DNA of 64,000 nt from Calditrichales bacterium MX18-03 (GTDB taxonomy: Bacteria; Bacillota; Clostridia; Lutisporales; Lutisporaceae): positions 806,001 to 870,000 of the forward strand of contig JAJGRE010000001.1 of NCBI GenBank assembly GCA_021083345.1, given 5' to 3'. The position numbers and the translations under genes are program-made. The notes beneath the pieces are model-generated. The model did not search any database. It saw only the letters and a list, made by a program, of their open reading frames with translations, and was not told where the DNA came from. This document shows, in pieces, positions 1 through 64,000 of this stretch (within the stretch, counting starts at the first letter, position 1; each line of letters opens with the position of its first letter).

Positions 1-2554
1 CAGGGTTTATTACATTGGTAATAGTCCCTTGCGCATTAATTGAATATTGAACCTTATTCCCATTTTTATCAATCGGGTTTATGATCTTGGTTACATTTCC
101 CCTCCCATCAATTTCATACTCGGTCAGGTTCCCATTTCTATCCGCAATGTACTTGATGTCTCCATATTTGTTTTTTCCATGGTCATCATGATATACGGTA
201 TACGTGGATCTTCCTTCCGGGTCCTGCTCTCTTATCGTATACATTGACGAATCAAACCAGTATGTTGTGGTCCTGTTATTCAAGTCAGTCGCCGTTGTCT
301 TCCTATTGGTCATGTCGTAGGAGTAGTTTACCACCGCACCCAGTGAGTCGATCGCCTGAGACACCTTGTGCTGGTTTTCTCCCTCACTATGGTTGTAGGT
401 TATTTTTGCTACTCTCTTCTCATAATGGTCCTGTATTTCCGTTAAGAAGCCCCAGGTGTCATAGGTATACCGCATGATTCCACCCATGGCGTCGGTTACC
501 CGGATCAGTCTATCGTTGGAATCGTATTCATATCGGATGGTAATGCTCTCCGGTGCGGTTATGGTCTCAATCAAACCTTTTGCATTGTAATTGACGGTAA
601 ATACCCTGCCTACCGTATCCGTTATCATCTTAACTTTTCCGTCTGCCTCTACCTGTATGTTGACGGTATTGCCGTTCCGATCCTCCATTCTGGTAAGCCA
701 TTTATCGGTATTGAAATGGTACGTGTACTGGTCCTTTGTCGTCAAAGTGTAGGTATTGTCTGCATACTTGATAAATATGCTTCGATTATCCTCCGGCTTG
801 TACACGCCGCCTTCCAGCCTAAATCGCTGGGCTCCGCCTGAGGGCAAGGTAACCTCGACCACATCGGTTCCATAGACCCTGCCTTCAAACCCGAAGGTCC
901 AGCCCTGTCCCAAAGGCTTGCTCTTTTCATCCCTTGAGTTGTAAGTGCGGCTGATGTTGATCATGAAGCCGGGTGCCGGCACACTGAGATCGTTGACTGT
1001 AAAAGAGTAGTTGCCGGAGGCGGGATTGACACCGCCCTCGCCGTAATGAAGCTTTTCCTTGATCCTGGCAAGCTGATCCTGAGTATACCAGGTATCTTCG
1101 TTTCCGCCCTGCTGACCTGCAGGTACGGTGCCGGTATCATTGCCGGGGCCTGTATAGGTATCAGCAGCGGGTTTTACATTTGTGAGCACGGCATTGGCAT
1201 CTACACGACCTCCTGATGTGACTTTGCCCAGCAAATTGGTGCAAGGTACTACATTATCCTTTATTCTCTGCGCAATTTGCTCATAGTTCATTGTAGGGGA
1301 ATCGCTTTTCAAGAGAGCTGCTATGCCTGATACAAAGGGGGCTGATGCAGATGTCCCGGAGTAATAGTCATAGGTATTGTCCGGTGTTGTCGAAAGTATG
1401 TTAATTCCGGGCGCAGCCACATGTATCTTGTTTCCATAACTTGAGTACGGTGATATGACACCCATGCTGTCTATGGATGCTACCGACAGCACATTGGGTA
1501 TGTCAAAGCATGCCGGATAAACCGGGGAGATGGATACATCCGCACCACGGTTGCCTGCAGAGCATACGAAGAGGATTCCGCTATTGACCATTGTATCCTT
1601 CAAGGCGAAGTTGTTGTCCGTTCCTCCGAAGCTGCAGTTAATGATCTTGACACCCATACTCATTGCATATTCGATGGCATCAATGGCATCGCAGGTATAT
1701 CCCCAGTTCCCATTAATGAATTTTAGGGGCAGCAGCTTGATATTCGGTGCTACACCGGTTATCCCTTTATTGTTGGCATTTGCGGCGATGATACCGGCAG
1801 CGTGAGTGCCATGCAGATCCAGGGAACCGGAGTCATAGACCGTGTTGTCGGCATTGACAAAATCCCAGCCGTTAACATCATCCACATATCCGTTCCCGTC
1901 ATCATCAGTACTGTTTTTAGCTATTTCCCCCGGGTTCTCATATATCACATTCTCAAAGTCTTCATGCTCGATATCTATACCGGTATCCAGAACACCAACC
2001 AGGACTGTGTTAGAACCCTTTGTGATATCCCATGCGCTAACGGCATTGATATCAACTCCCGCTCTGCCTATGTGTCCTTCTACATCCTGCGCATTATTCT
2101 GAAGCCCCCACTGCTTGTCAAACTTCGGATCTAGTGGGAGTGCTTGGATTTCCAGCTTATAGTTTGGCTGCACGTATTCTATGTTGGGGTCCTTCCTTAG
2201 AGCCTCAATGGTCTTTGCGATATCATCGGACTCATCAATTTGGAGAATGTCGAGCTTGAACCGGCTGTATTTTTTCTTACTATCCAGCTTTCCAAGCTTC
2301 AGGGTTTGCTTCAGCTGCTTTCTTACATTGCTTTCGTTAACTCCTGCTTTAAATTTTACAATAAGCTCTGTTTTCTCACGCTTTTCGTATAAGGCTATCT
2401 GTTCTTTCTGGTGCTCGACCTTCTGTTCCTCTTTTTCGGGGTTCATTTTTCTTGCCGCACTGACCAGGTCGAGATTAGACTGTGAAAACATGATGCAGAA
2501 TATCATTAATATCGATATTACAATCTTTAACAGCATATGCGATTGTTTTTTCAT
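1..2554 (-). CDS. Secreted subtilase (S8) fused to RHS/YD-repeat shell, C-terminus beyond window
   Basis: The reading frame starts at ATG 2554-2552 behind an AAAGGGG ribosome site and runs off the left edge, giving about 851 residues. A short hydrophobic signal segment (about residues 7-25) is followed by an I9-like propeptide and then a subtilisin domain with the catalytic triad visible as DTGID, HGTHAAG and SGTSASAPF (about residues 165-430). The catalytic domain is followed by a DUF6531-like RHS entry module (GVNPASGNYSF) and YD-type repeats (RYEYDSNDRLIRVTDAMGG and similar). RHS shells in polymorphic toxins enclose a C-terminal toxin; here that end lies outside the window, so toxin activity is not shown. 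The protease may process the shell or act on the cell surface. It is the first of three neighbouring large secreted proteins on this strand. Confidence 0.9.
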   Translation of the reverse strand, partial: MKKQSHMLLKIVISILMIFCIMFSQSNLDLVSAARKMNPEKEEQKVEHQKEQIALYEKREKTELIVKFKAGVNESNVRKQLKQTLKLGKLDSKKKYSRFKLDILQIDESDDIAKTIEALRKDPNIEYVQPNYKLEIQALPLDPKFDKQWGLQNNAQDVEGHIGRAGVDINAVSAWDITKGSNTVLVGVLDTGIDIEHEDFENVIYENPGEIAKNSTDDDGNGYVDDVNGWDFVNADNTVYDSGSLDLHGTHAAGIIAANANNKGITGVAPNIKLLPLKFINGNWGYTCDAIDAIEYAMSMGVKIINCSFGGTDNNFALKDTMVNSGILFVCSAGNRGADVSISPVYPACFDIPNVLSVASIDSMGVISPYSSYGNKIHVAAPGINILSTTPDNTYDYYSGTSASAPFVSGIAALLKSDSPTMNYEQIAQRIKDNVVPCTNLLGKVTSGGRVDANAVLTNVKPAADTYTGPGNDTGTVPAGQQGGNEDTWYTQDQLARIKEKLHYGEGGVNPASGNYSFTVNDLSVPAPGFMINISRTYNSRDEKSKPLGQGWTFGFEGRVYGTDVVEVTLPSGGAQRFRLEGGVYKPEDNRSIFIKYADNTYTLTTKDQYTYHFNTDKWLTRMEDRNGNTVNIQVEADGKVKMITDTVGRVFTVNYNAKGLIETITAPESITIRYEYDSNDRLIRVTDAMGGIMRYTYDTWGFLTEIQDHYEKRVAKITYNHSEGENQHKVSQAIDSLGAVVNYSYDMTNRKTTATDLNNRTTTYWFDSSMYTIREQDPEGRSTYTVYHDDHGKNKYGDIKYIADRNGNLTEYEIDGRGNVTKIINPIDKNGNKVQYSINAQGTITNVINP

Positions 2555-2599
2555 TTTAATCCCCTTTCTTTAATAGTAGGATCTGAAAAAAGAGTATTG

Positions 2600-5500
2600 C
2601 TACCGAGTCTTGACATTAATGCTGGCTTGTCCATTAATCAGGGATCTGAACTTAATTGAATTCACGCTGCCGGACCAAAGTGAGCCCGGTTCAAGGGAAT
2701 CATCCGTTACAACAAATTCGATATTGCCGCTGCTGCATGCTGTTACTTGTATGCACTGAGATGAAATATCCATGACTGCTGTCTCAAGCTCCGGCGTGTT
2801 CGCACAAAGATCCACCAATTCAATCCTGCTTGGATCGTAGTTCAAAATATATTTGCGATTATATATCCGGTCCAGATCAATACCGGTTATGGCGAGGTTA
2901 AAAGTTTTGCCCTCTGCAGCATTTATTACGGCTGTTCGCTTGACTGTCTCCATTAAGAAGTCATTCATATAGTCTATAGGAACCGCACTGTAAGTAAGCT
3001 TTATTCCATCACCAAGCTGGCAATACGCGTTTTCACCGCATGCATACACGATTCCGTGTTTGTCTACGACAACAGTATGCTCAACACCGCCAGATATACT
3101 GCTGATATCTTCCAGTGAATCAATTTGAATCGGTGTACTACTGTTAGTTGTTGTCCCAACTCCCAATTGTCCATTTAAGTTGCGTCCCCAGGTCCATACT
3201 GTTCCATCGTTCTTTATGGCCTGGCAATGGTAATATCCTGATTCCACAGATGCAACATTATTGAGCCCATTTACCTGAACCGGCTTATTCTTATTCACCG
3301 TTGAGCCAATTCCCAGCTGCCCATAGTAGTTATATCCCCAAGCCCATACTGTCCCATCATTCCCCAAGGCAACGTTATGGTAATAGCTTGAAGCTACGGC
3401 AACTATATCATTGAGCCCGCTTACCTGCACAGGTGCATTTCTTAATGTATTTGTTCCGTCACCTAATTGTCCACTACCGTTGTATCCCCAGGCCCACACC
3501 GTCCCATCTGCCTTAACGGCTAAGCTATGGTAATATCCAGCTGCTATAGCGATTACGTTACTAAGCCCATCTATCTTCTCCGGTGTAGTTCTATTTATTG
3601 TAGTCCCGTTTCCTAGCTGGCCATAATTGTTATATCCCCAGACCCATACTGATCCGTCATCCTTCAATGCAACGCTGTGAGCATATCCTGCTGCTACTGC
3701 GACCACATCATCTAATCCTTCTATCTTTACCGGTGTGTTTTTGTTTGTCGTCGTACCATTCCCCAATTGGCCGTAATTATTGTAACCCCAGGCCCATACT
3801 GTTCCATCATTCTTTATTGCCATACTGTGTGCGTGACCTGCTGCTGTTGACATAACATTAGTCAATCCACTAACCTGCCTAGGTGTGTTCCGGGTTATCG
3901 ATGTTCCATCTCCTAATTGCCCATAGTTATTATGCCCCCAAGCCCACACCGTTCCGTCATTTTTTATGGCCAGGTTATGATTACCGCTTGCTTTTACCGT
4001 TAATATATTGCTTAGTCCGTTGACATGTTCCAGGTCATTTCTCTTTAGCTCACAACCGTCCCCCAGTTGGCCGTAGTTGTTATAACCCCAAGTCCATACT
4101 GTCCCGTCTTCTTTCATTGCTATACTGTGGTATCCGCCTGCAGCAGCTACATTGTATACTCCGTTTATCTGGATTGGTGAGGTTTTGTTTGTCGTATTCC
4201 CATTTCCCAACTGCCCATAGCTATTACTTCCCCATACCCATAGTGTTCCATCAGCCTTTAACACGACATTATGGTAATATCCCGTTTCTAATGCTGCTAC
4301 GTTGCTCATTCCATTTACCTGCACGGCTGTGCTTTTATTGGTTGAGGACCCGTTACCCAACTGCCCGCTGGTATTTTGTCCCCAAGCCCAAAGCGTTCCA
4401 TCATTCTTTATCACTATACTATAGTAAGCCCCTGCTTCTACTGCCATAGCATTACTCTGTCCGCTTACTTGTACCGGTGTACTGCTACTTGTTGTTGTTC
4501 CATTCCCTAACTGCCCATAACCGTTATATCCCCAGGACCATATCGTTCCGTCATTTTTTACGGCAAGGCAATGGCTGTATCCTGCTGCTATAGCAACTAC
4601 ATTATTAAGCCCTATTATTTGTGCTGGTGCATATCTATTTGTGGTTGTTCCATCTCCCAATTGTCCATAATTGTTATATCCCCAGGACCATACCGTCCCG
4701 TCGCTTTTTAATGCTATACTATGGGCATATCCTGCCTTAACTGCTACAACATTGCTCAAACCACTTATTTGCACCGGTGCATTTTTACTTGTGGTGGACC
4801 CGATTCCCAGCTGTCCGTAATTGTTGTATCCCCAGGCCCATACTGTTCCATCCTCTTTTATGGCGAAACTATGGTTTTCACCTGCCGCTAATGCCGCGAC
4901 ATGATTCATGCCACTTATCTGAACAGGCATGCTCTTACTGATCCATGTCCCGTCTCCCAACTGCCCATAATTGTTGTAGCCCCAGGCCCATACCGTTCCA
5001 TCTTCTTTTTGATACAGATTGTGGTATACGCCGGCAGTTATCTTGGTCGTTTGCGTTTCTCCAATTTCAAGCAGTGTGAAGCTTTCCGGTATCGCTGTCT
5101 CTATGCGCTCTTGTTGGGAAGGGACCAAAGGTATTCGAATTATATCTGTGATGACTGTATTCTTTAAGGCACTCTCGCAATTAATCTTGCTGCCGTTGCT
5201 TACCTTGCCGGCCAGGCTGGAAAACCGGTCTGTACACTCAACTATCCGCTGCTTTATTTTATCTAGGCTTAACAACGGTTCCATTCCCATAAGCAAAGCT
5301 GCTTCAGCCGATACGTATGCATTTGCCATTGAGGTCCCGCTGCTATAGCCATATTGGTTATCCGGAAGCGTGCTATAGATTTCTTCTCCCGGTGCTGCCA
5401 CATCTACCGATTCATCCCCATAGTTCGAGAAGGCGGATAGAAGTCCGTCCTTGTTTATGGATGAAACCGATATGATGTTTTCACTTTCAATGGCTGCCGG

Positions 5501-7132
5501 GTATATCGGCGTTTCACCCAAGTCTGCCGAATTATTACCGGCGGCACAGACAAAAAGCATGTCCGAATTCTTTATGGCTTCCTCTAATGCCCGATTCTCC
5601 CCACCGGAGCCGAAGCTGCAATTTACAATTTTGACACCCATTTCTTCGGCATATTGGATTGCTTCAATAATGTCACTGGTGAATGCCTCGCCGTCCTTAA
5701 AAACCTTCAGTACCATGACCTTGGCCTTTGGTGCGGTACCGACGATGCCTATTTCATTATCCTTTGCAGCCGCTATGATCCCTGCTATGCCGGTACCATG
5801 GAATTCCTGCTCCTGCTGTTCTTCATCATAGACGTTATTATCACTGCCTGCGAAGTTCCAGCCGCGCGTATCATCAATATATCCGTTGCCGTCATCATCC
5901 ACACCGTTTTCTGGTATTTCTGCGGTATTGCTCCAGATATTATCCGTAAGATCCTCATGGGTATAGTCGATACCGGTATCAATAACCGCTATGGTAACGC
6001 CTTCCCCTTGTGAAATTTCCCATGCAGCTTCCGCATTAATATTCAGCTTATCTTTGTAATCATTGTACACACTTGCCGCAACAGTTTGCGTTTGTTCTTC
6101 CGGTACGGCTTCGCCTTGCACAACGATAGTTTCTGCTGTGCCAAGTAAACGCATCAGCTCATCAAGCTCATGGGGCATTACCGGTCTTGCAAGTACACCT
6201 TCTACCTCTTCAAGGGTAAGCTCCGGAAGTTCCTTCAACTTATCAAGCTCTTCACGTGTAACGGACATCTGTGCCATGGCCTGTTCTTCCGGATCGATAG
6301 GTGCAGCATCTGACGCCTCTTCTTCTGTTTCTTTCGCGTCTACGTCTGACTCGATAGCCTCCGCCTGCCCTTCCGGATTGTTTTGGGCACTAGTCCTATG
6401 CAATGCCCACTGCTTGTCATAATGTGGATCATGGCTGGTTAATGTCATGATATTGTCAGCTTGTATGTATTCCACGCTGCTGTCTGCTATTTCTTCCTCC
6501 AATTCTTCCAGCAGTTCTTCTTCAGTCATGTCCGTTTCAATTTCCAGTATTTCATACTGCGACTTCAGCTTCTTTTTCTCTTTTATTGCTTTTATTTTAT
6601 CTGCATGCTTTTCTTTCAGGTGCTTTTTTATATCAAATTGCTTAGCCTTGAGCTTTTCGTTGTCGTACTCCACATCAGAGTACTTCACAATTAGCCTCTT
6701 TACATTTTCTCCTATAGATCCAATCGTTTCTTGCGGTATCTCGACGATGGGTCCTTCTCCATACACAGCTTCAGGCACTGAGATAATGTCTGTATTCTGT
6801 TCAGCCTGACCTTCGTACACCTCTTGTCCCACCGTTTCTGCTTCAGGCTCAATTATGACTTCTATACTGTCTGTGCCCTCTGACAGTGCATCCTCGCTGA
6901 TTTGATTCCTCTGTTCATTCCCTGGTTGAACATCAGTCAGTGTGTCCGTTTGTTCGCCTTGGGCTGCACCAGTATCTTCTATCAATTGCTGGGTTTCTCC
7001 AGCAACGGATTCCTGCCGAGTTCTCATTGGTTCCGGCTGAACTCCTATTGTATCAACCTGTGCGGATACTATGGTAAAAACAATTGTCAACGCCAGTAAT
7101 AACGCTGTCCATTTTCTCATTTTTATCTTCAA
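2600..7132 (-). CDS. Secreted subtilase (S8) with RCC1 repeat propeller and cohesin-like C-terminal module
   Basis: A protein of 1510 residues. The start is TTG 7132-7130, because AAGGAGG lies 7 nt upstream; the first ATG is too far away. It has a signal segment (MRKWTALLLALTIVFTIVSA), an acidic linker, an I9-like propeptide and a subtilisin domain with DTGID, HGTGIAG and GTSMANA triad motifs (about residues 370-660). About thirteen complete 50-residue RCC1 repeats plus one degenerate repeat follow (motif WAWGYNNYGQLGDGT), enough for two seven-bladed propellers. The last about 110 residues (LVDLC, WSG, INVKTR) resemble a cohesin-like beta-sandwich and match the end of the next protein. A catalytic domain carrying a binding propeller suggests an extracellular protease directed to a partner; the target is unknown. 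The spacing to the preceding gene on this strand (about 67 nt) fits co-transcription. Confidence 0.92.
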   Translation of the reverse strand: MKIKMRKWTALLLALTIVFTIVSAQVDTIGVQPEPMRTRQESVAGETQQLIEDTGAAQGEQTDTLTDVQPGNEQRNQISEDALSEGTDSIEVIIEPEAETVGQEVYEGQAEQNTDIISVPEAVYGEGPIVEIPQETIGSIGENVKRLIVKYSDVEYDNEKLKAKQFDIKKHLKEKHADKIKAIKEKKKLKSQYEILEIETDMTEEELLEELEEEIADSSVEYIQADNIMTLTSHDPHYDKQWALHRTSAQNNPEGQAEAIESDVDAKETEEEASDAAPIDPEEQAMAQMSVTREELDKLKELPELTLEEVEGVLARPVMPHELDELMRLLGTAETIVVQGEAVPEEQTQTVAASVYNDYKDKLNINAEAAWEISQGEGVTIAVIDTGIDYTHEDLTDNIWSNTAEIPENGVDDDGNGYIDDTRGWNFAGSDNNVYDEEQQEQEFHGTGIAGIIAAAKDNEIGIVGTAPKAKVMVLKVFKDGEAFTSDIIEAIQYAEEMGVKIVNCSFGSGGENRALEEAIKNSDMLFVCAAGNNSADLGETPIYPAAIESENIISVSSINKDGLLSAFSNYGDESVDVAAPGEEIYSTLPDNQYGYSSGTSMANAYVSAEAALLMGMEPLLSLDKIKQRIVECTDRFSSLAGKVSNGSKINCESALKNTVITDIIRIPLVPSQQERIETAIPESFTLLEIGETQTTKITAGVYHNLYQKEDGTVWAWGYNNYGQLGDGTWISKSMPVQISGMNHVAALAAGENHSFAIKEDGTVWAWGYNNYGQLGIGSTTSKNAPVQISGLSNVVAVKAGYAHSIALKSDGTVWSWGYNNYGQLGDGTTTNRYAPAQIIGLNNVVAIAAGYSHCLAVKNDGTIWSWGYNGYGQLGNGTTTSSSTPVQVSGQSNAMAVEAGAYYSIVIKNDGTLWAWGQNTSGQLGNGSSTNKSTAVQVNGMSNVAALETGYYHNVVLKADGTLWVWGSNSYGQLGNGNTTNKTSPIQINGVYNVAAAGGYHSIAMKEDGTVWTWGYNNYGQLGDGCELKRNDLEHVNGLSNILTVKASGNHNLAIKNDGTVWAWGHNNYGQLGDGTSITRNTPRQVSGLTNVMSTAAGHAHSMAIKNDGTVWAWGYNNYGQLGNGTTTNKNTPVKIEGLDDVVAVAAGYAHSVALKDDGSVWVWGYNNYGQLGNGTTINRTTPEKIDGLSNVIAIAAGYYHSLAVKADGTVWAWGYNGSGQLGDGTNTLRNAPVQVSGLNDIVAVASSYYHNVALGNDGTVWAWGYNYYGQLGIGSTVNKNKPVQVNGLNNVASVESGYYHCQAIKNDGTVWTWGRNLNGQLGVGTTTNSSTPIQIDSLEDISSISGGVEHTVVVDKHGIVYACGENAYCQLGDGIKLTYSAVPIDYMNDFLMETVKRTAVINAAEGKTFNLAITGIDLDRIYNRKYILNYDPSRIELVDLCANTPELETAVMDISSQCIQVTACSSGNIEFVVTDDSLEPGSLWSGSVNSIKFRSLINGQASINVKTR
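2990..5035 (-). repeat. Coding tandem array of about 14 RCC1 repeats (150-bp period)
   Basis: The DNA repeats every 150 bp with variants of the codons for W-W-G-N-GQLG-G-T, for example near 3310, 3460, 3610, 3760 and 3910. Each unit encodes one propeller blade. The repeats differ at many third positions, so the array is old rather than a recent amplification. Confidence 0.85.
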
Positions 7133-7199
7133 GGTTTTGCCTCCTTCCAAATACCAAGATATTGTGCTGTCTATATATTCAATTTCTTATCGTTTTTCG

Positions 7200-10100
7200 T
7201 TAATTCATGGTATATTTAATGGTCGCTTGCCCGTCACGGCTAGCTTTCAACTTAATGCTGTTTGTGATCCCAGACCATATCTGGAATGGCTCTGCAGCGC
7301 TTGTCTTGGTAAACACGATCTTCCCCGGTTCATAATGGGTTATCTTGATATTTGTACCGGTTATGCTGAAGGCAGTCGTGTTTTTTTCAGGCAGGTCAGG
7401 TTGAGGTGTCAGTGCACAAAGATCCAGCACCTCAAAATCATCTGTGCCATAGCTTACTGTGAAGCTGCATTTCTCTAATTCCTGTATGTTTGCACCACTC
7501 AGTATCAGGTTGAACTCATCCCCGGCTACACAATTTATCTGGAATTCTTTGACCGAACTTACGGTATTCTTGCTCTCTAATTTGCTCCACTCGCTATACC
7601 CACCCAGGTTCTTTGATCTGACCCGGTAGGTATGAGCTGTGTCCGGTGACAGGTTGTTATGCAGATAACTCGTTCCTGTCCCGTTATCCAGTACAATACC
7701 GTCTACTTCGATTTCATAGCCCTCTGCACCACTTATCTGATCCCATGATACTAAAATGGAGGTCATGCCGGCCGATATTGAAGCAATAGTCGGAGCTGCC
7801 GGTTTTTCCGATATGGTTATTAGCGTTAACAGGCTGCTCCAGTCCCCCTTGACACTGCCATCCGCCGTCCTGACCCTATAGCTATGCTGGCTTCCCGGCA
7901 ATAGACTTTGGTGCAGGTATGATGTTCCTACTATGTTTTCTATGACGGTGCCATCTGCCTCCACATCATATCCCACTGCATCTTCGATGCTGCTCCACAG
8001 GACAGTCACGGTGTTCTTTTTGGCGATGCCGAACACGGCCGGCGCACTTAATCCGTTCACTTGCGTGGACTTGGTCAGTACCGGACTCCAGTTGCTTGTT
8101 CCATCCTGATTCTTGGCTCTTACCCGCAGCCTGTGCTGTGTCCCCGGTATCAGTCCAACCACCGTATGGCCTATTCCTGTTATATCAGGCAATAAGGCTC
8201 CGTCAATCTCCAGATCATAGGCAGCCGCGCCAATAACACTGTCCCATACTGCTGTAATGGTAGTATCCGATGATGACGCTGTGAGGTTCTTTGGTGATGC
8301 AAGCATGTAGGTGGATAGGGTCAGCAGTTCGCTCCATTCACTGGTTTCACTTGCACTCCGTGCCCTTACCCGGTATGTATGGTTTGCATTGATTCCCAGA
8401 TCGTTTTTGATGCTGATATGGACGCAAGAGGTGTCTGCTCCGTTATCTATCGCTATCCCATCTATCTCTACGTCATAGCCTACTGCATCGGTTACTGCAT
8501 CCCAGCTTAATGATACGGATGTATCTTCGGCATTTGCCTTGATGTTTGCCGGCACACCGAATCCATCGGTTAGTGTTGCTATAACTAGCATAGCGCTCCA
8601 GTCTGATATGGTACTGCTCTTTTTCGCCCTTACCCTGTACGTATGCTCTGTTCCCGGCTGAAGGCTGTTATGTGTATAGCTGGTGTTCATGTTATTGTCT
8701 ATCCTGACGCCATTCACTTCTACCTCATAACCAGATGCGCCATTTACAGGATCCCAGCTTAGAGTTATCTGATTCTTGGCTGGTGTTGCCTTTACATTTG
8801 TCGGCACAGGGGTAGAGTCTAACAGTGTTACCACTGTTACAGCATTGCTCCAATCGCTCTTTCCTCCGGCATTGACGCCCTTTACCCTGTAGGTATGGCT
8901 TGTCCCCGGTGTGAGACTGGTATGCGTATAGCTGGTTTTAGGCCCATTTCCCACTTGCAGTCCATCAACTTCTATCTCATATCCCGTTGCTCTCTCTGCA
9001 TTGCTCCATGTAACGGTTACCGTTGTGCTCAACGGTACTGCTTGCAGGTTTCCCGGTACTTCCGGCAAACTTGGCAATGTGGATTTGGATATCAGCGTGC
9101 TCCAGTTTCCAATCCCCCCTCCGTTCTTCCCTCTGATACGGTAGGTATGGGGTGTACCAGGTGCCAGAGCTGTATGGGTGTATGTCGTGCTTGTTCCTGT
9201 ATTGATTATGCTTCCATCAGCTTCGATATCGTATCCGGTTGCTGTAGAAGCTATATCCCATGATACTGTTATGGTTTTATCTGTAGCCGTTGCTATTATA
9301 TTCGCCGGTGATGCCGGTGGAGACATAAGCGTTGTTCCGCTGACTGCCGACTGCAATGCAGTCTCAACACCATCACCGTTTCTAGCCTTGACCTCGAAGG
9401 TATATACTGATAGAGGGTTAAGCCCTCTTACCGTTATTTTCTTGTCAGTTGGCACAATCCATACAGGAGATGTTGTCAACGTACCTTCCGGTGTTACATA
9501 TTGACTGCCGTTGACGATTACTTGGTATTGTGTTGATGCGGGGTTATTCTCACTCATGGATACATCTAGTGTTGATGAGGTTGCATTGCTGACTGCAACT
9601 TGCGGAACAATGGCCTGTGTATAGATACTCTCGGATCTGGTTTCTATGTGACCTACGGCATCTCTCGCTTCAAAAGTCGCTGTATATTGGGTGTCAGGCG
9701 ACAGTGAGTACTCTGTATTCGATGTTGCTGCCAGCCATGAGGTAGGACTGTATCCTGACACGGTGTACCGGTATGGGCTTGGGTCAGGGCCGGCTACCGC
9801 ATCTGCAGCTGTTCCCGATATGGTAATACTGCTGGTTGTTGAAGTAAATGATACCGTGCCTAATTCAGGCTTGGTTTTGTCTACCTTGAAGGGGATTGTT
9901 GTAACTGTAGATGATAACCCCCTATTATCTTCACTCCACACATTCAGGTAATGGCTTCCTTCTGAAAGACTGCCGACACTAATACTTGTTGTGGTAAAAC
10001 TGCCGCTTGTTGGTACAGTACCAGTTACCGTTTGCGTTGTACCGCCGTCAATGTTATATTTCGTGGTAATGATGTCTCCAGCATTCGGGTCGGTGACTGT

Positions 10101-10853
10101 GCCTTCAAGTGATATTGTGTTGAATCCTGATAATTCACTGTATACACTATTTGCTACAGGAGATGTAACGGTGATCGTTGGGTTAATGTTTGTTTCATAT
10201 GTTATTACAAGCTGTGGAGGGCTGCCGCCTCCCTCATATGAGTCGAAATTAATATGTCCTTCTTGACTTGTTGGTATCCCCCCTGATGTATGAAGCCTAA
10301 AACCTGTATACCCTGTTTTACTTATATTTGCCAAATTTGACAAAGGAATAGACTTGAGAATTCCTGGTGTAAAGCTTTTTATTGATATACCTGCGTTAGC
10401 ATTGTTCCCTGCCACACTTGTATGACAGGACGAATTAATAGATGAAAATGGATAATATTCTACTGTTAAATCACGTCCCTCAATGCTACTATTCCACCGT
10501 GTCATTAGCATTAGATACGCACTTGTGATAACTGCTGTATCTGGTATAGATGCAGTATTGAATCTTATTAAGCCCACTTCTAGCTGGTAACTACTCCCAA
10601 CTTTTGCCTTAGTGACACTTACTCTAGGACCGTCATAGTAAACAATAGTGGATGAATTTGGAGGATACGTCGTGCCTTGTTTATCAACACTGCCATCATC
10701 AGCACCAGATGTAACATTAAAAGTGGTGGTAGTCTCTGCATGTACCATGCTAATCCCAAAATTAAGTAAGAACTTACTCCCTTGAGCTATTGATATGTTC
10801 ATCAGCACTGTTATTATTAGCAGGAAAACTGCTATGCGCATTTTTATCCTCAT
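7200..10853 (-). CDS. Secreted DNRLRE-like / fibronectin type III repeat protein with cohesin-like C-terminus
   Basis: A protein of 1217 residues. AAGGAGG sits 10 nt before the ATG. A signal segment (residues 5-35) is followed by a DNRLRE-like beta-sandwich (about residues 40-220), an Ig-like segment, and then a divergent fibronectin III domain and seven closely related ones of about 85 residues (motifs SWD, GYE/DVEVDG, TSYTH, PGT-HTYRVRAK, WS). The final about 110 residues (FNLILSGANIQ, LDLCALTP, IWSGITNSIKLKA) match the C-terminal module of the neighbouring RCC1 subtilase. No anchor or catalytic site is visible. The architecture fits an extracellular carbohydrate- or protein-binding scaffold. 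The stop of the small upstream frame is 2 nt from this start, so the two may be translationally coupled. Confidence 0.9.
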   Translation of the reverse strand: MRIKMRIAVFLLIITVLMNISIAQGSKFLLNFGISMVHAETTTTFNVTSGADDGSVDKQGTTYPPNSSTIVYYDGPRVSVTKAKVGSSYQLEVGLIRFNTASIPDTAVITSAYLMLMTRWNSSIEGRDLTVEYYPFSSINSSCHTSVAGNNANAGISIKSFTPGILKSIPLSNLANISKTGYTGFRLHTSGGIPTSQEGHINFDSYEGGGSPPQLVITYETNINPTITVTSPVANSVYSELSGFNTISLEGTVTDPNAGDIITTKYNIDGGTTQTVTGTVPTSGSFTTTSISVGSLSEGSHYLNVWSEDNRGLSSTVTTIPFKVDKTKPELGTVSFTSTTSSITISGTAADAVAGPDPSPYRYTVSGYSPTSWLAATSNTEYSLSPDTQYTATFEARDAVGHIETRSESIYTQAIVPQVAVSNATSSTLDVSMSENNPASTQYQVIVNGSQYVTPEGTLTTSPVWIVPTDKKITVRGLNPLSVYTFEVKARNGDGVETALQSAVSGTTLMSPPASPANIIATATDKTITVSWDIASTATGYDIEADGSIINTGTSTTYTHTALAPGTPHTYRIRGKNGGGIGNWSTLISKSTLPSLPEVPGNLQAVPLSTTVTVTWSNAERATGYEIEVDGLQVGNGPKTSYTHTSLTPGTSHTYRVKGVNAGGKSDWSNAVTVVTLLDSTPVPTNVKATPAKNQITLSWDPVNGASGYEVEVNGVRIDNNMNTSYTHNSLQPGTEHTYRVRAKKSSTISDWSAMLVIATLTDGFGVPANIKANAEDTSVSLSWDAVTDAVGYDVEIDGIAIDNGADTSCVHISIKNDLGINANHTYRVRARSASETSEWSELLTLSTYMLASPKNLTASSSDTTITAVWDSVIGAAAYDLEIDGALLPDITGIGHTVVGLIPGTQHRLRVRAKNQDGTSNWSPVLTKSTQVNGLSAPAVFGIAKKNTVTVLWSSIEDAVGYDVEADGTVIENIVGTSYLHQSLLPGSQHSYRVRTADGSVKGDWSSLLTLITISEKPAAPTIASISAGMTSILVSWDQISGAEGYEIEVDGIVLDNGTGTSYLHNNLSPDTAHTYRVRSKNLGGYSEWSKLESKNTVSSVKEFQINCVAGDEFNLILSGANIQELEKCSFTVSYGTDDFEVLDLCALTPQPDLPEKNTTAFSITGTNIKITHYEPGKIVFTKTSAAEPFQIWSGITNSIKLKASRDGQATIKYTMN

Positions 10854-10855
10854 AT

Positions 10856-10996
10856 CTATGCAGCCTCCTTAAATATTGACGAGCCCGGTTTCCCTTCATG
10901 ACAATAAACTCTATGGCTTGTTTCCCTTGTATGCACCATCTTAAATATGAGCAAGAATATTGCAGAAAACACTTTAAACCTTTCCAACCTTCTCAT
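10856..10996 (-). CDS. Small signal-peptide-like protein (46 aa) upstream of the FN3 protein
   Basis: The ATG at 10996 has AGGGGG about 9 nt upstream, and the frame ends 2 nt before the next start. The N-terminus (RRLERFKVFSAIFLLIF) is a basic plus hydrophobic segment like a signal peptide; the rest is polar and not recognised. It could be a small secreted protein or a coupling leader for the downstream gene. A chance frame cannot be excluded. Confidence 0.4.
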   Translation of the reverse strand: MRRLERFKVFSAIFLLIFKMVHTRETSHRVYCHEGKPGSSIFKEAA

Positions 10997-11076
10997 TAAG
11001 ATTGACCCCCTTAATCTTTCTTTTGATGGTATCCTTCGTATCAAAACAAGAGACTATTCTATATTAGTTACAATAA

Positions 11077-11290
11077 TTAAATGCCTGCCATGTTTGACTT
11101 TGAATCAATGCTGATTACACCTCCCGACCACATTTCATGGACTGTAGTGAACTTTTCTACCAACTCGCTCCACCGACTGATGCCAATCAGATGTATTCTC
11201 TCATAGTTCTCCCTCTTGTATTTCACATAATAAAATTTGTTAATGCCGCATTGGTTGACGAGCTTTATTCTATTGTGCTGTTGTTCTAAC
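11077..11290 (-). pseudogene. Unrecognised gene remnant without start codon
   Basis: An open frame of about 70 codons ends at TAA 11079-11077 and reads like real protein (KLVNQCGINKFYYVKYKR, GISRWSELVEKF). An in-frame stop precedes it with no ATG, GTG or TTG between. It is probably the 3' end of a decayed gene. The remainder of the stretch 11045-11878 is AT-rich and shows nothing else that can be supported. Confidence 0.3.
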
Positions 11291-11878
11291 CCACTATACT
11301 TTCAATCCTCTATTTACCTTGTCGTTCACCCATATTCAGACCATACGACAATCCAAATTCGTGCACTCTAGAATAAAATCTTAGTTTTCGGGCATTGAGT
11401 TTTCATCTAATGATTCTTTCGCAATGAGCCACCTCCAAGAATTTTTATAATTAACTGGATTAGTAATACAAAAAGATGGAAAAAGACAGATAGGAAATTT
11501 CTATTAGTAATCGGATACACTTGGTTATAAAACCATGAAATGTCTAAATAATTATAGCTTACTAATAAAATATAAAATATATATATACGATAAACAGTAA
11601 TTAATTCAATATGAATAGCAAAAAATGCGCAAAACAAACCAATAAGATGAAAAAAACGACATTCTATCTAAATAAACAATTGACTACTTGACAAAACTAA
11701 TGGATCAATGCTTCCTACCAAAAACGATCATTATTGGCACTCCCTGCCCCCTCATCTCCCACCATTATGAACTCAGCAAACATGCTTACCAAAACTATTA
11801 CCATTATCATATTACCTTTATTGTTATCAGGCATCCTTTGTGGTACTATTAAAGCATAATAAAAGAAGGAGAAGTGCT

Positions 11879-12463
11879 ATGGTTTTAGGATATGCCCGTG
11901 TCTCCGTTGAAAGCCAGAATCTTGACAGACAACTGGATCAGCTGAAGCAGTCCGGCTGTGAACGGATTTTTCAGGAAAAAGCCACTGGTACCAAAAAAGA
12001 CCGGCCCGAGCTTGATAAGCTGCTGGATCATATCAGGCCTGGGGATGTGATCATAGTGTGTGAGCTGACCCGATTAAGCCGGTCAACAAAGGATCTCTTT
12101 CAGCTCGTTGACCAAATAGAAAAGAAAGGTGCCAATATCAAGAGCCTCCGGGAAGCCTGGATGGATACCACCACCCCACACGGTAAGCTGATGTTTACTG
12201 TTTTTGCGGGAATCAGCCAATTTGAAAGGGATCTGATCAGCCAGAGGACCAGGGAAGGATTAAGCAGCGCACGTGCCAGGGGCAGAAAGGGTGGCAGACC
12301 CGGGAAGCCCAAGACCGCAATAGAAATGGCACTAAAGCTGTATGATTCAAAGGACTACTCGATCACTGAAATCACAAAAATGACCGGTGTCAGCAAAACG
12401 AGTCTATACCGGTTCATAAATGCCCGCGTTAAGCTTGTGCAGTTGAGTACGCACGGTTTCTAG
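11879..12463 (+). CDS. Small serine recombinase (resolvase/invertase family)
   Basis: A protein of 194 residues. The ATG at 11879 follows AAGGAGAAG by 5 nt; an earlier in-frame start lacks a ribosome site. The N-terminal catalytic domain shows YARVS with the nucleophilic serine, an R-x-QLD segment, PELDKLLDHIRPGD, ELTRLSRS and the long E helix. The C-terminal HTH_7-type domain (SITEITKMTGVSKTSLYRFI) binds DNA. The length is typical of Tn3 resolvases and DNA invertases rather than large serine integrases. It stands alone on the + strand, opposite the surface-protein genes, and probably resolves or inverts DNA at nearby sites. A perfect 13-bp inverted repeat overlaps its stop codon. Confidence 0.9.
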   Translation: MVLGYARVSVESQNLDRQLDQLKQSGCERIFQEKATGTKKDRPELDKLLDHIRPGDVIIVCELTRLSRSTKDLFQLVDQIEKKGANIKSLREAWMDTTTPHGKLMFTVFAGISQFERDLISQRTREGLSSARARGRKGGRPGKPKTAIEMALKLYDSKDYSITEITKMTGVSKTSLYRFINARVKLVQLSTHGF

Positions 12464-12479
12464 TGGGCGTACTCAACTG
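12440..12479 (+). repeat. Perfect 13-bp inverted repeat across the resolvase stop codon
   Basis: CAGTTGAGTACGC (12440-12452) and GCGTACTCAACTG (12467-12479) are exact reverse complements separated by 14 nt that contain the stop codon. No T-run follows, so it is not a standard intrinsic terminator. It could be a recombinase site or a transcript-end hairpin. Confidence 0.6.
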
Positions 12480-12568
12480 ATTTTCAGCATAACCAGAATT
12501 ATAATATAGCATCTATACTGCTTTTGAACCTGTTCCGAAATCCAATGAGAATGAAACCGAACTAAATG

Positions 12569-12605
12569 TTTAAACTATTAGTGTCTTAGTGTATAATAGA
12601 CACTA
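12569..12605 (+). promoter_or_regulatory. Promoter with palindromic operator before the coiled-coil gene
   Basis: TTTAAA (12569-12574), a 17-bp spacer and TATAAT (12592-12597) form a sigma-A type promoter. TAGTGTCT (12579-12586) and AGACACTA (12598-12605) are an exact inverted repeat that encloses the -10 box, as expected for a repressor operator. Confidence 0.55.
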
Positions 12606-12617
12606 GAGGTGAAAAGA

Positions 12618-12854
12618 ATGGAAGAAGTTTTAAAACAGATATTAGCTGAACTTAAAGGCTTAAAGGAAGGCCAAGAGCGAATAGAAAAAAAACTTGATAC
12701 AGTGCATGATCAAACAGCCAACCTTACCGAATTTCGAACAGAAGCAAATATGAAACTGGATAGGGTAGCTGAAGTTATTGAATTTTTAAAACATAAAGAG
12801 TATCAGAATGAACAGGATATCTATTCTATAAAAAAACGAATACAAGCGGTATAA
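12618..12854 (+). CDS. Small coiled-coil protein (78 aa), function unknown
   Basis: The ATG at 12618 follows GAGGTG by 6 nt. The protein is almost entirely heptad-patterned and charged (LKGLKEGQERIEKKLDTV), with no membrane segment. Similar short coiled-coil proteins beginning with this kind of LKQILAELKGLKEGQ helix are common in Clostridia but have no assigned role. It has its own promoter and a palindromic operator, and it ends close to a bidirectional terminator. Confidence 0.75.
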   Translation: MEEVLKQILAELKGLKEGQERIEKKLDTVHDQTANLTEFRTEANMKLDRVAEVIEFLKHKEYQNEQDIYSIKKRIQAV

Positions 12855-12886
12855 AAAAGACTTCTAAAATGTCAATAGAAAATAAA

Positions 12887-12929
12887 AAGAGCTTAGGGAC
12901 GGAGGAAGCAACTCCACCCCTAAGCTCTT
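12887..12929. terminator. Bidirectional intrinsic terminator
   Basis: AAGAGCTTAGGG (12887-12898) pairs exactly with CCCTAAGCTCTT (12918-12929). Reading the - strand, the stem is followed by TTTTATTTTC and lies 5 nt after the stop of the vWA/PKD gene. It also closes the coiled-coil gene on the + strand. Confidence 0.85.
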
Positions 12930-12933
12930 CATG

Positions 12934-15900
12934 TTAATTGATCGGTTGTATGTAGATAAGGTCAAAGGTATTACCGGTGATCTCGATATCATCAACCATA
13001 AATGTGACCGGCTGGCTGCCTTTCCATGCCGTTACCGCCATGGTATAGGACGGCCGCAGCCGCTCATCCTCCCAGGATTTCGTCGAAGGTGCAAGGGGCA
13101 GTATGTACTCCCACTGCACATCGGATTCCTGGTCTCCCGGATCGACTTCGATCGTTGAGTCTGCCGGAAAGCTAACCTGATAGCCGACCTCGTCCCCGTA
13201 GTCGTATACATTTCCATGTACATCGGTGAATTGCATTGACTCCAGCTCCGGACTGAAACGGATCTCCGCTTTGTCTGCGGAGCCTGAAATCAAGACAGAT
13301 ACTTTCACCCGCTCATAGCTCATGAACCGGTGAGGCTCGACAGAAAGCTGCTTGCCGAACATATCTGTCTGACCCCGCCAATGGTTCCAATAGCCTTCTA
13401 TTCGCACTTCTGTTATCTCCAATGTGTTTCTGACCTCGAAGTCTAGGCAATAGAAATTGCTCAAATCATAAGATGCATCTGATCCATCATCAGACCACAT
13501 GCCGTTGCTATTGCGCACTCGGAGGTAAATCCTATACGTGCCGGCTCCCGTATCGGTATAAGAGTTTTTTACATTTCTATCATAATCGACCAGAGATCCG
13601 GTACCGGTATTGCTGTCAGAAAACTGTGCATCCTGAAGATTTCCTGTAGGAACCGTTCCATCGCTGTTCAGTTTCTTGACAATCCAGTGCCATCTGTCAA
13701 TTGAAGATACGCCTGTTGTATAAGAAGTATCCCTTACATTCAGCAGATCAGTCAAGTCAATAAGATTGTTGGCTATCGTAAACTGAGCCGTTGGAGGCCT
13801 GTCTACCGTGATATCACGGAAAAAGAAATTGCTCAGCGTTGATGAAGCATCCGTGCCGCCATCACTCCATCGTCCATTGCTATCCCGTACTCGGAGGTAT
13901 ATCCGGTAGGTGCCCACTCCATTGGGTGAGTAGTCCGTTTTAACGTTTGCGTCATAGCCTGCCAAGGAACCTGTCCCTGTATTGCTGTCGGCAAACTGCG
14001 CGTCCTGAAGATTGCCTGCCGGTACTGACCCATCACTATTTAGCTTCTTGACAATCCAATGCCAGCGGTTTATCGTGGATAAGCTTTGCGGGAAGGACAG
14101 GTCCTGTACTTTGAGGGTATCGTTGATGCTGATAATCTCTTTTTCCACACTATAAACAGCAACAGGCGGACTTGCTTCTTCAATGTGTATGCTATTGTAA
14201 TCGGACCAGACGCCCTCAATGTCCTGAACACGCAGCTGCACGAAATATTCCCTATCTGGTTTACAGTCAACCTTATTCATTTGCTCATAATGCCAGGTTG
14301 TTTCTGTCTTTTCGCGCCAGCGCCATTCCCTTGCTGCAATTCCCTTATGGGGCCTTGATATGCTGTGATCCGGATCGTAGGAACCTGCATCAAAAGCCTG
14401 AACATTGTATGTCCCATTGCCGTTATCAGTTATGGTCAACTTTTGCAGTGCTATTGGCTTCCGATGAATATAGACAGTCAGGTTCTGATCTCCCAAGCTC
14501 CACTTCCTGTAGCCGTCAAACCGGTCATCCGCTTTCGGGTTATCACGCGCCTTTAGATTGATTACATATTTACCCGTCTTATCCAGTTTTACCGGAGGAT
14601 TGGTCGTGAAACCCGCTGGGTTGTGGTACTGCGAAACGCCCATGCTGTTGTCAAAATAGTAAGGATCATGGGCTATGCGCCATTGCCTGCTGTGCTCCGG
14701 ATCGCTCTCATAGTCGCTGTAGGCACTTTGGTATTCAATATTTTCACCTAGCAGCACATACCTATTCCCCGAGCTTGAAAAGTTTTCATAGTTCCTATAT
14801 ATAGAGTTGAAAGCAGCTGCATACTGCCCAACGTGATAAAATTCTCCTTCCGTTATCTCATTGAACAGGTCAAGCAAGGATATATAGGATTTTGTCGTAT
14901 CAAGAAGGCTGATTGTAGTGGGTAACGGGTTAACAAATGTCGCTGCATATTGAGATGGATCTCTATAGCCAAGCTGTCCAAATTGTGAGTTTCCAGTACC
15001 ATAAACATAACCTTTTTTGTTCACTAAATATGCATTAATAGTTGATGTATTGACATTTTCAATATCGTTGAAAGGCAAAATTGTATCGCTAACTAAAGAA
15101 TTGTTATAGTGGACCAACTCTCTTACTGTCCCATCCGTTTTTAGCAAATATATCTTGCTGTTAGTAAATTCCCGCCGGCACGAGTTAACGCTTTTAATAC
15201 TGCTGCCCATGTTAGTTGTAGAATAGCCATCATACATATATGTGTTATTGTTGCTGTCAGTCATAAAAAGCTTATTCGGATATGCAAAAACAGTCTTTTG
15301 AATGTTTGCTACCGGGACAGTAACCAAGTAATTTCGAAAATCAACAACATAGTAGTCCCCTTCCTCTCTGTCGTGTACCAACCTGAGATTAGGAGCAAGG
15401 GATTTGACAGTCCCGTTTTTGTAGTATATCAGAATATCGGTGTTGCCGTTTTTATCGATCCTTTCAACGTCTGTTGTATCAATGTTATAAGCAGGTTCAT
15501 ACATAAGGGCTAGATACCTATATGTATTTTTGCCTGAGACTACCGAATGGGTTGTCGTACCTTCAAATTGACGTACCCAATCTCCTTGGTAATGAACAGC
15601 TAAAGGGAAAAGGCTGCCTCCGGTCGGATTAACAGACTTTATATCTTTTACGGCACCCAAGTAACCTACAGCACCATTAGATCTGCTATACGTCATAACT
15701 TGTGCCCAACCATATGTTGTTGTTTTGTATTGGCTATTATAGACGCTATATTCCCCATAAGGAGTTCCGTCAGATGCTATAAGAACTTCGTTGTATCCAG
15801 CAGCTACAACCTTATCACAGAAAAATGGATTGTTAAAAGGTACTACGGTTGAATCATAAATTTGAAACGCTTGACCACTGCTATTAATTGCATAAAACTT

Positions 15901-17205
15901 ATTGCTATTGGTAGTGAATACTTTAGTTATTCCGCTAAGCAAAGTAGTAATAGTATTGGTTCCAGTCGGAACGTATTTAATGGTTCCGTCATTCATCAGC
16001 CAATATGTCAGGCCAGTCGTATTAATAACTTCCTTCACTGATCCTATGTCTGATACTTTTTTCGGATACATCTTACTTCCATAAGGCACAGTAGCAGCTA
16101 ATGCAGGATCACCTAACTGCAAAACATCCCCGTTTCGCATATAAAACAAAGACGTATTACCGAAGGGCAGTATTGATGATACCTTGTCCGGCAGAAGCGT
16201 CATATCCCTTGCTTCGTTTGGCATAACACCATATAGCGAAAAGCTGTTGGCAGCAATATAATCTTTAACCGTGGCGGTCATATCCCCGAAGCTGAAGTAG
16301 TTACCAATACCTGCACCATAATTTTTACCGGCGCTGTCGGATAAAAAAATCATATGTCTGTCCGAACCGGTCCTTAGCGGCAAAGCGTTTAATTGGCTGA
16401 AATCAAAGCTCATTACGTCATAGGTCACATTGGCTATTCTTTCTTCTCGGGTAAAAGAGCTGTCAATCGTGAACGACTCGCTGTTCAGGTAATCCCATCT
16501 TCTCTCACTACTATTACTGACATATTTTTTCTCTTGTTCAACAGTCCCGGAAGATCTAACATCATTTGCGCAGGTCACTGTCACATTCCAGTAATCCCGT
16601 TTTACGTTGCCGGTAGAAGATACATAATTAATAAGAGGACTTTTGGAATAGCTGACGTTTGTAGGACTCCTTTTGGGCATGCTGGCATATTCGCTTGACA
16701 GCCAGGGCAATTCCTCCCAAACAAGGTTAACCTCCATATTATGATTAGGGTAATAGTTCCAGGACGATGACATGGTATATACTTCGTAGTAGTGTATTTG
16801 ATATTTCAAACGGGCATACCGCCTATACATGTACAGTTCGTCGGATTGCGTACCCACCTTTCTTACACTATTTATCACATGCACCACAGGATCAACGTGC
16901 ACTGCATTAAAGTTAGCTTTCAAGGCATTGATCTGAGCATCCAGAGCAGCCCGGTTGGTGCCGGTGTAGTCTGTCAATATGACGATATCCACCGGCTTTT
17001 TGACCGGTGTCACAGACAGGCTGATGGTGGGGGCAACGTTGCCGGTTGAGCCTTTATCCGTAACCGGAGCAGCGTCGAGGCCGACGCTGCTGCATATTAT
17101 CAGTAATACGAGCACCAGGCTCATGTTCCTTACATTTGCCAGACGTTTGAGGGCTAACATTCTCTTTTTTAGGGCTACCCACCGTTGTCTTGTCATTCTT
17201 GGCAT
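12934..17205 (-). CDS. Large secreted protein with vWA-like N-terminus and PKD-type repeats
   Basis: A protein of 1423 residues. The ATG at 17205 is preferred because AAGGGA lies 10 nt upstream; the GTG three codons earlier is too close. A long basic leader and hydrophobic segment (about residues 15-45) make a signal peptide. A vWA-like start follows (PVDIVILTDYTGTNRAAL, about residue 90), with a DSAGKNYGAG segment further on. The middle holds divergent RCC1-like strands (GTGNSQFGQLG). The C-terminal third has PKD-like domains, including two very similar copies built around RWHWIVKKLNSDG and GNLQDAQF-DSNTGTGSL. It ends in a beta-rich domain without an anchor. It is the last gene of a three-gene unit whose first gene is an SLH protein. 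A surface adhesin role is inferred. Confidence 0.85.
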   Translation of the reverse strand: MPRMTRQRWVALKKRMLALKRLANVRNMSLVLVLLIICSSVGLDAAPVTDKGSTGNVAPTISLSVTPVKKPVDIVILTDYTGTNRAALDAQINALKANFNAVHVDPVVHVINSVRKVGTQSDELYMYRRYARLKYQIHYYEVYTMSSSWNYYPNHNMEVNLVWEELPWLSSEYASMPKRSPTNVSYSKSPLINYVSSTGNVKRDYWNVTVTCANDVRSSGTVEQEKKYVSNSSERRWDYLNSESFTIDSSFTREERIANVTYDVMSFDFSQLNALPLRTGSDRHMIFLSDSAGKNYGAGIGNYFSFGDMTATVKDYIAANSFSLYGVMPNEARDMTLLPDKVSSILPFGNTSLFYMRNGDVLQLGDPALAATVPYGSKMYPKKVSDIGSVKEVINTTGLTYWLMNDGTIKYVPTGTNTITTLLSGITKVFTTNSNKFYAINSSGQAFQIYDSTVVPFNNPFFCDKVVAAGYNEVLIASDGTPYGEYSVYNSQYKTTTYGWAQVMTYSRSNGAVGYLGAVKDIKSVNPTGGSLFPLAVHYQGDWVRQFEGTTTHSVVSGKNTYRYLALMYEPAYNIDTTDVERIDKNGNTDILIYYKNGTVKSLAPNLRLVHDREEGDYYVVDFRNYLVTVPVANIQKTVFAYPNKLFMTDSNNNTYMYDGYSTTNMGSSIKSVNSCRREFTNSKIYLLKTDGTVRELVHYNNSLVSDTILPFNDIENVNTSTINAYLVNKKGYVYGTGNSQFGQLGYRDPSQYAATFVNPLPTTISLLDTTKSYISLLDLFNEITEGEFYHVGQYAAAFNSIYRNYENFSSSGNRYVLLGENIEYQSAYSDYESDPEHSRQWRIAHDPYYFDNSMGVSQYHNPAGFTTNPPVKLDKTGKYVINLKARDNPKADDRFDGYRKWSLGDQNLTVYIHRKPIALQKLTITDNGNGTYNVQAFDAGSYDPDHSISRPHKGIAAREWRWREKTETTWHYEQMNKVDCKPDREYFVQLRVQDIEGVWSDYNSIHIEEASPPVAVYSVEKEIISINDTLKVQDLSFPQSLSTINRWHWIVKKLNSDGSVPAGNLQDAQFADSNTGTGSLAGYDANVKTDYSPNGVGTYRIYLRVRDSNGRWSDGGTDASSTLSNFFFRDITVDRPPTAQFTIANNLIDLTDLLNVRDTSYTTGVSSIDRWHWIVKKLNSDGTVPTGNLQDAQFSDSNTGTGSLVDYDRNVKNSYTDTGAGTYRIYLRVRNSNGMWSDDGSDASYDLSNFYCLDFEVRNTLEITEVRIEGYWNHWRGQTDMFGKQLSVEPHRFMSYERVKVSVLISGSADKAEIRFSPELESMQFTDVHGNVYDYGDEVGYQVSFPADSTIEVDPGDQESDVQWEYILPLAPSTKSWEDERLRPSYTMAVTAWKGSQPVTFMVDDIEITGNTFDLIYIQPIN

Positions 17206-17219
17206 ATTGTTCACATCCC

Positions 17220-19325
17220 TTAAAAATCATCATCTCGTTTGTAATCTGATTCACTGATAAATGAGGCTATAGTATCGGCGGCCTGGATCGTCTCCATCAC
17301 TCTTATGGCAAAGTGAAAACTGCCCACTTGATTCGTTCTGAGTGTAAATTTAGAGGGGCTTGATGTTGAGATACTGTAGATGTTGAAGCTGCTTACGGTG
17401 TTGGCATAATTCATGCCGGTGGAGGCCCATGTCGTACCATCATTGCTATAGTACCACTGCTCGTCGGTGTAGTCCCCATCATTATCCGAATCATAACAGT
17501 ACAGCCCCACTGCCTTGTCTATGGTGTCGCCATCCGGAGAAGAGCTTTCATTAAAAAATTCAAAGGTTGCCAGGTTGGCATCAGATGGGTCGCGGTAAGC
17601 TACATACGGGACTCCGTCAGGCGTAGGCAGATACATTTTTGCCACTGGTGGGAGGTCAGGTGCTATGGTGATGATCTGCTCCGTGGATGCAGATAAACCA
17701 TAGGTATTTATAACAGTTACTCTTACCCGGTAGGTTCCAGCCTTCTTGAAAAGGACGTCCTTATCGGCAGTGCCGGTCAAGAAGCCAGTGTATCTAATGT
17801 CGGCAGCTGTCCCTCCGGATATGGCGGTAATGTTCCAGACTGTAAGCGTAGGGTCTATTGGATAATATGGCGGCGAATAGCTGCCACTGCTTTTGAGTGT
17901 CACCTTCCTGTTTTCCTTTTTATTCCCTGTAACTTCAATTACTGCAGTCGGGATCGGTGGTGTGACGGTTATTTCATGGTCTACTGAATCAGTCTCGCCG
18001 CGCTCGTCTGTTGCAATAAGGTCGATTCTAAAAGTACCGGTCTCCGGATACCATATCCTCACATAGCTGCCATTATCGCTGATCAGATTGGCACCATCAT
18101 AATCAAAATCATAATCCTCTATATGGCCGCCAGGATTGTTGGACCAACTATCGCCTCCGTCAGCTTTTACTACAGTTCCGGCCATGACTTCGTCCGGAGC
18201 ATCCAGGATAGCGGATGGTGGGTAAGCTGCCGGTGGCGGCGGAGGTGTCGGGGTATTTGATCTGTATAAAAAAATCACTTCGACGGATCGGTTCGATTCG
18301 TTCAAAGTGACTATCTGAGGGCTTGGGGTCATGCTGCTGTCAAAAGTATAACCTTGGGGATCTGCAAGAGCAGATATTGTATATGATCCGTATCCTATAC
18401 CATGCCGCGAAGTGTCCGGCGGGTACAGGTCAACATTGGTCGCCTTATCCCGGTAGAATATTGTAATGTTGCCGGTTTCAGGGATGACCGGTGGCGATGT
18501 AACTTTTTTGTAGTAATAGTAGTGATAGGCTGTCTTCTGAGTCGCATTAAAAATCGCTGTACGGCTGCTGATCGCCTGCGTATTACCGTTGGCTATCGCA
18601 TCCCAGGTGTACCCGGCACGGCTGCCGACGAAATCATAGCCGGAAAAGTCCTGTGCCTGAGTGGTATAACTGGACTCCGTAATATCATCCTTTGACATGT
18701 GGTCTAATACGGTGCCTACACCGGTTTCGATATGCTTTTCGTCGATGCTATAGGTAACGGCTACTGGCTGCGGTGCTACATCAGCCTCACGGTTGTAATA
18801 CTCATTCTCAAAGTCTGACTGGGTATTTGGCCCCCAATTAGCCAGGGCAAGGGCCTGACTTAGGGTATCCGCAAATTGGCCTGTAGCTACTGTGTTATCA
18901 TAACGCTGGATATGGGCATTGAAGGTGATGGTGCCGCCTGCTTCCATCAATGTCATGAACGCTTGGTATATGGCAGAGCTTTCGCCCTTCTGGCTGCGGA
19001 TGCGGCTTTGTATCGACGTTGCGGAGCTGCCCGAACCGTCTACAAGTGGTATTACATAATGAATAGATAGGTTTGGGTTATATGGCGTTTCGTACAGGAA
19101 TTTGTAGCTGCCAAAAGAGAGATTCCAGCCATGCGTGCCGAAGGTTGTTGTGCCTGCCGCCGCTGAAGCATCCGTGTCAAATACCGCAAATGCGTAGGTA
19201 TCACCGTTATAATCGATATAATCTATTTTAATTACTCTGCCACTTTCGGATGCTGCAAAGGCAATCACCGGGATTGATAACATTATTACGGTGATAATAA
19301 GGATCTTTGATACAACTCGCCTCAT
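17220..19325 (-). CDS. Secreted MucBP / PKD domain surface protein
   Basis: A protein of 701 residues. The ATG at 19325 has GGTGGAG 6 nt upstream. The signal peptide is clear (RVVSKILIITVIMLSIPVIAFA). The central part contains MucBP-like modules (ITIFYRDKATNVDLYPPDT, GYTFDSS, SVEVIFLYR), then a proline-rich linker, then PKD-like domains (DYDFDYDGANLISDNGSYV, TDERGETDSVDHEITVTPP). The C-terminal domain repeats the style (YDSDNDGDYTDEQWYYS). It has no LPXTG motif or SLH domain of its own, so it may be held by its SLH neighbour. The gene follows the SLH gene so closely that its ribosome site overlaps the preceding stop. Confidence 0.85.
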   Translation of the reverse strand: MRRVVSKILIITVIMLSIPVIAFAASESGRVIKIDYIDYNGDTYAFAVFDTDASAAAGTTTFGTHGWNLSFGSYKFLYETPYNPNLSIHYVIPLVDGSGSSATSIQSRIRSQKGESSAIYQAFMTLMEAGGTITFNAHIQRYDNTVATGQFADTLSQALALANWGPNTQSDFENEYYNREADVAPQPVAVTYSIDEKHIETGVGTVLDHMSKDDITESSYTTQAQDFSGYDFVGSRAGYTWDAIANGNTQAISSRTAIFNATQKTAYHYYYYKKVTSPPVIPETGNITIFYRDKATNVDLYPPDTSRHGIGYGSYTISALADPQGYTFDSSMTPSPQIVTLNESNRSVEVIFLYRSNTPTPPPPPAAYPPSAILDAPDEVMAGTVVKADGGDSWSNNPGGHIEDYDFDYDGANLISDNGSYVRIWYPETGTFRIDLIATDERGETDSVDHEITVTPPIPTAVIEVTGNKKENRKVTLKSSGSYSPPYYPIDPTLTVWNITAISGGTAADIRYTGFLTGTADKDVLFKKAGTYRVRVTVINTYGLSASTEQIITIAPDLPPVAKMYLPTPDGVPYVAYRDPSDANLATFEFFNESSSPDGDTIDKAVGLYCYDSDNDGDYTDEQWYYSNDGTTWASTGMNYANTVSSFNIYSISTSSPSKFTLRTNQVGSFHFAIRVMETIQAADTIASFISESDYKRDDDF

Positions 19326-19337
19326 AATGATCTCCAC

Positions 19338-20669
19338 CTATCTTTCTACCGACAAAGGCTGATTTAAAATATTTACACGTCCAACAGTCAATTTTAGGTT
19401 AGGGTTATTAGGTTCCGCAGTACCTGCAACACGCAGTTCTATATCCTCAGAGTACCATTGCCCCAACGCAAGGAGCTTGCCATTATCCCTTTCCTTCAAT
19501 CTGCTTAACGCATTTTGAGAGGTCGGTGGCAAATATCTAAATATAACTGTCCCTCGCACATAGAAAAGACCTTGATCACCGTATACAAGGTCGGTATTTG
19601 TATAAAAGGTAGTCTCCTGAATGACTTTGTTGTCTATGTAATATTTAATGATCCTTGGTACATCTTGTCTATAATGAGCCGCAGGGATAATATCTTTTAC
19701 CTTATTCGGATAAGTCTTTTCAACCGTCCTATAGTCTATATTCCAGTCAGCTGCAATATAATCCCGGGCCAATTTTACCACATGCTCAACCAGTTGCTCC
19801 GGCGTATAATTATAGTACTTTAGATAAACGCTTTTCTCGGTATATTCATACAAATCTTCGTTTGCCTGCTCCATCGTCCTGCCATCAAGGTTCTTTGGGT
19901 CACTCATCAGCCGTTCATACATATCCAGTGGCATTGAGATTCTTTCCTGCTTTTCCATCTTAGCAACGAAGCCTGATGGGTCTGCCTTATACTCCAGCAT
20001 TCTTGCGATAACCACAGCAGCTTCTGCCCGGGTCGAGTGGGAGCCTGGCCGGAACAGGCGCTTTTCGCCATCCAATACTCCCCTTGCCAAGTATTCTTCA
20101 AAGAGCTTGGTAAACACACCGTTGGACTCAGTATCAAAGAAAGGATTCTCGCCTGCAGAGGGCTGTAGCTGCAGCGCCTTGTACATCATCATGAACATGT
20201 CTTTGCGCGTGATCGGTGCTTCCGGAAAAAACTTGCCACCCAGCTCGTCGAGAGATATAACGCCGTTCCGCAGAGCAGTCTCAACATAGACCGATGCCCA
20301 ATGTGCCCTGCCATGCTCTAGCGGCTTGATATCATCGAAACTTATGCTGTCAACCTTCTTATACCCCATGGCCTGCACCAGCATTTTGACAAACTGCGCC
20401 CGGGTGACTGTGCCTTTGGGGTTAAATGTGCCGTCCGGCATCCCGTCGATGATCATCAAAGAGTTGAGCTTGCCGACATACTCCGCAAACCAATCTGATT
20501 CCTTGACATCCTTGAATCTTTCCGCTGCGTAGCTTACAAAGCTCACCATGAGCTTTCCCAGCCCTTTCAGCGCATCCTGCACCCCATTCATCCCCGTATC
20601 GCCGTAAGCGCTGATACTTGAAGCCATTATAGTAAGTACAATAACCAGACACATGATTCTTTTCTTCAT
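19338..20669 (-). CDS. S-layer homology (SLH) domain protein
   Basis: A protein of 443 residues. The ATG at 20669 has GGAGGG 6 nt upstream. A signal peptide (CLVIVLTIMASSISAYG) is followed by three SLH domains: FKDVKESDWFAEYV with a TRAQFVKMLVQAMGY end, a second with ITRKDMFMMMYKALQ, and a third with RAEAAVVIARMLEYK (together about residues 55-240). SLH triplets bind pyruvylated secondary cell-wall polymers and fix proteins to the wall. The C-terminal about 200 residues are not recognised. It heads the transcription unit that also makes the MucBP/PKD and vWA/PKD proteins and is probably their wall anchor or assembly partner. Confidence 0.92.
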   Translation of the reverse strand: MKKRIMCLVIVLTIMASSISAYGDTGMNGVQDALKGLGKLMVSFVSYAAERFKDVKESDWFAEYVGKLNSLMIIDGMPDGTFNPKGTVTRAQFVKMLVQAMGYKKVDSISFDDIKPLEHGRAHWASVYVETALRNGVISLDELGGKFFPEAPITRKDMFMMMYKALQLQPSAGENPFFDTESNGVFTKLFEEYLARGVLDGEKRLFRPGSHSTRAEAAVVIARMLEYKADPSGFVAKMEKQERISMPLDMYERLMSDPKNLDGRTMEQANEDLYEYTEKSVYLKYYNYTPEQLVEHVVKLARDYIAADWNIDYRTVEKTYPNKVKDIIPAAHYRQDVPRIIKYYIDNKVIQETTFYTNTDLVYGDQGLFYVRGTVIFRYLPPTSQNALSRLKERDNGKLLALGQWYSEDIELRVAGTAEPNNPNLKLTVGRVNILNQPLSVER

Positions 20670-20707
20670 GATTATCCCTCCAATCATATTTATCTCCGAA
20701 AATTAAA

Positions 20708-20732
20708 GATAACCGGGCGATACCCGGTTATC
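20708..20732 (-). terminator. Intrinsic terminator after hicB
   Basis: GATAACCGGG (20708-20717) and CCCGGTTATC (20723-20732) form a perfect 10-bp stem with a 5-nt loop. Reading the - strand, TTTAATTTT follows. It separates the hicB/pilus side from the surface-protein unit. Confidence 0.85.
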
Positions 20733-20755
20733 ACTGTTTACATACTCTAATACTA

Positions 20756-21181
20756 TCATTTGAGGTCATTGGTTGGGACTTGGGTGATCCCTAGGTAATC
20801 CATCAACGCTGCCTGGAATACCTTAGAGTAATTCACCCCCTGAGCTTCAGCCATATCTTTCAGCCAAGCAGGTATAGTTAAGTTGGTTTTCACGGCCCTG
20901 TTGTCCAGCTCATTCCTTACGATATCCGGAAAAACAACTATTGGGGATATAATATATCCCGGCGCAGTCTCTGGATCTACATGCGGTGTCTTTGATGGAA
21001 CTGGTATTTCGTCTCCATCCTTTTCCATTCCGTAAATGTGCAGCCCTAATGCCTCTGCAGCCTGCTTCTGCGCATCCTCGAAGTCCTCCCCGCAGCTTAT
21101 GCAACCCGGAAGATCCGGAAAGTATACACTATACCCGCTCTCCGTCGGTTCAAACACTGCAAAATAAACCAATTTACGCAT
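20756..21181 (-). CDS. hicB: HicB-family antitoxin
   Basis: A protein of 141 residues. The ATG at 21181 has AGGAG 8 nt upstream. The N-terminal HicB fold is clear (YFAVFEPTESGYSVYFPDLPGC, then FEDAQKQAAEALGLHI). The C-terminus has a ribbon-helix-helix-like DNA-binding segment (KTNLTIPAWLKDMAEAQGVNYSKVFQAALMDYLG). HicB normally neutralises the HicA mRNA interferase and represses its own promoter. Only the last about 24 residues of a HicA survive upstream, so this antitoxin now lacks an active local partner. It may still act as a repressor, or protect against HicA toxins elsewhere. Confidence 0.93.
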   Translation of the reverse strand: MRKLVYFAVFEPTESGYSVYFPDLPGCISCGEDFEDAQKQAAEALGLHIYGMEKDGDEIPVPSKTPHVDPETAPGYIISPIVVFPDIVRNELDNRAVKTNLTIPAWLKDMAEAQGVNYSKVFQAALMDYLGITQVPTNDLK

Positions 21182-21216
21182 AAATATATCTCCTTCCATT
21201 TGTGCAGGCCAGGGCC

Positions 21217-21291
21217 TTATTTCAGCCCTGCCTGCCGTAGTATGTTGTTTAGTGTGCCGGGAGCAATGTCTCCTTTGCTCCCTCCTTGCAT
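21217..21291 (-). pseudogene. hicA: hicA toxin remnant (last 24 codons)
   Basis: The frame ends SKGDIAPGTLNNILRQAGLK and then a stop, which matches the conserved C-terminus of short HicA toxins (the pattern K-I-GTL-ILKQAGL). An in-frame TAA lies two codons before its first ATG, so the double-stranded-RNA-binding core with the catalytic histidine is missing. An intact HicA has about 60 residues. The order hicA then hicB is the normal one, so this is a decayed toxin in its original place. Confidence 0.75.
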
Positions 21292-21299
21292 TTCTAATT

Positions 21300-21339
21300 A
21301 TACGCCTAATTTATGCGTATATCAACTATTTATGCGTAT
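21300..21339 (-). promoter_or_regulatory. Candidate HicB operator: repeated ATTTATGCGTAT
   Basis: ATTTATGCGTAT occurs exactly at 21309-21320 and 21328-21339, 19 bp apart. ATACGC (21300-21305) and GCGTAT (21315-21320) form an inverted repeat. The position immediately before the hicA remnant fits the autoregulatory operator of a hicAB unit. Confidence 0.55.
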
Positions 21340-21422
21340 TATTTTTACGTATTTTTTAAATGTTTACAATGCTTTCTTTTGTGCTATACTATAGCAAATC
21401 TATGTCAAAGCTGACGCTTTCA

Positions 21423-21647
21423 TCATACCTCCATCACTTTCCGAAATGCCCGATAGACCTTCGGATCATACTTGTACCGCGCCTCCTCCTCCATCAAGGC
21501 CAAGGCCTGTACCTCGGCATATGCCTGCCGGTACGGCCGGTCGCTCGTCATGGCGTCGAAGCAATCGGCCACGGTAATGATCCTGGACGACAGCGGGATA
21601 CTCTCCCCCTTCCTGCCATAGTACCCGCTTCCATCGAAGTTCTCACC
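21423..21647 (-). pseudogene. C-terminal fragment of an HD-GYP domain protein
   Basis: The frame gives GENFDGSGYYGRKGESIPL, SSRIITVADCFDAMTSDRPYRQAY and then a stop. This is the C-terminal third of an HD-GYP cyclic-di-GMP phosphodiesterase domain. The HD metal residues and the GYP motif's upstream half are missing, so it cannot be active. It lies in a different frame from the CpaB-like gene and overlaps its last codons, which marks a recombination junction near 21647. Confidence 0.75.
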
Positions 21648-22291
21648 GACACCTCCAGCCTTCCGTTGGATTTCGCCCATGCAAGGAACTGGTCCTGCTC
21701 GGGCGTCACCTCAAAGGAGATCATCTTGGGCGCCGAAGCTCTCTCCCCATTGTCCAGCAGCTTACCGTTCTCATCGATAATAGCGGCAATCCGGATATTA
21801 TCCAGCCTGACGATGTTCAGATCCTCCACTTTATCTGCAGTCGGCGCAGCAGGGGCTGCCACTTCGTTCCTCACAAATAAAATGTCAACCCGCTGCCCGA
21901 CCAGGACCCACCACCCATTGGCCTGATCCGGCTTGAATTCCACCGAAAAAAGCCTGTTGTCCTTCTTCTCCATCTGTATCTGGTCCATCTCAAGGCTCAG
22001 TCCGGCACGGCTGGAAAGCACCATCTCGTTTGCCTCCAGGTCCGCCAGCGCCGTCTTTCCTATTAGCTCCGCCATGCTCCTCACCGATAGTGGATGGATC
22101 TCGCTGATATTGACGTTTTTGATTTGTAGCATATCCTCTGTAATCACCGTTTTGGCTGGTATCCCACCCCTTGTGAATACCACTCCGATTTCCGGTTCGT
22201 AATTTGAAAGTGATTTCACAAAAAGCACTTCGGCAACAAGCAGCACACCGATCAGCAGCATCATGGCAATTACAAGCTTTAGTCTTCTCAT
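21548..22291 (-). CDS. CpaB/RcpC-like SAF domain pilus assembly protein, altered C-terminus
   Basis: A protein of 247 residues. The ATG follows GGAGGGG. An N-terminal membrane anchor (RLKLVIAMMLLIGVLLVAEVLF) precedes an SAF domain (GIPAKTVITEDMLQIKNV, ALADLEANEMVLSSR) and an RcpC-like domain (VLVGQRVDILFV, FEVTPEQDQFLAWAKSNGRLEVSVR). CpaB-type proteins normally end about there. The last about 25 residues (GTMAGRGRVSRCRPG) are low in pattern and are encoded by HD-GYP DNA read in the wrong frame, so the natural end was replaced. The core domains are intact and the protein may still work. It is the last gene of the Tad part of the operon. Confidence 0.85.
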   Translation of the reverse strand: MRRLKLVIAMMLLIGVLLVAEVLFVKSLSNYEPEIGVVFTRGGIPAKTVITEDMLQIKNVNISEIHPLSVRSMAELIGKTALADLEANEMVLSSRAGLSLEMDQIQMEKKDNRLFSVEFKPDQANGWWVLVGQRVDILFVRNEVAAPAAPTADKVEDLNIVRLDNIRIAAIIDENGKLLDNGERASAPKMISFEVTPEQDQFLAWAKSNGRLEVSVRTSMEAGTMAGRGRVSRCRPGSLPWPIASTP

Positions 22292-22304
22292 AACCCCTCC
22301 ATAG

Positions 22305-22832
22305 TCAGTTATTAACCGGTATATCCGAGTCTACATGGACCTTCAGCTCTACAAAATCCTTCCCCACAGCCTGCAGGATCAGACCCCTATACAATGTAGG
22401 CCTGACCGGCACCGTGACAATAGAGTGGATCGACACCCTTTCCATGATGGTTCCGTTGGCACACGATACCGGGAATCCGCCAGCATATATGATAAGGGAC
22501 TCTATCTCCACAGGCCCTTCTGCTATGGAATTTTCCTTCGGGGTAAGATCGTCATTCAGTCTTAGGTTTTTTGCCAGCAGTTCCATATAGATAACATGGG
22601 CCTCTGCTTGCTCCGGTATGGTGACCGTTTTGCTGGTATCTGTGACTTTCATCGCGTAATAAGCGGAAACGTTGGTCATGTCAATGGCATCCTTTAGCAC
22701 CTGGCCTTTGGCAAGCATCACATACTTTTCCACCACTGCAGCAAATACAGGAAACAAAACAAATACCACAACGGCTGCAAACAGTACAATGTCCGTCACG
22801 ACACTTCCCTTTTTATTTGATACAAGCCTCAT
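22305..22832 (-). CDS. TadE-like pseudopilin
   Basis: A protein of 175 residues. The ATG at 22832 overlaps the upstream TGA by one base, with AAGG upstream. The N-terminus SNKKGSVVTDIVLFAAVVVF has a prepilin-type pattern of glycine, four residues and an acidic residue (G-SVVT-D), followed by a long hydrophobic helix. The rest is a beta-rich extracellular domain. It is a minor pilus subunit of the Tad apparatus by position and pattern. The usual +5 glutamate is replaced by aspartate, as in the adjacent pilin. Confidence 0.75.
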   Translation of the reverse strand: MRLVSNKKGSVVTDIVLFAAVVVFVLFPVFAAVVEKYVMLAKGQVLKDAIDMTNVSAYYAMKVTDTSKTVTIPEQAEAHVIYMELLAKNLRLNDDLTPKENSIAEGPVEIESLIIYAGGFPVSCANGTIMERVSIHSIVTVPVRPTLYRGLILQAVGKDFVELKVHVDSDIPVNN

Positions 22833-23203
22833 CAATTGACAACCTTCCTGGCAATGGTAGTCTTGTCATACCCCATTGCCACACTGGCATTCTGCCTTAT
22901 ATACAAGCCCACTACCCTGCTGTAGACATAATCCGCCTGCACATTCAGGTTAAGCGCTTCCCCGTATTTCACATTTTGCTGTGCTGAGATCACTACATTT
23001 ATAAACCCGTAGGACATGAGCCTTGCACGGAGAGCATTCTGCTCCGACATCGAAAGTCCACCCTCGTTCTCCATTTTCAGCTGGGCTTTCCGGCATTCGG
23101 CATTGAACTCGAATTTGGCTGACAAGGGTACGAAGTATTCAATCATAGACACCAGCATGACAATCAGTATGACCAAAGTAATTCCAAAGACGACAGCCCG
23201 CAT
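22832..23203 (-). CDS. Minor pilus protein with single N-terminal membrane helix
   Basis: A protein of 123 residues. GGAGGG lies just before the ATG. A hydrophobic helix (VVFGITLVILIVMLVSMIEYF) is followed by a soluble domain (MSEQNALRARLMSYGFINVVIS). No prepilin cleavage glycine is seen. Its position between the pilin and the TadE-like gene, with a one-base overlap to the latter, suggests a TadE/TadF-like minor component. No specific family was recognised. Confidence 0.7.
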   Translation of the reverse strand: MRAVVFGITLVILIVMLVSMIEYFVPLSAKFEFNAECRKAQLKMENEGGLSMSEQNALRARLMSYGFINVVISAQQNVKYGEALNLNVQADYVYSRVVGLYIRQNASVAMGYDKTTIARKVVN

Positions 23204-23218
23204 GGAACTCCCTCCTGC

Positions 23219-23461
23219 TTATGTGGTTGGGAAGATTTTGGTCGCAATCGTGTTTGTCCACCAGTTAGTCAATCCTGTCATCACAGTACCGGCAAAGGTC
23301 CGCAACTGGGGTATGACTACGAAAGCTGCAACAACAAGGGCTGCTGCAATTCCCAATATCTCATCTTTCCCTACAGCACCCCGTTGATTGGCTATCAGGC
23401 TCTTTACACGGACATAAACCTCCAAAGACTTCTGGTCCAGCTCTTTCATGATTTTTTTCAT
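23219..23461 (-). CDS. Flp-like major pilin (DUF6133-like)
   Basis: A protein of 80 residues. A charged leader (about residues 1-27) is followed by RGAVGKDEILGIAAALVVA, a prepilin-type cleavage site with glycine, four residues and aspartate, then a hydrophobic helix. Size and layout match Flp/Tad pilins. Short DUF6133 proteins in clostridial conjugative elements share the G-xxxx-D pattern. It lies directly downstream of tadC and upstream of the pseudopilin genes, as expected for the pilus fibre subunit. No prepilin peptidase gene is present in this window. Confidence 0.7.
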   Translation of the reverse strand: MKKIMKELDQKSLEVYVRVKSLIANQRGAVGKDEILGIAAALVVAAFVVIPQLRTFAGTVMTGLTNWWTNTIATKIFPTT

Positions 23462-23477
23462 TCATTGATCCCCTTTC

Positions 23478-24383
23478 TTAATTTATGAATATTTTGGTCA
23501 TTGCCTCCGATGCTTCCCGCATCATGGGTACGGCAATCATCACTATCACGATTGCCACGAAGAACACTACCGCCATGAAGCTTTTATTCTTGCAAGCATC
23601 GGTCTCGGCTTGGATTTGGTTGAAATACCTTGAAAACATAACTTGCTCCTGCTTCTCCAGGATGCTCTGGTTATCCCCGGAATCAATCCCTTGCTTTAGT
23701 GCGACACAGAGCGTATCCACCTCCTCAGTCTCAAAATTCGACTTCAGTTCTTTCAGTGCAAGGTCTATATTGTTAGTCCTGCCATATACTGCAGCAAACC
23801 GGATGAGCCCATCCCGCAGCTCTACATCGTCCACCACCTCGTATACCGTCCTGATGGCATTGGAGATGCCCACACCTGAAGAGATCTGATTATACAGGTA
23901 CTTGTAGATCTTGTAGGAAGCAAAGCGGAATTTTGAGGCAATCCTGTTCTTTTTCCTTCGGACGGTAAAACTCACGATGAATGAAGTATATATTGCCAGA
24001 GTGGTTGCCTTCCAATACTCGGGATAAGTGATCGTAAGTGTTAAAATTAAGATGACAGCAGGTACGATGTACTTCAGCAACAGATAGACTGCTGCTGCGT
24101 ATTCTCCCTTGTATCCTGCCTTCTTCAGCAGAGCCTTCGTATCTGTGTAAAAGCCGGAATTGGCTTTTGCGCTTTCCAACTGCTTGACCGACTGCTTCAG
24201 CGACTCAATGTAATTGCGGTATGCGCTCTTCTTCTCCCCCCTTCCGGCCTTTGCTTCCCGGATCCCCTTGTCAAAGATCCCCGCTACCTGCGTTTCCAGC
24301 AGCTTCAGGAGGATCCCGTTCAGGAAAAGCAGCACCAAGGAAAAATACTTGTATTCCAATGCGAATTGTACAACCTCCTGCAC
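23478..24383 (-). CDS. TadC-like pilus inner-membrane platform protein
   Basis: A protein of 301 residues. The GTG at 24383 is chosen because GGAGG lies 7 nt upstream; the open frame extends further but would overlap tadB deeply. It has membrane helices at the N-terminus (YFSLVLLFLNGILL), in the middle (LLKYIVPAVILILTLTI) and at the end (FMAVVFFVAIVIVMIAVPMM). The cytoplasmic part contains the T2SS F-type helix bundle (ISSGVGISNAIRTVYEVVDD, ALKQGIDSGDNQSILEKQEQ). TadB and TadC together form the platform on which CpaF acts. Confidence 0.85.
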   Translation of the reverse strand: MQEVVQFALEYKYFSLVLLFLNGILLKLLETQVAGIFDKGIREAKAGRGEKKSAYRNYIESLKQSVKQLESAKANSGFYTDTKALLKKAGYKGEYAAAVYLLLKYIVPAVILILTLTITYPEYWKATTLAIYTSFIVSFTVRRKKNRIASKFRFASYKIYKYLYNQISSGVGISNAIRTVYEVVDDVELRDGLIRFAAVYGRTNNIDLALKELKSNFETEEVDTLCVALKQGIDSGDNQSILEKQEQVMFSRYFNQIQAETDACKNKSFMAVVFFVAIVIVMIAVPMMREASEAMTKIFIN

Positions 24384-24394
24384 CCCATCCCCTC

Positions 24395-25375
24395 CTAGTG
24401 CTTGAAATCCGTTATCTTGGTGAATATATAAAAACCCGCTGCATAAAGCCCGGCAAAAAGTGTCAGCAGCCATTTGCCCTGAGTTGTGTCAAAGTAGTAC
24501 GCATATACTGCCGGTGATCTGAAGAACACGGCAGCAATGGCAACAACGCCCAGCATAGCGAGCACGATCGTCATCCTGTCCTGATAGGTCGATATCTTAC
24601 GCCGGTTGTATTCGCTTTCGATCTGGTAGAACTGCGCTTCCATACATCCTAAGAGCTTCAGGATGTCGCCCCTGTGCTTGACGCACTGCTTGATGTTCAG
24701 GACAAAGTCCTTGAACTGCTCATTGTCCACCTTGAGCTGCAGAATGTCCAGTGCTTTCACCGGATCCATCCCGCGTCTGACCTGGATGACTAGGTCCCTG
24801 GTGTAGGACCGCAGGGGCTCCCCGATCCCTGAGTCCACGGATTTTTCGAAGCCGTAGAAAATATCCTCCTTTACCGCACACCAGCGCAGCAGCACCGATA
24901 CATAGTAGGCCAGCTTCCGCCTCACCATTTCCGAGTTGTGCTTTGCCATCAAGTCCAGCAGCATGAAAGGCAACGTGGAAAGGATCAGGCACAAAACGGC
25001 AGAAGACGGGATGAACCGGACCATCCGGTACACCGGCCCGAAGCATCCCGCGAAGATGAAAGCCGAGGACAGCATCACCATATATATGTTCATGAAGGGC
25101 AGGTAGCGCCTGATGTTGGATTTGTCTACTAGGTGGAGCTCCATCCTTTCAGGCCAACTCATATCGATAGATACCGTCCGGGTATGCTTCTTTGCTTCCC
25201 GGTGCAACCGCCTCTCATTGTACTTGTCGCTGATATGGCCGATGCCGCTGCGGTAGGTGTCCTCCACCAGCGTCCTGACCCTGCCGGCATCCACGCCGCA
25301 GACCACCAGCCAGGCCATGTAGCAGCTCAGCAAGGCGATCAGTATGGCATTCCCAAGGATCATATATTCCATCAT
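24395..25375 (-). CDS. TadB-like pilus inner-membrane platform protein
   Basis: A protein of 326 residues. The ATG overlaps the CpaF stop codon by four bases (ATGA), so translation is coupled. It has an N-terminal helix (ILGNAILIALLSCYMAWLVV), a second helix near residue 110, and the T2SS F-type bundle (VQVRRGMDPVKALDILQLKV, IKQCVKHRGDILKLLGCMEAQF), with two closing helices (TIVLAMLGVVAIAAVFF, WLLTLFAGLYAAGFYIF). It is the partner of TadC. Confidence 0.82.
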   Translation of the reverse strand: MMEYMILGNAILIALLSCYMAWLVVCGVDAGRVRTLVEDTYRSGIGHISDKYNERRLHREAKKHTRTVSIDMSWPERMELHLVDKSNIRRYLPFMNIYMVMLSSAFIFAGCFGPVYRMVRFIPSSAVLCLILSTLPFMLLDLMAKHNSEMVRRKLAYYVSVLLRWCAVKEDIFYGFEKSVDSGIGEPLRSYTRDLVIQVRRGMDPVKALDILQLKVDNEQFKDFVLNIKQCVKHRGDILKLLGCMEAQFYQIESEYNRRKISTYQDRMTIVLAMLGVVAIAAVFFRSPAVYAYYFDTTQGKWLLTLFAGLYAAGFYIFTKITDFKH

Positions 25376-26661
25376 ACAGTCAGCCCCCTTCTCCGGAGCT
25401 TTTCTGACAGCTTTTGGCCCAGATCGCCATACTTCCTGAACTTACCGGTCAGCAGTCCATCCTTGTCCTCATGGTCAATATCGAAACGGTACAGGTAATT
25501 GTATCGAAAGGTATCCGTCACCGGATCGTAGCCCTCCACTTCAGCAATGTCGGTAACCTTGAAGCCTTTCATGTGGAAAATGATATCCACACTTTTGGCC
25601 ATCATCTCCTTTATGGTCCTCTCGCTCTCTGTGATGCCAGCACCCATGGACAGTGTCAGCATCCTGGGGAAGACATCCTCCACCCCCCAGGTATGCAAGG
25701 TGGCGCCGATCCGATGCCCGGTAAAGCCCGCCTTCACCGCCTCCCAGCACTCATCCCCGACGACCTCCCCAATGCAGTAGGTATCAAGCAGCATCGTCAA
25801 GCCGTCCTGCACTAGATTCCGCAGCGTGACAGGCCGTCCGCCTTCGCTGGCCTTCTTGATCTTCTGTATGATGCAGTTGGGCTTGTCCGGGTACAGCTCA
25901 CTGTCCGATTCCGTCACCAGCACCCGCTCCAGCTTTGGCATGTTGTTGATGAAAGACCTGAACATGGTCGTCTTGCCGGAGCCCCCTTTCCCACAAAACA
26001 CCGGGGATGCATCCGACTGCGCCAGCCTATATACCAGATCCGCCATCTCCTCCGTCAGCATACCAAGCCCTACCAGGTCATTCAGTGTGTAGCTCTCCTG
26101 CCGGTGCTTCCGGATGCTGAGCGCCGGACCTGATATGTTCCTGGGCCTGATAGAGGCGTTGATCCTCAGCCTCCTTTTTTCATCCGACACCCGGCAGTGG
26201 GTATCGTTTTCATTCAGGCTTCCGCCGTTCCGGATGATGATCAGCTTGCAGTAGGTTTCAAACATCTTTTCGCTGCCGAAGCTGATACCGATTTCCTGCT
26301 TCCGGCCGTTCACCTTGATGGTCCCATCGTTGAACCTCGTAAAATCAATATCAGAAATATGTTCATCAGCCAAAAACGCTTCCAATATCCCATAGCCGAA
26401 CATATAGGCAAATACCGCTTCGATCAGCTTCTCCCTGTCCAGCCCCACCCCCAACCTTTGCCTGTCGATTTTCTGGATAATGGCTTTCTGCAGCACCTTC
26501 TGCTCGATATGCCCGTTATCCGCCTCCGCCACCAGGAAAGGTGAATCCTTCAGCACATCAAAGGTGATGTCATCTACCAGCATGCTCATATCCAGGGCGC
26601 TTTTGTCCCTGCTTTCCACCACCTCTTCAATGGGTGTATGATAGGATTTAATTGCCGGCAT
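25372..26661 (-). CDS. CpaF/TadA family secretion ATPase
   Basis: A protein of 429 residues. The ATG at 26661 has GGAGG 11 nt upstream and overlaps the cpaE-like gene by 14 nt. The N-terminal domain (about residues 90-190) is followed by Walker A GKGGSGKTT (about residue 205), the Asp box (VLVTESDSELYP), Walker B (YCIGEVVGDE) and the His box (GATLHTWG). This family powers Tad pili and is related to VirB11 of type IV secretion. Tcp conjugation systems of Firmicutes usually lack a VirB11, so this enzyme could serve the pilus, the conjugation channel or both. Confidence 0.93.
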   Translation of the reverse strand: MPAIKSYHTPIEEVVESRDKSALDMSMLVDDITFDVLKDSPFLVAEADNGHIEQKVLQKAIIQKIDRQRLGVGLDREKLIEAVFAYMFGYGILEAFLADEHISDIDFTRFNDGTIKVNGRKQEIGISFGSEKMFETYCKLIIIRNGGSLNENDTHCRVSDEKRRLRINASIRPRNISGPALSIRKHRQESYTLNDLVGLGMLTEEMADLVYRLAQSDASPVFCGKGGSGKTTMFRSFINNMPKLERVLVTESDSELYPDKPNCIIQKIKKASEGGRPVTLRNLVQDGLTMLLDTYCIGEVVGDECWEAVKAGFTGHRIGATLHTWGVEDVFPRMLTLSMGAGITESERTIKEMMAKSVDIIFHMKGFKVTDIAEVEGYDPVTDTFRYNYLYRFDIDHEDKDGLLTGKFRKYGDLGQKLSEKLRRRGLTV

Positions 26662-27970
26662 GAGTCCTTGCACCTCCTTTCAGCTTTTTCAGCCGCCTGC
26701 CGGCACGCCTGAAGCCTCTGCCCAAGGCTGCCAAGAAATCTCGCAGCCTGTCCCGCAAGGTGCGGGCTGCAACGATATCCAGTGCTGCCAGAATCTCCAT
26801 ATAGTCATTCTTCGTACTCCGGTCCATCCTTGCCGCATACACCGCTTTCAGATTCCGGTATCTCCGCCTCGTCATGCTGACCCTTACACGACCCAGGTAT
26901 TGGTTCTCCGTCGCTTCTCGGATGATCCTGTCATCCAGGTCTGACCCTGCTTCATGCTCATATGCTATGAATTTGCTTTTCTCCAGTGGCAGCTGCTGCT
27001 TGTCCCGCAGGAATAGCAGATACCGGTTGAATTCCCGCAGCTTGCCGTAATCAGCTCTGACGGGTATGAGGTTGCAGTCCGACTTCTGCAGGCCTATAAA
27101 GGCGAATTCGTCATAAATGGATCTGTTGACCAGCAGGATGGTGATGTCGAAGCTCTGATATGCCTTCTCGATCAGCTTCTTCAGGCTGCTGCTGCTGAAA
27201 TACTCGTAGTTGTCCAGGCTGTAGTTGCCGGTCAATATATATAAATTCTTCACTCCCTTCTTCCTGACGCATGCCTCCAGCATCAGGCCGGGCGTGAAGA
27301 TATCCTTTTCCAGTGCGTCCATGACAATGTTGAACCCGGAGTCGGTATAAATCCCCTGTGTCTTGATGTTCTCCGGGTATTTGCGTATATTGAGGTGCAA
27401 ATCTGCCTGCGGGGCCAGCAGGTCCATGTCCACCAGCAGGACGCTGTAGCCTGTCTGCTTGGCCGCCACATAAGCCAGTTCGCAACCGAACTCAGCATTG
27501 TCCCAGACTGTCAGGATTTTCTTCTTGAAGCCTACATGGACCACTTTCTCAATGATCCGCTCAGGCTGTGCTTCGATATCCTCCGATTTGAGCAGATTGA
27601 AGTCAAATGCCTCCGGATAATGGGCCATCTCATATATCAGCTTTTCTTCACTGAGGTTGCTGATCCTCAGGAAAGAATGGACGCCTTCATTCACCAGGGT
27701 CGTTACCAGCTTCTTCTCCTCATATCCCTCGAAGCCCTCCACCAGCATGATGACCTTGATACCCTGACCGACAGCGCATTTCGCCGCCTCAAGCAGCCTG
27801 TCTCCCTTCCCGTCCAGCAGTCTGTTGATGATTAGGTAATCCACCCTGGCAAACTCCATCAAGCCTATCAGGGTGCCAAGATCATCCTCGCTGTCCATCA
27901 CAGTCAGACCTTCAATGCCGCTTATCCTTTTTTCCAATGCTTTATTGCCCACTGCCAAAAAGACCTTCAT
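26648..27970 (-). CDS. CpaE/MinD-like protein with degenerate P-loop
   Basis: A protein of 440 residues. A receiver-like N-terminal domain (about residues 1-115) resembles the atypical receivers of CpaE proteins. The MinD/ParA-like part begins KKILTVWDNAEFGCELAYVA, where a GKGGVGKT P-loop is expected; the lysines and threonine are missing, while the following strand LLVDMDLLAPQADLHLNI is preserved. The C-terminal about 60 residues are strongly basic (RDRLRDFLAALGRGFRRAGR). CpaE localises Tad pilus assembly. Loss of the P-loop suggests a scaffold rather than an ATPase. The start overlaps the peptidase gene by four bases. Confidence 0.8.
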   Translation of the reverse strand: MKVFLAVGNKALEKRISGIEGLTVMDSEDDLGTLIGLMEFARVDYLIINRLLDGKGDRLLEAAKCAVGQGIKVIMLVEGFEGYEEKKLVTTLVNEGVHSFLRISNLSEEKLIYEMAHYPEAFDFNLLKSEDIEAQPERIIEKVVHVGFKKKILTVWDNAEFGCELAYVAAKQTGYSVLLVDMDLLAPQADLHLNIRKYPENIKTQGIYTDSGFNIVMDALEKDIFTPGLMLEACVRKKGVKNLYILTGNYSLDNYEYFSSSSLKKLIEKAYQSFDITILLVNRSIYDEFAFIGLQKSDCNLIPVRADYGKLREFNRYLLFLRDKQQLPLEKSKFIAYEHEAGSDLDDRIIREATENQYLGRVRVSMTRRRYRNLKAVYAARMDRSTKNDYMEILAALDIVAARTLRDRLRDFLAALGRGFRRAGRRLKKLKGGARTHAGN

Positions 27971-28878
27971 TCCTCTTCCTCCTCTAAAACAATGCGGTTT
28001 GGCTCCATCCAGACAGTGATGGGATAGGGGTTTATCCAGAGATATTCCTCCGGCGACTCCTCAAGCTCAATTCCGATCTGCAAGTGCAGGTGGTCAACGA
28101 ACTGCCCGCTGGTGCCCGGAGGCCCATACCCTGTATTCCCCACATACCCCACCAGCGTTCCGACCTCTATATAGTCGCCCTGCTTTATGTCAGCAGCATA
28201 TCCATCCATATGAGCGTAGTACCAATAGGTACCGTTGGCATCCGTGATCCCGATCCGCCATCCCCCAAGCTCATTCCAGCCCATATTGGTCACTTCCCCA
28301 TCCGTCATACTGACAATGGGTGTGCCCTTGCGGGCTATCAGGTCATTGCCGTAATGCCTCCGTTCACCCTCATAGTAACGGTCAGCTCCAAAATCGTCAT
28401 AATGCGTATAGCTCCAGTGCCGTGTCCTGGTCCGCTTTCGTAGTTCCCCGTCCCTACCATTTTCCTCCCAGTAGGTTGTCACTGTCTTTTCCGGGATGGG
28501 GGCGACCTTTACCTCGCTGTAGCACTTCATGAAAATATCATATAGCTCCTGCTCTTCTTCACCCATAGCCCTTCCCATTCCAGCCATGGCTACTTTCAAT
28601 AAAGCCCTATCATAAATCCCATTTTCGGATAGCACCGCCGACAAAGCCAAGAGCTTAATGAAATCCAGGCCTTGTGTATACACTTCCCGCTGCGCCATCA
28701 GCAAATAATCACCCGGAATCTCCAGGCATCGTGAAATCATGATGTCATCACTTGAGACCGCCGTAGCATTTCGTGCCGCCAGGATGACCGTGCAGGATAC
28801 CATCAGGAGGGGTACTGCCATGAAAGAAAGCAGCTTCAATGCCAGCTTTATCCTTTTGATCTTTTTCAGCATCTTCAT
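27967..28878 (-). CDS. M23 family cell-wall endopeptidase, membrane-anchored
   Basis: A protein of 303 residues. An N-terminal membrane segment (LALKLLSFMAVPLLMVSCTVIL) is followed by a helical region and an M23 (lysostaphin-like) domain at about residues 170-285, with metal ligands visible in HYGNDL and HLHLQIG and the YYAHMDG segment between. It cleaves peptide cross-links in peptidoglycan. Its place between the VirB6-like gene and the Tad genes fits a VirB1/CwlT-like role of opening the wall for the conjugation channel or pilus. Start and stop overlap both neighbours by four bases. Confidence 0.88.
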   Translation of the reverse strand: MKMLKKIKRIKLALKLLSFMAVPLLMVSCTVILAARNATAVSSDDIMISRCLEIPGDYLLMAQREVYTQGLDFIKLLALSAVLSENGIYDRALLKVAMAGMGRAMGEEEQELYDIFMKCYSEVKVAPIPEKTVTTYWEENGRDGELRKRTRTRHWSYTHYDDFGADRYYEGERRHYGNDLIARKGTPIVSMTDGEVTNMGWNELGGWRIGITDANGTYWYYAHMDGYAADIKQGDYIEVGTLVGYVGNTGYGPPGTSGQFVDHLHLQIGIELEESPEEYLWINPYPITVWMEPNRIVLEEEEE

Positions 28879-31058
28879 TTGTCTCCGACCTTATCCCTTG
28901 CATTATTCCGCAGAGCATCCGTCAGATATCCCGCCGGGTTCTTGATCCTGCCGTCCTTGGCCTGGATCTCCCTCATCCTGCTCAGGATATCCCGCACCTG
29001 CGCCCGCCCATACCTTCGCAAAAGGTTCTCCATGAACCTCTCGTCATACTTCTTGCCGTATTCACTGTTGAACTCACTGACGAGTATCCGGCCCAGCTCC
29101 CGATCCGACTGCTCCTCCGGTACTGCGGCGCCCACTGCTTGCATCAGCTGATCAGGTTCCAACCTGATCTCCACAACGCTGGCAGGACGCTCCGGCACAT
29201 CCGGCTTTCCGGTATCGCCGGAAGCAGCATAGACCTCCGACACCTGTCCGCCTGCAGCTGTGATGCGCTTCAGGTCGTTGGCCACCGCAAGCTTCTGCCT
29301 CTCCTCAAACCGTGGCAGGTTCATCTGCTCCCGGCTCATGGCTGCCTGTACAAAGTAGCTATACGCCGGATCATTCCCGGTCTTCTCCGCCTTCCGCTCA
29401 GCTTCCAGCTTTGATGCCTCGTACTGCCTCTCCAGTATCTCCTCTGCCAGCTTCAGAAGGTTTTTCAAGCTGCCGCCCGTCATATCCTGCTGGCTCTCGG
29501 AAGGTATCTGCCATTCCCCGTGTTGTATATCTGCATCTGGCCTGATTTGCCGGCCTTCCTCCGGCTTGTCACCGATACCGATATTGTAAAGGGCGGGGCT
29601 GCCGCGGAATCCTCCTGCTGTGCCGGTGCTTTCGCTTCGTTTGTGATTGCCTTTGCCGGCTATGGTAGAATCCTCGAACACGCTGTCTTCCCGTCGTCCA
29701 CGCTCATGTCTGATCCTTTCGGCAATCCGGCCCTCAATGTTGGCATCCTTCCGGAGCTGCTTGTTCAGCGCTCCCGGGCCATACTGGGAGGACCTTACCA
29801 CCGTGATAAAATCGAAAAGCTTGTCGCGCTTCCAAATGACCACAATGATCGCCACCAGCTGCAGCAGCATCACCAGATACCACTTCATGTTCGCCAGCAA
29901 GTTGAAGATCCACATATCGAAAGTAAAGATCAACGCTGTGAGAAAAGCCGCTATAATCCGCATGCTGGCGTAGCCGATGAGCTTCGCTGCCCAACTTTGC
30001 AGCGCCCGGAACCCCCACCAGGGCACCAGCGCCATGACAAACACCAGGGGGCCGAACACAGCCACCAGCATCATCAGGAATTGATATGCCAGCTGCAACA
30101 GGCAGACAGCACCGATGATCGCAGCCTTCACCAGGCAGGGGATGATGCCCAGGAGCAGCATGCCCACACGCTTTACCCCCCAGCTGGGCTTCATGATCCC
30201 TTCTTTTTCGGCAAGCTTGTTGACAGAATCCCGCCTTTCCTCTGAGTCCGCCTGCAGCCTCAGAAGCTTATCCTCATTTTTAGCCGCCAGCTGCACACTG
30301 CCGAACTCAAGAATCTGCCACGGCTTATGCACCAACATGGTCCATATATCAGCGCAGGCCGTTTCTGCCACAGAACCTCCATTTGCTCTAATATCCGCCG
30401 ACTCATATATCCCGCTGAGTATGGCATAGCTGGCATCTTTCGTAAAGCCGTCGATGCTTTTCAGGATCAGCTTGGGATTGTTCATGTAACCCATGGCCAG
30501 TGCCAGAATGATGACTGTCTGCAGGATGGCCGTCCATACCTGCGTCTTCTGGTCTCTCAACATTTTGGCAACATAGAAGACACCCAGCAGCAGGATCATT
30601 ACATTTGCCACTTCATCAAAGATACTCACCTTAAGCTGCTTCATCAGGGAATCCAGCAGATCTCCGAACCCCAGTCCAAAAGGGTTGCTGCTGCTTGCCA
30701 CATTGATGAAATCTATCTCATAGGAGAAATACACAACCACAATCAGGAGGTAGGCAATGGACTTCTGGAAGGTGAACAGCGCATTGGCAAACTCATTCCA
30801 AATGCTGGAGCCCATGTTCTGCAAATTCTTCATGAGGCCGCCGGACTCAATGTCAAAGGAGTAGTTGGACCGGTAGTTCGTCAGGTACGGTGCGCCGGTT
30901 CCGCCCTTGAACATATCGCTGACCGATGGGAACATGGCAGCCTCCGGGTCCGGAGCCTCCCCCTTATTGTCATCTTGAAGCGCATATATATCGACCTGCA
31001 AGATAATGGCTATCAGAATAAAAAAAACAAGCAACCTGCGCTGCTTTGCCAACCTCAT
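28875..31058 (-). CDS. VirB6/TrbL-like polytopic conjugation protein
   Basis: A protein of 727 residues. The ATG at 31058 has AGGGG nearby. A signal-like segment (LLVFFILIAIILQVDIYA) is followed by several membrane helices at about residues 90-400 (AYLLIVVVYFSYEI, IILALAMGYM, LLGIIPCLVKAAIIGAVCLLQLAYQ, LVAVFGPLVFVMALVPWW). A long charged cytoplasmic tail carries a C-terminal helical domain. This layout is that of VirB6-like proteins and ORF15 of Tn916, which form the inner-membrane channel with VirB4. It lies between VirB4 and the M23 peptidase, as is usual in such operons. Confidence 0.85.
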   Translation of the reverse strand: MRLAKQRRLLVFFILIAIILQVDIYALQDDNKGEAPDPEAAMFPSVSDMFKGGTGAPYLTNYRSNYSFDIESGGLMKNLQNMGSSIWNEFANALFTFQKSIAYLLIVVVYFSYEIDFINVASSSNPFGLGFGDLLDSLMKQLKVSIFDEVANVMILLLGVFYVAKMLRDQKTQVWTAILQTVIILALAMGYMNNPKLILKSIDGFTKDASYAILSGIYESADIRANGGSVAETACADIWTMLVHKPWQILEFGSVQLAAKNEDKLLRLQADSEERRDSVNKLAEKEGIMKPSWGVKRVGMLLLGIIPCLVKAAIIGAVCLLQLAYQFLMMLVAVFGPLVFVMALVPWWGFRALQSWAAKLIGYASMRIIAAFLTALIFTFDMWIFNLLANMKWYLVMLLQLVAIIVVIWKRDKLFDFITVVRSSQYGPGALNKQLRKDANIEGRIAERIRHERGRREDSVFEDSTIAGKGNHKRSESTGTAGGFRGSPALYNIGIGDKPEEGRQIRPDADIQHGEWQIPSESQQDMTGGSLKNLLKLAEEILERQYEASKLEAERKAEKTGNDPAYSYFVQAAMSREQMNLPRFEERQKLAVANDLKRITAAGGQVSEVYAASGDTGKPDVPERPASVVEIRLEPDQLMQAVGAAVPEEQSDRELGRILVSEFNSEYGKKYDERFMENLLRRYGRAQVRDILSRMREIQAKDGRIKNPAGYLTDALRNNARDKVGDK

Positions 31059-31063
31059 CACCC

Positions 31064-33547
31064 CTATGCTGCATCCCCTGTCGGAGTGGTATTGAATGCT
31101 TTTTCTATCAAGTGGCTATATACCGCATCGAATTTCAGCTTGCCAACCCTGCCGTCCAGGTCCTGGAACAGGCATTCACCGTTCCGCAGATTCTTGACTT
31201 CGTTCATGTTCTCATCCGTGGCCTCCAGGTCCAGGAATTCCAGGATTCTGGCTATCTCGGCATTATCTGTGGCCTTGAAACAGAACTTATATGAAATGTT
31301 TGTCTTGATCCCCTCGCTGCGCATGTCCTTGGTGCTGTGCCCGATGAAGAAGCAGCCGGCATTGAGTGCCCTGCCTTCCCGGACCAGCGCATTCATCGTC
31401 TGCTGCCCCTGTGTCGTGCTTGAAAGCGCCCATGCCTCATCAAAGAGGACCACCTTGAAAACCTGCCTGCTCATATGCAGGAACTTCCGTGCGAAAGAAG
31501 CAATCGGCAGCATTAGTACCGTCGAAAGCACCTCCTCCTGGGTGTAATCATCTTTGGGCTTCTCCGGATCCGGCATACTCAGGTTCTGTATCTGGAGAAC
31601 GTTGACCCGCTTATCAAAAGAAAGGGACTCTTCCCCGCCTTCACCGAAAAGCAGCCCCGCCATTGCCATGTTCCTAAGCAGCTTGATTTTCCGCCCGATC
31701 CGGTTTGCCGCCCCTTTCAGGCTGTCTTCCTCTGGAAAATCCAGAAGCCGTCCGGCAAGCTTGATCATGCTGGGCTTATCCTGCTTTTTCATCCATTCAA
31801 TGGCTTCCAGGATTGCCGTATACTCGTCGTCCTTCGGATTCAGCTTGAACAGCTCGGATAGGATAGACACCGCCAAGTACCCGGCCTCATCCATACTACC
31901 CTTGTAGATCAGGAAGGGATCCAGCTTGCCTTTGTCTTTTTCCTCCGCCGAAAGGGAAATGATGTTCATCTGCCCCGCAAATTCCGGCAGGTCTTTCTCC
32001 CAATTGGACCTTTCTCCCTTGGGGTCAAGCACAAGTCCATATCCACCGTACAGCACGTTCAAATAAAACAACAGGTTGGCGTTGAAGGATTTACCGCCGC
32101 CCAGCGTACCGAGGAATGCCGCCGAGGCAGATCGGTTCAGCAAGCAAGCGCGTTTGATATCCAGGTACACATTTTTCTGCAGGAGTCCGGTCGTACCGAT
32201 ATACGGGCCTGCATTATCTCCTATGATTCGTGTCGCCCCAAACATGGCACCGGCCAGGGTCCTTGGCGGCAAGGGCATGATATAGTCAGTGACATAGCGG
32301 CCCGTACCGGGAAAAAACTCCATGAAGAGCTTCAGCTGGTCGCTCATGGGCCTCTCCATGATAAAATTCTTGTCCTCATAGATTTCCTTGATAGTGCTCA
32401 CATTCTCTTCCAGCTCTTCCCGGCTGTCGGAGAAAAAGCAGACCGTGATGCTGGTGCGCGTGATTGGCGACCGGCTTGCCCGCAGCTCTGCCTCCAGGTC
32501 CCTGGCGTTCTCCTTGGATTCCAGCAGCTCATCCGGTATGTCCTCGTTGTTTTCCTCCGTATGCTGGATCTGGTCGTCTATCTCCTTTTTCTTCCGCCCG
32601 ACATTCCGGATGCTCTCCTTGTGGATCACCGTCTCAATGTTGATGCACACCTCGGTTTGTACTTCATAATCTTGCAGTTCCAGCAGCCATTCATTTCCCG
32701 GGAAAATGATCCCGTCAGGTATGTGGGATATGGCCAGGAAAGCCTGATAGGACACCCGACCATCGCCGTGGAAAACCTTCAGCAGCCGCTCATCCTCGAC
32801 ATCCACCAGTCCCTCCGTCAGAGTCAGGATCTCCCGCTGCTCTGAGCGCAATGCCGCCTCCCCATCCTTGATGACCTTGAGGGTAAAGGGCGTCCAGCGG
32901 CTTTCTTCATCCCCTCTCAGCTGCACCTCACCCAGACCTCTGAAAAAAGGCCGCCGGATCAGCCACTGCGTGTCGTATTCGTCGCATGCGGTCAGCGAGA
33001 CCCTTTTGCTCTGTCTACGAAGGTATTCATTGGCCAGGTTCCTGAAGGATTCGATCTCACGCTTGAAAATGTCCTTGTACTCTACTCCAAAAGCCTCTTT
33101 CAGCACCTGAACCGGCTCTTTATACAAGTATGTAAAAGCATCAACAGCGTCCCGTACCAAGTTCTCCGGAAGCTTTAATTTTGTGACAACATAGGTCTTG
33201 TAGTCATTCATGTTATTGCGGCCTTTCAGCTTATTGCGCAAATATGCTGCCGTCCCTTCCGCATGAGCTTTGGCAGACTGACACATCGGGTTCCTGGCGT
33301 CCAAGCCGTTCATGATCCTTTTATAGTGCTTGTCGATATCCTGGCTCACAGGCACCATCAGCACCTTGGCTTCGCCCCCGATGTTTGAAATGAAACGGGC
33401 TAGGGCGTTGAGGATCGCAATTTTCTTTTCATTGGATTTGAAATCATAGTTAAAACCGTCAATTTCATACAGTGCCCAGCATTCCTTCCTGCCGGTATTG
33501 AATATCAGGTTTTCTTCAAAATACTTTATTGGGAACATATAGTTCAT
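31064..33547 (-). CDS. VirB4-family conjugation ATPase
   Basis: A protein of 827 residues. The ATG at 33547 follows GGAGGG by 9 nt; the frame is open upstream but lies within the tcpE-like gene. Walker A is GTLGGGKSF (about residue 500) and Walker B is KVVLFDEAWAL; a RecA-like fold continues with STKDMRSEGIKTNISYKFCFK. VirB4 is the universal ATPase of type IV secretion and energises assembly and DNA transfer at the membrane. It overlaps the tcpE-like gene by four bases. The length and the N-terminal domain fit the Gram-positive (Tn916 ORF16) branch. Confidence 0.95.
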   Translation of the reverse strand: MNYMFPIKYFEENLIFNTGRKECWALYEIDGFNYDFKSNEKKIAILNALARFISNIGGEAKVLMVPVSQDIDKHYKRIMNGLDARNPMCQSAKAHAEGTAAYLRNKLKGRNNMNDYKTYVVTKLKLPENLVRDAVDAFTYLYKEPVQVLKEAFGVEYKDIFKREIESFRNLANEYLRRQSKRVSLTACDEYDTQWLIRRPFFRGLGEVQLRGDEESRWTPFTLKVIKDGEAALRSEQREILTLTEGLVDVEDERLLKVFHGDGRVSYQAFLAISHIPDGIIFPGNEWLLELQDYEVQTEVCINIETVIHKESIRNVGRKKKEIDDQIQHTEENNEDIPDELLESKENARDLEAELRASRSPITRTSITVCFFSDSREELEENVSTIKEIYEDKNFIMERPMSDQLKLFMEFFPGTGRYVTDYIMPLPPRTLAGAMFGATRIIGDNAGPYIGTTGLLQKNVYLDIKRACLLNRSASAAFLGTLGGGKSFNANLLFYLNVLYGGYGLVLDPKGERSNWEKDLPEFAGQMNIISLSAEEKDKGKLDPFLIYKGSMDEAGYLAVSILSELFKLNPKDDEYTAILEAIEWMKKQDKPSMIKLAGRLLDFPEEDSLKGAANRIGRKIKLLRNMAMAGLLFGEGGEESLSFDKRVNVLQIQNLSMPDPEKPKDDYTQEEVLSTVLMLPIASFARKFLHMSRQVFKVVLFDEAWALSSTTQGQQTMNALVREGRALNAGCFFIGHSTKDMRSEGIKTNISYKFCFKATDNAEIARILEFLDLEATDENMNEVKNLRNGECLFQDLDGRVGKLKFDAVYSHLIEKAFNTTPTGDAA

Positions 33548-34008
33548 GGCGCAACCCTCCTGCCCTTTGCTGCCTTGGCTTTCCTCATGGCCAGATCCGT
33601 CCTGTTTACAATCCGCCTTCCGCGATAAACGATGCAAGTGGTAAACCGCAGCCTGCCCGGCTGCTGTACCGGCTTGAACCGGGCATAACGCTTCGGCCCA
33701 AGCTTGTACACGATATAGTCATAGAAGAATTTCAGGGGCATCTTGCCGTCCAGCTTCTGCTTGGTAAAAAACTTCATCAGCCCGAAAGGGACGATGACAA
33801 ATTTGATAAAAAAGTGGAGGTTTTTATAGAAAGGCACCACTTTTATCAGCATGATGCTGATGACCATGCTGACGGCGAAATACAGCAGCTCATTGGGCGT
33901 AACCGGCATCAGCAGCTTCAGGCCCTCCACCGAATAAATCTTTCTGTCGATTTTCCACACGTTCCCAAAGGTCCTCAGGATCACATAGTCCTTATCATCA
34001 AAAGACAT
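33544..34008 (-). CDS. TcpE-family conjugation membrane protein
   Basis: A protein of 154 residues. It shows two membrane helices (ELLYFAVSMVISIMLIKVV, LHFFIKFVIVPFGLMKFF) and the conserved following segment TKQKLDGKMPLKFFYDYIVY, KLGPKRYARFKPV. That segment is characteristic of TcpE/ORF17-type proteins, which are needed for conjugation in Firmicutes. It is directly upstream of virB4, the standard order. A PrgI-family assignment is the main alternative. Confidence 0.85.
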   Translation of the reverse strand: MSFDDKDYVILRTFGNVWKIDRKIYSVEGLKLLMPVTPNELLYFAVSMVISIMLIKVVPFYKNLHFFIKFVIVPFGLMKFFTKQKLDGKMPLKFFYDYIVYKLGPKRYARFKPVQQPGRLRFTTCIVYRGRRIVNRTDLAMRKAKAAKGRRVAP

Positions 34009-34026
34009 ACCGCCGCCGCCTTCCTG

Positions 34027-34335
34027 CTAACCGTTGAAAATGATGTTCCAAAGATAGTCACCGACGGTTTTGAGCTTGTCCGGGCCATAGACGATGGTCA
34101 TGACGAACATGCCCAGGATGGCAAAGCCGATGAACTGCACGAACTGCCTTTTTACCAGGTACTTGATGGCAAAGAAGGCGACAGTGCCCAGTACAGCCAG
34201 CTTCACGCCGTCCATCAGCCAGTCATAGAGGTTCTTTGCATAAGTATTGGGGGAAGCCGCGTAGGCGTTGCAGGTCATGGAGACCAAGAGCACCACCGTC
34301 AGAACGGCCACGAGCATTTTCCTATTTTTCACCAT
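34027..34335 (-). CDS. TcpD-like small membrane protein
   Basis: A protein of 102 residues. The ATG at 34335 is 9 nt after AGGAGG. A signal peptide (MLVAVLTVVLLVSMTCNAYA) is followed by a short extracellular part and two hydrophobic helices (VKLAVLGTVAFFAIKYLV, FVQFIGFAILGMFVMTIVY). Its size, topology and place between the TcpC and TcpE genes match the TcpD-like component of Tcp conjugation systems. The start overlaps the tcpC-like stop by 14 nt. Confidence 0.7.
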   Translation of the reverse strand: MVKNRKMLVAVLTVVLLVSMTCNAYAASPNTYAKNLYDWLMDGVKLAVLGTVAFFAIKYLVKRQFVQFIGFAILGMFVMTIVYGPDKLKTVGDYLWNIIFNG

Positions 34336-35377
34336 TGTCTTCATCCTCCTTATATTGCAGGTTCCCCATCCGGGTATCAAACCCGGCGATGTAGAACCTT
34401 GAGTCCTTTTTCATAATGTTGATGTGGTAGCCTTGGCGGATCTCTTGCAGCGTGTTGGGATCGGCAACAAGCACTTCTGCCAAAGCGATATACCCCCCTG
34501 CGGAGCTGTCTTCATACACCAGCACTTCATTTATGCCTTTGAACTTGAACTTCCCGCCCATGCCTTTTACTCCTGCACCCGGGTCACTCATATAGTATGT
34601 CAGCTCCGAATCGCTGCCCTCGTAGTATGTTCTGAAGAAGTTTTTCAGCATTTCATTGATTGCCGCAGCTTCCTCTTCACCTGCTGCCGTCCCGCTGTGG
34701 CGTGTATACTGCACCTCCGCCTTCTCCAGCCTAGGCACGAATACTGGCAGGTCCTCGACCACATAGCGCCTGCCGTCAGTATATACCGGTATCTTGATGT
34801 AAATGTTATCCTCTTTGATGTCTACTTGTGTAACCGCAGCAAGCACTGCCTCTGGCACCTCCGGTTCTCCAGCCACTGCCTGCGATATGGTGTAGACCAC
34901 CTTGGCCTGCACTAATATATTGACTTGGCTGTCGCTGTGCCATTGAACCTCCACCGTCTGTGTATCAGTCACCCGGGAAGCCCTGTCGTTATTGGATAAG
35001 TCGATACTGGCGCTCACCACCCGTGAAGGTGCATAGGCTGCAAGCCGTCTCTTGTACTCCTCCCCGTCACCGCCTTTGTATGTCAGGTACTCCCTGGCAA
35101 AGCCCTCCGCGAAGGCTGATGCCTCCGACGCTACTCTGAACTCACGATCCAGTGCGTCTTTGAACTCTGTGACCTGACTGTTGATGGCCTTCACCGGGTC
35201 GGGCCTGAGGATCGACCCGATTCCCCGCAGCAGCAGAAATGCCACCATGATCCACAGGATTACCCGACCAACCGTTTGAGGTAGCGCCGTTTTCAGCTTC
35301 TCCGCCTTGCTATCAAACTGGAAGGCAGCATCCTGCCTTCCAGTTGCCTTTTTCGCTTTTTTCACAAACAGTTCCAT
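34322..35377 (-). CDS. TcpC-family conjugation protein
   Basis: A protein of 351 residues. The ATG at 35377 overlaps the TcpA stop by one base; the ribosome site is only 2 nt upstream, so a slightly later start is possible. One N-terminal membrane helix (GRVILWIMVAFLLLRGIGSIL) anchors a large extracellular part with the two NTF2-like domains typical of TcpC/ORF13 (AFAEGFAREYLTYKGGDG, INEMLKNFFRTYYEGSDSEL). TcpC stabilises the conjugation complex at the outer face of the membrane. Confidence 0.87.
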   Translation of the reverse strand: MELFVKKAKKATGRQDAAFQFDSKAEKLKTALPQTVGRVILWIMVAFLLLRGIGSILRPDPVKAINSQVTEFKDALDREFRVASEASAFAEGFAREYLTYKGGDGEEYKRRLAAYAPSRVVSASIDLSNNDRASRVTDTQTVEVQWHSDSQVNILVQAKVVYTISQAVAGEPEVPEAVLAAVTQVDIKEDNIYIKIPVYTDGRRYVVEDLPVFVPRLEKAEVQYTRHSGTAAGEEEAAAINEMLKNFFRTYYEGSDSELTYYMSDPGAGVKGMGGKFKFKGINEVLVYEDSSAGGYIALAEVLVADPNTLQEIRQGYHINIMKKDSRFYIAGFDTRMGNLQYKEDEDNGEK

Positions 35378-37080
35378 CACCTCCTGATAGTTCCCCTCTT
35401 CATGATTGCTTTACGGTATTTATCCCACTCCTCTGAACTGAGGCTGCAAAGGTCTATTTCTTCATCGGCTTCCAAAGCTTCGGCATAACCAATATCCACC
35501 TGCGCATCTTCTTTTCGCGTATATTCCTTATCTGGCACATCTTCTTCATCCAGATCTTCGTCCGGATCTTCCAATTCACCTGTCTCTTTATCAGGCTCTT
35601 CCGGACTACACAGCTCATTCTCCGGCTCCTCATGGCCCGGTATGGTTTCGGTCTCTTCCACATCGACTGTCAGCATGCTGCCCTTGGTGAATTCCCCTTC
35701 CTTAAGGCTCCGGTCATCAAACTTGTATGCCTGGAACTCCACAATATCAGCCCCAACAGCATACATGAACCGCCCCCGGATATCCCCCAGCTCGGCAGCC
35801 TTGGTACTTCCCAGCACCATCTCCGACACTTGCGGGTCCACCATGCGTCCAGAAATCCGGATCGGCAGGTTGTTCTTGATCTGCCCCGGCAGCACCCGGG
35901 CGTCCGGCCTTTGGGTGGCTAGGATCAGGTTGATGCCGGTCGCCCTCGCAAGTCTCGCCAATGTAGAAAGGTAGCCTTCGATTTCCTTGTAAACCTGCTT
36001 TTCTTCCTTGCTCAAGCCCGTGGTATCCAGCATCTCCGCCACTTCATCGGCAATCAGGACGATCCGGCAAAGGATCTCCTTTCCCTTGGGCTTACGCCGG
36101 TCGCTGCACCGGTTGTATTCGTCCAGATTTTTGACATCCAGCTCGCGGAAAAGGATCAGCCTCTCCTTGTTCTCGTTGACAAGCTCCCTCAGGATCTGGG
36201 TGACCCGATCCCTTTCCGTCACAACCTCACCGAAAGCCTCATACTTCTTGGAGAACTCCACTCCGCCTTTGAAGTCGATCATATACGGCTTCGCGCCCTT
36301 CTTGACGCACTGCCACAGGATGCACCGCTCTATGACTGATTTACCCGATCCGGTCACTCCGGCGATCAGGGCATGGGGCACCTTGTTCAGGTCAAAAACC
36401 ACATCCTCCAGCATCGCGACTCCCAGCGTCAACTCAAAGTCCTTCTCCCTGATGTATTCATCCGACCATTCTATATAGTCCTTCAAGCCCTGGTCAGTAG
36501 GTATGGTGTGTACCCGGACCACCTGCTTGGAGGTCTTGGCATGCTCGATCTTGACGATGTTGCAGTCAAATACGGTCTCCAGCTCAATGCAGCGGTCCTT
36601 CCACGCCTTGACCGGAATATTGGTAAAGAAGGACAGGATCACTTGCTTTCCCTTCCGCTCCTCCCGGATCAGCTTGGGGTAGTCCAGGACCTCGACCACT
36701 TTCCCATCCATCCCGGCTCTTTTCCTTTTTCCTGCATGGAACCCCATCATCTCAAACTTCTGTTCATAGGATTTCATGTGCCGGATCCTGTCCTCACCCA
36801 GCCAATAAATGAATATGACCGGGATCAGCGGCGCAGCATAAAGGATATGTCTCAGCCGGCCATGCTCCTCTGGTATCATGGAGCCCAACGGACTGCGGAA
36901 TATGATAACCAGGGCAGCGAGAACTGTGAGCACGGCAAAAGCAATGTACCGGGACTTCTTTTTCGGAAGCTCCCCGAAGCCGTAGCCCATGGACCGGCAG
37001 AACTCCCAAATCCCCTTAGCAGCGCCCATGATATACTGCCCCGCCAGCTCCAGCTCCCTGTCCCCACTGCTATGGCTCAA
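35377..37080 (-). CDS. TcpA: FtsK/SpoIIIE-type conjugation coupling ATPase
   Basis: A protein of 567 residues. The start is TTG 37080-37078, with AGGAGG 8 nt upstream, and overlaps the integrase gene by 11 nt. Two membrane helices (YIAFAVLTVLAALVIIF, ILYAAPLIPVIFIYWLG) precede an FtsK-like motor domain with Walker A AGVTGSGKS (about residue 235) and Walker B VLIADEVAEM. An ATQRPDARVLPG segment follows. The last about 100 residues are very acidic. Coupling proteins deliver DNA to the channel. The lack of a relaxase in the window means its DNA substrate is not identified here. Confidence 0.93.
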   Translation of the reverse strand: MSHSSGDRELELAGQYIMGAAKGIWEFCRSMGYGFGELPKKKSRYIAFAVLTVLAALVIIFRSPLGSMIPEEHGRLRHILYAAPLIPVIFIYWLGEDRIRHMKSYEQKFEMMGFHAGKRKRAGMDGKVVEVLDYPKLIREERKGKQVILSFFTNIPVKAWKDRCIELETVFDCNIVKIEHAKTSKQVVRVHTIPTDQGLKDYIEWSDEYIREKDFELTLGVAMLEDVVFDLNKVPHALIAGVTGSGKSVIERCILWQCVKKGAKPYMIDFKGGVEFSKKYEAFGEVVTERDRVTQILRELVNENKERLILFRELDVKNLDEYNRCSDRRKPKGKEILCRIVLIADEVAEMLDTTGLSKEEKQVYKEIEGYLSTLARLARATGINLILATQRPDARVLPGQIKNNLPIRISGRMVDPQVSEMVLGSTKAAELGDIRGRFMYAVGADIVEFQAYKFDDRSLKEGEFTKGSMLTVDVEETETIPGHEEPENELCSPEEPDKETGELEDPDEDLDEEDVPDKEYTRKEDAQVDIGYAEALEADEEIDLCSLSSEEWDKYRKAIMKRGTIRR

Positions 37081-37903
37081 CCGCCACTCCTCCTTTCTTT
37101 TTTCTCAGGTAAATATCCGTCGTCGTTTTCAGGTTATGCCCCAGCGCATCCCGGACAACCGCCTTGGCCTCTGCCCTGGTCATGCCTTGGGCCATACTCT
37201 CCCGCAGCAGCCTCTTTGAGAAGCTGCGCCGCAAGTCGTGCATCTGGAACCCCAGCTTTGCGGCATTGCTTTTCATATAACTGGCTGAGTAAAATAGGAA
37301 TTGATCCTCTATCTCCGCTGTATAACGCTTCAGCTTTTCCGTCAGGTACTCATCCTTCAGGCATGCCACGCTCCTTTGCTTGCCCCCCTTGCCGTCACTG
37401 ACATTCACCCGGATGCCTTCCTCCGTGAATTCCAGATCCTCCTTGGCAAGGGCAGCCAGCTCGGAGACGCGAAGCCCGGACCGCAGACCCAGCCGGAGGG
37501 CCAGCTTCATTTTCTCATTCCTCAGCGCATTGACCTTCCGTTCAATCATCCCTTCAGCCATGCCTGAGCCTCCCCCCTCATACCGCTTCCCCCTGCTCCT
37601 CCTTGCTTCCTGGAAAAGCGCTGTGGCAGTATCGCCGTATAAAATGGCATTCTTCATCCCCAGAACGTTGATCTCAAACCGCTGCAGCGCCGACACGTAC
37701 TTGATGAACTGCCGGTAGTCCCCCGTCAGCCCCCTGTCCCGGAAGAAACCGATGACGGCCTCCTTCCCTACTCCATCCCAACTGCCGATACCATTAACGA
37801 CGAGGTACTCCCCGAATACCCGCATGCAGCTCAGATAAGTGTCTGCACTGGTAGTCCGAATACGACGATCATGAACGAATTTCTCCAAGACTTCAGCATA
37901 CAA
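37070..37903 (-). CDS. Tyrosine recombinase / integrase
   Basis: A protein of 277 residues. A SAM-like N-terminal DNA-binding domain (about residues 1-90) precedes the catalytic domain. The active-site set is visible: R in SGLRVSELAAL, K in the GGKQRS hairpin, H and R in HDLRRSF, H in LGHNLKTTTDIYL with the nucleophilic tyrosine. Such enzymes integrate or excise mobile elements. Its place is unusual: it lies at the head of the transfer operon and overlaps tcpA by 11 nt, so integrase and coupling protein are made together. No att site was identified. Confidence 0.92.
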   Translation of the reverse strand: MYAEVLEKFVHDRRIRTTSADTYLSCMRVFGEYLVVNGIGSWDGVGKEAVIGFFRDRGLTGDYRQFIKYVSALQRFEINVLGMKNAILYGDTATALFQEARRSRGKRYEGGGSGMAEGMIERKVNALRNEKMKLALRLGLRSGLRVSELAALAKEDLEFTEEGIRVNVSDGKGGKQRSVACLKDEYLTEKLKRYTAEIEDQFLFYSASYMKSNAAKLGFQMHDLRRSFSKRLLRESMAQGMTRAEAKAVVRDALGHNLKTTTDIYLRKKKGGVAVEP

Positions 37904-37998
37904 TCTGAGACCTTTTTGAATGTCCAGCTGTTGATCACCATCCTTTAAGCGTTATATCAGTTACCATATAATCCTATTCCGCTTACATATTCTGTATT

Positions 37999-38094
37999 GT
38001 GTAACCGAATCCGGCATGAACCTTGGAAAATCTATGTAAAAACCAAAAACCAACCGGGTAACTTCGGGGTATAGTGTTTTTTACCCGGTTACAC
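37999..38094 (-). promoter_or_regulatory. Terminator with possible competing hairpin (attenuator-like)
   Basis: AACCGGGTAA (38052-38061) pairs exactly with TTACCCGGTT (38081-38090). Reading the - strand, the stem is followed by GGTTTTTGGTTTTT, a good intrinsic terminator between the small paralogue and the integrase. CGGTTACAC (38086-38094) also matches GTGTAACCG (37999-38007) exactly and overlaps the first stem, so the two pairings exclude each other. The terminator is well supported; regulation by switching is inferred. Confidence 0.6.
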
Positions 38095-38101
38095 AAGCAA
38101 G

Positions 38102-38455
38102 TTACTCCTTTTTGAGGAGCATTTCAGAATTGATATCCGCCTTGACAGCCTCATAAAGGAGCCTGTTTACTGATATGACCCTGGTTGGTTTTTGGTTGAT
38201 TTTTTGTACATTGGTGTTCCTGCCGCCGCCTTTTTCGGTGACTAGGAAGCCCAGCCTGCGAAACCTGTTCAAAGCTTCCACGGCATCGGCGTCAGGATCC
38301 ACGCGGTTGATCACAAACTTGAAGTTGCCTGGCTTGATATTGATCAGCCGACCATCGCAGGTCTCAGTACATACCTTTTTGCCTGTGGACTGCATCAGCA
38401 GGATCATGTCCATTGCGTCCACGAACAGCCCGGCATAATAGACCAGCTTCAGCAT
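38102..38455 (-). CDS. Small protein of unknown function, paralogue 2
   Basis: A protein of 117 residues with AAAGGGG upstream of the ATG. It is not recognised. The centre and C-terminus (INIKPGNFKFVINRV, ALNRFRRLGFLVTEKGG, RVISVNRLLYEAV) align with the gene 80 bp upstream. The pattern of helix, RF-x-LGF and beta strand could be a small winged-helix fold. It lies directly before the integrase/tcpA operon, behind a terminator, so a role in regulating transfer is possible but not shown. Confidence 0.75.
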   Translation of the reverse strand: MLKLVYYAGLFVDAMDMILLMQSTGKKVCTETCDGRLINIKPGNFKFVINRVDPDADAVEALNRFRRLGFLVTEKGGGRNTNVQKINQKPTRVISVNRLLYEAVKADINSEMLLKKE

Positions 38456-38535
38456 TACATCACCCCTTTCAGGTAAATAAAAAAAGGCGCACCTCGCCCC
38501 TTGTCTTTTTCCTATGCTTTTGTCATGGCCCGGTA

Positions 38536-38868
38536 TTATCCGTCGGCACCATTCAACTCCCTGATGGTATTGTAGACCTCCAGCTCCACCGCCACCACTC
38601 GCTCACTCTTCCTGCCGGCCCACTGGATGCTGGTATAGGCTTCTTTTTCCGTCAGGATGAAGCCCAGCCCTTTGAACCGTCTCAGGCAATCCTTCACCTC
38701 CATGTCCGGACACTTGTCCTTCAGGATATTCTTGAAGGCTGCCGGCTTGACATTCAGCAGCTGCTTGTCATGATTGATGAAGTACACCGACTTGCCGAAG
38801 CCGCTTTTCAGTATGAACTCCACCGTATCCAGGTAAGCGGATACATACCGGTCCAATCTGCCTCCCAT
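38536..38868 (-). CDS. Small protein of unknown function, paralogue 1
   Basis: A protein of 110 residues; AAGGATGG precedes the ATG. It is a paralogue of the next gene (LNVKPAAFKNILKD, LRRFKGLGFILTEKEAY, RVVAVELEVYNTI). The two genes arose by an old tandem duplication. A structured leader with a terminator-like hairpin lies 20-100 nt upstream. No domain is recognised with confidence. Confidence 0.75.
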   Translation of the reverse strand: MGGRLDRYVSAYLDTVEFILKSGFGKSVYFINHDKQLLNVKPAAFKNILKDKCPDMEVKDCLRRFKGLGFILTEKEAYTSIQWAGRKSERVVAVELEVYNTIRELNGADG

Positions 38869-38889
38869 TCATCTACCATCCTTTCTAGT

Positions 38890-38970
38890 CCGAGAAAACA
38901 AAAATCCCATATGGAAGCAGCCGCACCTTGGTGCAGTACCTTTTTCCATATGGGACCTTATGGTCTCGCA
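38890..38970 (-). promoter_or_regulatory. Structured 5' leader with terminator-like hairpin
   Basis: TCCCATATGGAA (38905-38916) and TTCCATATGGGA (38944-38955) are exact reverse complements. An inner stem GCACC/GGTGC and an outer pair CGAGA/TCTCG nest around it. Reading the - strand, ATTTTTGTTTTC follows the main stem. It sits just upstream of the first small paralogue, where a terminator of an upstream transcript or an attenuator would be expected. No known riboswitch was recognised. Confidence 0.6.
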
Positions 38971-39086
38971 TTGTAATTGATTGGACTTCTGTCCTATTGA
39001 ATCAATATTAGCACAGGATGAAGGAATATTCTAGTGGGGAATGTGCGGTTATTTTATAAAGTTCTAATTATGTTATAATAAGTTTT

Positions 39087-39458
39087 TCAATATTTCTTTA
39101 TTACTCTTGGATAATTATCCATTTGTTCCGATTCAATATCAAAGTAATCCTGATATGTTCCATAATCATCATTCATGTGTACTCTGGTATAACCGAACAT
39201 ATAGTGGATATGTCCATAGTCTCTTGAAGTTATACCATAAAAATAATGTACATGACCACCTCTGAAAGGTATGGGAGGACCTGTTCTAATCCTGAAATGA
39301 TGTCTATGTCTTTGTCTAAAGTCAGTATTACCAGCCACAATGTGAGTATGTCCAGGGGTATCCGGGTTATAGCTGGTATTTCCCATAAACCTGTGCCGGT
39401 GCTGGTCATTTATGGTTGTTCTACCATTGAACAAATGATCGTGCAATTCTCTTGGCAA
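39087..39458 (-). CDS. YmaF-family histidine-rich repeat protein
   Basis: A protein of 123 residues starting at TTG 39458 behind GAGGTG. It repeats the YmaF pattern of H-x-H followed by G-x-T about every 22 residues (LHDHLFNGRTT, HRHRFMGNTS, HTHIVAGNT, HRHHFRI, HVHYFYGITS, HIHYMFGYT). The family occurs in Bacillus and Clostridia; the function is not established, although paired histidines suggest metal binding. The next about 300 bp (39459-39760) show no further gene. Confidence 0.85.
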   Translation of the reverse strand: MPRELHDHLFNGRTTINDQHRHRFMGNTSYNPDTPGHTHIVAGNTDFRQRHRHHFRIRTGPPIPFRGGHVHYFYGITSRDYGHIHYMFGYTRVHMNDDYGTYQDYFDIESEQMDNYPRVIKKY

Positions 39459-39760
39459 ATAATCACCTCATTACTAAGATATTCGGATTAAGGTGATTCA
39501 GTGCCTGCCTCTATTTAATTTAGCGCTTAATACTGAAGCGATGTACCGGATACTATTTTGCTCCTTTGATCACTCTTTTTTAGCATCATGTTTTTCAACA
39601 CCCTAATATCTTCCTTGACTTCTGTGAACTGTGCTTAAAATATTGATAACCTCATCAGATTCTCCGGCCCTAGTTTGGTACTAATAGAGCAGTTCCAGTC
39701 ATACTCTTTTAAAAAAGGCTTCTATTTAAGCATTTTATTGATTTAGGAGTGTAAAGTTAG

Positions 39761-41176
39761 ATGAAAAAAATTAAAGTTGGCTTACGGCCTAGTGTTAGTA
39801 AATTAAATTTGCCCACTGTTTTGAAAACAACTATACTTCCGGGTGATTCAATCGAGAGATTATTTATTGCAACTCAGGTAGGAGAGATCTTTTACATAGG
39901 GAACGGAGTTATTGAGACTTTTTTAGATATTCGCTCGCGAATCATAAAACTAGGTGTTTCCGGTGGTGGATATGATGAACGGGGACTCTTGGGGCTAGCG
40001 TTTCATCGTGATTTTTTTTATAATGGTCTGTTTTATCTTCACTATTCAGTAGCCGGAACACAAGGTCCGGGTGCGCTTCCTGAATATTTTAAGCCTAACC
40101 CGTGTGACCCCAGCACCTTAAACCTAAAGTGGATAAATAGAGAAACCCAATATGATCATATTGATACAGTTGAAGAATGGATTTTACAATCGAATGGTCA
40201 ACCTCAAAAGCGGCGGACATTACTTAACTTAAGAAGACCATTTTTTAATCATAATGGAGTCAATAGCTTAAACTTTTCGCCTGAAACAGGAAAACTTGTT
40301 TTAACGACCGGAGATGGTGGATCTGGCTATGATCCATTTAATCTAAGTCAGGATGACATGGAGATCGCTGGCAAAATAATTGAGATTGATGTAGTAAAGA
40401 ATACATTTATCTATAATCCACCCGTAGTCACACGTTTTAATGAACTTCCCGCACCTATTCAGGAAACGCTTACGGTCATTGCCAAAGGGGTTCGCAATAT
40501 ACCTGGCATCTCATTTCAAAGGCATAATAATCAGTATATCAAGTATGTGGGAAATGTCGGTCAGGATCTGGTAGAATCGATTTTTTCATTCGTTCACTAT
40601 AAGCCAATACCTGTTACTCAGCTTAATCAAGCTTTTATAATGAAATCTGAACCTGACCAAAAAGGCTTTATTAACTTTGGCTGGCGAGGGTGGGAAGGTA
40701 CTTTTCCTACTTTGATTATGAGGAGCTGCTCTGTAAATCCGACTTTGGATGAGAAAACAATTGCTTATTACAATGAAGCAGTAAAAACTTCAGTGCGGCG
40801 TCTTCAGCCTTTAATCAGCTATTTTCATCAAGATCCCCGACCCGATAAGTTTGGAGGAACTGCACTTACAGGAGTCCAATCATATATGGGGAATGGAATC
40901 CCTGCCTTAACGGGAAGCGTTGTGTTTACCGATTTTGTCCGGGCTGAAGAAACTCAAACGACCGCTAGAGGAGTTTTAGCATATACCAGGGTAATAACAG
41001 ATTGTAAGCTAAATGATTTTGGTGTTATTGAAACCGATTATAATTTTGGGTCTCGTTCAGCGTATTATGTTAGTTTGGGAACGAATCTGGATCAAACCAG
41101 ACTATTTTTAGGAGTTTATGGCTCTATGAACGTGACTGATTTTAACAAAGGTACTGTTTTTGAAATTCTTCCATGA
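39761..41176 (+). CDS. Glucose/sorbosone dehydrogenase-like beta-propeller protein
   Basis: A protein of 471 residues. The sequence has the GSDH/PQQ-dependent sugar dehydrogenase propeller signatures ERLFIATQVGEIFYI, DERGLLGLAFHRDF, GLFYLHYS, and FNHNGVNSLNFSPETGKL with TTGDGGSGYDPFNL, followed by GNVGQDLVESI and INFGWRGWEGTFP. There is no signal peptide, unusual for an enzyme normally acting outside the cell. PQQ synthesis is rare in clostridia, so the true cofactor or activity is uncertain. It is transcribed alone on the + strand. Confidence 0.85.
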   Translation: MKKIKVGLRPSVSKLNLPTVLKTTILPGDSIERLFIATQVGEIFYIGNGVIETFLDIRSRIIKLGVSGGGYDERGLLGLAFHRDFFYNGLFYLHYSVAGTQGPGALPEYFKPNPCDPSTLNLKWINRETQYDHIDTVEEWILQSNGQPQKRRTLLNLRRPFFNHNGVNSLNFSPETGKLVLTTGDGGSGYDPFNLSQDDMEIAGKIIEIDVVKNTFIYNPPVVTRFNELPAPIQETLTVIAKGVRNIPGISFQRHNNQYIKYVGNVGQDLVESIFSFVHYKPIPVTQLNQAFIMKSEPDQKGFINFGWRGWEGTFPTLIMRSCSVNPTLDEKTIAYYNEAVKTSVRRLQPLISYFHQDPRPDKFGGTALTGVQSYMGNGIPALTGSVVFTDFVRAEETQTTARGVLAYTRVITDCKLNDFGVIETDYNFGSRSAYYVSLGTNLDQTRLFLGVYGSMNVTDFNKGTVFEILP

Positions 41177-41191
41177 TTATCACGATTAAAA

Positions 41192-42181
41192 CTACATATG
41201 TTGACCTAAAAATTTTTCCAATTTTTCAAGATACTCATCCGTATATAGATTCAAACTCTGGACATGGTCTGCATTTTGTGTAATCCATATTTCTGTTTTA
41301 CAATTATTTTTTGCCAATTTATAAATTTCTTCCGAATTCGTATATGAAATATACTCATCGTATTTACCGTGGATGAGCAATAAAGGTTGTTTTATAGACT
41401 TCTTGACTGTATTCAAAGGGGATACTTGATCAATTTCAATACCATAAAATTTACATATTAGCGCTATTGCTTTACCTTTAAAGGGAAGGTATTTAAGAAT
41501 CGTGTAATACTGTTTTGCATCTAAATCCGTAAGTATACGGTCCAAGTTATCCGATAAGTTCTTCAAATCAGTAGATATGAAAAGCTTCAAATCCCTAATA
41601 GGGCTATCTGCTATGATGACATCAATTCTGGGATCTTGTCCTGCAGCTTCAATGGCCGCAACTGCTCCCATAGAAAAGCCCAAAAGTGCAATTTTTTCCC
41701 CTTCTTTCCCTCTCTTGCTAAGATAATCTATAGCGCCTATAACATCAAATTTCTCATTATAACCGAATGAAATCAAATCTCCTTCTGAGTGCCCATGCCC
41801 CCTAAGGTCAAAAGTAAGTACATTGTATCTGCGAGGTGTTAGATATTCTACTATTTTTTTTGTTCTTCCTGACATAAGTCTGTTTTCATTATATCCATGT
41901 ACCAGAATCAGGGTTTTGTTGCTTTGAATTTTAGCCGGGAAAAATAAGCCTTTTAGTGTTATATTCCCTTCTCTGCTTTGAAAGACAACTTCGTCTCCGT
42001 GAATTTCATTAAACAGCCAAGATACTTGGAGTACATCGTCTATACTCACTCTATTGATAAATACTCTGCTTACTTTATAATAGGTTAATGAAATACTGAT
42101 CAGTAATATGAACAAAAATAAAAGCATTAGTTTTGTAATAGTATGTACTCGCTTATAGTCTCTAATTTTATTACCTTTCAT
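41192..42181 (-). CDS. Membrane-anchored alpha/beta hydrolase
   Basis: A protein of 329 residues. One N-terminal membrane helix (TKLMLLFLFILLISISLTYY) precedes an alpha/beta-hydrolase fold with the oxyanion segment LVHGYNENR, FDLRGHGHSEGD, the nucleophile elbow GFSMG (about residue 165), the acid in IHGKYDEYI and the histidine in NADHVQ. It belongs to the YqkD/BEM46-like serine hydrolases; the substrate is unknown. It converges with the sugar dehydrogenase-like gene, with 15 bp between stops. Confidence 0.88.
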   Translation of the reverse strand: MKGNKIRDYKRVHTITKLMLLFLFILLISISLTYYKVSRVFINRVSIDDVLQVSWLFNEIHGDEVVFQSREGNITLKGLFFPAKIQSNKTLILVHGYNENRLMSGRTKKIVEYLTPRRYNVLTFDLRGHGHSEGDLISFGYNEKFDVIGAIDYLSKRGKEGEKIALLGFSMGAVAAIEAAGQDPRIDVIIADSPIRDLKLFISTDLKNLSDNLDRILTDLDAKQYYTILKYLPFKGKAIALICKFYGIEIDQVSPLNTVKKSIKQPLLLIHGKYDEYISYTNSEEIYKLAKNNCKTEIWITQNADHVQSLNLYTDEYLEKLEKFLGQHM

Positions 42182-42436
42182 TTTTGTTCTCCTTATTCAT
42201 TTTTCGCATTTGCCTGATTATTTTCAGTAAGTAGTTTAATCCTCCTCATTACCCCCTATACAATTATTGATTTTGAAAATGTATCCAGATTTTCAAATAA
42301 AAATTCTTAAAACAACTTACAATTAATACGCTAAATTCAATTGAATTAAAATATTATTCATACTCCAAGAACAGTACTTGAAGCACGCAACGCAGGTGAA
42401 AAATGGATGGGGCAGCGTATTATGTATTGGCTAAAT

Positions 42437-42474
42437 AGAAGCAAAGAAGCAGCTTGTGCTGCTTCTTTGCTTCT
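42437..42474. terminator. Perfect 17-bp hairpin downstream of the methyltransferase
   Basis: AGAAGCAAAGAAGCAGC (42437-42453) and GCTGCTTCTTTGCTTCT (42458-42474) form a perfect stem with a 4-nt loop, after the stop of the methyltransferase on the - strand. The T-run is short, so it may protect an RNA end as well as terminate. The rest of 42182-42526 shows no clear gene. Confidence 0.6.
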
Positions 42475-42526
42475 TCAACTTGTGAAGTAAAACAACTTCT
42501 GATTATGCTTATACTATCTGAAGTAT

Positions 42527-43357
42527 CTACTTTGTAAAAACACCACAAATAGTTTCTCCTGTATCTGAATATTCCTTCCCAGCAATATCGCCAAAAAATT
42601 CAAATGCCTTGAAACCTGCGGTCTGAATTTCTGATAGCAATGCTTCCTTAGTAAAAAAATGATCCCATATATTATAGCAATCTACAGTTTCTTCGGTTAT
42701 CACAATAGCCTGCCTTAATTCTGTATTATCTTCATCATCATATTGATAAACGGATTCTAAGCTAATATGCGGCTTTTCGCTAAAAAATCCACCCTCTTCA
42801 CAGTAATCCCATGAACGGCTTTCATCTTTTCTCATAATAGGTGTAAATACATCAAAAATAAATTTTCCGTTCGGCTTTAATGCTTGATATACTTTTCCCA
42901 ATAAAATAAGCCTATCCGTAATTGATAACGCTGCATAATCACAATATATCAATGTTATTACATCGAACTGTTCTATATAATCGATTGTCAAGTAGTTTTG
43001 GTAATGGTACTCGATATTGCTTTTATTAAGTAATGATTGATCCTTTGCATACGTAATGGAGCGTTTAGAAAAATCTACTCCTGTAACAGAATATCCAGCA
43101 CTATTAAACCGCTCTGCATATAATCCAGGACCGCAGCCTAAATCAAGTAAAAACTTATATTGAGATGATGGTGCAATTTTTGAAATCCAACTTACTGATT
43201 TATCGAGAAATTCAGGTTTGCGGGTTGCGGCATCCCAATTTGGATTTAGGTGAGCTTCCAACATACCTTTAGAGATATGTTCATCATCCCAAAATTTATT
43301 TGTGCTTGGAGCATATAATTGGGGTTTGGTTGCATATTTTTTTAGTTCATTAAACAT
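42527..43357 (-). CDS. Class I SAM-dependent methyltransferase
   Basis: A protein of 276 residues. Motif I is LLDLGCGPGLYAERF (about residue 68), followed by motif II GVDFSKRSITYA, an acidic motif IV (VITLIYCDYAAL) and post-motif ALKPNGKFIFDVF. This is the Methyltransf_11/25 type, acting on a small molecule or a cofactor side chain. The substrate cannot be named. It appears to be transcribed alone. Confidence 0.88.
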   Translation of the reverse strand: MFNELKKYATKPQLYAPSTNKFWDDEHISKGMLEAHLNPNWDAATRKPEFLDKSVSWISKIAPSSQYKFLLDLGCGPGLYAERFNSAGYSVTGVDFSKRSITYAKDQSLLNKSNIEYHYQNYLTIDYIEQFDVITLIYCDYAALSITDRLILLGKVYQALKPNGKFIFDVFTPIMRKDESRSWDYCEEGGFFSEKPHISLESVYQYDDEDNTELRQAIVITEETVDCYNIWDHFFTKEALLSEIQTAGFKAFEFFGDIAGKEYSDTGETICGVFTK

Positions 43358-43710
43358 GATTGCATCTCCTTATACAAATTCACTTACTTTATTCAATCAG
43401 CTCTTTTTCCAAAGATGCCGAAAGTGGAAGAAAATCAACAACTGCTTTAGAATGCTCTGTAGAAATCAATGCCTTAATAATTGCGTTTGTATATAAGAAT
43501 TTGGGTTATACATCCTATCACCTCTCAATCACCTTTTTTGAACCTGCCTTAGCGCAGCAACTTATAACTAGAGCAACAAACGCGCTATTATACACGATAG
43601 ACAGAAAGGCTCTTGTCCATATTGCTATATTTTCATTATAAAAGATTTGCAAGCATAAAGTCAATTTCTTCCAGCTGCCTGATACTAAAGTCTTCTAATC
43701 ATCTCAGAAA

Positions 43711-43745
43711 AAAAGCAGCTTGCGCTGCTTCTATCCGGTGCATAT
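43711..43745 (-). pseudogene. 3'-end remnant of a Bro-N gene with its terminator
   Basis: This 35-bp stretch is identical to 54554-54588. Read on the - strand, it holds the last codons of the Bro-N protein (ICTG then stop) and the GCAGC/GCTGC hairpin with a following T-run. No other part of the gene remains here. It lies in the gap 43358-43823, where nothing else is seen. Confidence 0.7.
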
Positions 43746-43823
43746 CTTAATGAATGTACCAATTTGGAGGTAGGAGACTCGGGAATCGACTGCTGCAGTC
43801 CTGTTACAGACCCGTAGACTCAA

Positions 43824-45620
43824 CTATTTGTATTCTATAATCGTTTCGATCTTGCTCGCATCAGTAGTAATCCTGTAGTGCCCGATATTCTTGAAGTCTT
43901 GTATAGAGTATAGATTGTAGTAAACCCAATCTCCCGCAATATTGATGCTTGATATTCCTAATCCTTTTCCATCAACCAACTTCTGCATATTGGATCCATC
44001 TAATTTCATTCTATATAACGCATCAGAATATATTATGAAATATATCCATTCTCCTGCCGTATTAACATAAGATACGTCTGCATCCAGTAACCTTTTTTGT
44101 TCTGTTCCATCGATCTTCAACTTGTATAATCCCTGGTCAAAATAGTCACTTGCTACATAGATATAATCATCGACTATGTTCATCTGCATAGTATATGCAT
44201 CTACATCACTGAGTTTCTGGTAGTCACCGCCATTGGTACTTATTTTATATAGGCTGTTACGGTCATAGCCGTTCTGGAAATATATCCAGTTATCTTCCAC
44301 TGACAAACTTTTAGCTGGTAATACGTTAAAATATTTTTTCTTGCTTCCATCCGTTTTCATTACTGTAGGCTTATACATCTCTGACTCAGCACTATAGTAT
44401 ATACTATCGCCTACTACATTCACGGAGCTAAAGTCCTTGTCATTAATTTTGATCTTTTCGCTCCCATCAATTTTAACTTTATAGAAACCTAAGTATTTAA
44501 AATCAGAATGATCTGATTTGGTTACGCTATAAAGGTTGCAGTAAATCCAATCACCTATTATATTAATATTGTCCGCACATTCCTCGCTAATCTTTTGCCT
44601 ATCACTGCCATCCAATCTTTCCTTAACCAAGCCTGTCAAATCAAAAGAGTAATATAGCCAATCACCTTGTACTGCAACGTGTCCATAATTGTGAATGTTT
44701 CCATGTGTATTGCCGCGGACGTTTATAGCACCGACAATATCCGTAAATAGTTTATTCACTCTAAGTTTTACAAACTCTTTATCTTCCCTCGCATATTCAA
44801 TATACTTTGAATCACTGGAAACCGCTATGCCCAACAATTGTATTGCATCACTCACCTTATCAAGCGCAGCACAGCAAGCAGCTTTATAATAAACAACGTC
44901 GTTATTATCCAATTTTAATTGAATTGCCTTTTCAAATGCGGGTAAAGCTTCAGAATACTTTTCTACGCTCATAAATGCCAAACCTAAATTATAATGAGCT
45001 AACGCACTTTGTGGCTGAAGCTCGGCAATCTTTGAAAAGCACTTCAAAGCCTCATCTAATTTCATCAGTTTCTGTAGGACTATTGCCTTTCCAGTGTAAG
45101 GTTGATAAGCCTTAGCATTGAGTAAAATCGCCTTATCATAGCACCATATAGACTCATTGAGTTTTCCCAAGGCTAAAAAGATATCACCTTTCCTGAGATA
45201 TGTATCAAAAGCGTATTTATTATTCTCTTCGGTAGGATATTTTGTGATAATTGATAGAACAGCATCAAAGCTTTTTAAAGCGTCTTCATTTTTCCCAAGC
45301 AGTGTCAGCGCTTTTCCCTTTTGATAGCTGGCATCAGCCGCCTTGAAGTTTAAACCATAGGCAATGTCAAAACATGCAATGGCATCTTGATATTTCTTTG
45401 TCTCTATCAAGGCTGACCCCTTTAAAATATAATATTGATTCACTTTGGGGGATAGTTTAATGGCATCATCTAAGTTCTTTATAGCTTCTTCATGTTTTCC
45501 ATTTGCCATAAGGGATTGTGCAGTCTTTAAATATGTATCGGCCTTATTGGGCGCTGCTGCAACTACAGTAAATTGAAACAACAGAATGATTCCTAAAACA
45601 AATACTAATCGCTTCTTCAT
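43824..45620 (-). CDS. Secreted TPR / DUF5050 protein
   Basis: A protein of 598 residues. The ATG at 45620 follows AGGAG by 7 nt. A signal peptide (RLVFVLGIILLFQFTVVAAA) is followed by about six to seven tetratricopeptide repeats (residues 30-265, for example AGDALKSF-like units and LAHYNLGLAFMSVEKYSEAL). The C-terminal half has repeated DUF5050-type strands (GDWIYYS, LYKLKIDGTEQKRL, LYRMKLDGSNMQKLVD), probably a beta-propeller. It is likely extracellular or membrane-attached; a signal-sensing or protein-binding role is inferred only. Confidence 0.87.
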   Translation of the reverse strand: MKKRLVFVLGIILLFQFTVVAAAPNKADTYLKTAQSLMANGKHEEAIKNLDDAIKLSPKVNQYYILKGSALIETKKYQDAIACFDIAYGLNFKAADASYQKGKALTLLGKNEDALKSFDAVLSIITKYPTEENNKYAFDTYLRKGDIFLALGKLNESIWCYDKAILLNAKAYQPYTGKAIVLQKLMKLDEALKCFSKIAELQPQSALAHYNLGLAFMSVEKYSEALPAFEKAIQLKLDNNDVVYYKAACCAALDKVSDAIQLLGIAVSSDSKYIEYAREDKEFVKLRVNKLFTDIVGAINVRGNTHGNIHNYGHVAVQGDWLYYSFDLTGLVKERLDGSDRQKISEECADNINIIGDWIYCNLYSVTKSDHSDFKYLGFYKVKIDGSEKIKINDKDFSSVNVVGDSIYYSAESEMYKPTVMKTDGSKKKYFNVLPAKSLSVEDNWIYFQNGYDRNSLYKISTNGGDYQKLSDVDAYTMQMNIVDDYIYVASDYFDQGLYKLKIDGTEQKRLLDADVSYVNTAGEWIYFIIYSDALYRMKLDGSNMQKLVDGKGLGISSINIAGDWVYYNLYSIQDFKNIGHYRITTDASKIETIIEYK

Positions 45621-45835
45621 TTGTACACTCCTCATCATAATATTTTACAATTAATACAATAATATCATGTAATTGGAACCGAAGTTTAGCCCTTCCATCG
45701 CAACTTTCGAGGTTATTCGACTTTATAAATTTTTTCAATGACTAAGCAGCCCTATAAATTTAAAAATACTTAGAATATCATTTTTTTCATGTATGCTTTT
45801 CAGCTCCTTGGCCGCTTTGACGAGGAGACGGGCCT

Positions 45836-47216
45836 GGCGGGTGGGTAGTGTCAAGAATCTTTCGCACATTTTTACGGATATCTCCAAGTAACTTCCGGCT
45901 CATTATCCGACATCGTGCTGATCGGCAGCCAGATTTCCGCCTATTAGTAGGTTCATATTAAGATAACGCTTTGTGCCCCAATTACTTGAGGCTACATGGC
46001 GCAGACGGGCACAGACAAGCATGAGCGCAGAGTTTCCATCAGGAAAGCTTCCGACGACGCGGGTCCGGCGGCGGATCTCTTTCATGATCCGTTCAATTCC
46101 ATTGTTCGTCCGGATCCTGATCCAATGCTCATTAGGGAAATGCATATAGGTAAGGGTTTCTTCTATGCTATTTTCAACCTTCTTTGCAGCCTCAGCCAGC
46201 TTCATACTGCGTAACTTTTCTGCAACTGCCGCAGCTTTTTCCCGCGCACTTTCCAAGTCTTCTTGGGCATGGATTGCCTTAAGCATTGCTGCTACATCCC
46301 GCATTTTACCATGAGGGACGACGGAAAATACATTCCGATAGAAATGGACGATGCAGCGCTGATATTTGGCTGCCGGAAATACTTCGCCGATGGTTTCAAC
46401 CAAACCAATACATTTGTCACCGACAAAGAGCTGAGTACCGGAAAGGCCTCGCTCTTTAAGGTTTCTAAGAAATTGAAGCCAGCTGGCTTTATCCTCACGA
46501 CCGCCTTCGGCAGCACCAATGATCTCTCTGAAGCCCTCATTATCAACAGCAATAGCTACGAGAATAGAAACGTTTTCTACTTCGCCGCCCCAGCATCTCT
46601 TCAGGAAGATGCCATCCAGATAGACATAAGGATAAGTAGCCAATAGCGGTCTGTTTCGCCAGGCTTCAATATGACTATATGCTTTCTTATTAAGCTCGCT
46701 GATAGTGCCAGGGGATACCTTGGTCCCCCATAGAGCTTCGGTAATATCTTCGACTCTACGGACTGAAACGCCGGCAAGGTACATTTCTATCAATGCTTCT
46801 TCGATACTGCTTTCACGACGTTTATAGCGCTCGATGATGGCAGTTTCGAAGGGAAGATGCCGCAGCTTTGGCACTTTAAGATCAACCTCTCCTGCTTTAG
46901 TTAGGAGCTTACGATTGTAGTAGCCGGCTCTCGTGTCTTTTCGGGCTTCGGTATGCTCATAGCGACTGGCATTGGTAAGCCTGTCCGCCTCCTGGTCGAG
47001 CAGGTTATTCAGGGTTTCCTCTACGGTGCCGCGCACCAATTCGCTAAGTTGGTTCTTTAACAGATTCTCATTCAGGTGTATAATGTTGTCAGACACGGAT
47101 ATTCCTCCTTTAGTGTTGGATTTTTGTCTCGCAACTTAAATTTACACTTGGAGTTATATCCGTGCAACTTTTTTGTTTTAAAATGTGCGCAATTTATTAT
47201 ACGTTATCGGCGGGTG
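45836..47216 (-). mobile_element. IS256-family insertion sequence with 8-bp target duplication
   Basis: The element spans 45844-47208 (1365 bp). GGCGGGTG occurs directly before it (45836-45843) and directly after it (47209-47216). The ends are imperfect inverted repeats: GGTAGTGTC and GATAACGTA start the two ends, and both contain GCACATTTT at positions 21-29. Size, duplication length and the transposase all fit IS256. The intact duplication indicates a fairly recent insertion. Confidence 0.93.
45903..47096 (-). CDS. IS256-family transposase
   Basis: A protein of 397 residues, full length for the family. It contains the N-terminal DNA-binding part (RYEHTEARKDTRAGYYNRKL), the mutator signature (GISELNKK-like region, YLDGIFLKRCWGG with the first catalytic aspartate), the second aspartate in LFVGDKCIGL and the glutamate in TNNGIERIMKEIRRRTRVVG. 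The CHxxCxx-like segment YQRCIVHFYRNVF is present. No frameshift is seen, so the element may still move. Confidence 0.95.
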   Translation of the reverse strand: MSDNIIHLNENLLKNQLSELVRGTVEETLNNLLDQEADRLTNASRYEHTEARKDTRAGYYNRKLLTKAGEVDLKVPKLRHLPFETAIIERYKRRESSIEEALIEMYLAGVSVRRVEDITEALWGTKVSPGTISELNKKAYSHIEAWRNRPLLATYPYVYLDGIFLKRCWGGEVENVSILVAIAVDNEGFREIIGAAEGGREDKASWLQFLRNLKERGLSGTQLFVGDKCIGLVETIGEVFPAAKYQRCIVHFYRNVFSVVPHGKMRDVAAMLKAIHAQEDLESAREKAAAVAEKLRSMKLAEAAKKVENSIEETLTYMHFPNEHWIRIRTNNGIERIMKEIRRRTRVVGSFPDGNSALMLVCARLRHVASSNWGTKRYLNMNLLIGGNLAADQHDVG

Positions 47217-47253
47217 CGGGCGTTGAGGAACTGGCGGTACCGGGAGCCTACCC

Positions 47254-47607
47254 CTAAAGCTCATTATATTTCTTCGCATTACCTCTGCTAAGCTCAACCG
47301 GATATTTCTTTGCATTTTTCTCAATTTTTTCATTGATTGCCTCAACTAGATCAATTCCAGTTTCTTTACAAAGGAGTAGCAGATATGATCCTACATCAGC
47401 TATTTCTTCTTTGACCTTTATACGATCTTCACTCTGCAGAAGTTCTTCAACTTCCTCATTGTTTTTCCATTGGAAGCATTCTAACAGTTCTGCAGCTTCA
47501 ATGCTTAACGACACTGCGAGATTCTTAGTAGTATGAAACTGTTTCCATTCGCGCTCATCCCTAAAATTTACTAGCTTTTCAGTGAGTTCTTTTACTGCAT
47601 CTTCCAT
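47254..47607 (-). CDS. MazG-like nucleotide pyrophosphohydrolase
   Basis: A protein of 117 residues. The ATG at 47607 follows a GGGAG site. The all-helical MazG fold is clear: FRDEREWKQFHTTKNLAVSL, SIEAAELLECFQW with the ExxE metal ligands, and KVKEEIADVGSYLLLLC with the second ExxxD set. The family hydrolyses (d)NTPs to monophosphates and clears abnormal nucleotides; short dUTPase-like versions (RS21-C6/iMazG) have this size. Island versions may alter nucleotide pools during infection. The gene ends next to the Bro-N remnant. Confidence 0.9.
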   Translation of the reverse strand: MEDAVKELTEKLVNFRDEREWKQFHTTKNLAVSLSIEAAELLECFQWKNNEEVEELLQSEDRIKVKEEIADVGSYLLLLCKETGIDLVEAINEKIEKNAKKYPVELSRGNAKKYNEL

Positions 47608-47683
47608 TGCTCCCACTCCAATCTGACTGTTTATCAATAGTTTACTTCTACATATAGGGCCTTTATCCTTCAAAGCTACATCA

Positions 47684-48340
47684 TCATTCCAAAGCTACAG
47701 CCTTATTCCGTCTATTCCTCTTGGCAATTTCCTGTACCTCGTTAAACTCCTTTTCAGACACATATCCCATTTCAAAATACCTATGATTGCTCAATATCAA
47801 GCTTATCGTTGATTTATGCCATTTGCCCGATCTCTTCGTTTTTATCCCTGAGCTGTTTAGGTGCTTCATGATGTCAAGCATCGACTGATTACTCAAATAT
47901 GCGTTGAAAATGTACATAATTGTTTCCCTGTCATCCAGCTCCTTTTGACCGGCTTTTTTACGGTCCTTCACAGCAGCATATTCATTCTCCAGGTTTATGT
48001 AGTTTTCTGCAATCTTTCTCTCCCGCTCATTGTTCTCTCGCTGTATCTGCTCAAGCTTCGCCAACAACTCGCCTGGAACCAATTCAAAATAGCTGTACAT
48101 CCGAAGTCGGTCAAGCCCTACCCCAATTTTGGATTTGCTCAGCCCTTCCACAAGCTCCAGCTTATATCCTTTCAAAGCCAAATCAACACTTAGATTAAAA
48201 TACTCTCTGCCCTCCAAGTCTTTGGTTGTAACATCTGCAAGGCGCAGCTTTTGCGTCCTGCCAAAGTTATAATAAGATGCATATCTTACAAACCGTTCTG
48301 ACAAGGGTGATATCTTGCTCCAGCGCTCATACTCACTCAT
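47684..48340 (-). CDS. Recombinase-domain protein lacking the serine catalytic domain
   Basis: A protein of 218 residues. The C-terminal half (YIFNAYLSNQSMLDIMKHLNS, GKWHKSTISLILSNHRYFEM, VSEKEFNEVQEIAKRNRRNK) resembles the Recombinase domain of large serine integrases, where helix-turn-helix parts bind DNA. The N-terminal half is not the resolvase catalytic domain: no Y-x-R-x-S motif is present. A coiled coil lies between. It could be a recombination directionality or regulatory protein derived from an integrase, or a decayed integrase. It appears co-transcribed with mazG. Confidence 0.6.
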   Translation of the reverse strand: MSEYERWSKISPLSERFVRYASYYNFGRTQKLRLADVTTKDLEGREYFNLSVDLALKGYKLELVEGLSKSKIGVGLDRLRMYSYFELVPGELLAKLEQIQRENNERERKIAENYINLENEYAAVKDRKKAGQKELDDRETIMYIFNAYLSNQSMLDIMKHLNSSGIKTKRSGKWHKSTISLILSNHRYFEMGYVSEKEFNEVQEIAKRNRRNKAVALE

Positions 48341-48456
48341 GACCCTCACTCCATTTTCACTTACAAATTTATCGAAGTAACCTTCTCTATAATAGTATAT
48401 TTAATTAATGTACTATTATCATTATACATTAATTTCCTCCGAATGTAAATAAAAGA

Positions 48457-48497
48457 ATGCACATTTAGTACATTTATTTATTGTACTAAATGTGCAT
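48457..48497 (-). terminator. Perfect 16-bp hairpin ending the methylase/kinase/HNH operon
   Basis: ATGCACATTTAGTACA (48457-48472) and TGTACTAAATGTGCAT (48482-48497) are exact reverse complements with a 9-nt loop. On the - strand TCTTTTATTT follows. It lies about 95 bp after the HNH stop and before the recombinase-domain gene, so it separates the two units. The length of the stem is unusual for a plain terminator. Confidence 0.65.
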
Positions 48498-48590
48498 CTT
48501 ACACGTAGTATGCTTCCTGCTCCAATTTAACAAAATTGTACATTTGAGCCTATAAAATAATAATAAAAATCAACATTCTACGGTGTGTTA

Positions 48591-49367
48591 CTACCACTCG
48601 TAAGGAGAAGCTTTTTCGTACACCACATCTGCCACCCTCTTTAAATCAGTGTCAATTTCTATCAATTCTTTCTCATAAATCAACACTTTTTGACGCAGAG
48701 AATCATGTAATGCTTCTGCAAGCAATCTCGTTGTTTCAGACTTCTCATCAATCCTACAATCTTTTAGAATCTGCTCCAATTTATCTTTCTGTTCTCTCGC
48801 ACGTTCTAAGCACTCAAGACAATACCCCAGCTTAGATTTTTCATTTTCGAGCCACATAAGCAATTTTCTCCTTGCTCTTCTGAGCCGGATCAGCTGATTC
48901 CTATTAAGCCGCATCATCTCTATAGTATATTGCCCAACTTTTGAATGATCCTTTGTGATTAACTCAAAGGAGCTTACATTTTCCTCTATGTACATAGAGG
49001 GGTTCTCAGAACAGGGATCAATAAACCTGGGTGTTTCCGCCTTCTGACATACATTATTATGGCATTTATTGCAGTCTCTTATACAACCATCATCCGTTGA
49101 TATCCAATTATCTCTTTTATATACATTACATTTGTGACATGCATAGTACAAGTTTTCGTACTTCTTTTCTAACTCCTTAAACCATTTATAAGGCCTAAAA
49201 TGGTCGACGTGAAAAAATCCTAAATGGTTTTCTCCTTCATGGATGGTGCAGTAACAGCATTGATGCCCAAATAGTTGTCTCAGTTGTGGCTTACTATCTG
49301 TATAGTCGTTCAATTTAGTAGTACATACATCACGTTCTGTATATTTCATAATATTCATGTTGGCCAT
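48591..49367 (-). CDS. HNH endonuclease with zinc ribbon, predicted effector
   Basis: A protein of 258 residues. It has GHQCCYCTIHEGENH, then HVDHFRPYKWFKEL, then YENLYYACHKCNVYKRDNW: a CxxC...H-H...N...CxxC HNH fold with the metal-binding histidines and the asparagine in place (about residues 35-90). Two further cysteine pairs follow (CIRDCNKCHNNVC). The C-terminal half is helical. Its ribosome site lies inside the end of the response-regulator gene, and it is the last gene of the four-gene cassette. It is the likely DNA-cutting part. Confidence 0.85.
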   Translation of the reverse strand: MANMNIMKYTERDVCTTKLNDYTDSKPQLRQLFGHQCCYCTIHEGENHLGFFHVDHFRPYKWFKELEKKYENLYYACHKCNVYKRDNWISTDDGCIRDCNKCHNNVCQKAETPRFIDPCSENPSMYIEENVSSFELITKDHSKVGQYTIEMMRLNRNQLIRLRRARRKLLMWLENEKSKLGYCLECLERAREQKDKLEQILKDCRIDEKSETTRLLAEALHDSLRQKVLIYEKELIEIDTDLKRVADVVYEKASPYEW

Positions 49368-49369
49368 GT

Positions 49370-50074
49370 TTATACCTCACATTTTTCTAGCATCTCCAAA
49401 GTTTTGTATAGCCGTTCATCTATCTCACTTATATTTCGTTTTAAAAATTCAAGCCTGTCATTCTGCTTATCTGCCATTCGAAATTTAATATCAATCACCT
49501 TCTCTAGCTGCTTATCCAGCTGTTTATCCAGGCTGTCTAATGCTGCCATTAGATAATTAATAGTTACTTCCTCTTCGTGGCTCAATTTGATTCTTAATTT
49601 CTTCTCACATAGCAGACTATATTGATTAATCAAATCAATATATTTTCTGGTAAGCCAATCCTCCATATTACTCTTTTCAATAATATCAACTAGCTGAAGC
49701 AGTACATTTTCAGGCTGATCTATGATATCATTTTTAATAATATACCCATCGAAATCATCAATGCTACCGGAATAATTCCTAGTTGTAAAAGCAATTCTAG
49801 GTATATTACGATTCTTTAAAGCCAACCAAGCACTTAGTAAAGTTCCAGTGTATTCAGCATTCAAATCATAGTCTATTAAAATAGCATCTACCGATTCACC
49901 ATTCTCAGTCGTAATGAACTCATTAATGCTTAATGTTTCAATATCAGCTGGGAAGCTATTATAAAACTTAATCTCTCCAAGTATACTTTTTTCATCATGC
50001 TCTTTTAGTTCTTTCAATTGCCGTATTACCTCGGCTGCCTCATCATCAATTACAAGAAGATTAATTTTATTCAT
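49370..50074 (-). CDS. Response-regulator receiver protein with coiled-coil output
   Basis: A protein of 234 residues. The ATG at 50074 follows GGAGG by 6 nt. The receiver domain (about residues 1-135) keeps the acid pocket (LLVIDDEAAEV), the phospho-acceptor aspartate (AILIDYDLN), the threonine (IAFTTRN) and the lysine (GYIIKND). The rest is a long helical, coiled-coil region without a DNA-binding domain (LDSLDKQLDKQLEKV). It lies between the kinase and the HNH gene, so it probably passes a phosphorylation signal to a protein partner rather than to a promoter. Confidence 0.85.
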   Translation of the reverse strand: MNKINLLVIDDEAAEVIRQLKELKEHDEKSILGEIKFYNSFPADIETLSINEFITTENGESVDAILIDYDLNAEYTGTLLSAWLALKNRNIPRIAFTTRNYSGSIDDFDGYIIKNDIIDQPENVLLQLVDIIEKSNMEDWLTRKYIDLINQYSLLCEKKLRIKLSHEEEVTINYLMAALDSLDKQLDKQLEKVIDIKFRMADKQNDRLEFLKRNISEIDERLYKTLEMLEKCEV

Positions 50075-50087
50075 AAGCAACCTCCAC

Positions 50088-52352
50088 TTACTTTAATGGT
50101 ATTTGAATTTCGAAGTTCGTGATAGGATATTCATCTAGCAACTTTATATTACCACCATAACTTTTCAAAGTATCATCTATGATCGGAAGACCTAAGCCTG
50201 TCCCATGCTTATGGGTAGTAAACATTGGCTCAAATATCTGTGACCTATGTTCCGGCTCTATGGGTTTACCTGTATTGATCGCATTTATTATCAGATCGTT
50301 ATCCTTTACATTAAATGTAACTTTGAAAAACTTCTTATCATCCGATCCTTGAGTTAGAGCTTTATATGCATTGGTCAATAAGTTTGTTATTATTGACTCC
50401 ATATCCCCATAGTAACCTTCTATAATTGAATTCCCCAGTGAATTGTCAATTATCTCGATACTTATAGTCTTATCCTTGAATGATTTTTCGAAACCCTGGA
50501 TAACTTCTGCAAATACTTTTATTACATCCAGTTTCTTTTTTTCGCCTTGCTTTTCTCTCATAAGATATCCTCTGAAAAAGTCAGCCTTTTGATTTGCAGA
50601 TGTTAGGTACTGCTCTAAGTATGTAAGCTCGTCTCTAACTCCTTTGCTTTTTATTGCCTTAATTTCCTCAAATCTATTTAGTGCTTTAATTGCAAAAACT
50701 GCGTTTAATATTAATTTTGCTGTCTCATGTCCAAACTGAGCTGCACTTATGCCTAATGATGCAATATTTCGATATATCTGCATCTCTCTTTTTTTGAAGC
50801 TATCCTTTTCTTTAATTCGCTCAGTGACTTCAACAGCATCACTTTTTAACCTGTCAGCCAGCTCACTTATTTTATTAAGTTCCGTCTTTACATCATCAAC
50901 GAAATTGTCAAGCTCTGCGGCTTTTTCTCTCTCTTTCGGTATATCCTGTACGTTTCTTTCTGCATCAACAGTTTTAGCTACTTTTTCTAAATTCTCCTTT
51001 TTTTCCTCTATCCTTCTTAGTCCCTTGCTTACTTCATCTTTAAGCTCAGAACTGCCTTCAATAATTTTAGTATAAAGCTCTTCTCTGGTATCTCCATCTT
51101 CTTTCTTTTTGCTCCTGTTCTCAACAAATGATGCATATGTATAAAAGTTAAAAACCCTATTGATAAATGCCGTTAAGTCTTTGAACTCTTGAGTCTCATA
51201 GAGATTCTCCCGACTAAGAACATCCTGTAGCCCTGGGTTACTGTCTCTACTAATTTTCACTCCACCAATCACCTGATTAGTTGCAAGCCTATACTCCGGT
51301 GATTTAACTCTTTCCAAGTTTAGGTTTAGCCAGTCATTATTTGGATCTCCATAAGGCTTAACTCTGAAATCATCCCTATAAATTCTTATCCCGCTATAGT
51401 CATCAAGCAGTTTGGTTATTACGTCTTTATTAAAGTCTAACCCTCTGTATAATCTACCATCCCTTAAGAAAGCAAATGCTTCAAAAACAACCGGTCCGCA
51501 AGTATAGTCTAATTCATCTTTGGTAAGTTTTCGTTCGTACTTAATTCCTGTTTCTTGAGCACTATTTTTCTTTTTAAGCCTTAAGTTAAGTTCGAATAAT
51601 CCAGAGCCGTCCTCAAAAATCTCTCCGTATAATCGGGCATGATAATGCTGCAATAATTTTTCTTGGAGTTCACCAGACTTATTCGGATAATCATTGCACT
51701 TAACATTAACTTTTACCTCTGACTTAAACTTCACAGATAGTTTACCAATATCTAAGGGTAACAAGAGAAATACCTCTTTTCTTAAACTAGCTATCATTTC
51801 TTCAGACCAGTTTTCCCTTAAACCTTCAAGTATTATTTCTGTTCCTTTCGCTCCATCACTTACTGTTTCATACTTGATTGGATGTGTTATTTGATTGAAA
51901 AATTTATTTTCTGTTTCATATTTGTCCCAATCAATAACTAATTCTATTAACTGGCTGCTTTCTTGTGAAAAGGTCCTTATCGTAGTTTTTCTAGCCAACC
52001 TTTCAACAGAAAACCTTCCAATTCCCTTTTCTCCAAGCTTGCGTCTGCCTTTTTTTGTCTGCACGCTATGCAGTTTATCATCTGTCCCAACAACCATCCA
52101 CTTTGTCTTCAAATCGTTAAGTGTCATGCCATCGCCATCATCTTTTATGATAATTTTCCCCTGGTTTGAACTAATATCTTCAAAGGTGACCGTAATATTA
52201 TCTGCGTCTGCGTCATATGAGTTTTTGATTAATTCAAGAACAGCCACAGTTGGATTTGATATAAGCTGTCTGCCAATCAATTGGCTGAACCTTGGGCTTA
52301 CATTAAACCTTAATAGATTAGGATCAAGTTTTCCAATCTTATAACGAGCCAT
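50088..52352 (-). CDS. Double GHKL ATPase: Hsp90/MORC-like N-terminus plus histidine-kinase C-terminus
   Basis: A protein of 754 residues. The first ATPase (about residues 30-200) shows ELIKNSYDADADNITV, DDGDGMTLNDL and GEKGIGRFSVERLA, typical of Hsp90/MutL/MORC-type GHKL proteins. A coiled coil follows (residues 410-500). The second module has a candidate phospho-acceptor histidine (GISAAQFGHETAKLI), an N box (LLTNAYKAL), and a G box (GTGLGLPIIDDTLKSYGG), typical of histidine kinases. Such proteins recur beside restriction-modification genes. The gene lies 31 bp after the methylase and 13 bp before the receiver gene. Confidence 0.9.
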   Translation of the reverse strand: MARYKIGKLDPNLLRFNVSPRFSQLIGRQLISNPTVAVLELIKNSYDADADNITVTFEDISSNQGKIIIKDDGDGMTLNDLKTKWMVVGTDDKLHSVQTKKGRRKLGEKGIGRFSVERLARKTTIRTFSQESSQLIELVIDWDKYETENKFFNQITHPIKYETVSDGAKGTEIILEGLRENWSEEMIASLRKEVFLLLPLDIGKLSVKFKSEVKVNVKCNDYPNKSGELQEKLLQHYHARLYGEIFEDGSGLFELNLRLKKKNSAQETGIKYERKLTKDELDYTCGPVVFEAFAFLRDGRLYRGLDFNKDVITKLLDDYSGIRIYRDDFRVKPYGDPNNDWLNLNLERVKSPEYRLATNQVIGGVKISRDSNPGLQDVLSRENLYETQEFKDLTAFINRVFNFYTYASFVENRSKKKEDGDTREELYTKIIEGSSELKDEVSKGLRRIEEKKENLEKVAKTVDAERNVQDIPKEREKAAELDNFVDDVKTELNKISELADRLKSDAVEVTERIKEKDSFKKREMQIYRNIASLGISAAQFGHETAKLILNAVFAIKALNRFEEIKAIKSKGVRDELTYLEQYLTSANQKADFFRGYLMREKQGEKKKLDVIKVFAEVIQGFEKSFKDKTISIEIIDNSLGNSIIEGYYGDMESIITNLLTNAYKALTQGSDDKKFFKVTFNVKDNDLIINAINTGKPIEPEHRSQIFEPMFTTHKHGTGLGLPIIDDTLKSYGGNIKLLDEYPITNFEIQIPLK

Positions 52353-52383
52353 ATTTCCACCCCATTATCAAAACTTTACTTCC

Positions 52384-54336
52384 TTAAGACCAATACAATC
52401 TTTGTATAATGATTTCAATTTGGTTTCTTAATTCTTTACTATCTTCAGTCCCCATACTAAGTTTTTCAACAATGAAATTGATATCGTCCATGCCTTCAGG
52501 ATATTTTATCGGCAACAGATTTAGCTCTGTGACAGAAATCTGATTATTCCCCGTAATTTGGGATACTATAAAATTCATAAATTCAGAATTTAGCAACGCA
52601 AGAATGTAATTGTATGATATTTTTGAACACGCATTTACTTTTTTAAGATAATTAACATGATTCTCAACAAAATAGAAACCTTCATCAGAATAAAAACATG
52701 CGTTGATTCTACTTTGTTGCTCTTTAACGCTTGTCCTTCTGACAAGAATACATTCCCCTGTACAGGTTCTGTTCTCCAGTCTGTTCTTATGGCAAGCATA
52801 CTTGTTCTCACCATTTTTATCTCCACTCAGTGTATACTTGTATTGAGCAACGTTATTAGCCCAAATCAATTTCTTGGATTCTACCGATTCAGAATTAGAC
52901 AAGTAGTCCTTAACTTGATTCCATACTAGCTTTCCAGTATGTACCTTAAAGCCAATTACTTCATCATCTAGAAAGTTACTTCCATCATATGCTTTGTTAA
53001 ACAAATCATAATCCTCTGATTTTTTACAAATAAGTAAAATTGGATAGTCTCTGACACTCCTAATCACGCTATTGTATGGCACAACTATTTTATTGTTGAA
53101 CTTTTTATAAGACAAAAAATTCTTATTGGTTACGTTCTTGATATCAACAAATTTCATATGCGTATCACATGCTTTAATCTTCTCTAAGCAAATAATCAGA
53201 ACTCCCTGTAGAGCAGCCGTAAAATTTGTTTTTCTGCAATCAAAAGTAACCAAATGTGTAATAGTGCAACAACTAAAAATATAATTGCGCAATGCTTTAA
53301 AATACAAGCCTGATTTTATCGACTCAGGTATTATAATCCCTAACTTACCATTATCTTTCAGCAATTTGATATTTAGGTAGAGAAAAAGTCCATACATATT
53401 CTGCTGTCCTTCTAGTACCTCTGCAAAGAACTCATTTTGTGATTTAGATAAGCTTGTTGCTTTAAAATATGGGGGATTGCCAATTACGTAGTCAAATCCA
53501 TCACTAAACTTACCTTTCCGTTGTTTCATATGCAATATGTTGTCAGACTCCGGAGTCTCTATCTTCTCGGTAAGGTTGAGTAAAGTATTTGTTACATAAA
53601 GCTGTAAGTTGACACTTACGTTTTGATCTTTACATATTATGGGTAAAAGTTGTATCAGAATATTAGATTTGGCAATATATACCGCAAACTCTTTGATGTC
53701 CAATCCATGAATCCCTTCACTTATGATATTTGCTATACTTTTCGAGTCTATATCTTTATGCATAGCAAGCTTTACTAGCCTATTAACTATTCGCACCAGG
53801 AAGCTGCCTGTCCCACATGCAGTGTCTAGGAATTTGGCTCTTAATATTTCGCCATTTTCATTTACTATTCCTAAGTCATCCAATATTTCATCTATAATCG
53901 GCTCTGGGGTATAGAACTGCCCATACTTTTTCTTGTCATCCGGATTCATATAAAACTGATACAGATTACCCACAAAATCAAAATCCAAATCCTTGTAATC
54001 AAATTCGAAGACGATATCTGAAATTGCTTTTACAAAGTTGTCAGGAAAATTGTATTCGTATATTGAACCTAATTCAAATATTTCTCGGTATAGTGGGTTC
54101 ACACTTATCAATTGTGTTCTAAGTGCTGTGATTTCAATAATTGACTTATCTATTTGCAGTATATTATTATCAACACTTGCTTTAATAATAAGGAGTTCAT
54201 TTAATAGCTTAAAAACCTTGCAAACAAAACCGCCGTCTTTTCTTTGTTCCGGCGTATACATAGCAAATGCTTTTCCTAATTTTTCTTTTATTAGCTTAAT
54301 GTTGTTTACAAAAATATCTAGATTCAAAGTCTTCAC
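52384..54336 (-). CDS. N6-adenine DNA methyltransferase
   Basis: A protein of 650 residues, start GTG 54336 behind AGGAAATGG. Motif I appears as LDTACGTGSFLVRI (about residue 168), preceded by KKYGQFYTPEPIIDEIL, and motif IV as DYVIGNPPYFKA (about residue 285). The C-terminal part probably recognises the target. This is the gamma-class N6-adenine type also seen in type I HsdM, type IIG and BREX PglX; no nuclease motif is seen at either end. It is the first gene of the cassette with the GHKL kinase, receiver and HNH proteins. Confidence 0.9.
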   Translation of the reverse strand: MKTLNLDIFVNNIKLIKEKLGKAFAMYTPEQRKDGGFVCKVFKLLNELLIIKASVDNNILQIDKSIIEITALRTQLISVNPLYREIFELGSIYEYNFPDNFVKAISDIVFEFDYKDLDFDFVGNLYQFYMNPDDKKKYGQFYTPEPIIDEILDDLGIVNENGEILRAKFLDTACGTGSFLVRIVNRLVKLAMHKDIDSKSIANIISEGIHGLDIKEFAVYIAKSNILIQLLPIICKDQNVSVNLQLYVTNTLLNLTEKIETPESDNILHMKQRKGKFSDGFDYVIGNPPYFKATSLSKSQNEFFAEVLEGQQNMYGLFLYLNIKLLKDNGKLGIIIPESIKSGLYFKALRNYIFSCCTITHLVTFDCRKTNFTAALQGVLIICLEKIKACDTHMKFVDIKNVTNKNFLSYKKFNNKIVVPYNSVIRSVRDYPILLICKKSEDYDLFNKAYDGSNFLDDEVIGFKVHTGKLVWNQVKDYLSNSESVESKKLIWANNVAQYKYTLSGDKNGENKYACHKNRLENRTCTGECILVRRTSVKEQQSRINACFYSDEGFYFVENHVNYLKKVNACSKISYNYILALLNSEFMNFIVSQITGNNQISVTELNLLPIKYPEGMDDINFIVEKLSMGTEDSKELRNQIEIIIQRLYWS

Positions 54337-54573
54337 CCATTTCCTACAAATTACTTTTCTATATCAATTCTTCAAATATTTTAATTATCCTGCAGTAGTT
54401 TAAAATATGATTATGAAGTTAATATTTCTGTATATAACAGGCAATTCCTGCTATATTCATAACTTAATTATCAACAATGATAGTAATATTTGGTCATCTG
54501 ATACTTTCATTAGATAACTCTTTGTTTAAATACACGCGAAGTACCTTAAAAGCAAAAGCAGCTTGCGCTGCTT

Positions 54574-55161
54574 CTATCCGGTGCATATTATCTCCGTTGC
54601 CTTGCTGACCATCTGGCGGAGTTCGTCCTGGGGCAGGACGCTTTTCAGGTCCTTGGCTGCGTTGAAGAGGAGGCGGGCCTGACGGGTGCGGGCGTTGAGG
54701 AGTTTGGCGGCGGCTTCGTCGCTTCTGGGGGATTGCAGCTGACGTATGGGGGATGGCGGTGCCGGGAGCTGCTGCTGTGGTGCGGGGATCAGTGCCAGCT
54801 CGCCTTTGCGCAGGCTTTCCAGGATGTCGTACACCCAGTCGAAGAAGCTGTCGGCTTTGGGCTGCTGCGACCAGCGGCAGATTTCGCAGATGCCCCGAGC
54901 GATGTAAATGTAGGTTTCGCAAGCCTTTCCGTCAGTTGTTACCAACTTGGTAACAACTGAAAATTTGTCCAATCTGTCCTTATGCCTGTCGTGTATTTTG
55001 CTCATTGCTACTCGGGGATAAGTGTACTCCAGCGCCGATCCGATCTGCTCTCGGGTCATCCATATTTCGTTATCCTTCCGGAAAAAGTCGCATTGGATGC
55101 TGCCGAAGCTGGCGGACTTGACTACGGCCAGATCCGGCTGCTTGTTTTTTCTCATGAGCAT
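54574..55161 (-). pseudogene. Truncated Bro-N protein gene
   Basis: 195 codons from ATG 55161 match residues 90-287 of the intact Bro-N protein at 56587-57450, with IWMTREQIGSALEYTYPRVA, YIARGICEICRWSQQPKADS and the C-terminus ICTG intact. The first about 90 residues are missing, and the DNA changes abruptly upstream of position 55161 into pieces of the XRE genes. It could still be translated as a shorter protein, but the Bro-N domain start is kept only in part. Its end shares a 35-bp identical stretch with 43711-43745. Confidence 0.7.
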
Positions 55162-55177
55162 CCGCCTCCCCCTTCTC

Positions 55178-55273
55178 GATCCGGCCTCCTCTGAAGCTGT
55201 CCAAAGCATCATCGACGGCATCAATTTCGTCCTGGAACAAGCAAAAATGCGCAATAAAAAGAAGCAGGATTAG
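55178..55273 (+). pseudogene. C-terminal remnant of an XRE repressor gene
   Basis: The 32 codons DPASSEAVQSIIDGINFVLE to KKKQD and stop match the end of the XRE protein at 57896-58315 almost exactly. The helix-turn-helix part is missing. It abuts the Bro-N truncation, separated only by a 16-nt piece that matches the small XRE gene (57643-57658). Confidence 0.75.
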
Positions 55274-55459
55274 CGCCCTGCTTTACTTCTTAAATATTGA
55301 TAAAAATCTTCATCCATTCGTATAATATGGATAATGCGAGCTTGAATTGTCATTTTTCAAATACCCATTATGCTCATAATGATGACTTCAAAATTGTATC
55401 GCAAACTGAATATTATATAGATAATACTAACTTTCCATTCATTCACTGAATAGCAATAG

Positions 55460-56182
55460 CTATAATTTAATGTGCAATTTATGCCAAGTGTCAAGGGAAG
55501 TGAGCTCAATACACCCTGTATGTGTAAAGTCCTCGGAAAGTAAAACCATCTCATTGTTTATCAATAAAGCATAATAAGTTTCATATCCAGGTGAAAGTTT
55601 TCTACGTGCTTTTGATACAATTAGTAAAGCTTCTTTAGCACTATTACGAAGAACCTCTATTGGATTGTCATAAGAGTCTTGAATGACTAGTCTACTCGGA
55701 TGAAAAAAAAGCAAATTCTTTTTAGTACAAACCATTTTATTGAGGCTCTTTATAGTATCTTTCATATATTCATCTGTTTTATCTGCTAATACGATCTCGT
55801 TATTTTCGTTTAGAGAAAAGCTATGACTGACCAAAAATCCCCAAATATTTGGAAATGGCAAAGATGATTCCCCGCGCATGGATGCTTTTGAAGGAGCACT
55901 CATTGTCACTCCTTTACATAGAGTTACCTTAATGAGACTCGTTTCATTCACATTTTGTGCGCCTTCTTGGCTCAGTAAGAGCTTAAAATCTACACTGTAA
56001 CAACCATTATTTCCAATTGCATCGCATTGACCATTAGACTCAGATTTTGGAGCAGAAAAGCCCCCACCGCTCTTTTTAATGAAAAAGGGAATGCGATTTA
56101 GACATTCCAACAATAAAGGCTCGTAATTTTTCTTATCGTAAAACTGTTTCTTTGGCATTTCTAATTTAATACTTGATTCCAT
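55460..56182 (-). CDS. Protein of unknown function (240 aa)
   Basis: The ATG at 56182 has GGAGG 7 nt upstream. No domain is recognised. The sequence begins SSIKLEMPKKQFYDKKNYEP, has a glycine-rich segment (KKSGGGFSAPKSESNGQCDA) and ordinary mixed alpha/beta composition, with no membrane helix. A perfect 15-bp palindrome lies 54 bp before the start. It stands alone between two Bro-N modules, so it is likely cargo of a mobile or defence unit. No function is claimed. Confidence 0.7.
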   Translation of the reverse strand: MESSIKLEMPKKQFYDKKNYEPLLLECLNRIPFFIKKSGGGFSAPKSESNGQCDAIGNNGCYSVDFKLLLSQEGAQNVNETSLIKVTLCKGVTMSAPSKASMRGESSLPFPNIWGFLVSHSFSLNENNEIVLADKTDEYMKDTIKSLNKMVCTKKNLLFFHPSRLVIQDSYDNPIEVLRNSAKEALLIVSKARRKLSPGYETYYALLINNEMVLLSEDFTHTGCIELTSLDTWHKLHIKL

Positions 56183-56235
56183 AAATACGCCTCCAATCAT
56201 ATTCGTATTATATAAATAATTAGGCATTACTTTCT

Positions 56236-56250
56236 TTTACACAGTGTAAA
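56236..56250 (-). promoter_or_regulatory. 15-bp palindromic operator candidate
   Basis: TTTACACAGTGTAAA is a perfect palindrome around a central base, 54 bp before the start of the unknown gene. A related half, TTTACACTTT, is seen near 56311. It is probably a repressor site. Confidence 0.45.
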
Positions 56251-56508
56251 CATAATGGGCAGCTTGGGAAATTGAATTTGTACTGTTGTAGCTTGCAAAA
56301 TCAGTTCTGTTTTACACTTTTGAAATGTTCTACAAGTACGACATGTATTGAATTGCACCCCTGATAATACCATTATAGATAATTCTAGAATACTACTCTA
56401 TACTCTCTATATAAACGGTAGGATTTTGTACACGATTGCATGGTTCGACATATTATAGAAGCTTTTGTCTTACTTTTTCGAATATAGTGCGCATATCCTG
56501 ATATTTAA

Positions 56509-56557
56509 AAGCCGGCTTTCTTGGCAATGCTCATTCTATTACCAAGAAAACCGGCTT
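56509..56557 (-). terminator. Intrinsic terminator of the intact Bro-N gene
   Basis: AAGCCGGCTTTCTTGG (56509-56524) and CCAAGAAAACCGGCTT (56542-56557) pair along 16 bp with one mismatch. On the - strand the stem is followed by TTAAATATC, about 30 bp past the Bro-N stop. Confidence 0.7.
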
Positions 56558-56586
56558 AGTTTAATCGTATGTACCTTTGTCATCTT

Positions 56587-57450
56587 CTATCCGGTGCAAA
56601 TTATCTCAGTTGCCTTACTGACCATTTGGCGGAGTTCGTCCTGGGGGAGGACGCTTTTCAGGTCCTTGGCCGCGTTGAAGAGGAGGCGGGCCTGGCGGGT
56701 GCGGGCGTTGAGGAGCTTGGCGGCGGCTTCGTCGTTTCTGGGGGATTGCAGCTGGCGTATGGGGGTTGGCGGTGCCGGGAGCTGCTGTGGTGCGGGGATC
56801 AATGCCAGCTCGCCTTTGCGCAGGCCTTCCAGGATGTCGTACACCCAGTCGAAAAAGCTGTCGGCTTTGGGCTGCTGCGACCAGCGACAGATTTCGTAGA
56901 TGCCCCGGGCGCTGTAAAGTAAGATATCCCTTGAAACTTCACGGTTTCCCTCAACTGTTACCAACTTGGTAACAGTTGAAAATTTGTCCAATCTGTCTTT
57001 ATGCCTGTCATGTATTTTGCTCATTGCTACTCGTGGATCAGTATACTCCAGCGCCGATCCGATCTGCTCTCGGGTCATCCATATTTCATTATCCTTCCGG
57101 AAAAAGTCGCATTGGATGCTGCCGAAGCTGGCGGACTTGACCACGGCCAGATCCGGTTGCTTGTTTTTTCTCATGAGCATCCGCCTGTACCGTTCCACTA
57201 TCAGGCATTGGTCGATGAGGCGCAGGCTTTCCTCCATGGGCTGACCGCCCCATTGCTCCCAGTCCTTCTTTATCTCCTCCGGCGAAAGGTATATCCTATC
57301 GTCGCTCAGCTTTGTCAGCATATCCAGAAGCCTTGCAACCATGTCATATTTGTAGTAATTGGTGTTGACCAATATCCGTCCGTCAGTGGTGTGCAATGTG
57401 GATATGCTCTTGGTATCAAGTTTCTCAAACATAATATAGCTGTTATCCAT
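56587..57450 (-). CDS. Bro-N family phage-type DNA-binding protein (intact copy)
   Basis: A protein of 287 residues. The Bro-N domain spans about residues 105-205: SIQCDFFRKDNEIWMTREQI, GSALEYTDPRVAMSKIHDRH, LLYSARGIYEICRWSQQPKA and FFDWVYDILEGLRKGEL. A proline-rich linker and a helical C-terminus (LLNARTRQARLLFNAAKDL) follow. Bro-N proteins are antirepressor-like or regulatory proteins of phages and mobile elements. The first about 90 residues form an extra helical domain of unknown role. It is downstream of a small XRE gene on the same strand and divergent from a second XRE gene. Confidence 0.87.
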   Translation of the reverse strand: MDNSYIMFEKLDTKSISTLHTTDGRILVNTNYYKYDMVARLLDMLTKLSDDRIYLSPEEIKKDWEQWGGQPMEESLRLIDQCLIVERYRRMLMRKNKQPDLAVVKSASFGSIQCDFFRKDNEIWMTREQIGSALEYTDPRVAMSKIHDRHKDRLDKFSTVTKLVTVEGNREVSRDILLYSARGIYEICRWSQQPKADSFFDWVYDILEGLRKGELALIPAPQQLPAPPTPIRQLQSPRNDEAAAKLLNARTRQARLLFNAAKDLKSVLPQDELRQMVSKATEIICTG

Positions 57451-57538
57451 GTCTTAACCTCCCTTTACATATTGATTTTGACGCCCAGGAAGGCTATAAT
57501 GATGTTGAAGTGTGGTGCCTTCCAAGGTACCCGGTCTT

Positions 57539-57769
57539 TTACCGAACCTGGACGTTTGGTGAAAGACCTTCTTCTTTTTTGAAGTCCTCGACCCTTCTTC
57601 CCAGGGCCTTTGCAATCTTGCCGACGGTCTGCAGCCTGGGCTCCGCCTCCCCCTTCTCTATCCGGGATACCGTCTGCCTGCCCAATCCGGCTTTCTCGGC
57701 CAGCTCTCCAGCTGTCAGTCCTTGGTTTGCCCGCTCTAGCATGAGCTTTTCAACGTCGATTTGTATCAT
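57539..57769 (-). CDS. XRE-family helix-turn-helix regulator (76 aa)
   Basis: The protein is little more than a Cro/CI HTH domain: LTAGELAEKAGLGRQTVSRIEKGEAEPRL with the recognition helix RQTVSRIEKG (residues 31-40). It lies upstream of the Bro-N gene on the same strand and divergent from the second XRE gene, across a region with three operators. It resembles the Cro side of a phage-like switch. Confidence 0.87.
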   Translation of the reverse strand: MIQIDVEKLMLERANQGLTAGELAEKAGLGRQTVSRIEKGEAEPRLQTVGKIAKALGRRVEDFKKEEGLSPNVQVR

Positions 57770-57783
57770 CGTTCCACCTCCAT

Positions 57784-57861
57784 TTACCCTTTTTGTAACC
57801 TTATCGTTATTTTATTACCCTTTTCGTAACTTGTCAATGCTTTTTTTACCCATTTTGTTAC
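57784..57861. promoter_or_regulatory. Three operators spaced exactly 31 bp between divergent XRE genes
   Basis: TTACCCTTTTTGTAAC (57784-57799), TTACCCTTTTCGTAAC (57815-57830) and TTACCCATTTTGTTAC (57846-57861) share TTACCC and end GTAAC or GTTAC. Their starts are 31 bp apart, three turns of DNA, on one face of the helix. The site set lies between the divergent start codons, as in phage repressor switches. Confidence 0.8.
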
Positions 57862-57895
57862 ATATATGCTATATTTACATTGAGAAGGTGATATT

Positions 57896-58315
57896 TTGTT
57901 TAGTACTATTTTAAGAGCGCTCAGAGAAGAAAAAGGACTTTCACAGAAAGAATTAGCTGATGTCTTAGGTGTATCACGTCCTGCTATTACAAAATATGAG
58001 CGTATAGAACGTCAACCCGACTTTAAAACCGTAGAGCAAATTGCCGACTTTTTTAACGTCTCAGTCGATTACTTGCTTGGCAGAACCAATATCCGGAATC
58101 CATACCTTCATGCATCTTTTAGCAGCAACAGCACGGCAACCCATAAAAACGCCGTTGAAAATATCCTCCAGGAAACCCAGGACATGCTGCTGGGCAGCAC
58201 CAACCTTACCCTCTCCGGTGATCCGGCCTCCCCTGAAGCTGTCCAAAGCATCATCGACGGCATCAAATTCGGCCTGGAACAAGCAAAAATGCGCAATAAA
58301 AAGAAGCAGGATTAG
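57896..58315 (+). CDS. XRE-family repressor with C-terminal helical tail
   Basis: A protein of 139 residues, start TTG 57896 with AAGGTG 6 nt upstream. The HTH domain (residues 1-65) reads LREEKGLSQKELADVLGVSR, PAITKYERIERQPDFKTVEQ, FFNVSVDYLLG, a common repressor pattern. A polar linker and a helical tail follow. It is divergent from the small XRE and Bro-N genes and probably binds the three 31-bp-spaced operators, repressing both directions. The tail is duplicated as a remnant at 55178-55273. Confidence 0.88.
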   Translation: MFSTILRALREEKGLSQKELADVLGVSRPAITKYERIERQPDFKTVEQIADFFNVSVDYLLGRTNIRNPYLHASFSSNSTATHKNAVENILQETQDMLLGSTNLTLSGDPASPEAVQSIIDGIKFGLEQAKMRNKKKQD

Positions 58316-58378
58316 CGTCCTGCTTTCATCATTTCTATGTTTTTTTTTTGCCTTAGGTAGGGCGATTGCTTCTTGAAG

Positions 58379-59287
58379 TTATTGATTTACTTTATTTTGA
58401 ACAAACAATTTTTTATCCTTATCATATTTGCAATAAGTATTCCTTATGCTATTGTATTTGTGATAATCAATATCTTTAATATAGGATAAATGGCCTAATA
58501 TTTTATCTTTGTCCCCCTCATTTTTTACTAAAAATTTGTATATCATTCTTTGAATCTCTTTATATCTCTTATTTCCTATTGATAAGTTATTATTGTTATT
58601 ATCGAGAGTTACTCCAGTAACAACTCTTCTCCCTTTTTTATTCATGAAATAAGTTTTTTCATCATTCATTACGAATTTATTCTTTTCTAAAATGACACGA
58701 ATTTTTTCGATGATATCATCTTCTATATATTTCTTGCTTGAAACAATTATGTCATCAGCATATCTAGTGTAAACAAAACCTTTATCCCTAATACACTCTT
58801 TTACAATTTCTAAATCTATATTATACATCACACAGTTGGAGATAGTGGGTGATGCCACACTACCTATAACCAAATGTTTCCCTCTAAATAGTACAATATT
58901 TCTAATTAATTCTTTATCATCATCATCTAATCCATTTACATTATTGAGCAGTTTATCAATATGGTAGTCTGTTATGCTCTCAAAAAAATGATAAATATCT
59001 ATATGCAAAATATAATTAGAATTTTTATGAAGAAGAGCATTTTTTTTAATTGAACTACCTTTTAAGTATGCCGTACTATATTCGCTAATAGGAAAATTAG
59101 AAAAAAGCCTTCTCACTAACCAATACTGTAATAGTTTTAAGTTTTTATTAGGATGATATATATCTCTATATTCTCCATTTTTTTTAGGGATTTTATATTT
59201 TTTGTAAGCATTATTATTACGAGATATTTGAAGTATGAATTCTTTATCTAAACCTAATTCTTTACTCATTAACTGTAATATTTTCAT
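58379..59287 (-). CDS. Retron reverse transcriptase
   Basis: A protein of 302 residues. The start is placed at ATG 59287, behind GAGGATGAGA; other in-frame starts are close. The RT fold is complete: YKKYKIPKKNGEYRDIYHP (RT1 region), LHIDIYHFFESIT (motif A), GSVASPTISNCVMY, YTRYADDIIVSSKK (YADD catalytic motif), then RRVVTGVTLDNNNN, the VTG motif that marks retron RTs and binds the msr RNA. It extends the msd RNA template to make msDNA. It overlaps the effector gene by 26 nt and is the last gene of the retron operon. Confidence 0.92.
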   Translation of the reverse strand: MKILQLMSKELGLDKEFILQISRNNNAYKKYKIPKKNGEYRDIYHPNKNLKLLQYWLVRRLFSNFPISEYSTAYLKGSSIKKNALLHKNSNYILHIDIYHFFESITDYHIDKLLNNVNGLDDDDKELIRNIVLFRGKHLVIGSVASPTISNCVMYNIDLEIVKECIRDKGFVYTRYADDIIVSSKKYIEDDIIEKIRVILEKNKFVMNDEKTYFMNKKGRRVVTGVTLDNNNNNLSIGNKRYKEIQRMIYKFLVKNEGDKDKILGHLSYIKDIDYHKYNSIRNTYCKYDKDKKLFVQNKVNQ

Positions 59288-60227
59288 TCTCATCCTCACT
59301 AAATCTCTCAGGAAATGATTTCATAATTTCATAAGCTACTTGAGCCCGAATATTACTATAGTTTTCTTTAGTAATGTTAAATAAAGCATCATAATACTTG
59401 GAATCACCTTTTATATGCATGTATTCTCCTGCGACTGTAATTAAACCCATATTCTCCATTAATCTTAGTATTAGAGTCGGAGTATTTATTCCATGCTTTT
59501 CACGGTTTTCAATATTATATTCATCAAAGTTTTTGACCTTTTTATATATGTAATTTATTTCATATTTTGTTATTGGCTGAAATATTTCTATTATACTTAG
59601 AAACTCATAAATTAAAACTTTGAGTTGTAATTTATTGGAATTTTTATTAGGTATTATAGTAACATTTTTGTCCCTTATTCTTTGTATATACTCTTTTATT
59701 TGAAAATTTGATTTAAATGAGTCATAGTCATATTCTGCTAAAATATAACTGTCTTCATTATTAGATAAGAGTTTACGTACAGGTCCTTCATTAATAAAAG
59801 ATTTTTTATCTTTATACTGTCTATCATTGATAACTATTAACTTTTTAAAGAATTTATCGTTGGTAGTAAATGCGCCTAACTCACAAACTGTCCCATAACT
59901 TTCAACTATTATCAAAATATCATCACTTAACTCCGCTAATACTTCTTCAAATGTTAATGTGTCTACTTTTTCACCATCATTATAAATTTTTTCGGATATA
60001 ATGCATATTACATTATTACTTGATAATCTATCTATAAGAAATTGTCTTTTGTTTTTTTCTTTCTCTAGTTCTTCTCTACTTTTAACTGCTCCTGATTCTT
60101 TAATTATTTGTTCACCACATATAAAAACAAATTTAGTAATACTTTTGCTATTAAACTTATTTGTCCTTTTCAGGTGTGATAATTTATCAATAATGCCTTT
60201 TATTTTTTCTGATTCCATTAAGAACAT
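59262..60227 (-). CDS. Retron effector: nucleoside deoxyribosyltransferase-like with winged-helix tail
   Basis: A protein of 321 residues, GGGGGG before the ATG. The first about 170 residues resemble retron-associated deoxyribosyltransferase-like effectors (St85/Eco1-type families): KFVFICGEQIIKESGAVKSR, ICIISEKIYNDGE, ILIIVESYGTVCELGAFTTN, where the GTVCELGAF glutamate is the expected catalytic residue. The C-terminal part (PITKYEINYIYKKVKNFDE, TLILRLMENMGLITVAGEYM) looks like a winged helix. In such systems msDNA with RT holds the effector inactive; phage attack releases it and it depletes nucleotides or modifies nucleic acid. Exact substrate is not shown. Confidence 0.8.
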   Translation of the reverse strand: MFLMESEKIKGIIDKLSHLKRTNKFNSKSITKFVFICGEQIIKESGAVKSREELEKEKNKRQFLIDRLSSNNVICIISEKIYNDGEKVDTLTFEEVLAELSDDILIIVESYGTVCELGAFTTNDKFFKKLIVINDRQYKDKKSFINEGPVRKLLSNNEDSYILAEYDYDSFKSNFQIKEYIQRIRDKNVTIIPNKNSNKLQLKVLIYEFLSIIEIFQPITKYEINYIYKKVKNFDEYNIENREKHGINTPTLILRLMENMGLITVAGEYMHIKGDSKYYDALFNITKENYSNIRAQVAYEIMKSFPERFSEDENENITVNE

Positions 60228-60252
60228 ATTAAGCCCCCCATATAAAAAAAAA

Positions 60253-60418
60253 GGAGCTTTACATTAAGCACAGCCAAATGAAATTGGCAGTTAAGTATGC
60301 GGGGCATACTTAAGTGGCGATTTCATTTGGCAGAATGTTATCAATGTCTCCTCCTCTGAACTTAACTCAAAGGCGAATAGTATAGATTAATACACTATCC
60401 AATAAATACTAAAGCTCC
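60253..60418 (-). ncRNA. Retron msr-msd RNA
   Basis: The a1 and a2 ends match: GGAGCTTTA (- strand of 60410-60418) pairs with TAAAGCTCC (- strand of 60253-60261). Inside, an msr part with small hairpins (ATAGTGTA/TATACTAT) is followed by the msd hairpin at 60273-60331. Its outer stem is GCCAAATGAAAT with ATTTCATTTGGC, and its inner stem is TTAAGTATGC with GCATACTTAA, both perfect. A promoter lies immediately upstream. The order ncRNA, effector, RT matches type II retrons. Confidence 0.88.
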
Positions 60419-60424
60419 ATCTAT

Positions 60425-60453
60425 ATTTTAGTATTAATTTGTAATTTTTTCAA
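60425..60453 (-). promoter_or_regulatory. Promoter of the retron RNA and operon
   Basis: On the - strand TTGAAA (60453-60448) is followed by a 17-bp spacer and TAAAAT (60430-60425). The expected start of transcription is at the first bases of the a1 segment, as in known retrons. Confidence 0.7.
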
Positions 60454-60490
60454 GAATTTTTAATAACTTTGCATATAACTAGTGCGCCAA

Positions 60491-61735
60491 TCATAAGGGC
60501 ATTTCATCAATAATATTTAGCAGATCTACTACATCCTCTCTACTATCAATACTATCTTTTTTATGTTTCGAATAATAATTCTTAAATACTTGCTCATAGT
60601 AGTCTTTTTTATTAGCTTGATTTGCTCTTCCTCTTAAAACATTCCTAACAAGAATATTCTCATCTTGAACTATTATTCTACAAACTACATCTCCATTTTC
60701 TGTCTTCAAGTCAAAGTTCTGTACCACACCCGCAATTATTCTTGTTCTTTCTTCATTTCTTCTCCTGTCAATAAAATTCGCAACCTCATCTATTAAACCA
60801 TCTATAGATTTAAAAATCTCATAATATTTTGAGTTTTTAATTTTCCTCTTAAACTCTTCTCCAATAACACAACGAGAGTTAGTCATATTTTCAGAGTATA
60901 AGATTGGCGACATAGATCTAATACTCAAATCTTGCAGTTCAGCGTTTATGGTCTCTTTTTCAGGTGGTGTTATGCTAAGCTTATCTACTTTCTCTTTCAA
61001 AATCGCAATTAAATCTGTATCTTTCTGTTTCTCATCAAGTTCAGACTTTAAGACTTTTATAAATGAGCCCATCTCGTCAGCACTTCCAGCGAGTCTATTA
61101 AACATTACTAAGTATTTTTCAATTATTGCATTATCAACATAATATGGATACCTCATTTTATGATCTATTTCGCTCCACGCTTCCTCAAATATGGTCCTTA
61201 CTTGTATCTCACCGATATATGTTTGTCTGAATGTCTGATTCTCTATAAGATAGTGGATTGATCTATACCCATATGGATGCACTATTACTTCTAAGTCATA
61301 ATCCTCAAATTCAAGTTCTAAGTCTCCTTCTCTAATGTTGGCCTTGGGTGGCTCATGTAGTAGCCATGATTTGGTAATGTAGTTATGAATAACTAACCAA
61401 TCCTCTTTGAAAAGATGCAACACTCTTATCCCAATAAGGTCAGTTATGACAGTCAAATAATTATCAACGTCGATAACTATACTAGGCTCCTTCGTCTTCT
61501 TACGTATTATTTTCTCAATCAAATGCTCCGGGTCTTTAACTCTCATTTTTACTGAATGTACCTTTTCGGCTTTTCTTATATAATCAGCAATTGAACTCGC
61601 AGTGCTTTCTAGTTGATCTATTATTGTAATATAATGGTTATAAATTAACTCTAGCTCATCCCACCTAAGCCCAGTGCTTAGATACTTTTCTTCAGAAATA
61701 TTATACCTTTTCATAAAGTCTTGCATATTAATCAC
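60491..61735 (-). CDS. RelA/SpoT-domain protein with long C-terminal extension
   Basis: A protein of 414 residues, start GTG 61735 with GGAGG 7 nt upstream. The (p)ppGpp synthetase-like domain lies at about residues 50-215: VKMRVKDPEHLIEKIIRK, DVDNYLTVITDLIGIRVLHLF, HPYGYRSIHYLI, GEIQVRTIFEEAWSEIDHKM. The remaining about 200 residues have no recognised domain (IIAGVVQNFDLKTENGD and other parts). Single-domain synthetases of this shape act as small alarmone synthetases or as toxins that pyrophosphorylate ATP or tRNA; fused versions are phage-sensing. Position next to the retron and the SMC-type genes suggests defence. Confidence 0.85.
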   Translation of the reverse strand: MINMQDFMKRYNISEEKYLSTGLRWDELELIYNHYITIIDQLESTASSIADYIRKAEKVHSVKMRVKDPEHLIEKIIRKKTKEPSIVIDVDNYLTVITDLIGIRVLHLFKEDWLVIHNYITKSWLLHEPPKANIREGDLELEFEDYDLEVIVHPYGYRSIHYLIENQTFRQTYIGEIQVRTIFEEAWSEIDHKMRYPYYVDNAIIEKYLVMFNRLAGSADEMGSFIKVLKSELDEKQKDTDLIAILKEKVDKLSITPPEKETINAELQDLSIRSMSPILYSENMTNSRCVIGEEFKRKIKNSKYYEIFKSIDGLIDEVANFIDRRRNEERTRIIAGVVQNFDLKTENGDVVCRIIVQDENILVRNVLRGRANQANKKDYYEQVFKNYYSKHKKDSIDSREDVVDLLNIIDEMPL

Positions 61736-61904
61736 TTTGACCCCTCCGTTTTTGAATTATTCGTATTCTCTAATTCTTCAGATTGCTTTTATGTTGTATG
61801 AAATGATTCTAGTTTTATGATGCTTCTTTATTATAGTCTGACATCCTGAAATATGATTATTGATTGTCCAAATTCATCAGATTAGCCATTTGCAAGAAAT
61901 CTTA

Positions 61905-63605
61905 CTACCATTTAAACATCCCTGCATTCAAGAAAATTTCCATTTCACCCTTCACATCTACATATTGCGCTTCGTTAAGCACGCTATACTTATCTTCCAG
62001 CTTGATTACTTCTCCATCGAACTCGACGCCGCATGTATCAACCAGTCCTAAAATAAGCTGCGAATCCCTGGGCTGGTATTCCTTTAAAAATTTCACCAGG
62101 ACTTTTCTATTATTGTCGTCTAGGTCTTGCTGGTGCGGTGAATCTATTACGATTGGAAAAAATGTTGAAGATGAATAGTCCCGCATGATGTGCAAAACGC
62201 TAAAATAGTATGCCAGCAAAGCTCTTGGCAATTCGCTGCCGGTTTCGTAGATATTGGAGGCCAAAAACCTGTAGGTCTCCTCATCCAGTCTATTGACACC
62301 CAAGTATTTTAAAAATGCCTTCATGTACCTTAAATACTTGCTTATGATTTCTGCTCTTCTCTCCTTATCTTTATGGCTCTCCAACTTCTTATTTAATCTC
62401 TCTATGCTCACTTCTATGTTTCGGATGTCAACCATCTTCTCTGTAATATCGTTCTTTACAATACTTTTGAATTCCTTTTTTCCTTCATTTTTTATCAAAT
62501 CCCTTAACTGAACATTCCCTTTCCTGGATTGCAGCAAGACCTCTATCTTTTGGATCTCCCGGTTGTTTGTGTCGTACTTTTTGGTTTCCTTGCTAATTGT
62601 GGAGTTAAGCTCGGCCAGTTCTTTATTAAGCTGAAGCAGGAGTTCAACACACCGGTCCCTGTCTTTCGCAATTTCAAAGCGCTCAGCAAATGAATTCTCA
62701 TAGGCTGCTCCACAGGTCGGACAATTTATATGATCCTCCAAAAGCGCATCAGTTGCATATAAATAATCATTTTGCAGCTCTTTGTGTGTCTTTTCAACAA
62801 TTTCAACCTCATTCTCCAACCTGAGCTTTGAATTATGCAGGACCGTCAGCTTGTGCTTATAGGCTCCCTCCATCTTTTTCAGTTCTTCACAGCTCTGCAC
62901 CAGCTCGTCTACTTCCTTCTTAAAGGCTTCCATATCAATATCAAAGTCAGCATGTCCAAACCGTTCGCTTGATTTTTTCAGTATATTTGAGAGCGTCTTT
63001 CTGTCATTCTCCAGCTCCTTGGCAGCCTCTCTGAGCTGATCAATCTGCCCCTTTATTTCATAATACTCATTGGTTTTTACTCCCATATGGTATTCGGCAA
63101 TGCTCATACGCCAATTATATAAATAATTCAATTTTCCGAATGAGTACCAATTCTTTTTCCAGCTGCTGTCCTGATCGATGTAGAAAGGCAGGAACAGGTA
63201 TTGAGGTGGCGGTGTTACCAGCCTGCTTTCATTATCCTTCAATTTTATTTTGAAATCAAAGAAATCGGCATAGAAAGCGCTCAATCCGTCCGTTATGCTG
63301 TCAAAGCTTTCAATCAACCTGTTGTCGCTGTCAAATATATCAAATGACCTTCCACGCCTTAGTATGGAATATCTGATGCCATCCAGTGAAAACTTGACCA
63401 GGGAAACGACGGCGCTTTTTCTCCAACTGCTATGCGAAACCAGCGGATCAGCTCCGAAAGTACTATAGATACTTTTCAGAACCGAGGATTTTCCCACGCT
63501 ATTCTCGCCTTTCAGTATCGTCGTCTTGGGATGGAAGCCTATCCGCCTTGCTTTCCGGCTCTGGTACGATATCATCAACAATTCGTTTAAAACTAACTTT
63601 CTCAT
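61905..63605 (-). CDS. Rad50/SMC-like ATPase with zinc-hook motif
   Basis: A protein of 566 residues. Walker A is GENSVGKSSVLKSI (about residue 35). A long coiled coil (residues 185-430) has its turn at NCPTCGAAY, a CxxC zinc-hook as in Rad50. Walker B with the following bases is FFPIVIDSPHQQDLDD near residue 500, with signature-like LPRALLAYYFSVLH before it. Short, Rad50-like ATPases of this kind are sensors in several prokaryotic defence systems (ABC-3C, Lamassu-like and others). The partner gene lies 45 bp upstream and is cut by the window edge, so the system type cannot be decided. Confidence 0.87.
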   Translation of the reverse strand: MRKLVLNELLMISYQSRKARRIGFHPKTTILKGENSVGKSSVLKSIYSTFGADPLVSHSSWRKSAVVSLVKFSLDGIRYSILRRGRSFDIFDSDNRLIESFDSITDGLSAFYADFFDFKIKLKDNESRLVTPPPQYLFLPFYIDQDSSWKKNWYSFGKLNYLYNWRMSIAEYHMGVKTNEYYEIKGQIDQLREAAKELENDRKTLSNILKKSSERFGHADFDIDMEAFKKEVDELVQSCEELKKMEGAYKHKLTVLHNSKLRLENEVEIVEKTHKELQNDYLYATDALLEDHINCPTCGAAYENSFAERFEIAKDRDRCVELLLQLNKELAELNSTISKETKKYDTNNREIQKIEVLLQSRKGNVQLRDLIKNEGKKEFKSIVKNDITEKMVDIRNIEVSIERLNKKLESHKDKERRAEIISKYLRYMKAFLKYLGVNRLDEETYRFLASNIYETGSELPRALLAYYFSVLHIMRDYSSSTFFPIVIDSPHQQDLDDNNRKVLVKFLKEYQPRDSQLILGLVDTCGVEFDGEVIKLEDKYSVLNEAQYVDVKGEMEIFLNAGMFKW

Positions 63606-63650
63606 AACTCTTATACCTCAGATTCCTTATTAATCTTCGAAAATTGTCTT

Positions 63651-64000
63651 TTATTCGCATATCTCACAATACTCCATTAACACGATGGCTTTTATGTAGT
63701 CATCGTTAATAAACGGCTCTCTCACCGGCCTTAAAGCATTATATTCCTCAGATACGATTTTTATTAGCTCCCTGAGATTCTTGTCATAATCACACGCATC
63801 CACTCGATCCATGATCTCAACGACCGCATCCCGCATTTTCTGTATCAAGGTGTTTGTTTTGTCCATCCTTTGGACTTCATAGATGTTCCACGCCTCCTTG
63901 ATTCTTGATATGCATGGTATCGGTTCCCCTTCACTTCTCAGCTGGGGTCTGATCAGCTCCCAATTCCCGCTGACATCCGCGCTGCGGCATATTCCTTCAA
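63651..64000 (-). CDS. Unknown protein, C-terminal part, partner of the Rad50-like ATPase
   Basis: The frame is open from the right edge and ends at 63651, with about 115 residues visible (for example RSADVSGNWELIRPQLRSEG, RIKEAWNIYEVQRMDKTN and EYNALRPVREPFINDDYIKA). The end is helical and charged; no domain is recognised. It lies 45 bp before the Rad50-like gene on the same strand, so it probably belongs to the same system. The N-terminal part and any catalytic domain lie beyond the window. Confidence 0.65.
   Translation of the reverse strand, partial: EGICRSADVSGNWELIRPQLRSEGEPIPCISRIKEAWNIYEVQRMDKTNTLIQKMRDAVVEIMDRVDACDYDKNLRELIKIVSEEYNALRPVREPFINDDYIKAIVLMEYCEICE

Follow-up and report, generated by a model that had tools for sequence, protein, structure and literature searches.

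Within the window, the whole stretch of 64,000 nucleotides analysed here, the minus strand from 37903 to 21548 carries a single operon-like string in which T4SS genes are followed by Tad pilus genes. The order is TcpM-like, TcpA, TcpC, TcpD, TcpE, VirB4, VirB6, M23, CpaE, CpaF, TadB, TadC, Flp, two pseudopilins and CpaB. All the Tcp and Tad genes named in a sequence-only reading of this DNA were found on the minus strand at the positions given there, by profile matches or, for Flp and the pseudopilins, by colinear homologues. That reading overlooked the integrase-like gene at the head of the string (37070-37903), a candidate for a TcpM-type relaxase.

The boundary between the two gene sets lies between the M23 gene and cpaE, which overlap by 4 nt, and a ribosome-binding-like GAGGAGGAAGAGGA stands upstream at this joint. 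The remaining intergenic distances in the string range from -94 to +18 nt, the biggest overlaps probably being due to mis-called start sites. Terminator-like matches in the region were no more frequent than in shuffled sequences (17 against 15.2 ± 4.1). The best minus-strand matches were located at 20732, past the block, and at 38502, between the two tcpK genes. The string may be transcribed as one unit. As a functional block, the locus reaches beyond the string, to tcpK (38868) on the upstream side and to the SLH, PKD and giant surface-protein genes (12934-20687) on the downstream side. Every part of a relaxosome, a channel and a pilus is present with open reading frames.

Relaxosome, channel and pilus genes

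Two genes for TcpK-like proteins lie upstream of the string, both on the minus strand like all genes described below. The first (38536..38868) encodes a putative oriT-binding winged-helix protein matching the NCBIfam model for TcpK (NF052334, 1.2e-9, below the curated cut-off). The second (38102..38455) was assigned by fold: in a Foldseek search of the PDB with its AlphaFold model (pLDDT 81) all seven significant matches were TcpK of pCW3 (5VFX/5VFY, prob 1.00, 1.3e-4), and the protein is 27% identical to TcpK of the clostridial genome G253. Between tcpK and tcpM, the place of oriT in pCW3 (PMC6137059), a candidate oriT (37904..38101) contains the inverted repeats TTGTGTAACCG/CGGTTACACAA and AACCGGGTAA/TTACCCGGTT; no pair of tandem TcpK boxes was recognised in it. 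The TcpM-like protein (37070..37903; Phage_integrase 6.7e-14), whose gene precedes tcpA, belongs by sequence to the relaxases of the tyrosine-recombinase superfamily (MOBM) and is predicted to nick DNA. Its only matches in PLSDB were on three E. bolteae plasmids, among them pCbo51, which is typed MOBM. The order tcpK-tcpM-tcpA is found likewise in G253 and G778. Because the homologue in G778 lies between tcpK and tcpA while a separate integrase is located at the far att end, the gene at 37070 is read as a relaxase and not as the integrase of the element. The candidate relaxase, which the sequence-only reading had proposed to look for outside the window, is inside it with the two TcpK paralogues just upstream, so that a search beyond the window was unnecessary and the DNA-processing module is complete except for a proven oriT.

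The channel genes comprise the complete pCW3-type (MPF_FA, MOBM) set in order. They encode the coupling ATPase TcpA (35377..37080; FtsK_SpoIIIE 7.5e-19), the VirB8-like TcpC (34322..35380; PF12642 (TpcC) 1.7e-29), a TcpD-like membrane protein of uncertain start codon (34027..34380; NF040685 1.7e-7, below the cut-off), the VirB3-like TcpE (33544..34008; PF12648 1.2e-15), the VirB4/TcpF ATPase (31064..33637; AAA_10 8.5e-93), a VirB6/TcpH-like membrane protein of the CD3337/EF1877 family (28875..31061; NF046089 2.8e-52) and, as the last T4SS gene product, an M23 peptidoglycan hydrolase (27967..28878; PF01551 4.3e-18).

The Tad (type IVc) set is equally full. CpaE/TadZ (26648..27970; AAA_31 0.001 and fold) consists of a receiver-like N domain (27536-27970) and a ParA/MinD-like ATPase. 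It is followed by the pilus motor ATPase CpaF/TadA (25372..26673; T2SSE 1.9e-19), by TadB (24395..25375; T2SSF 3.7e-4), which is 52% identical to its counterpart in G009, and by TadC (23478..24473; T2SSF 1.1e-5), whose real start is probably further downstream. The Flp pilin (23219..23461), with the prepilin motif G/AVGKDE, and two TadE/F-like pseudopilins (22832..23203 and 22305..22835) gave no match in the profile search; all three have colinear homologues in the Tad loci L004 and L005 and on the Vallitalea pronyensis plasmid pVpro (NZ_CP058650). CpaB/RcpC (21548..22291; RcpC 9.8e-8, SAF 1.5e-6) closes the set, and comparison with the C termini of its relatives showed that its final ~32 amino acids run into the truncated remnant of an HD-GYP phosphohydrolase (21423..21680). 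This remnant is 41% identical (8.9e-7) to an HD protein of pVpro, which is longer and is likewise placed after cpaB. A prepilin peptidase (TadV/CpaA) was not found within the block, so host enzymes must serve; two A24 prepilin peptidases are encoded elsewhere in the genome (C7:112628 and C13:226515).

Downstream of the string, the gene for a HicB-like antitoxin, which has a promoter-like site of its own (20756..21199; PF15919 1.3e-16; 37% in G777), is followed by genes for three surface proteins. These are an SLH-domain protein (19338..20687; SLH 6.6e-23) with homologues in G777, G253, G778 and pVpro, a PKD-domain protein (17220..19337; PKD_4 2e-6) with homologues in G777, pVpro and G271, and a giant protein with Y_Y_Y domains (12934..17214; PF07495 3.9e-6) with homologues in G777, G253, G778 and pVpro.

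Joined and stand-alone relatives

Comparison of gene order with clostridial relatives, as the sequence-only reading had proposed, revealed that the joined form recurs. In G009 the M23 gene, cpaE and the Tad genes are contiguous, the T4SS being on another contig. G253, G778 and G777, genomes of a distant clostridial genus in which 3/11 genomes carry the system, have the same T4SS-M23-CpaE string as the window, joined to a different Tad set. Conversely, pVpro combines the window's kind of Tad set with an unrelated T4SS of the PrgI/VirD4 type. The other Tad set in the G253-type elements and the other T4SS in pVpro mean that channel and pilus parts have been exchanged while the junction persisted. 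In a tree of CpaF the label 'joined' needs 3 changes, at least 2 of which are forced by well supported branches. Stand-alone relatives of the window's Tad set also exist (L004/G271, L005, G386 and G174), but the joined form in G009 and, with another Tad set, in G253, G778 and G777 shows that the pilus genes do not stand apart from Tcp genes in all relatives, as a refutation of the sequence-only reading would have required. A plain chromosomal pilus locus was rejected as a reading of the window's Tad set, since other genera and families keep the joined arrangement, which is carried by mobile elements. Among known plasmids the nearest T4SS is that of pCbo51 (VirB4 44%), which is without M23 and Tad genes.

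By sequence comparison, the receiver-like N domain of CpaE is the part that stays with the channel while the other Tad components are swapped. Among 391 genomes of the class, strong matches to this domain were confined to G000, G009 and G253, the same three genomes that gave strong matches to the window's VirB6. A VirB6 profile search across the phylum (398 genomes) added no further genome, and viral contigs scanned with VirB6 and CpaF gave no matches. The N domain is common to the joined relatives only, and one stand-alone relative has a kinase in its place. Since the receiver protein of pVpro did not match it significantly (0.38), we restrict the claim of a common N domain to the Tcp-Tad lineage.

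It had also been suggested that CpaF might drive the channel. In that case CpaF would be the missing VirB11, engaging VirB4 and TcpA, and the pilus would be secondary. The premise is sound: according to a 2025 review, Gram-positive T4SSs are universally without VirB11 homologues (PMC12857230), and CpaF shares one ATPase superfamily with VirB11, whose model it matches at 2.6e-23. The TadA model (NCBIfam TIGR03819) fits better, however, at 4.1e-35, and TadB, TadC, Flp, the pseudopilins and CpaB are all retained beside it. Moreover, CpaF of the window can hardly be aligned with CpaF of the G253 lineage (E 0.017), whereas VirB4 of the window is 60-64% identical to that of G009, G253, G778 and G777 (~62% for the G253 lineage), which makes a conserved interface between CpaF and VirB4 unlikely. 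We therefore regard a VirB11-like role of CpaF as improbable; the supported part of the earlier interpretation is the union of a Tcp-type (MPF_FA) system with a complete Tad set.

The element family is mobile. In G778 and G253 the string lies on ICEs of 48.2 and 44.5 kb, respectively, which lie between direct repeats of 16-17 bp from the guaA 3' end and carry a tyrosine integrase and ParA/ParB-like genes. In four sister genomes (G214, G045, G780 and G779) guaA continues directly into the left flank, representing the empty site. The main Tad genes are under purifying selection, with dN/dS values of 0.04-0.17 between G253 and G778, similar to those of the T4SS genes. That two unrelated loci came to lie side by side by chance, or were joined wrongly in the assembly, might be considered in view of the short contigs of G009. 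The 4-nt overlap at the joint, the recurrence in several genera, the att repeats and the empty sites leave it a negligible chance, and for G778, a complete single-contig chromosome, it is already refuted.

For the window's own element no att pair was found in the flanks of the island, and the guaA repeat is absent from its contig stretch. The best direct repeats in the flanks were rejected as element ends because they belong to a gene segment that is duplicated, with copies near 792-794 kb and 860-864 kb. A candidate serine recombinase gene stands at C7:758236 and a ParM-like gene at C7:872757. As the ends were not found and the HD-GYP gene is truncated, the copy in the window may be partly decayed.

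The role of the pilus

To our knowledge, Gram-positive conjugation systems are without pili in the standard view. The best explanation for the string, in which we place moderate confidence, is that it is the transfer core of a family of conjugative elements in which the Tad pilus and the surface adhesins establish contact between mating cells and CpaE docks the motor of the pilus to the channel. TcpK and TcpM would nick oriT, and TcpA together with VirB4 would pump the DNA-relaxase complex through TcpC, TcpD, TcpE and VirB6, the wall being opened by M23. CpaF, TadB, TadC and CpaB would extend (and probably retract) the Flp pilus, which might find and hold recipients together with the SLH and PKD adhesins, with the receiver-like N domain of CpaE probably serving to dock the motor beside the channel. 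A monoderm conjugation system would thereby gain a mating-pair function usually missing from such systems. Because the combination of T4SS and Tad recurs in precisely integrated clostridial elements, the pilus probably helps the element to reach new cells. A bolder proposal, which we put forward tentatively, is that the Tad pilus is a true and probably retractile mating pilus, docked to the T4SS by a CpaE domain that acts as a reusable adaptor for different Tad sets.

It might be argued instead that pilus and adhesins are cargo, promoting adhesion or biofilm fitness of the host and placed in the transfer operon for co-expression, with no part in mating. No other type IV filament system occurs on plasmids as often as Tad (PMC6668835), so that co-carriage alone does not prove a mating role, and for Cutibacterium acnes plasmids with tad beside conjugation genes a role as colonisation factors is discussed (PMC5696575). 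Even in the stand-alone locus of G271 the Tad set is followed by the adhesin cassette. Cargo, however, normally lies outside the transfer operon, whereas in the window cpaE and the last T4SS gene overlap by 4 nt; the joint recurs across different Tad sets and different T4SSs, and one CpaE domain stays with the channel. On balance we consider cargo the less likely explanation. There is little chance that the machine serves a purpose other than mating contact, for instance DNA uptake, surface sensing or the export of the giant surface proteins. Large surface proteins do come after the Tad genes in all lineages, and transformation needs Tad in some bacteria, as cited in PMC5696575, but the N domain of CpaE goes with the T4SS, and competence genes were not seen in the block.

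The way in which Gram-positive conjugation systems seek out and retain recipients becomes directly testable, through single-gene deletions, in a clostridial ICE family that has a Tad pilus in its transfer string. The swapped modules point to the CpaE N domain as the part that has to fit the channel, a concrete candidate for the link between T4SS and pilus. The family also suggests that the tad genes of Gram-positive plasmids, commonly taken for colonisation factors, may be transfer genes.

Comparison with known systems

The reference for the gene set is the tcp locus of pCW3 from Clostridium perfringens (PMC6137059). The tcpK-tcpM-tcpA-C-D-E-virB4-virB6-hydrolase content is the same, its order is near-identical and the TcpK fold is shared; in the window M23 is the hydrolase and oriT is only a candidate. 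pCW3 has not been described with CpaE or Tad genes, whereas the string of the window continues into the Tad set.

On pVpro, M23 beside a receiver/CpaE pair, CpaF, TadB, TadC, Flp, pseudopilins, CpaB, HD, SLH and giant proteins occur in the order of the window. It differs in its T4SS, which is of the PrgI/VirD4-CD1115 type, and is classed as non-mobilizable by MOB-suite. We found no report on pVpro in the literature; it is known from its annotated sequence only.

By analogy, pilus and conjugation have precedents in the IncI thin pilus and the C. acnes plasmids. The thin pilus of the IncI plasmids R64 and ColIb-P9 is a plasmid-encoded type IV pilus required for liquid mating and recipient recognition. 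It differs from the window in its diderm host, its type IVb pilus, its different T4SS and its separate pil operon. R64 pil is cited in PMC3244431. The linear Flp/Tad plasmids p15.1.R1 and p09-9 of C. acnes are putatively conjugative, and pilus-like appendages have been seen (PMC5696575). As in the window, genes for an FtsK-like protein, VirB4 and TcpC lie upstream of the tad locus. These plasmids belong to another phylum and those of type II have surface-protein genes inserted upstream of tad; compared by their description, an operon joint, a CpaE adaptor or an exchange of modules, as seen or proposed for the clostridial family, is not mentioned (PMC5696575).

Organisation of the Tcp-Tad string

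The window covers positions 806001-870000 of the 1.72 Mb contig (C7) of a 4.69 Mb clostridial genome, G000. Its minus strand encodes, in order from 38868 to 21548, two small TcpK-like proteins, a tyrosine-recombinase-type protein, TcpA, TcpC, a TcpD-like protein, TcpE, VirB4, VirB6 and M23, followed by CpaE, CpaF, TadB, TadC, Flp, two pseudopilins and CpaB. All components of the union of Tcp conjugation genes and Tad set described in the sequence-only reading were thus present. Downstream from tcpM the annotated intergene gaps range from -94 to +18 nt, and the M23 and cpaE genes, where the two halves meet, overlap by 4 nt. Terminator-like sites were no more numerous than expected by chance and the best minus-strand ones fell outside this string, in keeping with the earlier impression that no terminator is visible inside. 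Both halves would probably be carried on one transcript. The G+C content of the transfer block is about 52%, compared with 48-50% for the chromosome and mostly 36-46% for the surrounding island (about 754-870 kb).

The sequence-only reading had proposed looking for a relaxase just outside the window; the candidate, together with TcpK-like genes, lies inside it. The product of 37070-37903 is a Phage_integrase family member (6.7e-14) and its gene occupies the position of tcpM in the Clostridium perfringens plasmid pCW3. In the whole of PLSDB it matched only three Enterocloster bolteae plasmids, including pCbo51, which is typed MOBM. The product of 38536-38868 matches the NCBIfam TcpK model with 1.2e-9, under the model's cut-off. 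For its paralogue (38102-38455) a structure was predicted with a pLDDT of 81, and all seven PDB matches at E < 0.001 were pCW3 TcpK. The oriT of pCW3 is located between tcpK and tcpM (PMC6137059). The stretch 37904-38101 contains nested inverted repeats; because no TcpK-box pair was found in it, we regard it as a mere oriT candidate.

Recurrence of the union and exchange of modules

Comparison with related clostridial elements revealed that the order T4SS-M23-CpaE recurs in three genomes of one genus from a different family (G253, G778 and G777). In G009, from the family of G000, two separate contigs carry tcpC-virB6 and M23-CpaE-CpaF-TadB-TadC, respectively. VirB4 of these four genomes is 60-64% identical to that of the window. 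Strong matches to the window-type VirB6 were present in 3 of 391 class genomes and, among 398 phylum genomes, in none besides the window's own; within the genus of G253, 3 of 11 genomes carry it.

The window and G009 have CpaF (67%) and TadB in common. G253, G778 and G777 share with the window the T4SS, M23 and full-length CpaE (about 30%) but possess a different Tad set (cpaE-cpaB-cpaE2-cpaF-tadB-tadC), whose CpaF showed no detectable similarity to the window's in a pairwise protein comparison matrix. On the Vallitalea pronyensis plasmid NZ_CP058650 (pVpro) a Tad set of the window type, in the same gene order, immediately follows M23 of a T4SS of the PrgI/VirD4 type (CpaF 41%, TadB 31%, TadC 28%, Flp 35%, pseudopilins 29-30% and CpaB 25% identity). 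The closest plasmid T4SS, that of pCbo51, has neither M23 nor Tad. The CpaF tree requires three changes between joined and stand-alone state, of which well supported branches impose two or more. Judging from these sequences, modules have evidently been exchanged while the T4SS-Tad joint persisted. It had been proposed that CpaF drives the channel in a VirB11-like role; this is less likely because the motor varies between lineages whereas the channel is constant. The accompanying premise, that such systems lack VirB11, agrees with a 2025 review according to which VirB11 homologues are universally absent from Gram-positive T4SSs (PMC12857230).

Over its N domain (residues 1-145) the window CpaE shares 36-47% identity with the joined CpaEs of G009, G253, G778 and G777. 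This domain was not found in the related stand-alone Tad loci L004 (in G271) and L005, and L004 has a protein kinase in its place. The C-terminal ATPase is 55% identical to that of L004 and only 26% to that of G253, while the N domain is common to joined systems; this is most simply explained by a swap of the Tad set through recombination inside cpaE. Among 391 class genomes the N-domain profile gave E < 1e-60 only in G000, G009 and G253 (next best 2.3e-8), the same three with strong VirB6; if random and independent, this coincidence would have a probability of about 1 in 10 million, although two of the three genomes are related. Structure prediction gave the domain a (beta-alpha)5 receiver fold, with a pLDDT of about 80-87 across residues 1-80; it matches known receivers, DesR among them (TM 0.7 on target). 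The C part, though poorly modelled, matches ParA/MinD ATPases. By our reading of the alignment the usual phospho-acceptor position is apparently Asn (invariant N49), so that the domain would be an atypical receiver, like TadZ of Eubacterium rectale. In a Caulobacter model CpaE touches the base of CpaF (PMC13170226). Taken together, distribution, fold and this contact suggest a docking role for the N domain.

Homologues of the downstream surface-protein genes occur in pVpro and G777 for all three kinds (SLH, PKD and giant), in G253 and G778 for SLH and giant, and at the stand-alone Tad locus of G271 for PKD and giant; the cassette therefore belongs with Tad. Tad sets were also seen on large plasmids of Aneurinibacillus, near PrgI and VirD4-type conjugation genes, and of Alkaliphilus, followed by SLH and giant proteins. 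At 21423-21680 an HD-GYP gene reduced to its C-terminal part runs into the end of cpaB; in pVpro the HD protein encoded downstream of cpaB is longer, so the set may formerly have included a signalling function.

Mobility and neighbouring genes

The Tcp-Tad elements of G778 and G253 are ICEs. That of G778, a single-contig genome, measures 48.2 kb and is flanked on both sides by TTTATTCCCACTCAAT, which is the guaA 3' end; that of G253 (44.5 kb) lies between copies of GTTTATTCCCACTCAAT. The left flank of G778 continues straight into guaA in G214, G045, G780 and G779, which represent the empty site. The ICEs carry a tyrosine integrase at one end and ParA-/ParB-like and replication-initiator-like genes (roles assigned by eye from sequence). 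About 100 bp beside guaA in G152, a genome that lacks the window-type VirB6, resemble the G778 ICE at its inner right end; they may belong to a different ICE, or to a remnant, that shares this att end.

Searches for the ends of the element in the window did not locate them. As candidates for its outer parts, C7:758236 encodes a large serine recombinase and C7:872757 a ParM-like actin protein (ALP_N 2.4e-7). The gene for the latter shares the segment C7:870883-874046 with a small gene that may be its partner and with one for a replication-initiator-like protein, which suggests plasmid-type maintenance functions on the right side of the island.

A defence island adjoins the element. It comprises type II restriction-modification-like genes (48591-54336; methyltransferase 4.1e-64, endonuclease 2.3e-12) with an HNH/PtuB-like protein, a type II-A retron (58379-60227) in a low-G+C stretch adjoining the transfer block, whose reverse transcriptase (PADLOC RT_II-A 3e-78) adjoins an NDT effector (2e-40), and a Lamassu-type pair, LmuB (4.7e-202) and LmuA (1.5e-85 for the portion beyond the window), cut by the window edge (61905-63998 and C7:870001-870754). 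At 2600-7150 a 1516-aa protein fuses a subtilase (2.3e-53) to a 14-copy RCC1 repeat domain.

Function of the pilus and known systems

Between G253 and G778, dN/dS was 0.043 for cpaF, 0.096 for tadB, 0.146 for tadC, 0.173 for cpaE and 0.093 for cpaB, 0.085-0.21 for the tcp, virB6 and M23 genes, and 0.43 for one small pilin-like gene. By this measure the Tad genes are maintained as functional within the element. The main rival explanation for their presence is that the Tad pilus is cargo. Most likely, pilus and adhesins act in mating-pair formation. The pilus would be assembled with a host prepilin peptidase, and its docking, its retraction and an effect on transfer would complete this scheme.

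In the open-access literature no paper was found on clostridial ICEs whose transfer operon includes a Tad set. Precedents are known nevertheless. The thin pilus of IncI plasmids is a diderm analogue. As in the window, VirB4 and TcpC genes, together with FtsK, lie upstream of a tad locus on the linear plasmids of Cutibacterium acnes, which have been termed possibly conjugative (PMC5696575).
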